NCBI RefSeq assembly: GCF_000226115.1
Contig: NC_016460.1
Span: forward strand, 2,356,001 to 2,420,000
Reading direction: 5' to 3'
DNA length: 64,000 nt
From: Thermothielavioides terrestris NRRL 8126
Lineage: Eukaryota; Ascomycota; Sordariomycetes; Sordariales; Chaetomiaceae
The position numbers and the translations under genes were made by a program. The notes under the pieces are model-generated. The model was not told where the DNA came from, ran no database searches, and saw nothing but the letters and a program-made list of their open reading frames with translations. Positions 1 to 64,000 of the stretch are shown here, one piece after another; within the stretch, counting starts at the first letter, position 1, and every line of letters begins with the position of its first letter.

Positions 1-855
1 CAGCTCAATTCGCCGAGATACGAAGCCAATGGACAGACCCTACCCTCCATCAGATCCCAGCTCGGGGACATTCAACATCTGAGCAGCAATCCCGCAGCAG
101 GAACTGGGTCAAGGCCTCCACATCACGGTTTTCCTGGGTCCCCGCCGGCTTCAATGCCTCGTCTGCCGTCTTTCCAGGGCCATCTCGTGTCGCCTCCGAT
201 GCCGCCAGGCGAGCCATACCGCGATCCGCTGTCTCCGGGCCAACCGCTCCCGGGCCGGATGATGAGCCCCGGATACTACTACGCCCAGACAAACGGCCTC
301 TCTCGGCAGCGCGAGTACGCAGGCAGCTCCACGGAAGTTCCTGGATCTAACCCTCCAGGATCAGCGACAGCAGCGTCAGGACGCGACAAGATGAGCATTG
401 ACGGTCTCACCATACAAAGCGGGACTTATGTCTGCAAGGTTCCCGGCTGCACCGCGCCACCTTTTCAAACGCAGTACTTGCTCAATTCGCACGCAAACGT
501 GCATTCGTCTGCAAGACCCCATTATTGCCCTGTCCCGGGCTGCTCCCGCGGAGAAGGTGGTAAAGGATTTAAGCGGAAGAACGAAATGATAAGGCACGGT
601 CTCGTCCACAATTCCCCTGGCTACGTCTGCCCGTTTTGTCCCGATAGGGAGCACAAGTACCCGCGGCCAGACAATCTCCAGAGGTAAATACGGGCCACAT
701 CCCCATCGTCTCTGTTCTGGTGCTAACATGGCGCCAGGCATGTCCGGGTACACCATATGGACAAGGATAAGGACGACCCTCTATTACGCGAAGTTCTTGC
801 GCAAAGACCTGGCGGGCCGAGTCGCGGCCGCAGAAGGAGAGGCGGTCCAGGTTAA
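1..855 (+). CDS. C2H2 zinc-finger protein, C-terminal part (5' end outside window)
   Basis: The frame is open from base 1. Exons are <1..683 and 738..855, with a 54-nt intron (GT at 684, AG at 736-737, CTAAC branch site at 723-727). 266 residues are visible. A Pro/Ser/Gly-rich low-complexity region is followed by three C2H2 fingers: one starting YVCKVPGC, one starting HYCPVPGC, and one starting YVCPFCPDREHKY. The last two histidines of the third finger (RHVRVHH) are supplied only by splicing, which supports the intron. A short basic tail (RGRRRRGGPG) ends the protein. The architecture, with a long disordered N-terminus and C-terminal fingers, is common in fungal nuclear DNA-binding proteins. 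The target and the full length cannot be seen. The first ATG in the window (154) is internal, because the upstream codons are open and similar in composition. Confidence 0.85.
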
Positions 856-1477
856 CTTGACGGCCTGTCTTGCCTGTTTCGGCCCTGCTTCGGCCCTTCG
901 TTTGGCCTTTTCTCTGCACATATATTCTGTTCCTTTTGCCGGCCTGGTTCACAAGCTGGCGTGTTTTCTTCCCGCCTCGCGAAATGGGATGTATATAGGC
1001 AGGCTGCAGTTGTGTCGCGGGCGGCGTGGCTACGGCGATGGCCACGTGCGTATTTGTCTCCTGGTCGGCTTCTTCGTCTGTTTCCTTCCCCTTTCCCCGA
1101 CTTTTTTTTTTTTTTTCTCCATTCTCGCGAGTCTATTTTTCCCTCTGTTTTGTTGGTATGGAGGCGTTCTCGGTGATCTGGGACTCTTGGAAATGAGCTG
1201 GGCTGGAAGGCAAAGCTCCGGTCTCCTCGGGGCGGGGAGACTCTTGCTCGGGATACAGCTGCCTCGTTGCTGAGCTCATCTTTGCGGATTGTTTCTAGTG
1301 TTCATGGACTTGGGAGGGGTTGATCAGGGTCCTTCGAGTGGCGCCTACGGCGTGTCTTTTCCTATTAGCGTCCCAGATACCACATTTGCTGCTTAACTCG
1401 AGGTTTTGGAGGGAGGGGCGGGATGAAAACGAGATGGGCTGGGAAGGGCTGCAAAGATCAGGTCATCGGGCCTGGCT
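856..1477. other. Intergenic; no gene recognised
   Basis: Downstream region of the zinc-finger gene up to the MULE target duplication. It contains a T-rich stretch near 1101-1115. The ORFs here are short and resemble no family I know. Confidence 0.6.
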
Positions 1478-1485
1478 ATTATTTT

Positions 1486-1544
1486 GAGACATGCATTTCG
1501 GACTATATGACTTGGACGCCCCGGACTATGCACGTGACCTCCCC
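1486..1544 (+). repeat. MULE left terminal inverted repeat
   Basis: 59 bp starting GAGACATGC. It differs from the reverse complement of 5004-5062 at two positions, both transitions. The 8-bp target duplication lies directly outside (1478-1485). Confidence 0.93.
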
Positions 1545-1571
1545 ATACATAACCCTAACCCAGATACTCAA

Positions 1572-1800
1572 TTACGCCCAGGATCGAACTGCGTATACGC
1601 CCAGCGATCGAACTGCGAATGCGCCCAGCGATCGAACTGCGAATACGCCCTAGATCGAACTGCGAATGCGCCCTAGATCGAACTGCGTATACGCCCAGCG
1701 ATCGAACTGCGAATACGCCCTAGATCGAACTGCGAATGCGCCCAGCGATCGAACTGCGAATACGCCCTAGATCGAACTGCGTATACGCCCAGCGATCGAA
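1572..1800 (+). repeat. Tandem array, about ten units of 22-24 bp
   Basis: Units share GATCGAACTGCG followed by AATACGCCC, AATGCGCCC or TATACGCCC. They are joined either by AGC (24-bp unit) or by a shorter TA link (22-bp unit). The array lies just inside the left TIR of the MULE. Subterminal repeats are often transposase-binding sites in class II elements; that role is inferred here. Confidence 0.9.
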
Positions 1801-1959
1801 CTTCCAGTTACCCAGTAAGTTCTCCTTGCCACTTACAGGCTTACCGTTGCCACCTACTTACACAGGAGTAGCCATAGCGACCACAGTCGATTTATATATA
1901 CTAGGATACGACGATAACGATGATAACGATCTCTCGCCCTCAATCCTAGCCCTCTCCAA

Positions 1960-4260
1960 CCCTCTTTCCGACTATAAGCTCCTCACCTACAAATACGACT
2001 CTCTTATAGAACTGAAAGACGACCTCTATAAGTAGGCTATATAGGCGCTCTTTGGCATTAGAAGACTACGCGGTTATAACCCTATTCTAGACTTTGGCTA
2101 TACTAGGGTAGACTTCTACTATCTATAGGATAAGATACGCCTATCTAAAGTATTTACAAAGAAGAGGACGTTAACGACCAAGTCGAACTACACCTAGCAA
2201 GCTTTAGCCAAAGCCTTACTTACCTATAGCCGAAAATGGATCTTAGAGATTCGAAACGGCTATAAAGGTTATAACTATACGCCTATAGAAGGCTATAAGG
2301 ACATTGCTTCGTTATAGAAATTTAAGGTAGAGTATAAGGCCTTTGTTGCCTCCTATATCAATCGCCTTGCCTTTACTAACCGTTAACTTGCTAATATATT
2401 ACGAATATAGTTCCCTAGTATCCTCTTTACTTAGCAGCAACTCTAGAGCCTTAGGCACTGTCTATAGAAGGATATAGCAAATAGATATACCCTGTTCTAA
2501 GGTACAATAAAGCTTCTCGATAAATAAGGCGCTCTATATAAAGTTCTATAGTCAAGGTTAGATTCCAATAAGCTAGAAAGCTTAGTATAGACCAACGACT
2601 TCTATAAGGAACAGTAGGCCTTGAACCTATAGGTTCAGATATACAACAACACTTATAAGACGAACAACAAAGGCTTAGTATTCTTCTAGGTAATTAGTAT
2701 CGATAGCCTAAACAAGATCTTCAGTTGTACCTTTGGCCTAATCAACAACGAGCACTAAGAAGGCTTTAACTAGCTAATAGACTAGGTCAATACTCTATAG
2801 TAAGAGATTAGCGCAAGCCTTCCTTAAATAACGATTATAGACTTCGACGTTGTAATAAGGAAGGCAATTGCCTATATCTATCTAAATACAATGCTATAAC
2901 TCTATATCTTCTATATTAATAAAAACGTCGTTCTATAGATTAAGTGTAAATAGGACAAATAAACAGCTACTATAGTAGCTGCTATAGCTAATATAGAAGC
3001 TAACAATGCCTTTGACAATAAGGACAATAAGCGAATTGTCGAGAGGATCAACTGGATAGCGATATAAGGTATAGAGGTTAGCTGTCACACGCAACTGTGA
3101 CAAGGGCACCCATGACCGCACCGCGGTCAGGGGTGACGAGCGTTCCCTTAAAAAAAGGGAACCTCACCCGGAACCCCTTCGTAGGAAGACAGACTGCATC
3201 AACATACTTTTGTGACACATACTAGTGTTCAGGAGTGCCGCCTCATCAGCTGACGAGGTTGAGAGGCATTGATCTTTCTCACCCTCACACGTTTACTGCC
3301 AGATGGTCACCGAGCACCATTAGCGTGTAACATTAGCCCTCTCCTAGAGACTATTGAATACTCTTATATAGGCTTATATCAGCTATAGATATATATACTA
3401 TATACGCCTACTCCTAATAGCTTCAATCTTATATAGGAGAAACTCTAGGCCTTCTTTTCTACCTAGGTCGCTATTATCTAGTATATTAAAGAGACTTATC
3501 TCCCTATTGTTGAAGACTAAGCTGCCTACTATACTAACTGTAACCTTAACTTTAGCTACTATATAATATCGCCAATTGAGTCTACTAACCAATATCTTAA
3601 GAGCTTCTTAGTCAAAGGTAGTAGTATAATCAAATATATAGTCTAGCAGTCATTTAAGATAGTTAAGACAATAAAGGAGAATATCTAGGAGGTACGTTAA
3701 CACTAGAAAAACTATCTACGGTGTAAGTTCCTAGGCAAGGCTTGGCTTAGCGATACTCCTCTGCTTATTTTGTGCTAAGCGATAGACCTTGTTACCTAAG
3801 AGTATCGTTATATACTTAGCGCATTGCTATCGGACAAGGAGCCAAATTGGCCGCCTCTCAAGCCCTATATCTATCAATTCACTATACAGTTTAGCATCCT
3901 ATATCGGTATAAGCTCCTTCGACGATATTAAGATAGTGATCTCAAGCTTCAGAAGGCCGATTTTCATCTATACTAGTAGCTAGATAGATCATTAGCGAAT
4001 AAAGACGAATATCTTCAATACTATAAGTTTAACTAGGTCAAACAGTTGTATAGCCAACCATAGTATATCTAGCCTTTCGTCTTTGATGCCTAGGTACCAC
4101 GGTCGACAGCGCCTATTGTACCAAGGTTATAGCCATTGTAGGTAACAAGATTATAGCCGTCGATACGCTAGAACGCGTCTCAATGGGAGGGCATCGACCT
4201 AAGCGAGTTGGACCACAAGGACGTTATTCCCAATAGCCAACCGGTGACCCAAGGACTTAC
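1960..4260 (+). pseudogene. MULE transposase relic, split by a nested MITE
   Basis: If in-frame TAG/TAA are read as former Gln codons, one frame runs from about 1960 to 3077 and resumes at 3338. Recognisable pieces are an N-terminal FAR1/WRKY-GCM1-like region (KWILEIRNGYKGYNYTP, near 2240-2285), then CTFGLINNEHQEGFN before 2780, and the MULE catalytic-core region near 2820-2950 (DFDVV...KAIAY ... FYINKNVVLQIK). After the MITE there is a C-terminal part with SFLVKGSSIIKY and the tail leading into Gln-x-Gly-Thr repeats. The normal FHINKN histidine now reads Tyr (CAT to TAT), another RIP-type change. Dozens of stops mean no functional protein is made. The family is known from filamentous fungi (for example Hop in Fusarium). 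Confidence 0.85.
3083..3332. mobile_element. Nested MITE, family V, copy 1 (250 bp)
   Basis: The ends are TGTCACACGC (3083-3092) and GCGTGTAACA (3323-3332), inverted with one mismatch. They are flanked by the 5-bp direct repeat TTAGC (3078-3082 and 3333-3337). Base composition is balanced, unlike the AT-rich host, so it arrived after the MULE was mutated. A near-palindrome around CAGCTGACGAGG lies in the right half. Removing the element plus one TTAGC rejoins the transposase frame exactly. No coding capacity. Confidence 0.88.
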
Positions 4261-4470
4261 GTAGGCACCCGTATAGCCAGGCACATAGGCGGGCACATAG
4301 TTAGGCACGCTATTGGGAATATAGGAGGGTACATAGTAGGGTATATAGTTGGGTACGCCATTGGGAACTTAGGAGAGCACGTAGGAGGGCACGTAGATAG
4401 GCACGTAGGCGGGTACGTAGGAGGGCACGCAGGTGGGCACGTAGGTGGGTACGTAGGCGGGCAGAGGCAG
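4257..4470 (+). repeat. 12-bp minisatellite at the transposase C-terminus
   Basis: Repeated units of the form gGGCACgTAGg(c/t/a)G encode a Gln-x-Gly-Thr series, with TAG at the Gln positions after RIP. The period stays at 12 bp through most of the tract, so the array kept the reading frame before decay. Confidence 0.8.
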
Positions 4471-4487
4471 GTCGGCCAGAGGCAGGG

Positions 4488-4760
4488 TGTTACACGCAGT
4501 TGTGGGTCACCTGTGGCCACCTGTGGCCAACTGCGCAAGTGTGGGCCCACTGGGCCCACTGGGCCCACTAGGCCCCGCAACAGTGCACAGGCCACCTTAC
4601 GCACAGGCCACCACACTCCTGTATTTAGGCAGGCACTTGCCCGCATTCCACACTCTTGCAATACATCCATCTTGCACTCCTCCAAAGCTCCTGCTTGGTT
4701 TGAGTGCTCCGCTACCTCGGCTGACGAGGCTAGGTAGCAACCCACTTTGTTCGTGTAACA
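4488..4760. mobile_element. Nested MITE, family V, copy 2 (273 bp)
   Basis: The ends are TGTTACACG (4488-4496) and CGTGTAACA (4752-4760), flanked by the 5-bp direct repeat CAGGG (4483-4487 and 4761-4765). It shares the terminal motif and an internal CTGACGAGG with copy 1 at 3083-3332. It contains a hairpin-forming stretch near 4710-4738 (GCTACCTCG paired with a CGAGG...GGTAGC arm) and a short GGGCCCACT tandem near 4544-4570. It inserted into the repeat-rich 3' part of the MULE. Confidence 0.85.
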
Positions 4761-4761
4761 C

Positions 4762-4815
4762 AGGGCGAGCAGAGGCAGGGCGAGCAGAGGCAGGGCAGGC
4801 AGAGGTAGGGCGGGC
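4762..4815. repeat. Short 17-18 bp tandem repeats
   Basis: Three units of the type GGGCGAGCAGAGGCA follow MITE copy 2. The same GCAGAGGCAGG motif occurs left of the MITE (4461-4487), so the MITE split this tract. Confidence 0.7.
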
Positions 4816-5003
4816 AGTAATGCGGCTTAGTCAATAGCCGCTTGCTTAGTCAGAAAAAAATAAAATTAAGCTCTCTCGATTTTATTGCATTTTTAAGCGA
4901 TTTAGCTAGCGCTAGAGAGATCCAGAGAGCCAGAGTGTAGTAGGCGGATTGAACAGAGTATAGTATACAAGTAAGTATGGTGGCCAGATTAGGAAAAAAG
5001 TGG

Positions 5004-5062
5004 GGGGAGGTCACGTGTATAGTCCGGGGCGTCCAAGTCACATAGTCCGAAATGCATGTCTC
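5004..5062 (-). repeat. MULE right terminal inverted repeat
   Basis: Inverted partner of 1486-1544, ending GCATGTCTC. It is followed at once by the second ATTATTTT (5063-5070). Confidence 0.93.
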
Positions 5063-5070
5063 ATTATTTT

Positions 5071-5640
5071 ATATATTTTTATAAGCCTAGCCAGGTATTG
5101 GGCCGCGTTGGATAAACGAATTTTGGGCCTCACTACAAACCCCGTGGGCAAGCGGAATGGCGTTTGGAGCGACGCGGCAATGCGAAGGACGCCACAGCAC
5201 CGACTGTGTATCATTATTTCAGTCTGGTTGGGAGGTAACCATCGTGCAGGAAGCACACGTTGATATTTCAGGACTCGTGCTGCTAAGCTCCCCTGACCTG
5301 CGATGTTACCTGGCTTGAATCATTCATCATGATACCGGCGACGGGGTTTGAGAGTAGGAATGCTAGGTCAATAGGCAGCCTGCATTAGCTCGTGGGATGG
5401 TCGTTTTCTTAACACTTGTTCTACATGCGGTTGTCTTCCATGTTTGCTGCTCCTAACTACCGATTGTTGAGTGCTGCTCGACTCGTTTGCGCCTCGACCC
5501 ATCCCACGCTGCTGTGCTCGTCCATACGCATAACGTAGGTGAATAGATAACGAGGTCGACACTCGAATCATGCAAAATTGCGCCCGATTCCTCTCGACAA
5601 GCACACACCTAAGTAGTTCATCCTCCCCACCGTCGCTGCG
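5071..5640. other. Intergenic between MULE and palB 3' end
   Basis: No gene recognised. Part is presumably the 3' untranslated region of palB. Confidence 0.55.
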
Positions 5641-8600
5641 TCAGTCCTCACTCGCGTCCTCCCACGGGCCCACGTGCACCACCCCGTCGCTCAGCACCTC
5701 AACCACCACACCACCCCCGGCTCTCCCACCCAGAGACACCGCTCCACCGCCACCGTCACTGCCGCCGCCGCCGCCGCCGCCGCTTCCAATCCGCTCCAGA
5801 ACGACCCACAGCCCGCCACTGGCCCGCGCCGTCTCGGGCTCGACATCCACCTCGTCCGTCCGCAGGCCCATCCCCGCGTCCGCGAACTCGCCGTCCCGCG
5901 ACACGGCCAGCACGGCGCGGTGCGCGCCCCGCCCCAGCTCCAGCGCCACGCGCAGCGCGGACGCGCCCGCTCCGCCTGTGCCTACGCCTCCTGCTCCTGC
6001 CGCTGCCCACCCTGGTCCCGACACAGAGCCCGGCGACCGCGCGTCTGTGCGCGCCAGCGCGGCGAGGCGCGTCAGTCGCGCGGGCGAGATGCGCGCGCGC
6101 AGCCGGGTCTGGTGCGGTAAGAACCAGACGGCATGATGGGCTTGGGCTGCTTTTTCTCCTCCTCCTCCTCCTTCGCCTCCTCCACCACCACCGGCGGGGA
6201 CGGAGACTGGAACGGGGGTGCGCAAGCGGCCGGCGGCGTCGGGCGGGATGGGCTCCAGCGCGAGCGGCGCGGCAGCGGACACGTGCAGCGTGAAGGGCGC
6301 CGTCTGGCCCGGCTCGAAGGTGCTGGCGACCAGGACGTAGGTGCCGGCGTCGAGCGGGCGCGCGGCCGGCGTCGAGGCGTGCGTGCACCCGCGCTGGTAC
6401 TCGGCGCTCGCGCAGACGATGTCGCGGCCCGAGAGGGCCGTCACGCGCCGGACCGGTAGCCCCGGCCCCGAGCTAAGTCCGGGCCCGGGCCCAGGCGACG
6501 AGGAGGAGGAGGAGGAGGAGGAGGGGGCGAACAGCACGGCGATGTGGATCGGCAGGTCGCGCGCCGAGGTGCTCAGCACCAGCGTCAGCGGGCTCGGCTG
6601 GCGCAGGGTGAGCGCGTACTGCGGGTTGGTGAAGTAGCTCGGGTGGGCGGCGCTGCCGCCTGCCGTGCGGCGCGTCCAGGCGCCGCTGACGGAGGTGCTG
6701 TGGGGGAGCGCGGGGGCGGCCGGGGAGATGGTGAGCGGGTCGTGGGAGAAGAAGGAGAGCGTGAAGGAGTAGGCCGGGAGGGGGAGCTCGGCTTGGGTGA
6801 CGACGAGGGTCTGGGGGACCCCCGGGGCGGGATCGTAGCGCAGGAGAGTGTTGGGGCTGTCGACGAAGGGGCATTGGTGTAGGCGGTGGTGGGTGTCGGG
6901 TAGCGGGACACGGGTGCCAGGAGGCGAGGTCGCGTACAGGGCGAGCGCTGTGAAGCCGAGTTGTTTGGAGACCGTGGCCAGCGAGGCGGCCTCGCCACGG
7001 TCCTTTTCGGCTTTGCGCTCGCGTAGGATTTCGAGTTCGCCGTCTTGCCAGTGGCGGCTCAGCAGGACCCAGACCGGCCGGGCTGAGGGAGACAGCACGC
7101 TGTACTGCGGATTGCGCGTATACACGAGCTGTTCTGTGTCTGGCGGCAGTTCCCACCTGAAATGGTGGTCCTGCCGGTAGGCGAACAGCGCCGGGTTCCA
7201 GTTGACGTATAGGGAGTCGAAATGCTGGAGGACGTCTTCGAAGGCCATCCAGAACTGGTTCGACGCGTTCTCCGACGTCGACCCTACGGTGTGTGCCTTC
7301 AGCGTTGCCGAAGACCCAACGCCCGTCCACACCAAGCTGTCGACCCAAGGGTTCTTAATCAGGAGTAGGCGGGAGTCGTCCTGCTCCTTCAGGTTGACAA
7401 CTGCATAATCATGCTCCTTTACCAGACCCAGAGCTTTCTCTTCCTCGGGAAGGATGTTCCCCGTCCCGAGAGTGAGCATCACATTGCCTTCATCATAGGC
7501 CTTTTTGATGCGGTTCCACGTTTCATCCAGCTCGAGATCGTCGCTATGGATATCTCTATCAGCACTGCACTCGCGACGCAGGGTGGATGGTCTCGCTGGG
7601 AAGCTCACCTTTGAAGAAAGATCTGCTCGGGAATCCAGCCGGTCAGAGCGTGTAGATCAGTGCCCGAGTTGCTGCCGGGAAAGTCGTAGCCGCCTCTGAT
7701 TTTCAGATAGGCCTTCTCCACCAAAGCCGGCCAGATCAGGCTGGGGTTGCGTCGGTCAACGACGTACAGCGTGCGGTCGGTCTTGGATACAGGCAAGCGG
7801 TCGTCAATGGCGACCTGGCGCCAGGTCCCGTTGAAATACATGCGGAACACATACTTGCCGCTCCTGGACAGCCTGGGGTGCATCGCTTGGTGGTCAAAGG
7901 GATATATGAGTGACGATAGTAGCTAACCCGGCACGCACAAGAGTCAGCACATCGTCTGCAGGCCGGGGAGAGAGCGGAATTCTCACCGAGCCTTTGGTGG
8001 GCCCAAGGTGACGGGCAGCAGCGCACAGGCTGGCTACGACGGAGCAGTCGGTGGCCAGGTCCTGGGCAAGATCCATCTCCGTCTGGGCAGCCATGAGCAG
8101 CTCCTGTTGTCTGCCAGGGCATGCATCCTTGGCCCCGGGCACAAGCTCGTGGGGACGTCGCCACCCGGCGAAGATGGCTTGCTGCTCTGGGGAGAGGGAG
8201 AATGGCGATGGATCGCTGGGGAGTGACACAAGTCAGCATGCAGGCCATAGCATTCCGTCACAACAGCTCCGGCAGCTACGCACACGTAGAGCTCGCCCGG
8301 ATGGGCGGCATCCGAAAAGCTCTCAGGGCCGGGCGCGGATTCCCAGGGCGGGAACAGGTTCCCGTGCAAGCTTGAAGAGCGGAGAACAATCTTCTTCTCG
8401 AGCGTCGTCAGCGGCCGGGTGGACTCGGGGACGGGCGGACGAGCGGCGACATGATGGGCTGCCGGGGTGTTGTTAGTTGCGCCCGCTTTGAGACGCTCGC
8501 CGAGCGCGATGAGCTCGGCGCACTTCCGGCGCAGGCGCTTGCGCTCTTCGGGCGTCTTGGCCGTGCCGGCTGCCTGCATGTAGAGCTCGGCCGCGGCAAT

Positions 8601-8763
8601 GGCGTGCTTCAGGGCCTCCCCGCCCTGCGCCCTCCCGAGGCGGCGCTCATGTTCCTGGCCACGGCAGTCAGCCAGACTTCGGTTGCCCAGGAAAGACCCA
8701 TGACCGTTCTTGTTATTGTCTGCTCTGCTACAGAGTCATGCTCACCAGGGCTTGGGCCTCCAT
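5641..8763 (-). CDS. palB: Calpain-like cysteine protease PalB/RIM13 (alkaline pH signalling)
   Basis: Five exons on the minus strand: 8763..8746, 8654..8284, 8215..7987, 7922..7609, 7543..5641, giving 944 residues. All junctions are GT-AG and in frame. PalB/Rim13 acts in the ambient-pH pathway, where ESCRT-associated PalB is needed for processing of the transcription factor PacC. The first exon encodes only MEAQAL; exons 1-2 form an MIT domain (about 1-80). The calpain core follows with catalytic Cys187 (DCSVVASL), His355 (KEHDYAV) and Asn375 (KNPW). C2-like calpain domain III regions follow. The last exon carries Ser, Gly and Pro-rich inserts (SSSSSSSSSPGPGPG, a Gly/Glu run). The protein is longer than the roughly 840-residue Aspergillus protein, mainly because of these inserts. 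The catalytic triad is intact. Confidence 0.93.
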
Positions 8764-9453
8764 CGGCTCAGGGGTGGAGGAGCTTCACGTCTGCATTGGG
8801 TAGGTAAAGTTGCTAACTTCCAATGTTGAGCCCGCAGGCGGATGGTTCTGCCGATGACTCGAGCCTCGAACTCGCACTCACACGCGACAAATTCGAAATC
8901 CACATCCGGGACAAGAGGGGCGCATTCGATGAGCACAGGGTACGGTAGAAAAGAAACTATATGATAACGATCATAACTGTCTACTGTGTATTCCGTATTA
9001 GTCTGCGTGCAGCGTGTGGGCCGTCTGCGGCTGTGCTCAATCCTCTGTCCCGAGACTGCAGGGCGTGGTTGGTGGTGGGGAAGGATGCGCAGCTGTGAAC
9101 TCGGGGTTGGAGATAAGCTGCCCAGGAAGGCAACGACCTAACGTCAGTTATACTTTGAGTAATTGGCTTGATTGAACCTCAAGGCGTGTCACGGGAAGGG
9201 CAAAGAGTCTCAGTCTCGGGGGCGGTCATTCAAACACGAGAAATTATACGGAAAACAGAAGGAAAAGAAAAGAAAGTAAATAGATGCATCAGTTCGGCAC
9301 CGAATTAGGGAGCCACAAACACGTCTTCCCGTTTTTGGTTTCCGGTAACAACCTGAGGTAATGATCTTACGAGCGGCGCCCATGGACCTGAACCTACGCA
9401 GTACGCCCGGGCGGGAGAGAGCATATCACACTCGTTCCATTCATTGAACCATC
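8764..9453. other. Intergenic between palB 5' end and a 5S rRNA gene
   Basis: No protein gene recognised. A short purine-rich stretch (GGAAAAGAAAAGAAAG) lies near 9261-9276. The left part is probably the palB promoter. Confidence 0.55.
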
Positions 9454-9572
9454 ACATACGACCATATCCGCAAGAGAATTCGGGATCCCGTCCGCTCTCC
9501 CCTAGACAAACTTGCGAGAGCCAGATTAGTAGTTGGGTCGGTGACGACCAGCGAACCGCTGGTGTTGTATGT
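9454..9572 (+). rRNA. 5S ribosomal RNA gene, type 1
   Basis: 119 nt. The ends pair as helix I (ACATACGAC with GTTGTATGT). Conserved 5S blocks are visible: CCCGTCCGCTCT, GATTAGTAGTTGGGT and GACGACCAGCGAA. Helix II pairs CGCAAG with CTTGCG. A run of six T follows the end (9572-9577), suitable for RNA polymerase III termination. An ATAT-like element lies about 30 bp upstream (9423-9426), where Neurospora 5S genes carry a TATA box. Dispersed single 5S genes are normal in filamentous ascomycetes. It differs widely from the copy at 61491 but folds the same way. Confidence 0.95.
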
Positions 9573-10262
9573 TTTTTGGCCGTTCTCGCAACCCCGTTGT
9601 TCTCTTACCGCCGAAGATACGGATACTGTACTCGCACCGACATTGGCACTTTGCTCCGACCACGACTTGCAGCACGGCGCCTGAGCGGAGCTGGGCCGGC
9701 CGGTGCCTGGTAGGAACTCTCCGGATTACCGATTGGTGTGATCCTTCCGTCCTGTAGTTACACTTAACGCCTACAGTAAGAGTTCAGCTTGAAAGGCTGC
9801 CGAACCTGGATGCGGGGCTGTGGAAGCCGGTCTGGCCCCCGGTGGATCTCGCAACCGAGGTTATCCGGCTACCGACATCACGGGCGCACACGACACTGCG
9901 ATCGCCTGCGACCCACCCTGCCGCCGGTCCAAATACAAGGACGGTCCGCTGGTGTCGCCGTGCCCGTCCTTGCCACTCCTTTGCCGTTTCAACATTGTGT
10001 CCGGGCTGCGCCGACTCTTGTCGTAACCTCCGGGCCGTCCATGGGTGCATAGCAGATTCCTGGCTGCTGAACCGGAGCACAGTGTTCCACGCGCAACCGA
10101 GGCAACTGCCGTCATCAGTGGGGCTTTGAATAGCCGGCAGATCTCACTAACTCCGAACTTACACAAGAACATCCCGCCGTCCGCTCGCCGCAACGATACT
10201 CAACACCTCGACGCTGCGCGAAAACTGCCGGCACGCCCTATACGGGGGACGCGAGATTGGCA
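9573..10262. other. Intergenic between 5S gene and ANT1
   Basis: No gene recognised; it presumably holds the ANT1 promoter and leader. Confidence 0.55.
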
Positions 10263-11478
10263 ATGGCCGTACAGTCAAAGCCAGCCCCAATTGGGCCCTG
10301 GGGCAAAGCGACGGCCGGTGCAGCGGGCGCGGTTCTCGCCAATGCGCTCGTATACCCTCTCGATCTGTACGTGCTGTCCATCCCCCACCCCCTCCCCCCG
10401 GCCTTCCGCGGCTGCAGGTTGCTGACTGCCATGGCGAGTCAGCGTCAAGACAAAGCTCCAGGTTCAGGTGAAGCCCAGCGACACAGCAAAGACAGACGTG
10501 CGGTCCGACGAGGCGCACTATAAGTCAACATGGGACGCCATTAGCAAGATCGCTTCTTCCGAGGGTATCTCGGGGCTGTACGCTGGCATGGGTGGCTCCC
10601 TAATCGGCGTTGCCTCCACGAACTTCGCCTACTTCTACTGGTACTCGGTCGTCCGCACCGTGTACTGGAAGTACGCGAAGGGAAGCCGCCAGCCGTCGAC
10701 CGTTGTGGAGCTGTCTCTCGGCGCGGTCGCCGGCGCGCTCGCGCAGCTCTTTACAATACCCGTTGCCGTCATCACGACCCGGCAACAAACGCAGAGCAAG
10801 GAGGAGAGGAAGGGCATCATCGACACCGCGCGCGAGGTCATCGACGGCGAGGACGGCATCTGGGGGCTTTGGAGAGGGCTGAAGGCGAGCCTGGTGCTGG
10901 TGATCAACCCGTCCATCACTTACGGCGCATACGAGAGGTTGAAGGACGTCCTCTTCCCGGGGAAGAAGAACCTCTCGCCCTGGGAGGCATTCGGTAAGCT
11001 TGGCCAGGGCCGGGACATTGCCGACAGTTCGCGAGAGAAGGCTAACTCAGCATTCTTAGCACTCGGCGCCATGTCCAAGGCCCTTGCAACCATCGCTACA
11101 CAGCCCCTGATTGTGGCAAAGGTCGGCTTGCAGTCGAAGCCGCCGGCAGCACGCCAGGGAAAGCCGTTCAAGAGCTTCGTCGAAGTCATGCAGTTCATCA
11201 TCGAGAACGAAGGGCCACGAAGCCTGTTCAAGGGTATCGGGCCGCAGATTCTCAAGGGCTTGCTTGTTCAGGGCATCCTGATGATGACCAAGGAGCGGTA
11301 TGAGTTGCCAAGTCGACGTGAGAATGAGAGTGCAAAATGCTGACTCTGATGCTGTAGTGTCGAACTCATGTTTGTCTTGTTTATCCGCTATCTCCAGGCC
11401 GTACGGTCGCGGCAGCTTCGGAGATCCGGCGACCTGGCGGCTGCGGCGAAACTGGTGGCACCCATGACTGTCAAATAG
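10263..11478 (+). CDS. ANT1: Peroxisomal adenine nucleotide transporter (mitochondrial carrier family)
   Basis: Exons are 10263..10366, 10443..10993, 11060..11297 and 11358..11478, giving 337 residues. It has the threefold carrier layout. Signature motifs are YPLDLVKTK in repeat 1 (completed across intron 1), a degenerate IPVAVITTRQQ in repeat 2, and QPLIVAKVGLQ in repeat 3. Similarity is to the PMP47/Ant1 branch, which exchanges cytosolic ATP for peroxisomal AMP to feed acyl-CoA synthesis and beta-oxidation. The mature C-terminus (MFVLFIRYLQAVR...) exists only after removal of intron 3, whose retention would add a short unrelated tail. The start is the ATG at 10263, directly before MAVQSKPAPIGPW. 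Membership is clear; the exact substrate is inferred from the subfamily. Confidence 0.9.
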
Positions 11479-11855
11479 AGGACGGCCAAAATTCAGTGGG
11501 TAGTGAGGGCGGCATCTGTACATGGGCAACGCACATAGATTCTTCTTTTGGGTATAATGAGCACCTTTCGCATGAGTGGATGTTGAATCTGTCGAAGCTC
11601 TCCCAGTAGCAAGCGGCTTGATCATGGGGTTTGTTACACAGTACATCCCCTGTTGCATCACGGTAAATTACGGATACTGTGTGGAAAGCTTGGGGTGAGC
11701 CACCTCAGCCCCACCTCAGCCACATCCCACCAAATTAGGGCAGTCCAAATTTCTCCCACTGTTGTGCGTGAGCATCCTTCCCTGGTTGTCGAACCTTGCA
11801 CCCCAGCTTCCTAGTTCTCAGTAGTCGTCGTCATTCGGAGCCGACAACCTTCACG
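11479..11855. other. Intergenic; likely promoter of the L29 gene
   Basis: A repeated CCACCTCAGCC pair occurs at about 11700-11722. No gene. Confidence 0.5.
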
Positions 11856-12260
11856 ATGGCCAGTATGTCGCCCCTCTTGTCTCTCAGTCCGATTACGTGG
11901 TTCACCGAAGGTACTGACAATTTGCAGAGTCTAAGAACTCGTCTCAGCACAACCAGTCGCGCAAGGCGCACCGGAACGGGTACGCTCCATCGCACAACGA
12001 ACGAAACGTCGACATATCGATGGCGCTAACAAGGAGACTGCAAACAGCATCAAGAGGCCCAAGACCCAGAGATACCCCTCGCTGAAGGGCACCGACCCCA
12101 AGTTCCGGAGAAACCACAGGCATGCGCTCCACGGCACCGCTAAGGCTCTGGTACGCAGTACCCCGATTTCAACCATCTTATTTATCGATTCGAGACCGGC
12201 ACGGGCTAACGCATGCTTCAACAGAAGGAGTTCCGGGAGGGCAAGCGGGAGACTGCTTGA
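11856..12260 (+). CDS. rpl29: Large-subunit ribosomal protein eL29
   Basis: Four small exons: 11856..11862, 11928..11979, 12048..12150, 12225..12260, encoding 65 residues. The first exon is only 7 nt (ATGGCCA). The spliced product begins MAKSKNSSQHNQSRKAHRNG and ends KEFREGKRETA, the universal pattern of eL29, a short basic protein of the 60S ribosomal subunit. The three introns (65, 68 and 74 nt) have CTAAC/CTGAC-type branch sites. A 7-nt first exon followed by introns is typical for ribosomal protein genes of filamentous fungi. No single exon gives a long ORF, so simple ORF scanning would miss this gene. Confidence 0.96.
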
Positions 12261-14691
12261 TTTTACTTTCCTTTGTTTGCTGCGCGCGATGGCGGGAGGG
12301 GATACATCTTCGGACATGACTTTTACGAAGAAGGAGTTCTAGGCGGACGACGATATCTGCATTGTCTTGCAGCCCACCGCTCTTACTGGGACCGGCTTTT
12401 TCCTCGAGGTGTTAAACAATCTGGGGCATCTCATTCGATCAAACACCCAAACCGGAATCCATTGGGCCACTGCGCAGTGAGGCGGATCTGCCGGGGTGCT
12501 ATCCTCTCCTCCGCCGGCGCGGCTTGAACGATCTTGGTCCCGATGCAGTTGCGTGCTGTGTGGAAGGTGTAGTGTGGTGAGCGACTGACGACTGCACTCT
12601 GGCTCGCCCTCTTTCTGCTTGTTGGGTCCAACCATTTCTGCGGGCGCCGGGGAGGACATCCATAACGATGAACGGCATTAGTGTGTACAGCTCTGAGCTC
12701 TTTTCCCGTGCTCATTGTGCTGAAGGATGATTTCGTGCCGAGAGGGACCAGCCTGGCTATTACCAAACACCTTTGCTCTTCCTCCCGAAAGACTTCGGTG
12801 CATGAAAGCCAGGCGACATCCGCCCATGACTGAGACCTCCGCTCCAGATCTCTGACCGTTACGGGTTGCTAATGAGCAGTCCGAATTCCCATTGACATTC
12901 TCAGCGGTGGGCATTAAGCCGTTGGCCGTTGCTGATTTGCTCGCTACTTCTAAGAGAGCAGTTGATCTTGAACAAGTCGCAGTCACAATACCAACCTTGA
13001 TCAACGAATCATCAATATCACGCAGCTCAGGGAGCGGTTCTGAGTAAAGGTCGTACGAGCATTGCCGCCTTTGCCTCACGAGCCAGTGTCTCAGGCCGAG
13101 TGTTCTCCGTCCTCGTTTTATGTGCCCCGGCGTCTGCCCCTCGTCTGATGCCAAGAGACAGTGGGCGATGCACCTCAGAGGCGTATTTTGAGGTTAGGGA
13201 GTGCTGACTCATTTGGTGTGGTTCCCGACCTGCCGCTGTTGGTGACAGCCCTATTTCGCGGGCGTCTGAGCTGCGAGTCGGCTGAATCAGGGGGAGTTTA
13301 GCTACAACTACACAGTAGTGTCAAGATACCTCCTACCTGGTAGTTTACTATGCTGTGAAGGTGACAGTTGGTGATTGTCAACCTCCAACAAACGTGACGA
13401 GAAGATGTTGTCTCGCGTTGCAAGGTAGTTATGGATACCTAAGCTCCCGAAAGCTCGCCTGGCCCTCTAGTTCAAGCTCAGCGCTTGGCTGCGGAGCAAA
13501 AATATCGAGGCTGAGCCTGGCGATGCGGGGGGAAAGGAAAGGCGAAACGTTCTTGGTGTGGAGTCGCCTCCTGAACTGCTAAACCAACGGTAACGTTTTG
13601 TAGCGCGTTTGTGGAGTACTTCCGTGCCTTTCCGCCCATCAGGCGCCAGCCTCAGCTGGACACAGGGCCTGATCCACTTTTCCACCAGGCTCCGAGCGAG
13701 AGTCTTACCATCCCTCCCGTTCTCCAGCTCATTCGCTCGTCTGTGGGCGTCCCGCATCCAGGTTCCGTTCCTCGAGTCCTCAACAACTCCCTCCTCTCTT
13801 TTTTTGTTGCGCCCTCAGCGTGGACCTGTCGCTTTCTGCTGGTCCAGGCCGGAGCTCGCATCCTTCCTCTCCCGCCATTCTTCGTTTCGGCACGGATTTC
13901 TGAATAGTCGGGAGCTTTTCTTAATGGGTATGTCGACCTCTGGATAACTGAAGCCTCTTCCCCGCCCGGTCGTCTGATGCAGCGGCGCTTCGTCTGGAGA
14001 TGTCGAAAGGCCGCTGCATTGGCTCTGGTGAGGTAGTCGCTGCATGGTGGTGGTCTTTGTCTGCTTCTTCCCTCCCTCCACGACTTGCAGAACTGGTGCA
14101 CGCACTAGCTTCTGGCAAGCCTTGCGACTTGCTACATGCTCGCTTTTCCGGACTCCCTTTTGCCCTTCTGCCCCTCCGGCTCCGATATCTGTTCTGGCCA
14201 TCCTGGGCTAACCTCGATCCTCCTCCTCCACAGAACCTCGTGCCTTCCAGTGATCCTTCCTTCCTCGCGAGAATTTCGATCCTCCTTTGAGGCCAGCGGG
14301 TTACTGCAGGAGTTCTCGAAAGTCTTCGCGCCCTTTCATACCTACCTCTTCTGCAGCGACTTCGAAAGTCCCGGCCGCAGCGGAGTTTAATCCCATCGAG
14401 TATCTCTGCAAACACATACGATATTCTGCCCTTGGTACGTAACTATGGGAGATGCGCCCCGCGATATAGCATGAATCCAGGCCCCCGGAAAATCACGGGA
14501 GTCTGTTGCCGCTGCCAGCCAGCGCAAGCTAACGGTGAATCAGCTGCAAGCGCTGTTTCAGCTTTTCCCTGGCACCTGGCACCGGCCAATTCTTCGAGAC
14601 GACGCTTTGATTCATTCCCACCCTCGTTTATAGAGCGCTTCCCGTCAGCTACTCGATTGTGCGACGCCCGATTCTCGGCTCCGCGCCGATT
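12261..14691. other. Long intergenic region and probable VTS1 leader
   Basis: 2.4 kb without a recognisable gene. From about 13580 to 14420 the plus strand is rich in pyrimidine runs (TTCCCTCC, CTTCCTCTCC), as in long 5' leaders of fungal regulatory genes. The minus-strand ORFs here are Arg-rich shadows with no family match that I can see. Confidence 0.55.
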
Positions 14692-16644
14692 ATGCTCAAC
14701 ATGTCCAACATCATGAGCAACCGCAACAGCACGCCCGAGGCTGGCAGCGTCTCCTCGCTGCGGCCTCCCTCGTCGCGGGCGATTGGCGCAACCACCCACG
14801 GTCTTCGTGCGTCTGCCGACATGGCTGCCCTGACTGGACAGGCCGCCGCTGGCCGGATCCGACCGTCTTCCGACTTCTACGGTCAGGTGCAGACGGGCGC
14901 TGGTCAGGGAAATTCGGACATGGATGCTCAGGACAAGCTGGCCCAGCAGTGGATCGCCGATATCGACCAGTACGAGACCACTCTCGAAGAGATGGCTGCC
15001 GCCACTCTTGACCAGGACTTCAAGGATGAGCTGAGCGCCATCGAGCAGTGGTTCCGGGTTCTTAGCGAGGCTGAGCGGACGGCTGCCCTGTATGCGCTGC
15101 TGCAGCAGACCACACAGGTCCAGATTCGCTTCTTCATTCAGGTTCTGCAGCAGATGGGCAAGAACCACCCCATGTCGGGCGTTCTGTCGCCCGCAAACTT
15201 TGACAAAGGTTAGTCATCCCTCAAACACGCACGCCCAAGATGCCGGCTCTGACTCGTCCGTGTTGCAGACCCCATGTCAAATCGGCTCAGCGATGCAATG
15301 AGCAAGCTGAATGTGGACTCGGCTCGGAACTCGCTGGCTCGGCCGAACGCCGGTCCGAATGTGAAGCGCCAGTCTGGCCTGGACTCGTCGACCATCAACG
15401 CTATGTTTCCCGACGCCGCGGCCGCGATCGCGACCGAGAAGGCAAAGTTCACACAGCAGACAGGCAACCCGCCCACGTCGGCTAGGAACAGCTTGGTGGA
15501 TAACCGGAACTCTCTGGCGGCGCCGACGATTTCTGCTCCCAAGGATGACGCCAACGGGCAGAACCCGGTGTCGCCCTGGGGCCCCAACGACGCGTCCCGG
15601 CCCAAGTCCTCTTCCGGCGGCCAGGCGCCCATGGGCCAGTTTGTGCAGCCGCCGCCGTCGGCCGGCGCCTTGCGGTCGCCTCGCCCCCAGCTTACGAGCA
15701 ACTCGAATATCCAATCGACCACGCTGACGACCGGGGAGCAGTCGCTTGCCGACCTGCCCCTTCTGTCGCCGTATGGCGCGAGTGGCAACTGGGCCTCGAT
15801 GGTCAACACGCCGATGGTGCCGACCTTCAACCAGCAGCAGACGAACAACGCCGACATGGTGGCCAATGCCACGGCAATGAAGCTGGCGGCTCTCTCGACG
15901 GTCAACAACCGGTTCGCTCTGGACGATGTGCGCAAGTATCGGCGTGCTCGATCTAACGACGCCGCCGGCCAGGCCCAGAACGCCCTGTCGCCCGGTGCGC
16001 CGGCCATTCCGGGCGCGATCATGGTCAGCGAGCACGGAGTACCGCTCTCGCGGGAGCAGATGATGACTCTCCAGCAGCCCCAGAACCTCAGTTTCGCAGC
16101 CCACAGGTCCCGACCCAACTCGCCGGGCATCGCGGTGCAGAACTATGGTCCGGCGCTGGCCTTTACTTCGCCGCAGAACAACGGCTTTCTGAGCGCTTAC
16201 GATGGTGCGCCTTCCCTTATGAACAATGGACTGGCTCCGATGAATTTGGCCGCATTTGGTTTGGGCGGCCATCATGAAGGGTACCACTCGGACCACTCAG
16301 ATATGGTGCGAGGGCGTTCTCCGCGTGGCCGGAGAGGCACGTCCAAGCCGCCTGAGGATCCGACAGACCCGACGCTGCTGCAGGACATCCCGAGCTGGCT
16401 GCGGAGCCTGCGCCTGCACAAGTACACGGAGAATCTCAAGGACATGAAGTGGACGGAGCTCATTGAGCTGGACGACAAGCAGCTCGAGGAGCGCGGCGTC
16501 AACGCGCTGGGTGCTCGACGCAAGATGCTCAAGGTCTTTGAGCAGGTCAAGGGTAGGTCGGCCGAGCAGCAAGTCTCCGCCAAGGTGACGAGTTACTGAC
16601 GCGTTACGCCGACAGAGGCCAAGAAGGAAGGAAAGCTGGGCTAG
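14692..16644 (+). CDS. VTS1: RNA-binding post-transcriptional regulator Vts1 (Smaug family, SAM domain)
   Basis: Exons are 14692..15208, 15269..16552 and 16616..16644, giving 609 residues. A conserved helical Vts1 N-terminal region spans about 80-155 ([19 protein letters not shown] onward). A long Ser/Asn/Pro/Gln-rich linker follows. The C-terminal SAM domain lies at about 545-600 ([18 protein letters not shown] ... [13 protein letters not shown]). Vts1 binds Smaug-recognition hairpins in mRNA through this SAM domain and promotes deadenylation. The last exon supplies only [10 protein letters not shown] and the stop. The start at 14692 is the first ATG in frame; ATGs at 14701 and 14713 are alternatives, since sequence before MSNRNS is less constrained. 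Confidence 0.93.
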
Positions 16645-17798
16645 TGCCCTGCGTCCATTTCCGGAACAACAGCGAGTATACGGTGAAGCGTTACGGAGCA
16701 GATAGAGGGACGGGGCGTATAGCGTATAGGCAAAGCGAGCGCCATCGCATCTGCTAGGGATCATACTTGCCAAAATATTCTTGCTTCGGACCCGCAAGCC
16801 TTTTAGTTGGAGTCTGGGGGAAGACAAGGAAAGGGAGGCGGGATCTGGCGGTTGATGATCTCTTCGGCGAGCGTTATGAGCTTTATTTTCTTGCGATTTT
16901 GGGGCAGGATTGATTTGCTGGCTGCACATCTCCGAGGCGGTGATCCCTGGGCAATCTTGAAAGGGAGAAGGAAAAGAAATCGAGGGATCACTCGACTTGA
17001 CCATGGCGTTGCTGCTGCTCGGGGATGGTTAATTTACGATGAGCTTTCTGCGGGTTCAAATGCTTCGGGTTTAATGAGGTCTTGTAGCGGGTTATGTGGG
17101 ATGTTTGTGAGGATGAGCAGTTGTTTAAGCCGACTGTGCAACTGCGCGGGCTCAGTCGCCCAGTCGGTGACAATCCGCATCCAGCTTTGGACAACCCAGG
17201 AATTTACTGTCTCCGTCTCCCAATGGCAAGCAGCACTTCTGCTCAAAGATAAGACGGGAGTAGGGTGAACGATTTCCGTTTTGAAAGGGGAACAGATGAC
17301 CTCACAGACAGTCAAGCAACCGACACACTGGCGAGTTCCAGGTTGTTAAGTGCACAGTGCGTTTACGTGTTTGAGGTCAAAGTCGACTTCTCTTGCCCCA
17401 CACTCCCTTTAACTGAAAGTCACTTATCCTCCTTCCTTGCTCAGCATCAACTCTGTTCGTACAAGACGCCGCGACGCTGTTCCCTGACTGTCCTACTCGA
17501 ATCATTATTTTCTCATCTTGCCCTGCACCGGAGGAGGAAACCAGGCTCATGCATGGTTGAGGGAGCTTGACAACAGCGAATGGGGGGGAAGGGGAGCGGC
17601 AACTTTTGAAGAGGAAGGTGCTCAACAACTTTTTGGTCTTGGTGGCGGTTCCAGGGAGAGGTAAACCGTCATTTCCGGAAGGCAGCCTTGCCTCTTTTCC
17701 ATCTCCCATTCCGCTTGCGAAGGTAGCTGTAGCTGTCCTCTGGAAGCCACATCAATCCGAATCTTCAGCGACGCGAGGACAGGCAGGCACGCGGCCAA
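16645..17798. other. Intergenic between VTS1 and TFIIIC gene
   Basis: No gene recognised; it holds the VTS1 3' untranslated region and the promoter of the next gene. Confidence 0.55.
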
Positions 17799-20700
17799 AT
17801 GGATACCATGGATATCGACAGGCTGGTTGCGCCTCCAGCGCACACAGCGGCTGCGTTCTCCCCGGACATGGTGGACCCGAGCCTGTATCAAGCGGAGGCG
17901 CTGGAGCCAGATGTGCAGATGGAGGACGACGAGGACGAGGCGGCGAGCGACATCTCGGCCGACTCGGACGCCCTCGAACTGCGCGCCGAGGTCGAGCGCT
18001 TCGACCAGCAGCAAGAGGCCTTTGTCGCCCGCCAGCGCGCCGAAGCCGCCGGCCTGCCCTACCAGCCACCACCGTCTCGCAAAGCAGGCGCCGGTGCCGC
18101 TGGGCGAAAACAAAAACGAAGGCGGGTCCGCGGCCCGCGCAAGCCCGCGCCGCTCCCTCCGGACATCCAGTTCCGCCTGTCGCTCGCCAACGAGGCCTTC
18201 CAGCAGCAGGACTACGACAAGGCGATCGCGCACCTCTCCGAGATCATCCGCATCAACAGCGAGGTCTTCAACGCCTGGATGCTGCTGTCGACCGTGCACG
18301 AGACGCTGGGCAACCGCGACCAGGCTATCTGGTGCCGCATCTCGGCCGCGCACCTGACCCCGCGCGACGTGAACCAGTGGATCAGCACGGCCGAGTACGC
18401 GCTCGAGTGCCTCGGCGACCTGGGCGACGATGACGGCAACGAGGGCGCCGACGACGACGAGGACGCGGAGGCCGCCCGCCGCCGGTCCGAAAAGGCCGAG
18501 GTGCTGGCGCGCGCCTACGCCTGCTACACGCAGGCGCTCGAGACGGACCGCTCGAGCATCGCCGCGCGCACCGGCAGGGCCGATGTCATCCTGATGCAGG
18601 GCAACGCGAGCAAGGCGCTGGTCGAGTACCAGAAGGCGCTGAGCTACCGGCCGTGGAACATCCGGACGGTGCGGAACATCGCGGACGTGGCGCTGGATGT
18701 CAAGGACCGCAGGAAGGGCGCGGACATCGCCCGCGGCGCGTACAGGCGGCTCATTGACCACCTCCAGGCGACGGGCACATACGAGGCCGAGGAGGGCAGG
18801 TTTGAGTGGTCGGATCTGAGGATCTACCTGGAGTTCTTCACCATTCTCGAGCAGTGGCAAGAGGGCGCCCGGGAGCTCAAGGAGATCTCACGCTGGCTGC
18901 TCGGCCGGAGGGCCGAGACCTACTGGGACCAGTGGATCGATGACGACAGGGAGTGGGATATCTACGACGACAGGCGCCTGGCGGTGCCCGGTTTTGAGCC
19001 CGCTCAGTTCCCCCAAGAGAGCTATGGCCAGGGGCTTCCGGTCGACTTACGCGCGAAGCTGTACGTGTACCGGAGCAAGCTGGGTCTCGAGCACGAGGCC
19101 GAGCTGCACCTGCAATTGCTCGACCCCGGGAGGGAAGAAGACTTCATGGACTTTCCGGACTGCCTCAAAGATATCGCCGTCGCGCTGCTGGACCGCAACC
19201 GGGCGGACGAGGCGATCCGCTATCTCGACCTCTTCAGACACATCGCGACCACGACCGGGGAGACGGTGCTGGATGCCGACTTCTCGGTCTGCCAGGGCCG
19301 GTACCACATGGCCCGCGGCGAGAAGGCGGCCGCCGAAGAGTGCTTCATCGCGGCCATCGAGGAGGACGAAGACCATATCGAGGCTCGCGTCCAGTTGGCC
19401 AACATGTACGAAGGCGAGGAGATGCAGGAAGGGCGGGAGGAAGCGTTCCTGCTGGTGAGAGAGGCGATGAACCTGGAAGCCAGCGGGACTCGGCGGCGCC
19501 GCGGACCGTACGGCCCGCGGAAACCGCGAGAGGGACCGCCCCGGCCCCGGAAGCCCAGGGACCCGAACAGGAAGTCCAACTACGTGCCGCGGCGGTTGAT
19601 CGACGCCGAGAAGCGGAGGCAGCAGGAACTGGTAATGACGGCCCAGGCGGCCAAGAACTTCCAACGGCTGCAGGCCGTGCAGGACCGCGCCTTGGCCGGC
19701 GACGAGCAGGCGAAGGCCGAGTGGATGAAGGCGGCCAAGCTGCTCGTGGACGACTTCCGATCGTACAAGCAGTTCTACCCGTGGGAGAAGTACCTCAAAC
19801 TTCTGGGGTACGCCGCCAGCGCGCAGGGGCAGGCGGCCGCGCCGGCCCGGAACATGAAGCTGGCGGCGATGGAAGAGCGGCTGCGGCAGAACCTCGCGCC
19901 GGCCGAGGGCCAGGAGCAGGCGGCCCGGCTGCCGCTCAAGTTCCCGTCGGAACACCGGGGCATCCCGTTCGACACGTGGCTCGACATCTTCCTCAACTAC
20001 GCCTTCGCGCTCGTGCGGTCGGGCCGGCACCGCGAGGCGTACGCCGTCTGCCACGCGGCGCGGGACTCGGTCGTGTGGACGTCGGCCGAGACGACCTTCC
20101 TCATCCACGTGGCGTGGGCGTCGTGCGCGGTCTACGCGGGCGACGAGGAGACGTGCGTCGCCATCGCGCGCTACTTCATGCGCGACTACATGCCGGGCAC
20201 CGACTCGTACCGCATGTTCTCGGCCATGTGCCGCGTCTGCCAGACGCCCGTGTCGTGGTACACGTCCGGGCCGGCGCAGAAGTTCATCCTGCGCCAGATC
20301 AAGACCATGGACACCATCGTCATGCGCAAGGACAAGGAGAAGGACAGGGACAGGGACTCTCACGCTGCTGGTACCGGCAACGGCAACGGCAACGGCAGCA
20401 GCGACCCGGACATCGGCCTCGACGTCGCGCTGCTGACCATCTACGGCCACATCCTCTTCACCACGACCTCGTACACGTACGCGCTCTCCTACTTCGCCCG
20501 CGCCGCCTCGCTCGACCCGGCCAACCCGCTCATCAACCTCAGCACCGGCCTCGCCTACCTGCACTACGCGCTCAAGCGCCAGGCCACCAACCGCCAGTAC
20601 CTGCTGACGCAGGGCTTCGCCTTCCTGTTCCGCTACTACCGCGACCGGTTGGACGCGGCGGCGGCGGCGGCGGCGCGGACGGGTATTCAGCAGACCGGGG

Positions 20701-21050
20701 GCGAGGCTGGAGGAGGCGGTGGAGACGGGAAACACGGGAAAGAGGGGGCCGCCGCCGCCGGTGGTGGTGGTGGTGGTGGTGGTGGTGCTGTGGCGCTGCG
20801 GCAGGAGGCGCATTTCAACATCGCCAGGGCGTACTCGCTTGTGGGGTTGGGGAATCTGGCGGTGGAGTACTACAAGAAGGTTCTGGACGAGCAAGCAGCG
20901 TGGGGGGAGAATCCCGGGAGCGGCGGCGGCGGGATGGGCAGCGAGGATCTGACCGCCGAGGCCGCGTACAACGTGCGGACGCTGTGCTATCTGCTGGGGG
21001 ATGTGGACGGGGCGAGGGCCGTGGCGGAGAAGTGGCTCGTTTTGGAGTGA
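17799..21050 (+). CDS. TFC4: TFIIIC subunit with TPR repeats (Tfc4/Sfc4 family)
   Basis: Single exon, 1083 residues. An acidic N-terminus (MEDDEDEAASDISADSD) and a basic patch (RKQKRRRVRGPRK, about 105-117) precede a TPR array starting near residue 125 (LANEAFQQQDYDKAIAHLSE). A central charged linker near 565-600 (RRRRGPYGPRKPREG...) is followed by more TPRs (NIARAYSLVGLGNLAVEYY near 1010). This order of acidic region, TPR block, basic linker and TPR block matches Tfc4, the tau-131 subunit that recruits TFIIIB to tRNA and 5S genes. An Ala/Gly-rich insert lies near 970-1000. The ATG at 17799 is followed by MDTMDIDRL. The window also holds two 5S genes, which this factor would serve in trans. 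Confidence 0.9.
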   Translation: MDTMDIDRLVAPPAHTAAAFSPDMVDPSLYQAEALEPDVQMEDDEDEAASDISADSDALELRAEVERFDQQQEAFVARQRAEAAGLPYQPPPSRKAGAGAAGRKQKRRRVRGPRKPAPLPPDIQFRLSLANEAFQQQDYDKAIAHLSEIIRINSEVFNAWMLLSTVHETLGNRDQAIWCRISAAHLTPRDVNQWISTAEYALECLGDLGDDDGNEGADDDEDAEAARRRSEKAEVLARAYACYTQALETDRSSIAARTGRADVILMQGNASKALVEYQKALSYRPWNIRTVRNIADVALDVKDRRKGADIARGAYRRLIDHLQATGTYEAEEGRFEWSDLRIYLEFFTILEQWQEGARELKEISRWLLGRRAETYWDQWIDDDREWDIYDDRRLAVPGFEPAQFPQESYGQGLPVDLRAKLYVYRSKLGLEHEAELHLQLLDPGREEDFMDFPDCLKDIAVALLDRNRADEAIRYLDLFRHIATTTGETVLDADFSVCQGRYHMARGEKAAAEECFIAAIEEDEDHIEARVQLANMYEGEEMQEGREEAFLLVREAMNLEASGTRRRRGPYGPRKPREGPPRPRKPRDPNRKSNYVPRRLIDAEKRRQQELVMTAQAAKNFQRLQAVQDRALAGDEQAKAEWMKAAKLLVDDFRSYKQFYPWEKYLKLLGYAASAQGQAAAPARNMKLAAMEERLRQNLAPAEGQEQAARLPLKFPSEHRGIPFDTWLDIFLNYAFALVRSGRHREAYAVCHAARDSVVWTSAETTFLIHVAWASCAVYAGDEETCVAIARYFMRDYMPGTDSYRMFSAMCRVCQTPVSWYTSGPAQKFILRQIKTMDTIVMRKDKEKDRDRDSHAAGTGNGNGNGSSDPDIGLDVALLTIYGHILFTTTSYTYALSYFARAASLDPANPLINLSTGLAYLHYALKRQATNRQYLLTQGFAFLFRYYRDRLDAAAAAAARTGIQQTGGEAGGGGGDGKHGKEGAAAAGGGGGGGGGAVALRQEAHFNIARAYSLVGLGNLAVEYYKKVLDEQAAWGENPGSGGGGMGSEDLTAEAAYNVRTLCYLLGDVDGARAVAEKWLVLE

Positions 21051-22698
21051 GGGTCGGGAGGTGGCCGCGTTCGTACACATGTGTTTATGCACTTCGGAGC
21101 CGGACCTTACGGGGGAGGGGAAACGAAGGAAGTGGGCATTTGTATTCCGTATTACGATTTTCTTCAGACGGATGGGTGAGAGGCTCAAACGGTCAGGAAG
21201 AATTCGGGCAGGGCATGACTGGGCGTTCAGAGGAGGCGTCTTCTCGGCGGGGACGGAGTTAAGCATGGTCGGAAAAGGGGCCTGGCCAGAGGAGAAAACG
21301 GGAAAATTACACAGTAGGACATATGCCAGCATCATGATCCTTCTTGCAAGGGTTGGGAGTTTGAGCTACTGTGCAATATCTCCGTAGTGGAGTGAAGAAA
21401 CTGCCCGCCAGTTGACAGGGCTGTGAGTTGCTGAGTCGCAACGCCCGGTTGGCAGGTGGCAAGTCTGCTGTGTGAGTTCCGCCATGTATCCGTACACAGG
21501 AGGATGCGACAAGGGCGGGTCGTGCCGCCGACGGCGATGTTTTCCTCGTTGTACGGAATGCATTAGTGTACTGTATACTACCATCTAATGTCTTTTGATG
21601 GCTAGCCACATGCATCGCATGCACGTCCTCGGAGACGAAACTCTCCCCCAGCCGCAAGCCCCCAGACTTCCCCTCCACTTCCTGCTCTCACAAAACTCGG
21701 GTAGCGACACGGCGTCTCGGGGACGATGAGGATGAGTCTGGCTCCACCATCAATCTTGCGGAAATTTGGGGTCTGCTGTTCCTGCCCATGACCGCGAACG
21801 CAAGTTCTGGACAGAATGGAGTCCCTCTGTAAGGGGCCACGATTCGCCGAGCGGCAGGTCCGTTTTCTTTTGTTGTTTTCTCTGATTAGTTAGTGCTCGA
21901 CAGCGGCCCCATGGGCGAGAGCCACGTCAATTCAATTCTGCGGCCGCAGAGGCCACACCAGAGAACAGGCGCGGGATGCTGTGACGATGGCTGCGAGTCA
22001 AGCGGCTTTTCAGTCCGTGGCTACCCTACGAGCTTGCTGAGCCGCAGAGCATGGGGGTACCTGTCAGGGGAACAGCTCCCTTGCCCCTCGCTTCACACGC
22101 AGACGAGATGTCCATTCAGTTACTGCGCTGCCCACCACAGCATGCACAGCATGCATGTAAAAGAGTTTGAGTCACACAGGCACCGCACTCTTGAGGGGTC
22201 CGGGGATTTGAGGTGCCGAAGAGTTTAATATGCTCGGAGGTGGGGGGGTTGCTTGCTTCCTACAGTATGAACCTTTTCTATAACCAGTGCTCGCTGGCGG
22301 CCGAAGTCTTTGGCCTGGCCACTCCCCAAGTGAGCCGCGCGCGAAGTGGCGACAACGCAGAGCTGGGGAGACGACAATTGACTGGCCGTGGTCTGCAGCG
22401 CAAGGGCGGCAAACAGCGGAATATTGAAGGGTGAAACGAAACAAACGCCCGCTGTGGCCGCGGACCCGCCATGGCCCGCACGCATCGCGCCCTGTCTCGG
22501 GAAGGCAGATCGCTCGCTTCCGAATCTGTCAAAAAAGAAGGTACGCAAAGTTGTGATGTGTTGAAAGCGGTTCTTGGAGCTGCGGCTGGATCCTGACCAG
22601 GAAGTCATCAAAAGAACTTAACTTACACTAGTGCGTTTCAAACTCCGTGGTTATCAGCCATCCTCTGTGCCAGGGTTGGAATCCCTGGCTCTCTCGGC
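21051..22698. other. Gene-poor region before MITE copy A
   Basis: No gene recognised in 1.6 kb. Only short ORFs on both strands. Confidence 0.55.
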
Positions 22699-23109
22699 TG
22701 ATGGCTAAAGAGGTCCCGCCAAGACTAATTTCGGCCAATTGTCGGCAATGTTTTTACAGCGTCAGTACCCCGCCAAGACCGCCAAGGGGTTTGCACTATC
22801 GCCACGGGTTAGCCACGGGTTAGTTCGCCGGGGGGTGCGGGGGCGGCGCCAACCCCCCGCTGGTTAGGGTGAGGGTTATAGTTAGGGTGAGGGTCAAGGT
22901 TAGGGTAAGGGTTAACTTCGTTTTCTTTTTTTTCGATTTGGTTGAGTTTTTATAAAGTTGTTGCAACGAGTCTTTACGATTGTTCGTTGTTGATGTTGCT
23001 CGAAGTCGTCGAGGCCCCGTCGTAGCCCCGCTCACCCCGTAGCGATTATAAATACTTGTAAGCGGCAGTCTCCGAAATTAGTCTTGGCGGGACCTCTTTA
23101 GCTATAACC
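22699..23109 (+). mobile_element. MITE family T, copy A (411 bp, telomere-like core)
   Basis: The ends are TGATGGCTAAAGAGG and (reverse complement of the right end) GGTTATAGCTAAAGAGG, each followed inward by TCCCGCCAAGACTAATTTC or a close variant. Flanking repeats CTCTCTCGGC (22689-22698) and CTCTCTCGCC (23110-23119) match 9 of 10. The middle (22862-22915) is a run of degenerate telomere-like GGTTAGGG units after a GGGGGTGCGGGGG tract. No coding capacity. A 9-10 bp target duplication points to a nonautonomous Mutator-type element. Confidence 0.88.
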
Positions 23110-23437
23110 CTCTCTCGCCCACCCCGGGGTTCCGATTGGATGCGGCTGATCAACGTGCATGCTTGCACCCAAGGAACATTCGAGGCCCCGCCCGAGAGAT
23201 GGGACGAACAACCGCGCGGCAGCACAGATGCAACAGCAGCTGAAGAGAAGATCCAAGGCCGAATCTCGATATAGTACAGAGATCAAAGGAAATCTAGCAC
23301 TTAAGGTAGGGCACTGTACATGTATTTTGTTTCTGAGTAGCCTTGGACGGATAGTTAGTTCCGCTATATGGATTGTTCAGGCTTGGAAAGTTCCAAACGG
23401 ACCCCACTCTTCGGCCCGTTGGATGGCCCCGACATAG

Positions 23438-23825
23438 TAGACGTTAAAGAGGTCCTGCCAAGACTAATTTCGGCCAATTGTCGGCTATGTTTTTACAACG
23501 TTATTACGTAGCCACTATCGCCAAGGTATTTACTCTATCGCCAAGGGTTAGTTCGCCAGGGGTTCCGGGGCCAGCGCCAGCCCCCCGCTGGTTAGGGTTT
23601 AGGTTAAGGTTAGGATACAGGTTATAGTTAGGGTACGGGTTATCCTCGTTTTCTTCTTTTTCAATTTGGTTGAGTTTTCGTAGAGTTGTTGCGACGAGTC
23701 TTTGCGATTGTTGTTGTTGATGTTGCTCGAAGTCGTCGTGGCCTGCTCATCCCTTGGCGATTTGTAATTACTTGTACGCGGCAAAATCCGAAATTAGTCT
23801 TGGCGGGACCTCTTTAACGACGACC
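23438..23825 (+). mobile_element. MITE family T, copy B (388 bp)
   Basis: Same orientation and core as copy A. Left end TAGACGTTAAAGAGG, right end (reverse complement) GGTCGTCGTTAAAGAGG. Flanking repeats CCCGACATAG (23428-23437) and CCCGACATGG (23826-23835) match 9 of 10. It carries GGTTAGGG-like units near 23590-23640. Confidence 0.88.
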
Positions 23826-25504
23826 CCCGACATGGGGTGGCCCGTGGCCCAGGAATTCTCCGACGCTGACAAACGTTCTTCAAGGAACATGGGACGGAAA
23901 GCATGAACCAGGTTCGGCCCAAACCGCACCTCAACTTGGAAACTTCCGTCGTTTGTGCAGTTCCCACGGTACAGCGCCCAACGATTGAATTTCATCCACG
24001 TCTGCATACACCACAATTTTCTTGAGACGCAGCGGCTTTTCCAACGCTGACTGCATCTCATTGGACGCCACCAACGCACAGAACGGGAAAAAGCCAAGGG
24101 CACGAGGCAACTGTGAGCGTTTTTCTCCTTTCCATCCCGTGCAAAAAAGCAGGTCCCCGATGAGGTCTCAAAAAAAGCGACCGGCCATCCAATAACACGG
24201 TTATAGCCTCTGCAAGATGTAGGTACGGAAAAGCTAGAGTATAGTATAGAGCGGGGCGCAGGGACCACCACGTTTCCCCTGACCCTGGCCTAGCGCGCCG
24301 TGCCCGTGGCTCCCCCTCTCAAACTTTGTCTGGACCACTCGACATCCCCCTATCCAATCTGCTGCTGCAGGTCCCAGCAACGAGGCGAGCAGATGGCGGC
24401 ACGCCCGCTTCCCTGTCACTCAGCCCACAGTGCACTGGGCGCCTCGGGATGTCCCCGATCGACTCCTCGCGGTTACTTACACTAGTGTAGTGTACCACAG
24501 TAGTTAGGCGTTTGATGAGAGGGGCATCGCGCCGTGGAGTCGCACTGGCGGCGAGATTCCTCCTTGAAAATTGGCCCGGGGGGGGGGGGGGGGGGGTGGT
24601 TGGGCCCGGGTTGCTGGACGACGGACGGGGACGGGAGCACTGCTTCCAGGTTTAAGGTAAATCTGCTTGTGCCTGACGCTAACTAACTGCAATATACATA
24701 GCTCCGTACTGTGTGTCCTTACTCTTCGCTGCCGCTGGGTCTAGTTAGTGATGCTAGCCCAAAAGAACACAAGCAGAGACAGCCAGAGTTCCCCCTGGTC
24801 ATGGCCCAGGCCCAGCTGCACGAAACAACCTACACTAAGCTAGCCTAGGCCAAACGACCGCCGAAGGTGCCTGCCAAGGCCTGCCAGAGTTCCATGCAAG
24901 TGACGGGAGCGGAGACCGTGGGGCTGTTGCACGTTCACCACCATGGCCCAGACCCCGAGCCGCAGGCGGGCTACACTACTGCGGAGTGTATTCCGTCCAG
25001 TATAAACCTGTCCATCCCATCTGCGCCCCTCGCCGTTCCTGACCTGCCACCTTCTTTCGCTCCTCACCCGCCTCGTTCTCCTCAACCTTGCCGGGCTACG
25101 TTCCTTTCTCTCGGCATCTTGCCAGCCCTTTCTTTCAGCTCGCGCTGTTTGCGTTCTTGTGCTTCATTCACACGCTCCCTTTCAACTTGCCAAGCTGCTG
25201 AGCCTGCTCAGCGTCCAGCTCCTTCTTTTGTTCGCTCGACTTTGGCCTGCCGTGCCTCGACCCTCGAGTCAGACAAACAAGGCTCCAACAGTCCCTCGAA
25301 CGACCTTTCTTTGCATTTTCCGGTGACAACTGGCGTTGGCACCCCGGACACGGCTTTGTATCACGGTCCCAGCGACTCATTCACCATTGCCCGCTCAAGC
25401 AACGTTGAGGAGACGGACCGGACTACCCGTCAGGCAACATCAACACACAAGCCCACACCGATAACCCCTTTCATTCTTGAAGACCAAACTGGTCAATCGC
25501 CACA
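23826..25504. other. Gene-poor region and DUF1996 gene leader
   Basis: No gene recognised. It contains a 19-G run (24578-24596) and a TACACTAGTGTA palindrome near 24480. Pyrimidine-rich sequence at 25020-25500 is probably the leader of the next gene. Confidence 0.55.
24578..24596 (+). repeat. Homopolymer run of 19 G
   Basis: Nineteen consecutive G after TTGGCCC. Length may be unstable or affected by sequencing. Confidence 0.9.
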
Positions 25505-27431
25505 ATGCTCTTCGCCACGGCTCTGGCGGCCCTGGTCGCCACGGCTGCTGCTGCCAAGGACTCGCGCACCTTTGCCGTGCTGCACCACTACGGCAACGGC
25601 CCGCTGACGACATGCCGTGCGGACCCCATTGTCTCGCCCGGCGGGCCCTCTTCCCACGTCCACACCGTTATGGGAGCCAGCAACTTCGGCTTCAACACGA
25701 CCGGCGAGTTGCTGCGCCAGTCCCGCTGTTCCACCGCCAAGCCCAAGGCCGACCTCAGCTCGTACTGGTTCCCGACCCTCTACTTCCAGGATCCCGCCAC
25801 TGGCCTCCTCGAGCAGGTCAAGTTCTACTACATGAACGTCTACTACTTGTGAGTCTCAATGTGTGCCGTGCTTGCCGGGTGCTTTGTGATGGCGAAGGCT
25901 GACCTTGCCCAGCTTCGAGCCCACGAACGACGATATCAAGGCCTTCCCGCTTGGCCTGCAGATGGTGAGCGGGAACGCGATGCTGAGGACGGCCCCGTCC
26001 AAGTCGGGTGCGAACCAATTGGACCCTTCCCAGGGACCTATCCAGCCCGTCCAGATTACTTGCCCGCGCACCAGCTACGACCCTCCCAGCTATCCAGCCG
26101 ACTCGGATGGTTCCATGGCGGGCATCCAGGACCCCAACAACAAGGGCGCTGGCATCGGCTTCCCCTTCCAGGATTGCGACGGATACGCCTCGCCCATGCG
26201 TGTCGACATCCACTTCCCTTCGTGCTATGACCCGTCGGCCGGCTTGACCAACTACCAGAAGAACATGCAGTTCCCCACGAGTGCGCCTGGCGGCAAGCAG
26301 GACTGCCCTCCCGGCTGGATTCACACGCCGCACATCTTCTTCGAGACCTACTGGGATACGCACTCGCTCCTGCCGCGCTTCCAGAACCTGATCGGCAAGG
26401 CTAGCCCCTTCGTCTTCTCGAACGGCGATGTCACCGGCTTCTCCGCCCACGGCGACTTCATCTCGGGGTGGGACGAGGAGGAGCTCCAGCACATTATCGA
26501 CACGTGCAATGCCGGCGAGGCTGGCATCGACAAGTGCCCTGGCCTGAAGCTCGGAGTGAACGACGACAGCGGTTCTTGCAACATCGAGTGCCCCGTCGAC
26601 GAAGTGATCGACGGCAAGCTGGAGAAGCTGCCGGGGAACAACCCTCTCGCGGGCTGGGGTCACGGCACTGGTAACGTCGCGGTTGCTTCGTCGCCTGCTG
26701 CCCCTTCGGCCTCGTCTTCGCCTGCGGCTGCGCATTCGTCGCCCAGCCAGTCGCCGGCTGCCACGTCCGAGAAGCAAACTTCCTCTGCTGCTGCTCCGCC
26801 GCCGCCGCCGCCGCCGTCGTCTACCACGCTTGTTGCTGTGCCCGCTTCGAGCGCCAAGCCGTCCACGCCTGTCGATGTCGCGGCCACGACGAGCAAGCCT
26901 GCTGCCCCGCCGCGGACAACCGCCCCGGCTGTCGTGGTCACAACGGTCTATGAGACCGTCACCGTGTGGGAGACCAAGACCGTGTACGTGGACAACGGCA
27001 CGCCGGCGCCCACGCAGGCCCCCCAGACGACCAACAGCAAGACGGCCGACATCTCGGGCTTCAAGTACGTGGGCTGCTACCGGGACGCGCAGACCCGCGT
27101 CCTCAGCGGCGAGGTGCTGCCCAACCTGGGGCTGGTCAGCAACACGGCGTGCGTCAACTACTGCGCCTCCAAGGGCTTCAGCATCGCCGGCACCGAGTAC
27201 GGCGGCGAGTGCTACTGCGGCAACGGCCTGTCGTCGCTCGACAAGCTGGACGAGGCCAGCTGCAGCATGGCCTGCAAGGGCGACGCCGGCCAGACCTGCG
27301 GCGGCAACTGGGCCCTCACGCTCTACACCAAGGGCGGCGCGGCGCCGGGCACCACCGCGGCCAAGCGCCATGCGGGACACAACCACCACCTCCATCACGC
27401 GCGTGTGCCGTCGCGGCGTCATCGGAGATAG
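25505..27431 (+). CDS. Secreted DUF1996 and WSC-domain protein
   Basis: Exons are 25505..25848 and 25913..27431, giving 620 residues. A signal peptide (MLFATALAALVATAAAA) is followed by DUF1996, about 25-280 (SSHVHTVMGASNFGF, then WIHTPHIFFETYWDT and HGDFISGWD). A Ser/Thr/Ala/Pro-rich linker, about 285-490, is likely O-glycosylated. A Cys-rich WSC domain spans about 497-585 (YVGCYRDAQTRVL, GGECYCGN, CGGNWALTLY). A basic His/Arg tail follows (HAGHNHHLHHARVPSRRHRR). WSC domains bind glucans or xylans. DUF1996 has no settled biochemical role, so an extracellular carbohydrate-related role is inference. The 64-nt intron falls inside DUF1996 and restores YYFFEPTNDD. Confidence 0.92.
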
Positions 27432-28590
27432 GCGCCTCTGCTTCTCTGCTTGCCTGCCCGCCTCGATTGGCTGGCTCATATTGAAGCATGCGTGCTTCGC
27501 TCTTCTCTTCTCGGTTCATAAACCTCGTTTTTGTTCCATTCACATCTCCATCATTCGCCCTGCGATGGTTGGAAAAGTTTCTCTGTATTTACTTTACTAC
27601 CCATTTTTTTTTTTCGTTTCTTTTCTCTCTCTCAGAGGGACCCTGGAGGGCTGGGACACACAGGTTAGAGAGAGAGGGGAGTTGGTTTGGCGGCAGAGAA
27701 AGAGCATTTCGGTTGGCACCACCCTGCTTCCCCCCTTCTCGCCGCACGGGGCCGGAGCAGGGTCAAAAGAAGGCGCTGGGAACCATTCGCATTCGCGGGA
27801 GGTGATGGCGGTTTGGGTTCTTCTTTTCTTAACGACGACATGACGCTCGCTTAAGAAGGAAAAGCTGTGGACGGGGATCTGGCTTGCTTTGAGGCTTGCT
27901 TGCTTGCTGGCATCGGGCTCTTCAGCCATGCGCCTGTCCAGCAACAGCACGCTCACCGGCAGCAGCGGCATATTTCACTTCGATATCTGTGTATCTATAG
28001 CATTGTTCAATTCTTTTGGGGGTTTGCTCCCCCGGGGCTTCCCTGGCCTGTTTTGGTCGGCGGAGCAGTTTGGGGACGTTTGACTTGGGGTTTCATAGAA
28101 TATATCAGGGCGAACAGCGGTTTGGCTGTCGTGGGAATCCGTGCCAATGGAGAGAGTCGTTCCCATTCCTCGAGTCTGAATCGTTTACTCCGTATTCCGC
28201 TGGTCAGCCGCTCAAACAGCTGCGAGATGATGAGATGCGCCTGCACTGCATAGCTAACCCTAACCCGGCAACAGCTACACTACCCCAAATTTACAGATAC
28301 CTTTTTGGGCCGCGCTGGACCACCACATCCGCCCCAAATTCAGCGCGGTTCAGAACAACTCGAGACAGCGTGAAGTGCCGTCAATCCGTGCAATCCTGCG
28401 CCGTCATATTCAATCCGGCCAAGTCCTACCAGACACCGAAAATTGTGCCCAATACGAAAGCGTCTATAAAATATTGCTGACATGATGAATCCCGTGCTTT
28501 TGAGACCCTGAAACCTGAATCGAGTCTCTCGTTTCTCGTCTTTCATCTGTCTCACCTCTGTGACCCTCCACAGCCTGGGTTATCGCCAGC
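27432..28590. other. Intergenic; RCM1 promoter side
   Basis: No gene recognised. It contains a T-rich stretch (27604-27614) in the probable 3' region of the DUF1996 gene. Confidence 0.55.
28255..28266 (-). repeat. Interstitial telomere-like motif (CCCTAA pair)
   Basis: TAACCCTAACCC, 325 bp before the RCM1 start codon. Similar motifs occur at 1551, 45851 and 49516. Confidence 0.8.
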
Positions 28591-30653
28591 ATGTCCCTCT
28601 ACCACGAAACGGCGGCCATTGTCACCGGCCCCTCCACGCATGGCGGCAGCCTCAAGTCCAAGATATACGGCAACAAGGACCTCAAATCGCCACCAGCACA
28701 GGTATACGCCCTGGCCTTTGAGGCAAGCAAGTGGAGTGGCGTCTTGAAGGAGGTAGTTGAGAATGCACAGCTGCTGCAGAGCGAGCGCAAGGTAATAATG
28801 CATTTCAGCAATATTCACGGCAAGGCCAAAAGAGTTGCAGAGAGCTGACACCAAGACAGCTCACACCTGCCCTCTCCATCTTGCTCGTGCACGACCTGCT
28901 GCTTGCCAAGAAGGGCATCGCGCTCCCGGCCTCTCATGGCTTGCGTGCCGCCGTCGAGAGGCACAAGGCGAGGCTGCAGTCCGAGTTCACCAGGGCCAGG
29001 ATACGGAGGAAGTGCCCCACGCTCGAAGCGCTGAAGGCGATGGTCGACGCGCAGCTGGGGCCGGTTCACCCGCGCTGGATCAGGGTCAACGCGCTCAAAA
29101 GCACGATCGACGAGCAGCTGGACACCACCTTCAAGGGGTTCGAGATGGTCCCATCCGTCGAGGAGGTCATCGCATCTGCGTCGACGGGGAAGAGGGTAAT
29201 CTGTCTCGACGGCCACGTGCCAAACCTCATCGCCGCCTCCCCGGGGATCGACTTCACAAAGACCGAAGCCTACAAGGAGGGCAAGATCATCCTGCAGGAC
29301 AAGGCCTCCTGCTTCCCGGCCTACCTGCTCGACCCGCGGCCCGAAGACGGCGACATCATCGACGCGTGCAGCGCGCCGGGGAACAAGACGACCCACCTGG
29401 CCGGCATCCTGTACGAGCGGGGAGGCTTCGCCGACGGCCAGCGGATCCTCGCGTTCGAGAAGGACGAGCAGCGCGCCAAGACGCTCGCCAACATGCTGAA
29501 GGCGGCCGGCTCGGACGCCGTCACCGTCGTCCACGCGGGCCGCGACTTCCTCAAGACCGACCCCCACGCGCCCGAGTTCCGCCGCGTCGGCGCCCTCCTG
29601 CTCGACCCGTCCTGCTCCGGCAGCGGCATCGTCGGCCGCGACGATGCCCCGGAGTTCCACCTGCCATCCGCGCCGCCCACCCCAACAGCCGGTTCAAGCA
29701 AAACCAGCAGCAGCAGCGGCGGCGGCGGAGGCGGCGGCGCCCAACCCCCCAACCGCAAACGAAAGCGCCACGAAGCAACCACCGCCACCGCCGCCGACAC
29801 CAATGCCACCACCAATGAAGAAGAAACCGCAACCACCTCCGACTCCCCCTCCTCGCCACCAAACCCAGCCCTAGAAACCCGCCTCGCCTCCCTGGCCGCC
29901 TTCCAGCTCTCCATCGTGCTGCACGCGCTCTCCTTCCCCGCCGCGCGCAAGGTGACCTACTCGACCTGCTCGGTGCACGCGGCCGAGAACGAGCAGGTGG
30001 TGCGCGCGGCGCTGGCGTCGCCCGTCGCGCGCAGCCGCGGCTGGCGCCTGCTCCGCCGCGCCGAGCAGGTCCGTGGCTTGCGGGACTGGCCTGTTCGCGG
30101 GGACCGGCGGGCCTGTCGGAGTGGGAATCACGGGGGGGAGAAGGGGGAGGTGGTGGTGGGGGTGGGGGAGGAGGAGGAGGATGAAGCGGAGGCGGAGGAG
30201 ATTGCGGAGGCGTGTGTGCGGGCTGAGAAGGGGGATGGGAAGGGGGTGATGGGGTTTTTTGTTGTTTGTTTTGTTAGGGATCGTGTTGGGGGTGATGGGG
30301 CGGTGGGGGAGGGAGGAGGTACGGATTGGGATGAGGATGGGGATGGCCCGTACGTGAGGGACGCCCAGGGGAGGATTGTCCGGGATGAAAACGGGATTCC
30401 GACGCTGAAGAGCACTGGGAGGAAGGTAATCGAGTGGGACTCCATGGCGGATGAGGAAGAGAGTGAGTCAGTGGAGCTGAGATTTGGAGAGGACGACGAC
30501 GACGAAGACGGGCCGTTTGAGAGGGACGCGGAGGGGCGGATTGTGAGAGGGGTGGATGGGATGCCGCGGTTGAAGCGGGCGAGGGTGAGTCGCGACGGCG
30601 ACGAGGAGCAGGAGGAGGAGGAAGATAACGAATGGGGGGGATTTGACGATTAG
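28591..30653 (+). CDS. RCM1: 25S rRNA cytosine-5 methyltransferase Rcm1 (NSUN5 family)
   Basis: Exons are 28591..28791 and 28860..30653, giving 664 residues. It has a NOL1/NOP2/Sun methyltransferase fold with SAM-binding DACSAPGNKTTHLA near 235. The catalytic motifs are DPSCSGSG near 316 and TYSTCSV near 434; their cysteines form and release the covalent RNA intermediate. In yeast Rcm1 methylates one cytosine of 25S rRNA in the nucleolus. The closing strand GFFVVCFVRD is present but separated from the core by a low-complexity insert. The fold also contains a Ser/Gly/Lys/Thr-rich insert after DPSCSGSG (about 330-390). An acidic C-terminal extension after 540 carries two copies of a motif of about 20 residues (DGPYVRDAQGRIVR at 562 and DGPFERDAEGRIVR at 617), which is not part of the enzyme family. 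Confidence 0.92.
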
Positions 30654-31180
30654 CTATCTCGCTGTATGTGTTACGCAGTATGGCGTATTCGATCTCCAAC
30701 CTCTTTCCAGGCATGTTCGTGTCTCTGCACAACGAGCAAGTTGTCGCGGTCGCCATGGATGCGTCCCCACCCTGGCGCCCAGCAAAAGGCGCGAACAACG
30801 CCACAATATTTGAAAGCCCACACAAGCTCATACGACGTTCAAATAAGCTATTCGGGCCCAAGATTTCGCTCTCTCTCGGACTCTGAGGCTCCTCGGATCG
30901 CGCCGGTCTTGCGATCGGATCCGGGAGCGGTACCCGTCGCCAGGGGCAGGGGTCGCGCGGATGGGGCTCAACGCGGATCGTCACTTCAGCTTAGTTCGCT
31001 GCTTGCTGGGTTATGTAGGTCAAAAAAACAACAGCACAATCGCTGCGACCAGCCTTGATATACGCCCGAGGTCGGGCCACTCTCAACGAGGCATTTCTAA
31101 CTCAACAACTTGCTTGATCTACTACCTGGCCCAAGCCGTCCGTCCCTGAACCAAATCTGCCTGCTAGAACTGCAGGCGCC
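30654..31180. other. Intergenic between RCM1 and the EBP-like gene
   Basis: No gene recognised. Confidence 0.55.
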
Positions 31181-32264
31181 ATGGCAGCCCAAGGCCACCC
31201 CTACTACCCGCGCGATGCACTCATCCCCGGATATGCGCCCAACGAGACGCCTCTCCCGGTCGTCCTGGGCTTGTTTGGTAGCATCGTCTTCTCCTTCACC
31301 GCTGGGTCTGTCGTGCTGGCGAAGCGGTATAACCCGGGTCTGAGGAGGGCAGACCAGCTGATCGTCGCCTGGTTTGCGCTGTGTGAGTTTGTCCTCCCGG
31401 ACCCTTACCCCTTTATTTACACTATGGCCGCCGACACACTTGCTGACCGCACCTACAACTAGGCGGCTTCCTCCATCTCTTTTTCGAAGGTGCTTGATTT
31501 CCCCTCCTCATAGCTCACCCCGCCTGCCTCTAACTTATTACGCCCAGGCTACTTCGTCCTGCGTCACGCCTCGCTCGCATCTTCCCAGTCCCTCTTCGCC
31601 CAAGTCTGGAAAGAATACGCCCTCTCCGACTCGCGCTACCTCACATCCGACCCTTTCATGCTCTGCATCGAGACACTGACCGTGGTCAGTACCGCATTCC
31701 CCCTCCTCACTTCTTTCCCCCCCTTATCCCTTCCTCACCCTGACCTAACCACCCGCCCCCCTTCTAGCTGATCTGGGCCCCGCTCTCCCTGACGACCGCC
31801 GTCCTCGCCGCGCGCGGCCGCCCCCGCGAGCAGGGCGCGCGCCACCTGCTGCAGGCGCTCGTCAGCGGCGGCCACCTGTACGGCGTGGCGCTGTACTACG
31901 GCACGTGCGCGCTCGCGGAGCGCCTGCGCGGCGCGACGTACAGCCGGCCCGAAGTGGTGTATTATTGGGGCTACTACGTGGGCATGAACGCGCCGTGGGT
32001 TGTTGTTCCGGCTGGTGAGGTCTTTCTTCTTGCTTCTGTTCTTTGCGCTCCTTTTCCATTTTGCCCCCCATCCCCTCCACCCACCCCCCCCCCCTTCATC
32101 TTCACCCCTTTCCTTTTTCCCTTTTACCCCTCTGTTTCCCTTTCGTTCCTCCCTAAGACTAACTTTGGCGGGTGTCGATAGTGCTGCTTTGGCGCAGCGC
32201 GAGGGAGATTCGGGCGGCTTTCGCGGCGATCGCGAGGGTGGAGGAGGGGAGGAAGGGGAGGTGA
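31181..32264 (+). CDS. EBP-type sterol delta8-delta7 isomerase homologue (EXPERA domain)
   Basis: Five exons: 31181..31382, 31463..31489, 31548..31684, 31768..32014, 32182..32264, giving 231 residues. Exon 2 is only 27 nt and encodes the core GFLHLFFEG. The spliced protein matches animal emopamil-binding protein through HLFFEGYF, VWKEYALSDSRY, CIETLTV, APLSL and MNAPW. Residues aligned with the EBP active site are kept: His72, Glu76, Glu118 and Trp199. Four to five membrane spans are predicted, implying residence in the ER. In fungi this isomerisation is normally done by the unrelated ERG2, so either a second sterol isomerase or another activity is possible. The last intron (167 nt) is C-rich. 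Confidence 0.88.
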
Positions 32265-32499
32265 CGGGAGAGGCCGAAGACGAGCCGTTGGACACTGAAA
32301 CGGATGCGGTGTGAACAGCGAGAAGGCTGCGGTGGCCTAGGAATAGGGGAAGGGAGTAACTGGTCCACGAGTGGTAATATGTAATCCTCAAGAACGCCCC
32401 CCAGCTCTTGACTCCAGAAACGCAAAACGCTACGACCGCAATATCATAGACAACCCAACCGCACCAAGCCACATTGAGGGGTATCTTCTTCGCCGCGCC

Positions 32500-33460
32500 T
32501 CAGCGGACATACTTGTTCATGAACCTCTTGTGAAAATCGGAGCGCAGCAAGTCCTAGACCACCGTCAGTACCTCATCCAACGCTCATCCGCGAGCAATAG
32601 AAGAAACTCACATTGATAAATTCCCTCCTCTTCCCCTTCTCCTCAGTGCCCCTCGCCTGGTTCTTGAACACCACGTCCTCATCCCACCGCCGCTTGACGT
32701 TGAAGTCGGGCTTGTTGAGCAGCGGATTCCCCCGCGCGATGTCCCGCTCGCGCGCCTCCTGCTCGGCCGCCTGCCGCTCGCGCTCCTCGCGCGCCCGCTT
32801 CTCGGCCCGCTCGCGCCGCACCCGCTCCAGCTCGCGCTGCAGCTCCGCCTCCTCGTCGTCGTCGCTGCTCTCGTCCGAGTCGTCCGAGTCGTCGTCGCCG
32901 TCGCCGCCCTTGCCAGACCCGTCGTCGCTGTCGTCGTCCGCGTCGATGTCGCGCGTCTCGGCGAGGATGCGCCGTCTTTTCGCGTCCGGGTCTTCTTCCG
33001 CTTCGCCATCATCGCCACCTCCGTCGCCGTTCTCGCCGTTCGCTGACCGCGAGGTGAGCGCGAGCGGCCGCTTGTTGGTGGTTGAAGGCTCGGGCGCGTG
33101 GTCCTCTGACGAGGCGCCGGGGACGGGGGCGCCCTTGAGCTTGGCGTAGTGCGCTGCCTCGGCGGCCTCGAGTTCGGCGCGCAGGTCGCGCGTTGTGCGG
33201 TCGGCTTCGCCGCCTTGGCCGGGTTTTCTGTGGAGGCTTATTAGAGAACGGGGAGCGGGCAACCGGGAGGGGAGGATGGCACGTACCTAAATTTGAGCTG
33301 TGTGTACGCTGGTAGGAGGCGCTGATGGTAGGCGGGCCCGCGGAGAGCTTCCTTGCCGCGAGCCTGAGATCGGGATTGATTGTTAGCAAACGTTCCGCAG
33401 TTTGTTGGGAACGTGTGTGCCGCTTACCGGATCGAATGTAGGTCTGTGAGCGGTGGTCAT
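32500..33460 (-). CDS. CWC15: Pre-mRNA splicing factor Cwc15
   Basis: Minus-strand exons 33460..33428, 33363..33287, 33227..32612 and 32553..32500 give 259 residues. The invariant N-terminus MTTAHRPTFDP-ARG is made by joining exons 1 and 2. The middle is acidic (Asp/Ser-rich, about 120-165) then basic and Arg/Glu-rich. The conserved C-terminus NPLLNKPDFNVKRRWDEDVV is followed by FINDLLRSDFHKRFMNKYVR, split by the last intron. Cwc15/AD002 belongs to the NTC-related part of the spliceosome. Another component of the same assembly, SYF2, is encoded at 56118-57107. It is convergent with the EBP-like gene, 235 bp apart. Confidence 0.95.
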
Positions 33461-33592
33461 ATTGATGGCTCAACGGGGAGGAGATAGCAGTTATCGTTGC
33501 TGAGACAGTCGTGAAGTTGCAAAGTTCCAGGTTGGTTGTTTGGGGATTCATCAGAGTACGGATAGGTACCTCTTGTGGAAGCTCGCGCGCCA

Positions 33593-33992
33593 GGTTATTC
33601 TTAAAGAGGTCCCGCCAAGACTAATTTCGGAACCTACCGCTTACAAGTATTTACAAATTGCCGCGAAGGAGCGGGGTCGCCACGACTTCGAGCAACATCA
33701 ACAACGAAGAATTGCAAAGACCCGTAGCAGCAACTTCGCGAAACCTCAACCAAATTGAAAAAAAAGAAAACGAAGTTAACCCGCACCCTAACCTTGACCC
33801 TCACCCTAACTATAACCCTCACCCTAACTAGCGGGGGGCTAGCGCCGCCCCCCGTACCCCCGGCGAACTAACCTATAGCTAACCTATAGCGATAGTGCAA
33901 ACCCCTTAGCGGGCTTGGCGGGGTACTAACGCTATAAAAACATTGCCGACAATTGGCCGAAATTAGTCTTGGCGGGACCTCTTTAAGATCTA
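33593..33992 (-). mobile_element. MITE family T, copy C (400 bp)
   Basis: Reverse orientation relative to copies A, B and E (CCCTAA-like units on the plus strand, 33786-33830). Left end GGTTATTCTTAAAGAGG, right end (reverse complement) TAGATCTTAAAGAGG. Expected 10-bp flanks are TCGCGCGCCA and GTGTACGCTA: 5 of 10 identical, and 4 of the 5 differences are C/T or G/A transitions, as if the duplication had been mutated by RIP. Confidence 0.8.
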
Positions 33993-34120
33993 GTGTACGC
34001 TACTAGGGTGTATAGGTGACGGCCCAAGATTGGCGAATGACAGCGGCTCACTGCCCACGTCAGTGCAGCAGAATCCACTGAATTTTGGCGGTCTTCAGTG
34101 GCAGAAAGCTGCCCCTCCAG

Positions 34121-34520
34121 GGTCGTGGTTATAGAGGTCCCGCCAAGACTAATTTCGGAGGTTGCCGCTTATAAGTATTTACAATCGCTATAGGGTAAGC
34201 GGGGCCGCGACGACTTAGAGCAATATCGACAATGTACAATCGCGAAGACTTATAGCAACAACTTTACTAAACCTCAACCAAATCGAAAAAAAAGAAAACA
34301 AAGTTAACCTATACCCTAACCTTGACCTTCACCCTAACCTTAACCCGAATCCTAACCAGCGGGGGGCTAGCGCCGCCCCCCGTACCCCCGGCGAACTAAC
34401 CCGTGGCTAACCCGTGGCGATAGTGCAAACCCCTTGGCGGTCTTGGCGGGGTACTGACGCTATAAAAACATTGCCGACAATTGGCCGAAATTAGTCTTGG
34501 CGGGACCTCTATAACCTCTA
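34121..34520 (-). mobile_element. MITE family T, copy D (400 bp), in the RRP45 upstream region
   Basis: Left end GGTCGTGGTTATAGAGG, right end (reverse complement) TAGAGGTTATAGAGG. Flanked by a perfect 10-bp direct repeat GCCCCTCCAG (34111-34120 and 34521-34530). Same orientation as copy C, which lies 128 bp to the left. Its right end is 76 bp from the RRP45 start codon. Confidence 0.9.
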
Positions 34521-34596
34521 GCCCCTCCAGACCTCAAACCGCCCTGAATTCGAGACTTTCTCAAGAACAACATTCCTCCCCGGCACCTCGGTCACG

Positions 34597-35549
34597 ATGC
34601 CGCGAGAAGCGGAGCCTTCTCTCAACGAGAAGCAATTTGTCCTACAAGCGTTACAAGAAAACCTCCGGCTGGACGGCCGGGAGCTTGACCAGTACCGGCC
34701 GCTGGACCTCAGCTTTGGCGACCAGTATGGCGTCGCCGACGTCACGCTCGGTAGGACGAGGTACGGTAATCCTTCCAGTTCGACTCAATTCAATTCAACT
34801 CCGATCTAACTTTTCTTTTGTCTCTGTGCAGGGTCCTCGCCAAAGCCACCGCCGAGGTAACCGTCCCCTACGCCGACCGCCCGCTCGACGGCATCTTCAC
34901 CATCGCCACCGAGCTCAGCCCGATGACGTCGCCGGCCTTCGAGGTCAACCGGCCGACCGAGACCGAGGTGCTGCTGTCGCGCCTGCTCGAGAAGACGGTG
35001 CGGCGTTCTGGCGCGCTCGACACCGAGTCGCTATGCCTCGTGGCCGGGCAGAAGTGCTGGTCCGTCCGCGTGGACGTGCACGTGCTGTCGCACGACGGCA
35101 ACCTGATCGACGCGTCGTGCCTCGCCGTCGTCGCCGCCCTGCGCCACTTCCGCAAGCCCGACACGAGCATGGACGCCGGCGTGCTGACCGTCTACACGCC
35201 CGCCGAGCGCGAGCCCGTGCCGCTCAGCTGGCTGCACTCGCCCTTCTGCGTCACCTGGAGCTTCTTCGGCGACGAGGCCGACATCGCCGTGCTGGACGCC
35301 ACCTGGCTCGAGGAGCAGGTGCGCGTCGGCAGCTGCACCATCAGCCTGAACAAGCACGGCGAGATCTGCCAGATCGCCAAGCTCGGCGGGACCCCGGTCG
35401 ACGCCGTCGCGCTGCTGCAGTGCACGAGCGTGGCGCTGACCAAGGTGAAGGAGTTCTCGGACCTGCTGGATACGAAGTTGGCCGAGGATCTGAAGAGGAG
35501 AGACAAGGGCGGCTTTATGGCGGAGCTCAGGGCGGAAAATGAGAGGTGA
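34597..35549 (+). CDS. RRP45: Exosome core subunit Rrp45 (RNase PH fold, EXOSC9)
   Basis: Exons are 34597..34760 and 34832..35549 with a 71-nt intron, giving 293 residues. Family hallmarks are NLRLDGRELDQYRPLDLSF, GVADVTLG, DRPLDGIFTIATELSPM, RLLEKTVRRS and DTESLCLVAGQKCW. Rrp45 is one of six RNase PH-like ring subunits of the exosome. In eukaryotes the ring is catalytically inert and threads RNA to Rrp44. Without splicing the protein would stop after a short tail (RYGNPSSST...), so the intron is required. Only 76 nt separate the start codon from MITE copy D, so transcription may begin inside or very near the element. Confidence 0.95.
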
Positions 35550-36438
35550 GAAGGAGAAAGAGAATACGGGGCGAAAAGGGGGTGGGTGGAGCATCCAATC
35601 ACCACGAGATACCCACGGATGATCGAATCACTTACAACTTGGCCTTGGGTTCACGACGGTTGCTGGGGTCAACCCGTCGAGGAGAGGAGGGGAGGGAGTG
35701 ACGGGACTTCAGAAAGGCCGCGATCTTCACATTGCGACTTTTACGGGGCCGAGTTTCACTCCGGCTCAGAGGGCCGGTATGGGGCGGGAGGTGACAACCC
35801 GCGGCCGGATTTGCCGACTGAAACGCATTATGATGTGATGTGCATTTGCGCGGCATCATACAAGGTAGTCAGAGGACGGAGTCGGCGAAAAATATGTTCT
35901 TCTTCATCACAGACTGGCATATCAGGAAGCCAGTTATGGCGCTGGGCTATTCCCACCACTCTCACCCTCAGAAATATGGCATCATGCCCAAGGCATCCAA
36001 GTCCAATACAGATCCTGAGCGGGCCGCTCCCTTGGGAGGGGTACCACCCAGACTTAACATGGCGTAAAGTTGCTGTCCAGACCGCTCGGATGCGGTCCTG
36101 ACTCGGGGCCAGCGGGGAACAGCGCCGGAATTGGGTCGTCACCCACATAGATCTCGGGCGTTTCTCCGTTGTCAGCCGCGTCGAGCCGAGATCACCGTCC
36201 GGACAAGTTCATACCACCCATCTATCTCCCCCGGCCCTTGCCCGCCTCCCCGTGCCATGCCAGTCATCGCGCTGTTTGACCAATCCGCGTTGCCCAGCCG
36301 AAGTCTGCGCCGGCTTGAGTGGCGATGCCCGGTTGGAGCCCCGGCCGGGCATCAGAGGTGGTCACCATGACCTCGTGGTCAGCTCGCAGCTTCCATGGCG
36401 GCGAGCACACATGTGGGGGGCTCTCTTCCACCCGGTGG
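35550..36438. other. Intergenic between convergent RRP45 and ARL3
   Basis: No gene recognised. Confidence 0.55.
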
Positions 36439-37142
36439 TCACCTCATGACCGGCGGGCGGGTCTCCTTGTTCCACTTGACGCGGGAGCGGACCCAGTCGA
36501 CGGCCTCGCGCACGCCGGTGCCGGTCAGGGCGGAGACGGGCAGCACCCTGGAGTCGCGGATGCCGCCGGCCTTCTCGCCCTCGAAGACGCGCTTGACGAG
36601 GCCCTCCTTGATGCGGACGACCTCGACGCAGTCCTCGCGGTCCTGCTTGTTGGCCAGGATCAGCAGGGGCACGCCCTCGGCCTCGCTGTTCTGCAGCACG
36701 TCCTCGAGCACGAGGCGGCACTCCTCCAGGCGGCCGGAGCTGTCGCGCTCCAGGCTGCCGTCGCCGATGTCGGTGCTGTCGATGATGAAGACGATGGCGT
36801 GGCAGCTCGAGTAGTAGCTCTGCCACAGCTTGCGCAGGCTCAGCTGCCCGCCCACGTCCCAGATCTTGAGGTACATGTCCGGCAGCGTGATGGTCGACAC
36901 GTTCTGCCCGACCGTCGGCACCGTCTTGAGCTTCGGCGACGGGTTGTCCGGCAGGAAGATGGACTTGACCTGCTCGTGGAACGTGGTCTTGCCGGCGTTG
37001 TCGAGGCCGAGGAGGAGGACCGAGTATTCTGTCCGAATGTGTCAGTGAGGGTGCGCTTGAGAAATCATCTGGCAAATGTGTGGCTGCGCTCACCCTCCTT
37101 GCTCGTCGCCAGCCGGTAGAGGCCTTTGGCGAGGTGGTACAT
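36439..37142 (-). CDS. ARL3: ARF-like small GTPase Arl3/ARFRP1
   Basis: Minus-strand exons 37142..37094 and 37028..36439 give 212 residues. The P-loop GLDNAGKT (24-31), switch TVGQNV (55-60), DVGGQ (74-78, Gln78) and NKQD motifs are intact. C-terminal SRVLPVSALTGTGV matches the Arl3 branch. Yeast Arl3 works at the trans-Golgi, recruiting Arl1 and GRIP golgins. It lacks the N-terminal myristoylation glycine of most ARFs. Instead the protein starts Met-Tyr-His, a NatC-type acetylation substrate like yeast Arl3 (Met-Phe). The switch 1 loop carries an insert relative to yeast (LPDNPSPKLKTV), and residues 90-115 include a Ser/Gly insert. Confidence 0.94.
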
Positions 37143-37697
37143 CGCGTTTGACGCCTCCGTGAGAGGGTTCAAAGCCAGAGCGGCTTCGAGTCGTCGGTGT
37201 TGGTGTCGGTTTCGTGGCAGCCCACTGCTAGCCGCGCAGGCCCCGTCGGAGTCGGCGTGAAGCTGCTGACGGCACTGTCGGCCGAACTGGCTCGAAGGCT
37301 GGGGTGGTTGAGCGGTGCCGAGAGATGGTGCAATAACGGCAGCTAACTTCCAGGCTGACGGAATACGCTACTTCCAATCTGTATCTTGGGTTCCAAGACG
37401 GAGGGTCTACTGTGTACTGTATGTATTATGATACGGTAAATTCTGTATCCTTTGTTACCACTGGACATGTTCTGTACGGATCCAATACCTCCGTACATCT
37501 CGCGTTAACACACAAGCTGCCGATAAGATAAGGGTCCAGTGTCGTCATAGGCACTGGCATGTAAACCAGAGCAGCGCGATCTTGACGACTAAAGCTCATC
37601 CTGGAGACGATGTGATGCCAGTTTTTCTTGACTACATACCCGGCATCCTTTGCTTTCATCTTACGTCTCCGGGCTGAGGAGCAGATAGCTAGCGAAC
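37143..37697. promoter_or_regulatory. Divergent promoter region between ARL3 and the AT-hook membrane protein
   Basis: 555 bp between opposite start codons. It contains several short AT-rich spots (37406-37440). No specific operator can be assigned. Confidence 0.5.
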
Positions 37698-39592
37698 ATG
37701 GCGCCGGTGGACATCGACCACCAACCGGGGTAGGCCACCGCCCTTGAGCAGACGGAACTCACGACACACACGACACACACAGACACAACTGACTCGCCCT
37801 TGCAGGTCTATACCGCTGGTTCTGGCCGGGCTCCGTGTCGTGTCAGCTGCGTACGCATCTTACACAGTCGGCCGGAGCCTGTACCGGTCACACAAGGCCC
37901 TTGGACCGGCTCAGGACACGCGACACCGGACTGCGGAACGCGGCAAGCTCACGGCCGCCTTTGGAAGCCTCGCGGCCCTCGGACTCGTCTTTGCCGTTAC
38001 GTCCAGCCTGGATTACCTGACGCTCTCGTACAAGGTATGGGCGTCCGAACGGGGAATCGAAGTCCCAGATTCGTATGTCTTGACTCAGGCTCCAGCCCAC
38101 TCACATTGAACTAATCATGGGGCCAGTTTGTTTGGAAACCACACGTTGGGCACGAATGACACAGGCCAACCGGCTTTGCACCTCGGAGCTTGGTTGAGTG
38201 ACACTCCGGTCTACTTCGATGCCCTGGAGATCGTTGCCGAGAAGACGAGGAGACTATGGTGGGGTCAGCAACTGGACCTCGCGACAATCGCCTGGACCGC
38301 GCTGCTTGCCGTTGAGGGCCGCCGCCGCAGGATTCCCCATCTCTGGGCCTACGCTCTGCTGCCTCATCTCGTCAACCTGTCCTTTGCCCAAAACCTGTTC
38401 TATGTGGCACTGCTCCAGACCCCCGTGCCCATTGCATCTCAAGAGACGAGGTATGACGCTCTCGTCCCGATGGAAAGCGTTAAGATTCACTAACCACATC
38501 AGAATTGCCCGAGCTGTGCACTGGCTGCTACCCAGGAAGCCGAACAACTGGTTCCCCAAGCTCCCCGTGCTCTTCCTGCCCTTACTTTGCAGCTACCTGG
38601 CCACGATCTGGCTCCCTTACACCGCGGGCACCCCGTCGTTCCCAACGGCGGTCGCCCTATCGAAAGTCCTGACCCTGGGGCCGCTGATACTCCCCGCGAT
38701 CGCCCCGGCTTCCTGGGGCACCGTCTACACGGATCCGCGAGACGCCTACCCCGGCATCACCAAGCTCTTCAACGCCATATCCACCGCCAGCGCCCTGATC
38801 TACGCCAAGACCACGGTATTCGCCCTCCTGGACAACCGCCCCGGCTCGTACAAGCACCGGCACAGCATCAAGATACCGTTCGACACGGAGAAGCGGTCGA
38901 GGTGGGAGCGCACGGCCACGGCGGTCGAGAAGGTCCTTGGGGCGCTGACCGACCACCCCGTGGTCGCAGCCGCGGGCAAGGACGCGCTCCTGTGCGCGCT
39001 GAGCCTGGGCCTGTGGGCCGCCGTGCGCGCGACCGACGCACGCAGCATGCTGCGCGCCGTGTCCTCTGCTGCCCCCCGCCAGGGCCAGGCTGCTGCGCAG
39101 CGGTCTCCGTCCGAGGAAGCGACGGGCGAGACCATAAAGGTCGAGCTGCCCGATGCTCGCGAGGAGGGAGAGCAGGAGCAGCAGCAGGAGCCGGCCCCCG
39201 CCGCCCCTGGGCTCTCCATGACGCTGCGGCGCCGCGGCCGGCCGAAGAAGAGCAGCGTATCTAGCACTGCGAGCTCTGACGCGCCGACCGTCGTCGCCGA
39301 AGACACGCACCCGACCCCGAGACGGCGCGGTCGGCCGCGGAAGGTCAAGCAGGAGCCGGAGCCGGAGCCGAAGCCGGAGCCGGAGCACGATAATTTGGAA
39401 CCGGAGGAGGTTCCCGACGATAAGACATATGAGCCCACCCCGGCGGTAAGAGCGGGCGTCGGCCTGGGCGATGTCCTTCCGGAGGATGACTTCGACTGGG
39501 AATCTGCCGCGCTCGCCTGGGGCTTGACCGTCTTGGCCGGGCTGGGGGTTGGCAGCGCCGCTGTTTTTGGAGCCGAGTGTGTCTCGCGGTGA
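37698..39592 (+). CDS. Multi-span membrane protein with C-terminal AT-hook motifs, function unknown
   Basis: Exons are 37698..37729, 37806..38072, 38127..38450 and 38503..39592, giving 570 residues. I do not recognise the family by function. Hydrophobic spans occur near 12-32, 57-80, 120-190 (two to three), 220-240, 255-275 and 290-310, and a last one near 545-567 (ALAWGLTVLAGLGVGSAAVFG). Between the last two spans lies a charged, Glu/Pro-rich region containing two AT-hook-like motifs, RRRGRPKKSS (about 447-456) and RRRGRPRKVKQE (about 480-491). These bind AT-rich DNA in nuclear proteins. Their placement in a loop of a membrane protein is unusual. It might sit in the nuclear envelope, which is inference. 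Splice junctions all keep frame. Confidence 0.75.
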
Positions 39593-40242
39593 GGCGTATT
39601 GAGGGTTGGGCGGGCTTTACTGGTCTAGGGGTACATACTATTATTGGGATGTGGATGGCTTGGTGGCGGCGTACGGGTGGGATATGAATGCTTATGCCAT
39701 GGTTTCGGTCGGTCACTGGTTATTGGGCTTGATAGGTTTGAAAAGTCTGAACAGGGAGGGCGTGGAGAGTTGCGGTACTGGACGAGGAGCCTCAAGGTTG
39801 GGATGGGACCTGCAATCCGCCTTTTTTGCAGTCTTGGTTTGGGTATTTGAGAACCTATGCGACAAGGTAGTTACGGGACAGCGCCAGGATGAATCAGTCC
39901 TATTCCATGGCTTACTGCCAAATGAATCCCATAGTGAACTAATGAAGTCCCTGAGCGGCCAAGACGGTGATCAACTTGGGCGGCTTCTAATCAAGGCGCC
40001 ACTTTTATCAAGTGGCCTGCTCCTGGCTGTTGAGCTTGGCAAGCAAGTATATTTGACATGACGACTTTCACTTCATGCCTAGATGAAGATGGCCGTCTGC
40101 TGGTATACCACATTTCTAAAAGGGATCAACCTGGAAGATGGGTGATGGTGGGGCATCGTGGACTTACACACGGGAGACATCAGAGTTAAACCCCACACAC
40201 TGGCTGGCCCCCGCTCTTAACAACAACTCACATTTTGTCACC
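39593..40242. other. Intergenic upstream of ECM15
   Basis: No gene recognised. Confidence 0.55.
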
Positions 40243-41024
40243 ATGACGCCGCGGTGTTTAAGCCGACCTATATACACTGGCCTCCGACAGTGTCACCCTT
40301 CCGGGGCCCTTGGTCCATCATTCAACCCAAACAACACCACCAACAAGCAGCAAGTCAGGTGGCTATCCGACGCCCGGAAGCAAGAAGCAAAGATGGATCC
40401 CACGGATTACTCGCAAGTTCCGACTCCGGACAAGTGCTACGTTGACTTCTGTCTCGTTCCTGTACGCAGCACCTCAGAAACCTGACCCATTGCGACAACA
40501 CTACATCATGATACTGATACTGAACGCTTTTTTGCCCTCCCAAAAAACAGGTCGGCACCGGCTCGGTTTCGGTCGCGCAGGAGGTGGCCGAGGTGCAGAG
40601 GCTGCTCAAGGCCAGCGGGCTGGCCCACACGATGCACTCGGCGGGCACAACCGTTGGTAAGCCACATCGTACTTTTTCCGTAACTGACTAGCAGTACATG
40701 TTTTCGATGGTGTGAGATGAGATACCTGATTCTAACACGAAGCCAAAAACAAAAACAGAGGGCAGCTGGGACGAGGTCATGAAGGTCATCGGACAGGCCC
40801 ACACGGTGGTGCACCGGACTGGCGCGGTCCGCGTGCAGACGTCGATGCGTGCCGGCACCAGGTGAGTGAGAGATGCCACTCGTGTCTTGGTCTGTCTTGA
40901 AAAGGGACTGACTAACATGAACCCCCTTTTTCTTCTCTTCTCGTTACCTAGGACCGACAAGGTTCAGACGGCTGAGCAGAAGGTCAAGCGGGTCGAGGAG
41001 ATCCTGGCCAAGGACGGCTCGTGA
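40243..41024 (+). CDS. ECM15: Ecm15/MTH1187-family (UPF0045) thiamine-binding-type protein
   Basis: Exons are 40243..40461, 40551..40656, 40759..40861 and 40952..41024. The core starts at ATG 40393 (116 residues). An in-frame upstream ATG at 40243 adds 50 residues that look like a mitochondrial presequence (MTPRCLSRPIYTGLRQC, Arg-rich and lacking acidic residues). The core has the ferredoxin-like UPF0045 pattern: CYVDFCLVPVGTGSVSVAQE, LKASGLAHTMHSAGTTVEG and VHRTGAVRVQTSMRAGTRTD. Members form tetramers and bind thiamine-like ligands in bacteria; the cellular role in fungi is not settled. The sequence from 40243 to 40393 is open without a stop, so both starts are possible. Three phase-varied introns are needed to build the core. 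Confidence 0.88.
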
Positions 41025-41286
41025 TCTTAGGTTGGTAGGGCGCCAGCTGCTGTAATTAATACTTCGGCAAGAAAAACGGATGAACGAGCACACGAAAAGC
41101 TCGTCGCGCTGTTCATAAACATTACATTGATGTATTGCTACATGCGCAGATGTCCTCTCCAAACCTACGTACCAAGATGTACAAGTCCTTTTGACCCGCC
41201 AAATCAGCCAACAACCCCCCGTAACCTCCTCAGCCCGGTCTTCTCCAGTAGCCTGAACCACCAAGACGCCAAGCAGCAAAAGCGAC

Positions 41287-42890
41287 TTAACCCCTTATAG
41301 TCTGCTTCTTCATGCTCCGCTTCATCTCCTTCTCGCGCTCCTTCTCGAGGTACTTGCGCTGGGCCTTGGCGTCGAGCGCGTTGAGCTCCTGGTCGCGCTT
41401 GGCCTTCTTGAGGCGCTCGCGCTCCTGCGCGCGCTCCTCGGCCTTGCTCTCCTCGTCGGCCCGCTGGATCTCGCGCACCGCGTTGTCGCGCACCGCCTTG
41501 ACCTTGCGCAGCACCTCCGGCCGGAAGTGCGCCGCCTGCACCAGCCTGTCCGTGAGCCGCAGGAAGTACTTGAAGAGCGGCAGCAGGTTGGCGTAGTTGT
41601 CGTCCGACGGCAGCCGGTACTTGAGGAAGATGCGCTTGCGAGGGGTCGTCTCGTTGATGCTGCGCCCGAAAGGGTGGCTTATCAGTACAGGAACGAACGA
41701 GAATGCGGGCGCGCGGCATGCTTACGTCTTGGGCTTCTCAATCGGTTGGTCCGAGATGATGAGGTACTCCAGGAGATCTCCGGCGAGCTCGGCGGCCTGG
41801 ATCAGCTCGGGCGTGAGCAGAGCATCGGTGATCTCGGCGCTCTCGGTCATGACGGTCAGCCAGTTGGGGAGCTTGGGATGGTCCTTGGTAGCGGTGAGCG
41901 AGACGTCGTAGCGGTCGTCGCGGACTTGCTTCATGCGCTCCTTGTGCACAATGGCCCAGACGAAGCTGTCGAACGTGCTCTTGCTGTCCTTGCTGCGGAG
42001 CTCGGCGGCGCCGGGAAGGCCGGGCACGGTGAGCGCCTCCTTCCCGTCGAAAGGGTAGAGCGTCGCCTCGACGCACTCGTGATTTTCGCTGGCGCTGTCG
42101 AAGAAGAAGGCCATGACGGAGTCGACGAGCACGCTGAGCGGGTTGAAGCGCTTCAGGAGCGTGAGCTTCACGTCGAGGAAGGCCACGTTGGCGCGTCCGG
42201 TCGCGTAGGTGGCGAACTCGAACAGGCTCTTCTCCTTCAACAGGTCGTCGCCCTGCCGGGCGTTGAAATCGGCGAGCGCCTGAACCAGCTCATCTCCCTT
42301 TTTGTCGGCGACGGCCACCGGGACACCGGCAAAGCCAACAAGGGCGAATTCGGCCGTCAGGGGCGCGGCGTGGGCGCGGATCCACTTCTTGGCCTTGGAG
42401 CGGTTCAAGCGGGCGCCGAAGAGGTGGACAAGCAGGAGGACGGCGATCAAGCACAGAATGATTCCCTCGGCCTGGAAGTCAGACCAGGTGTAGCGCTCGT
42501 GCAATCTGTACCATTTCGTGTAGGGACGCAGGGTCTGCGCGGCCGGGGCCCCGCCGAACGTGTTTGGAGCGGGCGAGACGGGGGCCGCCTCCGGCTCAGG
42601 GACCTGGGAGAAGTCGGCGAAGTCTGCGGCAGTCGATGATCAGCAACCGTGTATAACACTAGGTAGGCATACGACAACTGAGCAAGGAATTTGGGACCAA
42701 ACGCCCCGGACGACAGAGTATCCAGGGGAAGATGCAAGGGAGGCACGCTCTCATGGATAGGGAGCTGCTGCACTTGGACCAGCTGAGGAGAGAAAGTCTG
42801 GCTGCACTTACCAGCATCGGCAGCCTTCGCCGGGGCGGCGTTGCCCGAGGGCTTGCTGCCTCCAAAGAGGTTGTTGAGCACGCTCGCCAT
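41287..42890 (-). CDS. CCDC47/DUF1682 homologue, ER membrane protein
   Basis: Minus-strand exons 42890..42812, 42623..41726 and 41659..41287 give 449 residues. A short N-terminus (MASVLNNLFGGSKPSG) is followed by one membrane span near residues 75-95 (GIILCLIAVLLLVHLFG). A large cytosolic domain follows (DELVQALADFNARQGDDLL, FVWAIVHKERMKQVRDDRYD, ESAEITDALL). The C-terminus is a basic, Arg/Lys/Glu-rich coiled coil (RRADEESKAEERAQER...). Animal CCDC47 is part of the PAT/multipass translocon at the Sec61 channel, and its basic tail lies near the ribosome; the same role here is inferred. It faces haspin across a 369-bp divergent region, and its 188-nt first intron is longer than usual. Confidence 0.88.
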
Positions 42891-43259
42891 GGCGTCGTGG
42901 CACTGGGAGGGACGAATGCGAGCGAGTGAGACACCGGGCCGGCCAGAACTTGCGTGCGCTGTGCGCAATGCGGACCCGAACCCCAGGGAAAATCGAACCC
43001 GGAACTCGGGCCAATTGCCCCGTGCTTCTTGCATGGGGGTGGATCCAATCCCCTGGGCTAGGCCATTAGCTCAATCCGCGGTTGCCCTTGACAACCTCCT
43101 AACACACACTCACCAATGGCAGGGGGTCTCAATCCAGCACATGGCTCGCCTTCCACCATCAACTTGCAAGCTGATGAAGCTGCGAACAAACCCGCTTGCC
43201 GAACGGACATCAAGCGCAATGACGCTGTTTGACTCGAATCCGAGCAGGCTGGGCGCAAT
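42891..43259. promoter_or_regulatory. Divergent promoter region between CCDC47 homologue and haspin
   Basis: 369 bp between opposite start codons. No assignable operator. Confidence 0.5.
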
Positions 43260-45045
43260 ATGTCGCGGACCGGAACAATTCGAAAATATGGCAAGACCAA
43301 GGTTGCCCCGCAGCGGCGGGCCGAGGAGCTCTTTGCGCAGCTGCCCAGGACGCACGGGGCGGACGAAGCGATGAACGCATCGGAGGTGGAACTGGCACAT
43401 GAGTCCAGATCGGTACCAAGGCTTGCGGCCAAAACGAAGCATGTGTCAGACACAGAGCCTGCATTAAAGTCCACGGAGGAACTGGAAGTTCCCCCGGCAC
43501 TTGACGGGGTCTCTGACATCGTGGATCGCCTGGAAACCGTCCACCTCGAAGACCCAGCTTTACCACCAAAGAATAACAGCAAGGCCCGAATGCAAGGCCA
43601 CACACCAATTCCGCACGAACCCACACAGGCCGAACGACAGGTCGTCAGTGATCTACGACCTCCAGATCACAGCAACCGTGACGACGATGAGACTGATGGA
43701 CGGGACGCCCAACAGGACGGGGACTCCTGCTGCGATGGTCTCCGCGTCCTCTGCTGGGACGACGTGTGCCCCCCTGGCGACAGCATAGAGAAGATCGCGG
43801 AGGCTTCTTATGCGGAAGTGTACCGGATCACCAATGCGCACGGGACGTCAATCATCAAGGTCATCCGGCTCGAATCGCCCATCAAAGCGCAGACGAAAGC
43901 GCAGCAGCGGTCCGGCCTCGTGGACGAGGAGCCGCGCTCGGAAGAGGACATGGAGGGCGAGCTCCAGATATCCGAATGGCTCTCCGACATCCCGGGCTTC
44001 GTCGTCTTCAAGGAGCGCTATCTAGTGGAGGGGAAGGCGCCCAAAGCCTTGGTGGAGACGCACCAGGCCTTCCACCGTCGCATGAAGCGGAAAGACCCGG
44101 ACCGGCTCCAATACTACCCATCGCCGAGCCGGTACCTGGACGAGACTCGCTTCATGGTCGTCGAGCTCGGGGACGCCGGCACGGCGCTCGAGGACTTCCC
44201 GCTAACCTCGATCAGCCAAGTGTGGGACGTGTTTCTGCACACGGCGCTTGCTCTGGCGAGGGCCGAAGACCTGGCCGAATTCGAGGTAAGCACTTGCCCC
44301 TTGCTCCTCGTCCCCCGCGCCGCCCCGCCCAGCCGAGTTCTAACATTCGCTTGTGTCCCAGCACCGCGACCTGCACGAAGGCAACATCTGCATCCGGCAA
44401 GCCCGGCCCCCGATCACCGAGCCGCCGTCGGAACGACCTACGACCACCACTACTCCTCATCCCGGACCCCTCCGCTTTGGCGCCTCCGGCCTGGACGTCA
44501 CGCTCCTCGACTACGGCCTGTCGCGCGCGGTCGATCCCAACGACTTTGCCGACCCCCCGCGGCCGTCCTCGGTCATCGCCAACGACCTCGAGCGGGACCT
44601 CTCCATCTTCCAGTCGACGCACGCCCCGCAGTGCCGCGTCTACCGCCAGATGCGCTCCTTCCTGGTGCACGGCGACCGCTGCCACGTGATGCCGCCAGAG
44701 CAGCACAGCGAGCCGTACCCCGCCGTCGTCGCCGCCGCCGCCGCCACGGGGTCGTCCGCCGCCGGCGCGCCCATCTCGTGGCGCGCCTTCCAGCCCTACA
44801 CCAACGTCCTCTGGCTGGCCTACCTGTACGACTACCTCGTGTCGCACTTCCGGGGAAGCAGGAAGGAGCTCGCCTGGTTCAGGCGCGAGACGGCTGAGCT
44901 GTGGGAGCACCTCGACCCGGACGCGCCGAGGGAGGTGTTGAGCTTCCCGTGTGCCGGCGCCGTGGTCGGGTTTGCGGTTGAGGCGGGCTGGGTGGAGGTG
45001 CGCCAGTTGGAGGATGTCTGGGGGGAGCAGAGCCAGCTTGGGTAG
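43260..45045 (+). CDS. hrk1: Haspin-type histone H3 Thr3 kinase
   Basis: Exons are 43260..44285 and 44362..45045, giving 569 residues. The N-terminus has RKYGKTKVAPQRRAEELFAQLP, a conserved fungal haspin motif. The kinase domain begins near 170 (EKIAEASYAEVYRI; Lys in SIIKVIRLE). Helix C region is EGELQISEWL. Catalytic HRDLHEGN sits at 343-350 (Asp345) and the metal-binding motif is DYG at 392-394, where most haspins have DYT and ordinary kinases have DFG. The exon junction lies exactly before HRDLHEGN. Haspin phosphorylates H3 Thr3 to place the chromosomal passenger complex at centromeres. A Thr/Pro-rich insert (about 362-380) and an Ala-rich insert (about 455-475) are local additions. Confidence 0.9.
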
Positions 45046-46197
45046 GGATGGATGTCTACGTGTCTACGTGTGTGGCCGGGTAGCTCGGCAAGGTGGCTTG
45101 GGTAGGACCTTTGATCGGATAGATAGATTGTTATAGACGTTAATTAATGGTTGGTCGTAGCGGCCAAGAGAGGTGTCTCGAGGTGTAGAGGAGCAGGGTC
45201 AGACCCTGCAAGGGCTGGAAGGGGGTCGGGGAAGTTTGGGGGTGAGTGTCGCCGCACTGTTCCTTCTGATCTCAGCGGAGATTTCGAGCCAAGCTTATTA
45301 TAAACACCCTCTGGCCTCCGACTGCTGCTCGCTCTACAAACAATGCACGACATACTTGCATCGCAGGAGACAGCCGTCACGTGGGTGGCCGCACGATGGG
45401 CCGCCTGAAGGGGGCTAGCGAGCTTGTGTCATTTTTCCAATTGGGCACTGGATACGAGGATACACTAGGTTACTTGGGGGATAAGGATACTGCCTAGAGG
45501 TATGCGGTAGAGGCACTGTTGGTTTGGACCGCGCCCGCCATGGGTGCGACTTGCCTTCTCCCGACTTGGCTCGCCATCATGTCATACCGGGCCCGGCACT
45601 CGTTGGGGCTCAAGCCGCAATTTGGAGGGCTGTCGGCCGGGCGTCTTTGGAGCTCCAACGAGTAGGCGCTGCGGTTGGATGCACATCCAGAGTGGCCCGT
45701 ATCTTTGTTGGGTCATTGTTCCCCGTCATCCTCTATCTCACGGTCGCGAGGTTGTAGGCTTAAGATTTCGAATGGACGGATCTAGATGGTGCGCCCTTAT
45801 TTGCCCATGCCGTCTCCTGTGAAAGCTCCTCGAACACCTAGAAGGCTTGTAGGGTTAGGGTTAACGCTCTTCTTTCATCGTAATCGGCTCCGCGCCTGAA
45901 CGACCGCGAATGCAAGCCAATTGGAGACAGCTCGACCGGACCCCCGACATCTCTAACGGCAATGGCAATGCCACAACCACGATAGCGCTTGCTCCTTCGG
46001 GGATCCGGAGAACGCCGTACTTGCGGTGACAGCCGCATTCCGCACCTCCAGACCGCCCCGCTCTCTGCCCGGCCGAGCCCAGAAGCCCAGAAGCTCGTGA
46101 TCCGAACCACGGGACAAGAGCTACAACACCTCGCGGCTGGCAGGGTGGCATCGTTGTCGCTGGTGCTGAACCGCCGTTGCGGAACGGGAGGGACGAA
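45046..46197. other. Intergenic upstream of ENT transporter
   Basis: No gene recognised. It contains a TTAGGG pair at 45851-45864. Confidence 0.55.
45851..45864 (+). repeat. Interstitial telomere-like motif (TTAGGG pair)
   Basis: AGGGTTAGGGTTAA, 334 bp before the ENT start codon. Confidence 0.8.
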
Positions 46198-47725
46198 ATG
46201 GCGACGGCCATGGATCGCATCAGGGCGTTCTTTGCGCCAGTCAAGGCGAGCACCGACGAGTACGAGCCTATCGCAGATGGCGACGCGGACACACTTGAGG
46301 GGTCGACTTTTGAGGAAGGGGCGCCATTCTCCTGGCTCAAGTACTCCGTCTTTGCCTTGATCGGCATGGCGATGCTATGGGCGTGGTATGTGCTTCACCG
46401 CACACCTGGTGTTTCCGGACTATGGCTGATGTTTTTGCCCCTGCAGGAACATGTTCCTCGCTGCGGCGCCCTACTTCAACATCCGCTTCCAAGCCGACCC
46501 CTGGATCTCTGCCAACTCACAGTCGGCCATTCTCACGACGTTCACGGCGGTCAGCTTGGTCACACTACTTATCCTGGCCGGCCGCCAGGCCTCGGCAAAC
46601 TACCCCGCTCGCGTCAGCGCGGCCCTTATCATCAACGCTGGGGTGTTCAGCCTGCTGACCCTCTCCACCTCATCCTTCCTCGACGCTTCGCCGCCGGTAT
46701 ACCTGGCATTCCTCCTCCTCATGGTCGCCATGACGGCCTTCGCCGCCGGGCTGATGCAGAACGGCGCCTTCTCCTTCGCCGCCAGCTTCGGGCAGCCCGA
46801 GTACACACAAGCCATCATGGCCGGGCAGGGCGTAGCCGGCATCCTGCCTCCGCTGGCTCAAATACTATCCTTTCTCGCCTTCGACGACTCTAGCTCTTCC
46901 GCGCCCGGCCAACCAGGTGGCGAAGCTCACCCCGCACCACCGTCATCGCCATCGCCGCCACCCCCCGACAACGGCAACAAAGGTAGCAGCGCCGCCTTCA
47001 TCTACTTCCTCACCGCAGTACTCATCTCCACCGCCACTCTCGTAGCCTTCATCCCTCTCGTCCGGAGCCAAGCCCGCCGCAGTCGACCCCTCTCGCAACT
47101 AACCACCCCATCAGGAGAAGAAGAAGACGGAGAAACCGCCCCCGGCCATGCGGCCCCGCCCCCCGCCCGCCGCTACGTCCCGCTCGGCACGCTGCTCCGC
47201 AAGCTCCGCTGGCTGGCCGCCGCCGTGGTCACCTGCTTCGCGCTGACCATGTTCTTCCCCGTCTTCACGGCCAAGATCCTGTCGGTGCACGACCCCACCG
47301 CCGGCGCCGGCGCCGGAGCTGGCCGCCTGTTCGCCCCCGGCGCCTTCATCCCGCTCGGCTTCTTCTTCTGGAACCTCGGCGACCTGGCCGGCCGCGTGTC
47401 CACCCTGCTGCCGTGCTGCTCGCTGCGCCGCCGGCCGCGCCTGCTGTTCGCGCTCGCGCTGCTGCGCGGCGCCATCCTGCCGCTGTACCTGCTCTGCAAC
47501 CTGCATGGGAGGGGGGCGGTGGTGGAGAGTGATGTGTTTTACTTGGGCGTCGTGCAGGTGCTGTTTGGGCTGACGAATGGCTGGGTCGGGTCGAGCGCCA
47601 TGATGGCTGCCGGTGAGTGGGTTGCGGAGGGCGAGAGGGAGGCCGCGGGTGGGTTTATGGGCTTGTGTCTTGTCGCGGGGCTGGCTGTCGGGAGTGTGCT
47701 CAGCTTTAGTGCCGCAGGCGTGTGA
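46198..47725 (+). CDS. FUN26: Equilibrative nucleoside transporter (SLC29/Fun26 family)
   Basis: Exons are 46198..46385 and 46447..47725 (61-nt intron), giving 488 residues. An acidic cytosolic N-terminus precedes a span starting at FALIGMAMLWAWNMFLAAAPYF (the ENT motif around the first span, completed across the intron). About eleven spans follow. Family features include NGAFSFAASFGQPEYTQAIMAGQGVAGILPP in span 4-5 and FFWNLGDLAGR in span 8. The large loop between spans 6 and 7 is hydrophilic (SQARRSRPLSQLTTPSGEEEDGE). Yeast Fun26 is a vacuolar nucleoside exporter; the location here is inferred. A Ser/Pro/Gly-rich loop (about 213-240) is an insert. The ATG at 46198 is preceded in frame by a TTG codon that is unlikely to be used. 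Confidence 0.9.
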
Positions 47726-47937
47726 GCGGCGGAGTTGGGATGTCAAGGTGCGGTTTTGGGAGGAGGGTTCCGATTCATGTTAGGGTTTGGCGTTGGGTGT
47801 GTATTCGGGTGCATTTAGTCTCTATTTTTGTTTGGGCACAGCAGCGGACCCGTCTCTTTTTGCTTCGAGTCAGTCGCCATCATCTATCGCCAACCGTCAT
47901 CTATTATGGATACCAGTTTTTCCTCTATTGCGATCCC

Positions 47938-49164
47938 TCATTCTAAGCTGCCCGCACTTCTCGCTTCCCCTTCCAGGAATGACCACATCCCCCTCTCAAA
48001 CTGGCAATCCGTCCGCTCCCTCGGCACCTCCCTCCCCTCGTAATACCCGCCCTCGATCAGCCGCCGCTCCGTCGCCCGCCAGTAGCCCAGCTTGGCCGCC
48101 GCGTTCTTCTTGTCCAGATCCGCCAGCTTCGCCTCGACCGGCGCGCGCGGGTCGGCGGGGATCCGCACGAAGCACGTGCAGTCGCGCAGCGTCATGGCCA
48201 GCTGCAGCCGCGCGCCGTCGCTGTCGCTGTCGCTGTCGCCGTCGCCGTCGCCGTTCTCGCCAGCGCCGAGCACGCCAGTGCCGGCGTTGGCCACCTGGGC
48301 GGCGCGCAACCGCGGCAGGAGCGTGTTGGTCTGGAGCCAGTGGGCCAGGCGGCGGCGGTGCTGATCGGTGGGTCGGGTCGTTTGCTGCGTGTAGAGAGGC
48401 GGGGGGAGGGAGGTGAGGTGGGTTAGGGTGTTGGAGAGGGCGCGCGGCGAGCTGCCGCAGGCGAGGAGGTCGAGGGGGCAGAGTATCTGGAGGTTCGGGT
48501 CTGTCTTGTGCGGTTTGGTGTGGAGTTTGAGGGCCTCGCGGGCGCAGGTCCGGCAGCGTGTTGCCGAAGTGGGCGCGCCGGGGGATTGGGCGAGCCATTT
48601 TGGCTTGAATTCCAGGACCAGGTCATCGGGGTGTTCTGCGGATGTTAGACAGAGGCAAGTGAGGAAGGATAGGTGGCCATACTTGGACGCATGTCCTCCA
48701 CAAGCATGCCGTACTCGGTGGCCGCTACTCTGCTTCCCCTGAAGTCGGCTCTCCGGAAGTGGTCTGCCCGGGCAAGGGCGGAATTCAGCTGCGAAGTTAC
48801 AGCGTCTTGCCCGAGCTTGATAAGCTGATGCTGTACTAGGTCCTCAGGCTCAAATAGCGGCCGCACAGCGGTTTCCCAGTACTCCTGGATCTCAAAACAG
48901 CTATGAGCCGAGGTCCCTGCTTTCGGCACGCGGAGTAATCTTCCTGGAGCCAGATGTCAAGAGGGAAGCTAGGCGTTACAGGAGGGAGACCGCCGCACCT
49001 TGAAAGATCTCGCGGCATATCCTGTCGCTGGGTGGCACCACAACCTCGAAGACGGCGTTGGCAGCACCCTCTCCTACAAGCCTGTAGTCGCTGTTGGCGG
49101 CTGCTGAGAGCGACAGTTCCGGAATTCCGGATAGCGCACTTGTGGACGGCATTCTGTGATGCAT
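47938..49164 (-). CDS. IPK1: Inositol-pentakisphosphate 2-kinase
   Basis: Minus-strand exons are 49164..48999 (or from 49152), 48943..48683 and 48635..47938. The product is 374 residues from the first Met (370 from the second). The introns are 55 and 47 nt; the second is the shortest intron found here. Family motifs are GEGAANAVFEV (nucleotide loop), EYGMLVEDMRPK, and LVLEFKPKWLAQSPGAP with the Cys pair CRTCA that helps bind zinc in this family. Later come TLRDCTCFVRI and DLDKKNAAAKLGYW. Ipk1 adds the 2-phosphate to make phytate (IP6), which supports mRNA export. A short Gly/Asp/Ser repeat (GDGDGDSDSDSDG, about 305-317) interrupts the C-terminal lobe. Either start codon is plausible. Confidence 0.93.
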
Positions 49165-50644
49165 AGAAAGGTAGCATCTTCAGAGATGCGAACGAGAAGA
49201 GTCGCTGCGGGTAAGAAATGCAGCTCGATGGCCGGCGCAACAGGCCGGCCACGGGCTCTGACACAGGGCGCAGGCGCTAACTTAAGGCAGTCTGCGTCTG
49301 CCTCGTGTCTGCCTATCTGATGGAAACCTGGCGGTTAAATCTTCAGTGTCCCAAGCAATCTATATGAGTGCCGTTCACTCAATCTGCGCTGTGCTTGCCC
49401 GATGCTTAGGCGAGGTTGGTGCCACGATGTACGGTGCCGGTCAGCTCACCTAGGTGAGCATGTATGCTTGGTACTTTCCGTGGCAAGGGCTGCTTGCCTT
49501 CCCAATGCGGCATGTAACCCTAACCCATGTGCACATCTGTTCTGGCAGGTAGCATGTGAATACATCCAATCCACCTGGGGACTGCTTGAGCGCTAGAGTG
49601 AGGAAATGACGCGATGTCCGGGATACGAATACTGCGCAGCTCCGTACGTTCTTTTCTCTTCTTTCTGGCGTGTGTAACCAGTTGTTTCGGCTTGTTTACG
49701 GATAGTTACCTGACATGAAAAGTTCTCGCTTTTTTTTCAGCGTTTGGTGGTGTCTATGAGGCTGTATATCCGTCCGGAATACGGATACACTAGGTAGTGT
49801 GCTCCGTAAACCCTGTCACCAGGTCAGCATCATCGTCTTTTCTGAAAGTGCGAAGTTTGGCATGACAGGCGTGCGGGCGTGCGGGGTTGAGCTCCAAATC
49901 TCCATCATGTGGATTCCTCCTGTGAGCTTCCGAGCATGATCGCGTGCAACATGGAATTCTGAGGTGGACCTTGGAACAGGAATCTCGGCCCCACAGATGC
50001 GCTTGGGCAGACCGGACCTCGTGGAATGCCCTGTTTCTGCATCAGCTGTTTTCGGGCAGGTTTGCCACTGGCCGCTCCTGTATCAAAGGAGCCGACTTGA
50101 ATGCACTTGGCTATTGGCAGTGCAGAGACGTCGTCTGAACTTCCTAGAACAACAAACAAGAGGTTTACACAGCAAAGTGAAGATGAGCAGTGTTTTGCAT
50201 GAAGATTAATCTTGGAAAACAAGTACCGGAGTGTTCAGGGGCTTCGTGAACCGGGGTCCGCGATTCCAGGCCTGCCGAGCTGCAGAGTTAGCGTCAGAAG
50301 ACCCGCACGCGTCCATCTTGACGGTGCAAGGGCCAAAATTTTTAGTCGGGAGCAGCTTGCCTCGGGTCAGATAGCGTGATCCCTCCTGCCGCATCTCCTC
50401 CAACTTCCCCTTGCGTGCGCGAAACAAAACAAAGCCATCAGACAACTGCCATCGCCACCAGGCCTTTGCACCGCTGACAGCCATCCGCCTTGACGCGCAG
50501 CGACACATTTCGCGACACCCCGATTGCATCGGCCATCAACCATCGCTGTCGCACCCGAAAATACCGCCCCATCTTCGGCGACGCTGGGCTGACCAGTCCA
50601 ACCCTCTGCCTGCGATGCGTCTCTAGCGCGGGAGCCAATTCGAC
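49165..50644. other. Divergent intergenic region between IPK1 and MDM34
   Basis: 1.5 kb with no gene recognised; it must contain both promoters. A CCCTAA pair lies at 49516-49526. Confidence 0.55.
49516..49526 (-). repeat. Interstitial telomere-like motif (CCCTAA pair)
   Basis: AACCCTAACCC-type motif in the IPK1/MDM34 intergenic region. Confidence 0.78.
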
Positions 50645-52753
50645 ATGGCCTTCAACTTCAACTGGTCGCCTCTGACGGCTGACGCGGGCTTTTACAAGCG
50701 CGCCCGCGATCTCCTGACGACGGCCCTGAACAAGTCGCCGAAACCGCCCATCATCGTTGATGACATTATCGTGACCGAGTTCAATCTCGGCTCCGTTCCG
50801 CCCGACCTGGAGATACTTGAAATTGGCGACCTGGCTGAGGATCGCTTCCGAGGGATATTCAAGATGTGTTACTCCGGGGACGCTTTCTTGACGCTCAAGA
50901 CACGAGTACAGGTGGGTGCATGTTTGCTTGCGCTGCAAACCCGTCTTCAAGATTTTTGCCGTCATCCTCCGGCAACCTCATCCCTGGAGGCCACCCTACA
51001 GCAGCTCAAGGCGTTGGAAGCCCATTTCACCTCGTTTACCTTCGAGCGAGGATCCCGGGCGGACCGAGACTTGCAGCCGCGAGCCCGGCAGTCGGGAGCT
51101 ACAAACAAATCGTCGCTCAACACGGTCGCGTTGGTTGGCAAGTGCCTTCAATCGCGCTCCGGAGCTTCGATGCTCTCCGTCCATCAGGGCGGGAGGCTCC
51201 CAGGCGATGCTCTCTGTGCTTTGCGGCTTTTCGAGCCCAGAAGCTTGGAAAACCTCATGGAAATGCTTGGCGCATTGATTCACAAATTACCGCGCGAAAC
51301 ACCGGACAGGGGTTCGCGGGTCGCGCGCACGCCAATCCACGCTAGCTCCCGCTAAAGCATAAGATGGCTAATATATCAACAATCACAGGCGAACCCCCTG
51401 AACACATATCTCTCAGGGAAACCAGCTTTCACGTCTCCGCAGCCACTGGCGGCGGCGTCGAGCCTCACCATACCGCTGCAGATCACCTTGTCCGAGATTA
51501 AGCTCTCGGCCTTCATCATCCTGGTCTTCTCCAAGCAGAAGGGGCTGACCATCGTCTTCCGCAATGATCCTCTCGAGTCCCTCAAGGTCTCGTCGACCTT
51601 CGACTCGATCCAGTTTGTCCGTGACTACCTGCAGAGGACAATCGAGGGCAAGCTGCGGGACTTGATGATGGACGAGCTGCCTGCTATTATCCACCGGCTC
51701 TCGCTCCAGCTCTGGTGCCCGGATCAGATGGCCAAGGAGGATGAAGAGCCAAAAGAGGCCGATGAGCACGGTGTGAATCCCCTCGCCACGCCGCCACTAG
51801 ACGCGGTGGATGCGCATGGGCGTCTGCTCGACCCCGCTGCCATATCCGAGCTGTCCCTCGACGGAGGCCCGGAAGCGCAGCTGCTGTTCTCGCAGAAGAC
51901 GCTCTATCGGCTGTGTGGCCTCACAACTTCTCAGGTGACATCCTCACTGGACACCTCTGGTCCCCGGGACGTTCTGTTCCGAGCCTGGGCCGGCCTATCA
52001 GACAAGGCGGACGCAGCAGGAACTCCTCCATTATCAACGCCGAACCTGGTGAGGTCGCCGTCTTACACAAATGCTCATACCTACACGTTCTCGGACAGCG
52101 GTAGCCAAGATCACGGGTCTCTCCCGTCGAGGCCGTCCTTGATGCACCTCAACTCGGCCACCGCCGGTTTGTCACTGGGCTCGGGCCGGCACAGCAAGAC
52201 CGGCCGAAAAAAGAAGACTCGTGTGGTCAACCTTCGCCGCAAGGTTGAAAGCGAGGTCGGTAGTGAGCGGGGAGACGAGAGCTCTGAGACCGCCTCCGTC
52301 GCTGCTCCCATGTCTGAGCCCGCCATGCCTCACCCGATTCTGGAAGTACCAGAAGAGGACCCCCTGTCGAGCAAGGTGCGCTTCAGCCGATCGGCCGACC
52401 TCCAACAGCAGTCCCGAAGGCCATCCATCCGATCTGAGGCGCCCAAGGCCCCGGAGGTGCAGCTCCAGGCTGCCGAGGCTACCGGTTCCTCTGCTGCTAC
52501 TCAATTCCCTACTCAGCTGTCTGAGAAGAAGGGATCCCAGGAAGTCGCGAAGGGAACGGCCTCCGTCGACAGCAAAGCGGACTGGCGCCGGTCGGGGCCC
52601 ATGTCGGATACGTCGTCCGTCATCCTGGAGCAGGCCTGGATCATGAAGATGGCTGGCGAGATCGCGCGCCGCGTGTACGATGAGAAGAAGCGGAATCCCT
52701 CGTTCTGGGACGACCGCGACGACACGCCGCCGCCGGCGTACGAGGCACGGTGA
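50645..52753 (+). CDS. MDM34: ERMES complex subunit Mdm34
   Basis: Exons are 50645..50911 and 51389..52753, giving 543 residues. The N-terminus [20 protein letters not shown] and the following 190 residues form an SMP lipid-transfer domain ([21 protein letters not shown], then after the intron [17 protein letters not shown]-like region and [25 protein letters not shown]). A disordered Ser/Pro-rich half follows, with a basic patch [14 protein letters not shown]. The C-terminus ends [10 protein letters not shown], a PPxY motif of the kind bound by Rsp5-type ubiquitin ligases. Mdm34 sits in the mitochondrial outer membrane at ER contacts and moves phospholipids. The intron is 477 nt, far longer than the others, and most of it is an open reading frame in phase with exon 1. 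Confidence 0.94.
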
Positions 52754-53608
52754 TTTGCCGCCGTGTGTAATACCTCACTCCACCCCCTTTCCTTTGTCGA
52801 TTTTCCTTGCTTTTTTTTTCTGGGGGCCATTATTTTATTGGCGTTGGAGAGCGGCCCAAACATACCACTTTAATGGTTAAGCGGTTGCTGGGAACCTGGA
52901 GTTGGGCGGCGAAGGAAAACAAAATGGTAGTCTTGAGGTTTGTTTTGCAGCAGTTGAGGATATCCTCCGGGTTTTAGAGGGTACGGAGGTAAAGGCGTCG
53001 GTTCCCACGATGGAGGGTGGGACACGGGGTGGTTATCAGGAGAGGCACCTCCTGGCCGACCTGCAAGCAAGCAGCTTGCTGTACAATTTCCTTTGTTTCG
53101 AGTCGCTGCCATTTGGCAGTATCTGTATACCACTGTGGGATAACTGTGCAAGGGAACGTGGGATGCTGAGGGGGTATCGATCTGGCTGCGCGAGGGAAGT
53201 CCCTGCTGGGATAGCGGGTCTATGGACGGGAACTTCTTGGACCAATTCCCATCTCTAAGAACAAAGCCAATCAAAGATTATATCCTATGCGCGTCCTCTG
53301 TCTTCCACCTCAGTTCCTGTCGCTGTACATGGGACTTCTCCTTCACCTGGTTGCACCTAATCCTCAGGCACCTTCAGTCTCGCATGGATAGATATTGTGC
53401 GATGGCTCAACGCCGCGAAAATCCCGTTTATTTTCCCGGAACGCCTCTCCTGCCCTGCTGGGCTGGTATCTTGGAGATTTACCCACAATGTGCCGCCGCC
53501 AAAGCATCCGATCTCACGTAACGCCACCATATTGCAGCCCAGAACACAGCAACACATCCACGCTCTCTCTTACCCCCTATCCCCCCCTCTTAGAAAACCT
53601 CCCACCCT
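52754..53608. other. Intergenic between convergent MDM34 and YAF9
   Basis: No gene recognised. A T-rich run near 52811-52820 lies in the probable MDM34 3' region. Confidence 0.55.
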
Positions 53609-54520
53609 TTACCCCTTCGCTGCCTCCATCTTGAGCTCTTTCAACCTCTTCTCCTTCGCCTGCACCTCCTCCTTGGTCTTTGCCATCAGCGCCTCCACCT
53701 TCACGAGCGCCTCCTTCAGCTTCTTGATCTCGACCTGCTCCGTCTCCCGACTGAACGGCTGGCCCGGCCGGTTCGTCAGCGGGATCATGGCGCTGCGCTC
53801 CAGCACGCCGCCCTCGGTCCGGCTCGCGACCACCTGCTTCCCGGCATCCTTCTCCTTCCCCTTGCTGCCGCCGCCGCTGCTGCTGCTCTTCGAGCCCGAA
53901 GACTTGGGCGGCGGCGGCGCCGCCGGCGGCATGGCGCCCGAGGTGAGCAGCTCGTAGAACGGCTCGTACGGCTCGTTGAACAGCTGCTCCTCGTACGCCC
54001 ACGAGATCACCTGCCCGCCGTTGAGCCGCATGGCTTCTTTCTCCTCCTCGGTGCGCCCGTACGGGTGTAGGCGCAGGTGGTGGTACAGCGTCTGCGGCTT
54101 CTCGGCCGACTCGGGCGCGTAGTACAGCTTGATCGCGATCTCGAACTCGCCCCAGCCTGTCTCGTGCAGCTCGAAGGGCTTGCCCTTTTCGCCTTCGATC
54201 ACTGTGCGGTCGGGTTAACATAGGTTAGATGGGTGGTTGGTTGAAGGGGGGGAGGGGGAAGGGGGAAGGAGGAGGAGTAACGGACTTCGGATGTGGTTCG
54301 GGATGGACTCGTGCAGCTTGAATTGTACGCGCCGCAGCCAGTAGGTGATGTCGACATCGTCGATGCCCTTGACGAAGACGGTCCAGGAGTGGGTGTGGTC
54401 GTCGGGAATGCCGGGCGGTTTGGGGTTGGTCTTTTCGTCGAACGGGCGCGCCGTGGTGCCGTATACGAAGGGGCGGAATATTTGCACGCCTTTGACGCGC
54501 TTTCCTGCTGCCGGTGCCAT
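53609..54520 (-). CDS. YAF9: YEATS-domain protein Yaf9 (NuA4/SWR1 subunit)
   Basis: Minus-strand exons 54520..54286 and 54201..53609 (84-nt intron) give 275 residues. The YEATS domain spans about 8-150. Acyl-lysine reader residues are in [11 protein letters not shown], the HESIPN loop and [15 protein letters not shown]. Then come [14 protein letters not shown] and [18 protein letters not shown] Gly/Ser/Lys linker and a C-terminal coiled coil ([25 protein letters not shown]) follow; the coiled coil tethers Yaf9 to NuA4 and SWR1. The donor is GTCCGT, a less common form, and the joined sequence reads [13 protein letters not shown]. The ATG at 54520 directly precedes the conserved core. It shares a 480-bp divergent region with COQ11. 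Confidence 0.93.
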
Positions 54521-55000
54521 GATGACGGGTTTGCAGGACGTGTGGATGGATGGGGTGTGGCAGATATCATTCACATTTTGTTGCGAGGTGCCCGCGCCGA
54601 AAGCCGATGCGATGCCGCCTGGAGCCGTTCCAATCAGCCTTGATTGTGGGGCATGATCTTTGCTTCCAGACCCGCAAGTTATCGCAGCATGTGGCATGTG
54701 CAACCCCTGTAAATGGGGAGCTAAATAGGTGGGTCCAGGAAGACTGCTATGACCGAAGTTTCCTGTGCTCACGCAACCAGCTCCATCTACGCCATCGTCT
54801 TTGATACTCCGAGCTTACCCATTTTCAATGAGACCTAGTAATGTCCTGTGGTCTCCGGCAGCCTCTATTTTTTGAACAATCAAAATCAGGCTTGACGTTC
54901 ACCAACACAGACGCAACCTTAGAGACCGACCCTGTCCACTCTGATATTGCGAGTAGCTCACATGCCTCGCTGAGCCCGGAAGCGGGTACTCATTCACACC
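54521..55000. promoter_or_regulatory. Divergent promoter region between YAF9 and COQ11
   Basis: 480 bp between opposite start codons. No specific site assignable. Confidence 0.5.
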
Positions 55001-55967
55001 ATGTCAGCCACAAAGAGGCTAGTTGTTTTTGGAGGCAATGGCTTCCTAGGCTCCAGGATATGCCGAGCCGCCGTGGCCCGTGACTGGGACGTCACATCAG
55101 TCAGGTACATCCCGCTTCCCCTCCGCTCTTACACGATCATACCAATTATGTACATTGGCATAAACTAACCCCAACCGCAGCCGCTCCGGCACTCCTCACT
55201 GGTCCTCCGTCACCTCGTCCTCCTCCCCTCCGGCCTGGTCCCACAAGGTGTCCTGGGAGCGCGGCGACATCTTCCGGCCGGCGGAGTGGACGTCGCTGCT
55301 GCGCGGCGCCGACTACGTCGTGCACAGCCTCGGCATCCTGCTCGAGGCCGACTACAAGGGCGTCATCTCCGGGCGCGAGTCGCCCATCGCCGGGCTGGCG
55401 CGGGCCTTCGACCGGACCAAGGGCGCGCACGCGCCGGCCAACCCGCTGGAGCGCGTGCGCCGCGGCGAGGCGCCCGAGCCGGGCGTCGAACCGCCCGCGA
55501 GCCCCGCGCAGCTGACGTACGAGATGATGAACCGCGACAGCGCGATCCTGCTGGCGAAGGAGGCCGCGCGCGCCGGGGTCGAGGCGTTCGGGTTCGTGTC
55601 CGCCGCCGCGGGCGCGCCGGTGCTGCCGGCCCGGTATCTGTCGACCAAGAGGGAGGCCGAGGCCGTGGTCGCCCGCGAGTTCCCACAGATGAGGGGCGTG
55701 TTCTTCAGGCCGCCGTTTATGTACGACCGGTCCAGGAAGGTTACGATGGCGGTGGCGGCGGCGGCGGCTGCGGGATCGGTGGCCAACAGGTTGACCGGAG
55801 GCGTGCTGGGCGGGTTTCTGGGCGCAGCCGTCACGAAGCCGCTCTCGGCCGATGCGGTAGCAGATGCCGTGGTGGAGGCGTTGGCGGATGGGAGCGTCAA
55901 GGGGCCGGTCGAAGTGCCTCAGCTGGAGGAGCTGGCGACGAAGGCGTGGCGCAAAACCATGCTCTGA
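55001..55967 (+). CDS. COQ11: Coq11-type mitochondrial atypical SDR
   Basis: Exons are 55001..55104 and 55181..55967, giving 296 residues. A Rossmann nucleotide-binding motif VVFGGNGFLG occupies residues 8-17. After the intron come VTSVSRSGTPHW and GADYVVHSLGILLE, then FGFVSAAAG, the active-site-like YLSTKREAEA and VFFRPPFMYD. This order matches the atypical SDRs related to NDUFA9 and yeast Coq11, which acts with the coenzyme Q biosynthetic complex at the inner mitochondrial membrane. No clear cleavable presequence is seen. A charged insert near 125-160 (GAHAPANPLERVRRGEAPEPG) is extra. The C-terminus lies 150 bp from the convergent SYF2 stop. Confidence 0.85.
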
Positions 55968-56117
55968 GGAGTGGATGTGTATGCAACCAATGTATTATCA
56001 CCCTGTCACCCTCCCGTGTAGCTGTAGACTGTACAATACCAAAATACCCAACCCCAAACTCCGTTCGCTGGCGATGGCGGTGATGAAGAGAACCACCCAA
56101 CGCCCTTCCCGCGTGCC

Positions 56118-57107
56118 TTACACCATGGTGCCCCGCTCGAAGCTCTCCCGGATCTCGGCCGTGTACTTGTTGTAGAAGCGCGCCAGTTTCTGGTTGAACT
56201 GCTTGTTCTTCTCGTTGATGTACGTGACGTCGCCGCCGTCGTCTCCGTTCTTGGCCATCCGCTCCCTCCTCCGCTTGAGGGAGGCCTCCTCAGCCCTGCG
56301 CAAGTCCGCCACGAGCCGGTCCACGGCCGCCTTGTCGGGCTTGTGCTCTGCGAACGCGGTCGAGTCGGCCGTGCTGAAGAAGGTGCCGTCCTTGTCAACA
56401 GCGATCATCTCCCCGTCGTCCGTCTCCACGATGTCCAGCGTGCCGGCGGCGGCGGCCTTCTCGATGGCGGCCAACTTCTCGCGCGTGTAGCGCTCCAGGT
56501 CTGGGGGCCCCATGTTGCGCAGCTGGCGCTTGTAGGCCTTCTGGCTCTCGCGCGCATAGTCCTTGAAGGCCGTGTCGTCGCGGTGCGCCTCCTTCTTGCG
56601 CATCCGCTTGTCCCACCGCTCGCTCTCCTCCACGGTCCAATCCCACGCCCGCTTGCGCTCAAAGTCCTCGCCGGCCTCCTCGATGTCGGCTTTGAGGAGC
56701 TTGTGCGACGCAATCGCGTGCTGCCGGTTGATCGCCGTCAGTTGGCTTGGGTCAGTTGCCAGCCGCTGAGATTCTTTGGTCGCTTCTTTCAGGTTCTGGT
56801 CGGACGAGGCCTTGGCGCGCGCTTGCAGGGCGCGGAAGCGGGCGAGACGTTCTTGGGCTGCGCTGGCGGCGGACGGGGCCGGGCGAGCCGGTTCTGCAGG
56901 CGTACTGGAGGAGGACGGGGCGTCGGATGTTGCTGGTTGCGGTGATGTTTTCGCGGCGGCCATTGTCGTCTCCTCGGCGGGTGTCTCCTCGGCGGGTGTC
57001 TCCCCAGTGGTCGATAGCGCGCCGTCTGCTTCATTCTCGACTTGCTTTCCGGCTGCCACTTGCGCCTCGCCAGAGCGCGTCGTCTTTCTCTTCTTTGCGG
57101 GAGGCAT
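56118..57107 (-). CDS. SYF2: Pre-mRNA splicing factor Syf2
   Basis: Single exon, 329 residues. The N-terminus is low complexity, with a nuclear localisation-like MPPAKKRKTTRSG and a Glu-Thr-Pro repeat (PAEETPAEET). The SYF2 domain spans about 85-325: ERLARFRALQARAKAS, AWDWTVEESERWDKRMRKKE, FKDYARESQKAYKRQL and INEKNKQFNQKLARFYNKYT. Syf2/p29 is a component of the NTC-associated spliceosome and acts around catalytic activation. Start is the ATG at 57107. A 392-bp region separates it from the divergent TTI1. Confidence 0.95.
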   Translation of the reverse strand: MPPAKKRKTTRSGEAQVAAGKQVENEADGALSTTGETPAEETPAEETTMAAAKTSPQPATSDAPSSSSTPAEPARPAPSAASAAQERLARFRALQARAKASSDQNLKEATKESQRLATDPSQLTAINRQHAIASHKLLKADIEEAGEDFERKRAWDWTVEESERWDKRMRKKEAHRDDTAFKDYARESQKAYKRQLRNMGPPDLERYTREKLAAIEKAAAAGTLDIVETDDGEMIAVDKDGTFFSTADSTAFAEHKPDKAAVDRLVADLRRAEEASLKRRRERMAKNGDDGGDVTYINEKNKQFNQKLARFYNKYTAEIRESFERGTMV

Positions 57108-57499
57108 TCTGTCCTCAAAGGTTCGTAGACACTGGGGACCGTCGATTTCCTAGGCTGGTTGGATATGTCGGTGGGGATGGGCGACAAGAGGCTGCCGCCA
57201 GCAAGTTGGTGGGTGGCATGCAGTCTTCTGAAGGCGGTCAGGTTTGAGAGGGCCGCAGCGCCTGGAAATGCCTGGGTTTGGCAGGCCCAAGGAGCCGTAT
57301 GACGTACGGTGTAACGTACAACATTGTTACGAGTATTACGCAACGCATTAACAGCGTCCAGAATCCACAGGAACCGTTTACTTACTCTGTCCAACAACCC
57401 ATGAATCTCCTCGATTCTTAAAATCAGAGCAGTAAGAAGCTCGATTTTCCCATTACCCAGCCTTTTTTTGATGATGCAATGCCTGTCTTTGTTTGAACG
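57108..57499. promoter_or_regulatory. Divergent promoter region between SYF2 and TTI1
   Basis: 392 bp between opposite start codons. A short inverted ACGTACGGTGTAACGT-like patch lies near 57302-57320. No specific factor can be named. Confidence 0.45.
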
Positions 57500-60400
57500 A
57501 TGGCAACCGTTGCACCATCGGAGCAGCGGACTGAGTTCTTCCAGCAGGTGAGTCGTCGCTTCGATCCCTGCCAATTTCCATGGATTCACATGCTGAGTCG
57601 GGTGCAGCTGAAACGGGTGTGTGTGCCTCTTAGCCAGCTGGCGCTGCGCCCCAAGGACAAAGCCGTCGACGCGAAGGAGGCCCTCAGGCTGCTGGAAGCT
57701 CTCATCGGCCTTTGGACCGCCCAAGCGAGCAAGGATGCGGCCATCTTGGATGACAAGCTGGCTGACTATGTCTTCTTCCCGCTGTCACACCTCCTCCGGG
57801 ACCGGGACCGCTATCCCCTACGGGTTATCGAAACCGTCATCCGCCTGCTGCGAGAGCTCATCCAACATGGCTGGAAAGCTAAGGCGTCGCCCCAGCTTTT
57901 CCAGCAGCTCCTCGTCTTTCTCTCCTTTGTCATTGGTGGTGTCTCCGGCCAGCCGAGGCGAGACATGCCTGAGGAGACCCTGATCGAGGGCTTCCGTACT
58001 CTTAGCGCTCTGATTAACGTTGCAGAACCCTCTCATTTGGCTGGATCCGCAGACGCGGTCTCTGAGGGCAAAACGATACCGGCTCTCGGCCACAGTGTGA
58101 CGGTCATGCTGGACGGGGTGACCGAGGGTGTGGCCGCTTCGATTCAACTCGAAGCAGCCAAGTGTTTACGATCCGTGTTCCTCACGATTAAGGACAGAAC
58201 GGTGCTCGCGCAGTTCTTGCCCGGCACCGTCTCGGCGCTCACTAAAACGCTGTCTCCGCCCAAGGCAAAGCAGACCCAAAAGAAGGTCCTTCTCAGCTGC
58301 CTAGACGTCCTTAAGTTAGTGCTCGTAAACCTACTGGGAGACATCAAAGTCAGGCCCCTCCTGAAGAAATTGGACAACTCGGCCGACGGAAAGGAGGAGG
58401 CACCGACGGGGCAGGAAGATTCCGGTCCGCCAGGCGAGCTCACACCCGCTTGGCTGAAAGCGACTGCCGCCCAGGTCAAGATCGCTCTGGCAGCAGTTCT
58501 TAAGCTGCGAGCCCACGAGTCCGATGAGATCCAGTCTGCGCTATATAGACTCTGCATCGGCCTTCTCGATGAATGCCACGCGTCACTCGCCGGTTGCCAG
58601 TCTATCCTGGTAGAAACGGCGATGATGCTGGAAGATGAAAGCGCCACCATGTCGCGGCTTGAGACCAGTCTTCAAGACCTCGCCGGCATCTATCCCGAAC
58701 TAGGTGACAACATCAAGTCAGTCTTGTACAATTGGATCACCAGCCTACCTCGGGTCATGCAGTCCAGCGATGAACGGGTCAAGGAGCTAGCCATCCGGAG
58801 CATTCTCAGGGGCAGCAAGCTGGCCGCAACCATGCAGATGGACTCGGCCACCCTCAATGACGCCCTAGGAGACTCACTCAGGGACAGTATCGTCGCCCTC
58901 GTCAAGGGTGCCAAGCCGCCAAAAATCGTGGATGATGCTGGAGCCGATCTCACGACGAGCAATGAGTTAGCAAAGTCAGGTATGGAGCTGGCAAACTACG
59001 CTCCTATCCTCCTCGACTCAGAGAGCCAGAAGACGGCGAGGAGAGACATTCGCGCCTTGATAACCAGCGTCGGCTCTGCGGCCCAGCAAGTCGAGCTAGC
59101 CACGTCGATGTTGAGCCATATCCGAGACTCCGAAGGGGTCGACCAAATCGCTTCCTTCTGGCTGGCATTCGAGCTCCTGAAGGCGACATACGCGCAAGCT
59201 TCAGAGCTAGATGACCTCCTCGATCTGTCCTCGCTTGGAGAATCCACGCACCAAGAAGAGGCCTTCCAGGAGCTTTACGACTTCTCGGCTTCAGTCCTGT
59301 CCGCCCACTCGGATTCTGCCGAAGCGGACTGGCGGCTGGAAGCGATTGCCCTCGAGGTTACGGCGTTTGCCGCGTCGCGTCTGAAGACGGACTTCCGGCC
59401 GGAGCTCATTGACGTGCTCTACCCCGTAAGCACGTTCCTTGGCTCCCCAGTGCCGCAATTGAGGAAACATGCCATCACGACTCTGAACATTCTTGCCGCG
59501 TCTTGCGGTTACGAGAGCGTGTCCGACTTGATCGTTGACAACGCCGACTACATGGTCAACTCGGTATCTCTACGGCTGAATACGTTCGATATCTCGCCCG
59601 CATCCACCAAGGTTCTCACCATGGTGATCCGGCTGACAGGGCCGCGGCTGGTCCCCTTCCTGGACGATGTCGTTGCTGCCATCTTTGCGGCGCTCGACAA
59701 CTACCACGGGTATCCAGTTTTCGTCGAGAGTTTGTTCTCGGTCCTGTCCGAGGTGGTTTCACAAGGCGCCAGATCCGACATGCTCCTCCTCGAGGATTCC
59801 ACCTCGAAAACCATCGACCACAGAAAGAAACGCCCATACAGCCTCGGAATCCCAGGCATCCTCCAAACCCTCGATAAACGCCTCGAGCGAGCCGCGCGGA
59901 CCCGCGAGGAAGCCGCAATGCCGCCCGTCGCGCACCCGAAACAACCCTGGACCGACGCCAACATCGACAGCGGCTCCCAGCCAGAAAACCAAGCCGCCTC
60001 CCTCCTCGACAAACTCACCAACCCCACCGCAGAGTCGAACTCCGACGACGCCGAAGAACCAAACCAGCCCGAATCCCAATCGCAATCCCAAGCCCTCGAG
60101 CGAACCGACGACCCGAAACAAACACCAACCTACACCCTCCTCGCCCGCGTGCTCGCGCTGACGCAGCACCACCTCACCTCCCCCAGCCCATCCCTGCGCA
60201 AGTCCCTCCTCGACCTGGTCGCCACGGCCAGCCCGGCCCTCGCGCCGGACGAGAACGCCTTCCTGCCCCTCGTGCACGTCGTCTGGCCCGTCGTCGTGGC
60301 CCGCCTGCGCGACCCGGAGCCGTACGTCGCCGTCGCGGCGTGCGGCGCGCTCGCCGCGCTGTGCAGGGCCGCCGGCGACTTCTTGGCTAGCCGGTTCAGG

Positions 60401-60949
60401 GCGGAGTGGTGGGATGGTGGCGGTGGTGGCGGAGGGGGGCTGGCCGGATGGGTGAGGAGGGTGAAGAGGGAGGCTGCTGAGGCGAGAGGGGCCGGCGGCG
60501 GGTTTGGGAAGAGGACGGGCGGCGCCAGGGTGGGGACTGGGAAGGGCGGGGAGGGTCAGGGGATTCTTATCCCTGTCAAGGGAGCATTGGAGGGCGGGTT
60601 GGCTGAAGGAAAGCTGGTTCAGAGTTCGTCGTCGGGTGGCGGGGGAGGAGCGTTGGGGAGGTTTGCGCAGGCGTCGCTGGTGTGGGAAGCCGTGGTGGGG
60701 CTGCTGACGGCGGTCGTGTCGTTTGTGCGGTTGGAGGACGACATGTTCGACGACATTCTGGGCATAGTGGTTGACGTGCTGCCGCGGCATGCCGAGTTGA
60801 AGGAGGCCCTGGACACGGTCAATGCTGATGCCGTCTGGTTAGCCCTGTTTGAGCGGGGTATGGTCCAGGGGAGGGAGGCTCCGGTGGTGGAGGGGGGGTT
60901 TGAGTTTCGGTTTGCGAGGATGGAGGGACGACCGGTGGTGGCGGTCTAA
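57500..60949 (+). CDS. TTI1: TTT-complex HEAT-repeat protein Tti1
   Basis: Exons are 57500..57547 and 57608..60949, giving 1129 residues. The frame is also open through the 60-nt intron, so an unspliced 1149-residue reading is possible. Removing it gives TEFFQQLKRVCVPLSQLALRPK, the conserved Tti1 start. The protein is almost entirely alpha-helical HEAT repeat (for example YVFFPLSHLLRDRDRYPLRV, then HAITTLNILAASCGY and VLTMVIRLTGPRLVPFLDDV). Tti1, with Tel2 and Tti2, folds and stabilises PIKK kinases (ATM, ATR, TOR relatives). The C-terminal third carries a Gln/Pro/Asn/Ser-rich insert (about 830-870) and a Gly-rich insert (about 960-1040) before a last conserved helix pair. Confidence 0.88.
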   Translation: MATVAPSEQRTEFFQQVSRRFDPCQFPWIHMLSRVQLKRVCVPLSQLALRPKDKAVDAKEALRLLEALIGLWTAQASKDAAILDDKLADYVFFPLSHLLRDRDRYPLRVIETVIRLLRELIQHGWKAKASPQLFQQLLVFLSFVIGGVSGQPRRDMPEETLIEGFRTLSALINVAEPSHLAGSADAVSEGKTIPALGHSVTVMLDGVTEGVAASIQLEAAKCLRSVFLTIKDRTVLAQFLPGTVSALTKTLSPPKAKQTQKKVLLSCLDVLKLVLVNLLGDIKVRPLLKKLDNSADGKEEAPTGQEDSGPPGELTPAWLKATAAQVKIALAAVLKLRAHESDEIQSALYRLCIGLLDECHASLAGCQSILVETAMMLEDESATMSRLETSLQDLAGIYPELGDNIKSVLYNWITSLPRVMQSSDERVKELAIRSILRGSKLAATMQMDSATLNDALGDSLRDSIVALVKGAKPPKIVDDAGADLTTSNELAKSGMELANYAPILLDSESQKTARRDIRALITSVGSAAQQVELATSMLSHIRDSEGVDQIASFWLAFELLKATYAQASELDDLLDLSSLGESTHQEEAFQELYDFSASVLSAHSDSAEADWRLEAIALEVTAFAASRLKTDFRPELIDVLYPVSTFLGSPVPQLRKHAITTLNILAASCGYESVSDLIVDNADYMVNSVSLRLNTFDISPASTKVLTMVIRLTGPRLVPFLDDVVAAIFAALDNYHGYPVFVESLFSVLSEVVSQGARSDMLLLEDSTSKTIDHRKKRPYSLGIPGILQTLDKRLERAARTREEAAMPPVAHPKQPWTDANIDSGSQPENQAASLLDKLTNPTAESNSDDAEEPNQPESQSQSQALERTDDPKQTPTYTLLARVLALTQHHLTSPSPSLRKSLLDLVATASPALAPDENAFLPLVHVVWPVVVARLRDPEPYVAVAACGALAALCRAAGDFLASRFRAEWWDGGGGGGGGLAGWVRRVKREAAEARGAGGGFGKRTGGARVGTGKGGEGQGILIPVKGALEGGLAEGKLVQSSSSGGGGGALGRFAQASLVWEAVVGLLTAVVSFVRLEDDMFDDILGIVVDVLPRHAELKEALDTVNADAVWLALFERGMVQGREAPVVEGGFEFRFARMEGRPVVAV

Positions 60950-61490
60950 CGGTAGCACCCTCACTACGGTATGCTCTCATTAAGGGAAAAGAGGAGGAGG
61001 CAAAAGAAGAAATGAAAGTAATATATACAGCTTGGGATCCCATTACCTGGCCGTTCCGATGTTCCCAAGCACCACGGTTTACCGAGATCACTTACAGGGC
61101 TCAGCCCATTAGCTACGTACAGCTTGCTCTTGCTCGCTAATGTTGGCGATCTTTAGGTCTCCCCATCGCTCCGGTAGATAGGCTACCCTGGGTTACCTCA
61201 GACTTCTTCCTTCGCGCTCGCTTCTGCTCGCCGGGTAACCCTGATCTGTCCCTGGAGTATCGCCCCCGGATCGCTGGCTATCCTGATCTATCCAAGGCAA
61301 CCTGCTACTGTGAAACTCTCTCCAGACTTAACACCAAAAGGGTTCTCCCTGCTGAGAGTAAACACAACGGTACTATCCGTGGATTTGGCGAGGCCAAAAT
61401 TACCGTTGTCAACAACCTTACATATGTTGTGCACACCCACCACCGCGGCGCAGTCGTCCTTTATAGCCCATCCTTACAACTGTTTCTGTC
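60950..61490. other. Intergenic between TTI1 and a 5S rRNA gene
   Basis: No gene recognised. TTATAG at 61461-61466, about 30 bp before the 5S start, corresponds to the TATA element of fungal 5S genes. Confidence 0.55.
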
Positions 61491-61609
61491 ACGTACGGCC
61501 ATAGGTGGTAGAAAACTCGGGATCCCGTCCGCTCTCCCCTAGATAAGCTACCAACCGCCGGATTAGTAGTTGGGTCGGTGACGACCAGCGAATCCCCGGT
61601 GCTGTACGT
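61491..61609 (+). rRNA. 5S ribosomal RNA gene, type 2
   Basis: 119 nt. Helix I pairs ACGTACGGC with GCTGTACGT. The conserved blocks CCCGTCCGCTCT, GATTAGTAGTTGGGT and GACGACCAGCGAA are the same as in the copy at 9454. Helix II pairs TGGTAG with CTACCA, a different sequence from copy 1 with the same pairing. T-rich sequence follows (61609-61613). MITE copy E lies 140 bp downstream. Confidence 0.95.
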
Positions 61610-61750
61610 TTTTCTTTCATTTTCTTTTTTTCACGACTCACACCTGCTGATTCCATTGCGAAGTTCACCAGCTGGTTAGCTCACCAGACTCTTGTGATGC
61701 CTCATGAGAGGGTGGAAGGAAGGAGGTTGATCTAGGAGAGGACCGTAGGG

Positions 61751-62131
61751 TAGACGTTAAAGAGGTCCCGCCAAGACTAATTTCGGCCAATTGTCGGCAA
61801 TGTTTTTACAGCGTTTTTACGCAACCCCGATCGCCAAGGCGTTTGCTCTATCGCCAAGGGGTTAGTTCGCCAGGGGTGCGGGGGGGCGGCGCCAGCCCCC
61901 CGCTAGTTAGGATTCGGGTTAAGGTTAGGGTGTGGGTCAAGGTTAGGGTACGGGTTAACTTCGTTTTCTTTTCTTTCGATTTGGTTGAGGTTTCGTGAAG
62001 TTGTTGCTACGAGTCTTTGCGATTCTTCGTTGTTGATGTTGCTCGAAGTCGTCGTGGCCTTGGCGATTTGTAAATACTTGTAAGCGGTAGGTTCCGAAAT
62101 TAGTCTTGGCGGGACCTCTTTAACGACGACC
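61751..62131 (+). mobile_element. MITE family T, copy E (381 bp)
   Basis: Left end TAGACGTTAAAGAGG, right end (reverse complement) GGTCGTCGTTAAAGAGG. Flanked by a perfect 10-bp direct repeat GACCGTAGGG (61741-61750 and 62132-62141). It has the same orientation and terminal bases as copy B. TTAGGG-like units lie near 61906-61952. It borders the broken amino-acid permease. Confidence 0.9.
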
Positions 62132-62141
62132 GACCGTAGGG

Positions 62142-63075
62142 AGTGACGAACCCTCACAAGTTTTTCCGACGGCGTCGAAGCAGGGCTTTTGGTGCATCAG
62201 CTCTTTCTACATCATCAACCTCTTCATCGGCGGATTGGTCCTGCCCTCCGACGACGACCGGCTGCTCAACTCCTCAGGAGCCAACACCAAGGCGTCGCCC
62301 TTAGTGCTCGCCATTCAAGATGCCGGCATCCCGGTTCTTCCGTCCATCATGAACGCCGTGATCATCATCTCTGTGGTCAGTGTCGCCAACTCGTGAACCT
62401 CTGGCTCAACCCGTACGATGCAGGCGCTCTCGGAGCAGGGCATGGCGCCCAAGTCCTGGTATACATCGACAAGCACGGCCGTCCGGTGTGGCGCGTGGCG
62501 GTCCAGATGCTGTTCGGGCTGCTGGCGTGCATCGGAACCGCCAAGGTGGGCAGCACCGTCTTCAACTGGCTGCTCGCCATCTCGGATCTCTCCTACTTCT
62601 TCGTATGGGGATCGGTGTGTTTGGCGCACATCCGGTTCCGATAGGTTTGGAAGGTGCAAGGCTACTCGCTCGACCAGATTTCGTACAAGCCCCCTTTGGG
62701 TGTTTGGGGCAGTTGGATCGGCCTCCTGCTCAACATTCTCTGCCTCCTTGCCACGTTCTACGATACTCTCTCTACCTGAGTCTTACTAGATACTTCGTTT
62801 TCCTGGGATTGGCACAATAACCAGGACCGCAGCCGCCCCCAAACGCGTCCCCGGACCCCAAGGTGTTCTTCCAGAATTACCTCGCCGCGCCTATCGTTCT
62901 CGGCCTCTACGTCGGTTGGAAGGTGTACACCCGAGACTGGCGGATGTGGATCCCGGCACTCGAGATCGATCTGATCACCAACGACCGCCAGCATATCTCA
63001 AGGGAAGGTGACCTGAAAGAGTTCGAGAGGACCTGGGCAAAACTGCCGGCACGAACCGTCCGGTCGCTGTTCTGA
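62142..63075 (+). pseudogene. Amino-acid permease relic (AAP/YAT family), 5' part missing
   Basis: Only the C-terminal half of a fungal amino-acid permease is recognisable: FWCISSFYIINLF, GANTKASPLVLAIQDAGI, VLPSIMNAVIIISVVSVANS, then TMQALSEQGMAPK, VYIDKHGRPVWRV, FNWLLAISDLSYFFVWGS, YKPPLGVWGSWIGLL, FFQNYLAAPIVLGLYVGWK and YTRDWRMW. It is broken by an in-frame TGA at 62394-62396 where a Cys codon is expected, a frameshift near 62450, a TAG at 62642-62644 and further stops near 62776-62820. The last open piece (62863-63075) keeps the normal family C-terminus. The N-terminal membrane spans are absent, and MITE copy E lies directly upstream. Confidence 0.85.
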
Positions 63076-64000
63076 AGACAGGACATCGAGGATCAAGGGA
63101 AGTCTCCACCCGGATATACGTAGCAGCCTTGTTCGCGCGCTTTCGTGTGGAGGACGAGTCTCCAATTGAGACATTCGGCCACATGCAAAACGGGTCGAGT
63201 CGCGATACTGGTTGGCGTATTTGCAACGCTGCCTTATTCTAAACGGTCTTGCTGGAATGGATCCTTTGAGAACCCTTGACACGAGGGACCGATGGCATCC
63301 AGAGGAAAGGGATAACCATGGCGAGGTTGGCAGCAGCCCCAACACGTGGAGGGCTGTTATTTATTGCTGCCTGGAGGTTGACGTTGCTTCCGTGACTGCT
63401 CAGAAATTCCTGTAATATCAAGCGTAAGGTGTTTTGGGCAGTATTGCAAGTTTGAATAACGCCCCGCTTTTACCTCACCGTTTGTTGGTAACGTGAGGAG
63501 ACTGGTCAAACCGCGGTGCCAGCTGTTCATGCCTGCCTGCATTCCGTAACACGTTGCCGATGCCATGCATGTGTTTCAACATTTTACCGAATACGGAATA
63601 CTGTAAGGTAACCAACCACTACACCTTGCATGCTTGGAACGTTCAACAACCTCGAACTCAGCCTGTTGGCCGCGACATGCCTGCCATCGTCGCGCGTTCC
63701 TTCTAGGGCTGAATCGCCTTCTCCTACTCGGCTCGACGAGAACCACGGCCATGCCTCGGGTATCATAGACGGCTTCTGCACGACGACGCTCCTTTCGATG
63801 ACCTGAGTTCGTCTCCCGACTCCGCCCCTAGTACCTTGCCGTACCTCGTCTTGCCCGCTCCCTTCGACAAACTCGCTCACCTCGCGACGTCGAGCCGTCT
63901 CGCCGCGCCCCTTCCCTCCTCCGAGTTGGCCCGCTCTCTTCGCCGCGAATCCCGGCCGCACGACTTGCAGCAGACACACTTTGATTCCGAACCGACAGCG
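63076..64000. other. Intergenic to window end
   Basis: No gene recognised. The minus-strand ORF at 63584-63979 has no family features that I can see. Confidence 0.5.

Follow-up and report, generated by a model that had tools for sequence, protein, structure and literature searches.

The window, a 64,000-nucleotide stretch of the Thermothielavioides terrestris NRRL 8126 genome, carries five copies of a MITE family that numbers about 520 copies genome-wide and combines terminal inverted repeats (TIRs), target site duplications (TSDs) and a non-coding size, which together support the MITE reading. With a probability of about 0.72, the family is a non-autonomous cut-and-paste element that is mobilised in trans, most likely by a MULE-type transposase making 8-bp (sometimes 9-bp) cuts, that would escape RIP through its shortness, and whose central telomere-like tract is a passenger. 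Such an element is of interest as a high-copy, recently mobile, non-autonomous component of a six-contig genome. Positions of the window features are collected in Table 1.

Table 1. Features of the window, numbered from its first base (S1 to S4, MITE subfamilies).
Feature	Position	Strand	Details
Decayed Mutator-like element	1486-5062	+	Ends unlike those of the MITE; 8-bp AT-rich TSD ATTATTTT; ends and TSD assigned by eye
MITE copy A, S4	22697-23109	+	413 bp; 8/8 TSD CTCTCTCG at 22689-22696 and 23110-23117
Telomere-like tract, copy A	22862-22916	+	Nine hexamers, 55 bp with leading G
MITE copy B, S2	23436-23825	+	390 bp; 8/8 TSD CCCGACAT at 23428-23435 and 23826-23833
Telomere-like tract, copy B	23590-23644	+	
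MITE copy C, S3	33593-33994	-	402 bp; decayed TSD GCGCGCCA (33585-33592) / GTACGCTA (33995-34002), 5/8
Telomere-like tract, copy C	33775-33829	-	
MITE copy D, S1	34121-34522	-	402 bp; 8/8 TSD CCCTCCAG at 34113-34120 and 34523-34530
Telomere-like tract, copy D	34303-34357	-	
MITE copy E, S2	61749-62131	+	383 bp; 8/8 TSD GACCGTAG at 61741-61748 and 62132-62139
Telomere-like tract, copy E	61905-61959	+	

Matches to the TIR core in the 36.9-Mb genome were found 528 times on the forward and 521 times on the reverse strand, and a reversed control gave 0. The original prediction had placed the five window copies in one family with shared ends and one varying base in copy B, and both points hold: a 20-base end core is common to all five, with a single change in copy B. 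Its copy positions were also right, except that each copy had been drawn 2 bases short at one end. The TIRs are 32 bp long, elements measure about 380-413 bp (376-433 bp across 62 sampled copies, too short for a transposase gene), and on contig C1, where 60 elements were listed, the 40 with paired ends have 356-415 bp between TIR cores. The family therefore shows the features by which MITEs are recognised, namely shortness (less than about 600 bp), TIRs, a fixed-size TSD, high copy number and uniform size. Four subfamilies were distinguished, the two ends of each varying in concert, with end counts of 161 (S1), 517 (S2), 178 (S3) and 185 (S4) that sum to 1,041 against 1,049 core matches. The outer hexamers differ among subfamilies, and in 55 of 62 copies the left one agrees with the right. 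A 26-bp TIR core without any mismatch occurs in 48 of the 62; conservation of the ends is inflated in this sample because copies were located via them. The 62-copy sample was non-random and over-represents S1: resemblance to copy D determined the choice of 20 loci, and S1 ends that of another 30. Among the titles and abstract openings listed from the open-licence PMC literature, no earlier description of the family appeared.

The target duplication is 8 bp, sometimes 9. Scanning boundary and length together over the 62 copies gave a maximum at 8 bp, with 38 perfect duplications and 42 having at most one mismatch, and cross-pairing the flanks as a control gave 0 matches at 8 bp in 3,782 pairings. 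At the family's own ends the 38 perfect 8-mers were joined by perfect 9-mers in 4 further copies and by no 10-mer; when the ends were moved to suit longer repeats, perfect 9-mers reached only 10-11 of 62 and perfect 10-mers 5 of 62, as expected for chance matching of a neighbouring base. The 10-bp duplications originally proposed are thus replaced by 8-bp ones: the apparently perfect 10-mers of copies D and E are 8-mers lengthened by two bases that match by chance when the ends are set wrongly, and the flanks of A and B, taken earlier as 9/10 repeats, do hold a duplication, which is a perfect 8-mer. That of copy C is decayed, as had been noted, and its three mismatches are all of the C>T or G>A type. 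Twenty of the 62 copies lack an 8-bp duplication at one mismatch or fewer; 4 of these carry the 9-mer, and the others are array members or adjacent copies, decayed or unexplained. Genome copies without flanking repeats had been named in advance as evidence against a MITE, and the sample, with its 38 perfect 8-mers, did not go that way.

A transposase recognising the 32-bp TIRs would move the family in trans through 8-bp, sometimes 9-bp, staggered cuts. MULEs make TSDs of 8-11 bp, a range into which the MITE duplications fall. The mobiliser most likely belongs to this Mutator-like superfamily, the best guess given that 8-9 bp fits MULEs and that the window itself holds a MULE relic with an 8-bp duplication. 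The domain match of that relic (2639-2926) contains 8 in-frame stops, and its duplication was read by eye, a script trying only outward shifts having given no match. Genome-wide, the MULE domain PF10551 gave 14 matches (10 above the cut-off), every one with in-frame stops, numbering 4-8 over 82-98 codons in the 12 loci studied. When four MITE copies were compared by BLAST with these 12 loci (the window element searched whole, the other 11 with about 1.5 kb on each side), only chance-level matches of 13-19 bp resulted. The Mutator-type transposase of the original prediction keeps the support of duplication size and of the window relic; no MULE with MITE ends was found among these loci.

A hAT or Merlin transposase is an unlikely mobiliser. 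Both can make 8-bp duplications, as found here, and the genome has five hAT dimer-domain matches that contain no more than one or two stops apiece, a number so low that an intron-bearing hAT gene is possible. Stops nevertheless occur in all five. hAT elements are expected to have a strict 8-bp TSD and CA/TA ends, and the MITE departs from this on both counts, with ends that start with G in the subfamily consensuses and with four 9-bp duplications. The Merlin domain PF12762 (IS1595-type DDE transposase) had no match in the genome. Since all MULE and hAT matches contain in-frame stops, the question of what mobilises the family becomes a sharp and answerable one.

The suggested search for an autonomous element with the same ends was carried out and yielded none among the MULE loci and end pairs examined. 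By script, no long relative appeared among the pairs formed by 100 of the 1,049 core matches, all on C1; subfamily end lists were also inspected by eye for long pairs, 100 entries each of 161 (S1), 185 (S4), 178 (S3) and 517 (S2). Two longer pairs considered as autonomous elements were rejected, C4:1734346-1735311 consisting of adjacent copies and C1:729376-731741 of a tandem array; the remaining long pairs begin at C1:551478, a copy that has its own right end one mismatch away. The pairs C2:8502294-8503092 and C1:5455971-5456759 look, from their coordinates, like a copy nested in a copy.

Recent movement is indicated by S3, in which at least nine full-length copies, including the query, equal the query's own score over 403/403 bases among 40 scored of 496 candidates. 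These are located on contigs C1, C2, C4 and C6; five additional copies from the same 40 round to 100%, and three S3 copies are letter-for-letter identical by direct comparison. The transposase would thus have been active recently and may now be lost, mutated or unrecognised.

Substitutions in the family carry a RIP-type signature, with C>T rates of 0.104 at CpA, 0.067 at CpG, 0.032 at CpT and 0.015 at CpC. GC content is 0.31-0.34 in four units of a tandem array, 0.40 in the array's outer copy and 0.46-0.54 in other copies, a contrast derived from this one array. According to PMC4522978, RIP acts on repeats above about 400 bp and 80% identity. Mutated tandem copies beside spared others fit an escape from RIP by shortness: a lone 400-bp copy would lie at or below the detection length, so that the family could persist, and copies in tandem would be detected and mutated. 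Any escape must be only partial, because CpA-biased changes are also present in solo copies. The contrast of solo and tandem copies offers a natural setting, outside Neurospora, in which to test the length limit of RIP.

The internal tract of degenerate TTAGGG units, the repeat of the genome's own telomeres, was present in all 62 sampled copies, so that its absence from most copies, the other outcome named in advance as contrary to the MITE reading, did not arise. Median identity to TTAGGG repeats is 43 of 54 positions; none of 1,240 dinucleotide shuffles scored above 32, a value that 61 copies exceed and one ties, placing the predicted tract beyond chance. Its length is exactly 55 bp in 52 of 62 copies, and in copies A to E it begins 154-165 bp from the left end. 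It is built of nine GTTAGG-type hexamers, which the subfamily consensuses show as three units of 18 bp. The latter structure would suit a tract that was never telomeric but a G-rich minisatellite, three repeats of 18 bp, whose resemblance to TTAGGG arose by convergence. We regard this origin as a substantial minority possibility; against it, the 6-bp register is held over nine hexamers at the median likeness above, and one copy with ten hexamers includes three perfect TTAGGG repeats in a row. In the passenger reading that we prefer, the tract would be either captured DNA of telomere type or a short tandem repeat rich in G, and all subfamilies would have inherited it without special preservation. 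A central GC hairpin beside the tract was considered and discarded, folding being no better than in shuffles in four window copies.

The original prediction had further supposed that the tract might bind telomere-repeat proteins or seed repair, for which we find no support, the tract not being preferentially conserved. A functional version, in which a Myb protein that binds TTAGGG (Tbf1/TRF/Taz1 type) docks at three GGTTAGGG sites in 18-bp phase and aids transposition, replication or local chromatin, is improbable. It would accommodate the universal presence and near-constant length of the tract, the ten-hexamer copy with its three perfect repeats, and the retention of GTTAGG at units 1, 4 and 7 in 56, 56 and 52 of 59 copies with variable units between. 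Within-subfamily divergence, however, is at least as high in the tract as in the body for S1 (0.061 vs 0.039-0.046), S2 (0.135 vs 0.081-0.103) and S4 (0.064 vs 0.057-0.061), and intermediate for S3 (0.021, inside the body range of 0.014-0.043); 238 changes were observed against 145 expected from context. Compared with 305 six-column windows, units 1, 4 and 7 stand at percentiles 0.095, 0.111 and 0.374 and are therefore not special, and RIP would spare GTTAGG anyway, as it contains neither CpA nor CpG on either strand. Protein docking is thus left without support by a tract whose divergence is about that of the remaining sequence and by GTTAGG units that are not unusually conserved. Improbable, too, is the bolder idea that host telomere-repeat-binding proteins have been co-opted as helpers. 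They would bind the 55-bp array, in which GGTTAGGG recurs at 18-bp intervals and the key units are devoid of RIP target dinucleotides, at about 520 interior sites; this would shield the element, make chromatin accessible to the transposase and perhaps titrate telomere proteins. These roughly 520 interior telomere-like copies provide a ready test of whether TTAGGG-binding proteins respond to such tracts.

Among known systems, the closest include MULE-derived MITEs and, for fungi, the Hop-type Mutator elements that PMC3599309 names in Fusarium oxysporum. Shared with this kind are the short non-coding form, TIRs and a duplication of 8-9 bp, and MULE relics co-reside in this genome, one in the window with an 8-bp duplication; the present family differs in its central telomere-like tract and shares no ends with the MULE loci examined. 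In the fungus Mycosphaerella graminicola, too, MITEs occupy gene-rich DNA, and ten short families there lack the CpA-to-TpA bias of RIP (PMC4522978), but these average less than 200 bp, whereas the family described here is about 400 bp long and partly hit, with heavily mutated tandem copies. Telomere-type repeats also occur in the DNA transposon TBE of Oxytricha, a coding Tc1/mariner element that they bound (PMC4724952); the present element is non-coding and has a degenerate tract in its centre, which in the window copies sets it apart from telomere-bearing elements with repeats at their ends. The Magnaporthe MoTeR elements are fungal mobile DNA tied to telomere repeats as well, but are retrotransposons within telomeres (PMC7367193), unlike this TIR element at interior sites. 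One or two short telomere-like stretches were seen in MULE relics, not systematically.

The family belongs in repeat libraries, as at least one copy lies less than 70 bases from a putative start codon: 66 bases separate the TSD of copy D from an ATG at 34597, which would belong to a putative exosome RNase-PH gene with an exon at 34770-35546. A 5S rRNA gene ends 138 bases upstream of copy E.

The family is one of MITEs, an ordinary kind of element, and is probably of Mutator type; its interest lies in identical copies without a visible transposase, in a telomere-like core common to all subfamilies, and in a contrast between solo and tandem copies that is compatible with escape from RIP. No earlier description of it was found in the literature searched (titles and abstract starts). 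All five copies of the original prediction (A to E) were found in the window sequence, which corresponds to C4:2356001-2420000. Across the genome (36.9 Mb, six contigs, C1 to C6), the 20-base end core, allowing up to two mismatches, had 528 matches on the + strand and 521 on the - strand, and hence about 520 elements are present; the reversed core, used as a control, had 0 matches genome-wide. Four end types define subfamilies S1 to S4, with 1,041 end matches in a genome search that tolerated one mismatch, so that a few ends were possibly counted twice (Table).

Table. Positions and sequences of the features discussed
Feature	Position	Sequence	Detail
S1 end		GGTTATAGAGG	161 matches
S2 end		CGTTAAAGAGG	517 matches
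S3 end		TCTTAAAGAGG	178 matches
S4 end		GGCTAAAGAGG	185 matches
Copy A	window 22697-23109		S4
Copy B	window 23436-23825		S2
Copy C	window 33593-33994		S3
Copy D	window 34121-34522		S1
Copy E	window 61749-62131		S2
Next-best tract-like match	window 47755		score 34
Copy with ten hexamers	C1:3989067-3989485	AGAGTTCC	perfect 8-bp duplication (by eye)
Tandem MITE array	~C1:729363-731753		units spaced 396 bp
Two S4 copies	C4:1734200-1735400		same orientation, ~135 bases apart
Interstitial TTAGGG array	C1:6040830-6040961		perfect, ~22 units
MULE relic	window 1486-5062	ATTATTTT	AT-rich 8-bp duplication (by eye)
Repeat in MULE relic	window 1582-1790		23/24-bp tandem repeat
Motif inside one TIR of MULE relic		TAACCCTAACCC	immediately inside the TIR
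Motif in MULE locus L054	L054 1070-1087	TTTAGGGTTAGGGTTAGT	
5S rRNA gene	window 9454-9573		
5S rRNA gene	window 61491-61610		

The sample consisted of 62 paired copies with flanks and was non-random, being drawn from 20 loci that were the best BLAST matches to copy D, 30 loci that were the first general-core places on C1 and 30 loci, likewise on C1, taken from the first S1 ends, together with the window and one further pair; S1 contributed 34 of the 62. Alignment-based analyses (divergence, context, unit conservation) used 59 copies, three array copies having been removed beforehand. Modal lengths in the sample were 402 bp (S1), 403 bp (S3) and 413 bp (S4), and S2 ranged from 380 to 412 bp, with 382-383 bp most frequent.

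A scan of boundary and duplication length over the 62 copies gave a single clear optimum, in which each end of the element lies 12 bases outward of the core and the target duplication is 8 bp (perfect in 38/62, at most one mismatch in 42/62). Column identity was 0.74-0.82 within the 8 bases versus 0.16-0.37 in the three adjoining columns to the left and to the right, and cross-paired flanks, used as a control, matched at 8 bp in 0 of 3,782 cases. The 10-bp duplications proposed originally were thus replaced by 8-bp ones: with shifted ends, perfect 9-mers occurred in 10-11 and perfect 10-mers in 5 of the 62, the duplications proposed originally being among these, and the family's own ends gave a perfect 9-mer in four further copies and a 10-mer in none. 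The perfect duplications (n=38) show a mild symmetric preference, with C at position 1 in 19 and G at position 8 in 17, and have a mean GC of 0.54 versus 0.58 in the flanks. The two sides of the duplication in copy C disagree in three of their eight bases, each difference being of C>T or G>A type. Of the 62 copies, 48 have a perfect 26-bp TIR core; the six bases outward of it are the same left and right in 55/62, yet subfamily-specific, and ends that change together in this way fit either a single transposase recognising both or conversion of one end to match the other.

Contigs C1, C4 and C6, whose starts were read, open with perfect CCCTAA arrays, and the telomere repeat is therefore TTAGGG. 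The predicted internal tract of degenerate TTAGGG units was borne out: the best 54-base match to (GTTAGG)9 had a median of 43 (range 32-45) in the 62 copies, versus a mean of 24.7 and a maximum of 32 in 1,240 dinucleotide shuffles. The tract can be read as three 18-bp units and between fixed anchors measures exactly 55 bp in 52/62 copies, 56 bp in two and 53 bp in one; in one copy the parsed stretch came out too long, and six have no anchor yet are of similar sequence. Elsewhere in the sampled-locus DNA, listed copies and chromosome ends aside, the top scores came from array copies of the same MITE, followed by a match in the window with a score of 34 (Table). A 28-base stretch from the tract end, with up to three mismatches, had 169 + 161 matches genome-wide, corresponding to at least ~63% of copies. 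One C1 copy was seen by eye to hold ten hexamers, including three consecutive perfect TTAGGG. The interstitial TTAGGG array on C1 lies outside any MITE, separates AT-rich from GC-rich DNA and may be the scar of a fusion, of a repair event or of a healed end.

No preferential preservation of the tract was measurable in within-subfamily divergence of tract versus body (59 copies): 0.061 versus 0.039 and 0.046 in S1, 0.135 versus 0.081 and 0.103 in S2, and 0.064 versus 0.061 and 0.057 in S4, the S3 tract (0.021) being intermediate between its body values (0.043 and 0.014). Tract change rates peak at CpA (0.282) and CpG (0.245) sites. GTTAGG is intact at units 1, 4 and 7 in 56/59, 56/59 and 52/59 copies, counts that represent non-independent events because copies share ancestry; these units stand at percentiles 0.095, 0.111 and 0.374 among 305 context-corrected windows, so no selection on them is demonstrated.

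A genome profile search gave 14 matches to PF10551 (MULE), 10 above the cut-off and all with in-frame stops; the 12 loci examined carry 4-8 stops per 82-98 codons at a GC of 0.33-0.46. The hAT dimer domain had five matches, which may be intron-bearing genes since each has just one or two stops, and the Merlin domain had no match in the genome by profile search. Our best guess for the mobiliser is a MULE, on the grounds of duplication size and of the elements resident in the genome rather than of shared ends. The Mutator-type transposase originally suggested fits the duplication size and the MULE relics, and no MULE sharing the MITE's ends was found: BLAST of four MITE copies against 12 MULE loci, covering the whole window relic and about 1.5 kb on each side of the other 11, returned only chance matches of 13-19 bp, and the ends of the window relic are unlike those of the MITE. 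This relic shows RIP-like decay and 60-bp TIRs, and contains a tandem repeat and a motif beside one TIR (Table); nothing comparable to the L054 motif was seen in most other MULE loci examined.

Subfamily S3 has moved recently, since at least 9 copies, query included, reached an S3 query's own score over 403/403 bases on C1, C2, C4 and C6; at least 5 additional copies round to 100%, and both counts are lower bounds, 40 of 496 candidates having been scored. Three of these copies are identical letter for letter by direct sequence comparison. S2 copies are older (3-16% from the consensus, 13 copies). In aligned copies, change rates fall from CpA (0.104) through CpG (0.067) and CpT (0.032) to CpC (0.015). 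Four units of the tandem array have a GC of 0.31-0.34 and its outer copy 0.40, versus 0.46-0.54 in other sampled copies; the four inner units are 68-76% identical to the window copies. According to one account, RIP typically targets repeats longer than 400 bp at >=80% identity (PMC4522978). An element of ~400 bp would lie at this length limit, mostly spared when solo and mutated in tandem, and the contrast, drawn from one array, fits such an escape. The two neighbouring S4 copies on C4 are without clear 8-bp duplications.

The first 4.77 Mb of C1 hold 60 elements, 40 of them paired, and show some clustering, with 11 gaps below 5 kb versus 3.6 under a uniform expectation (maximum 12 in 5,000 simulations), a count for this single arm that is inflated by the density gradient alone (2.67 per 100 kb at 0.2-1.1 Mb versus 0.68 at 2.7-4.77 Mb, about fourfold). 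Copies A to E all lie outside the genes identified in the window, namely five protein genes (domains TTI1, Cwc15, RNase PH, WSC with DUF1996, and TPR) and two 5S rRNA genes. This set of protein domains is in keeping with a filamentous ascomycete. In copy D, 66 bases separate the end of the duplication from a putative start codon, and copy E begins 138 bases past a 5S rRNA gene. The two 5S rRNA genes are dispersed and 82% alike.
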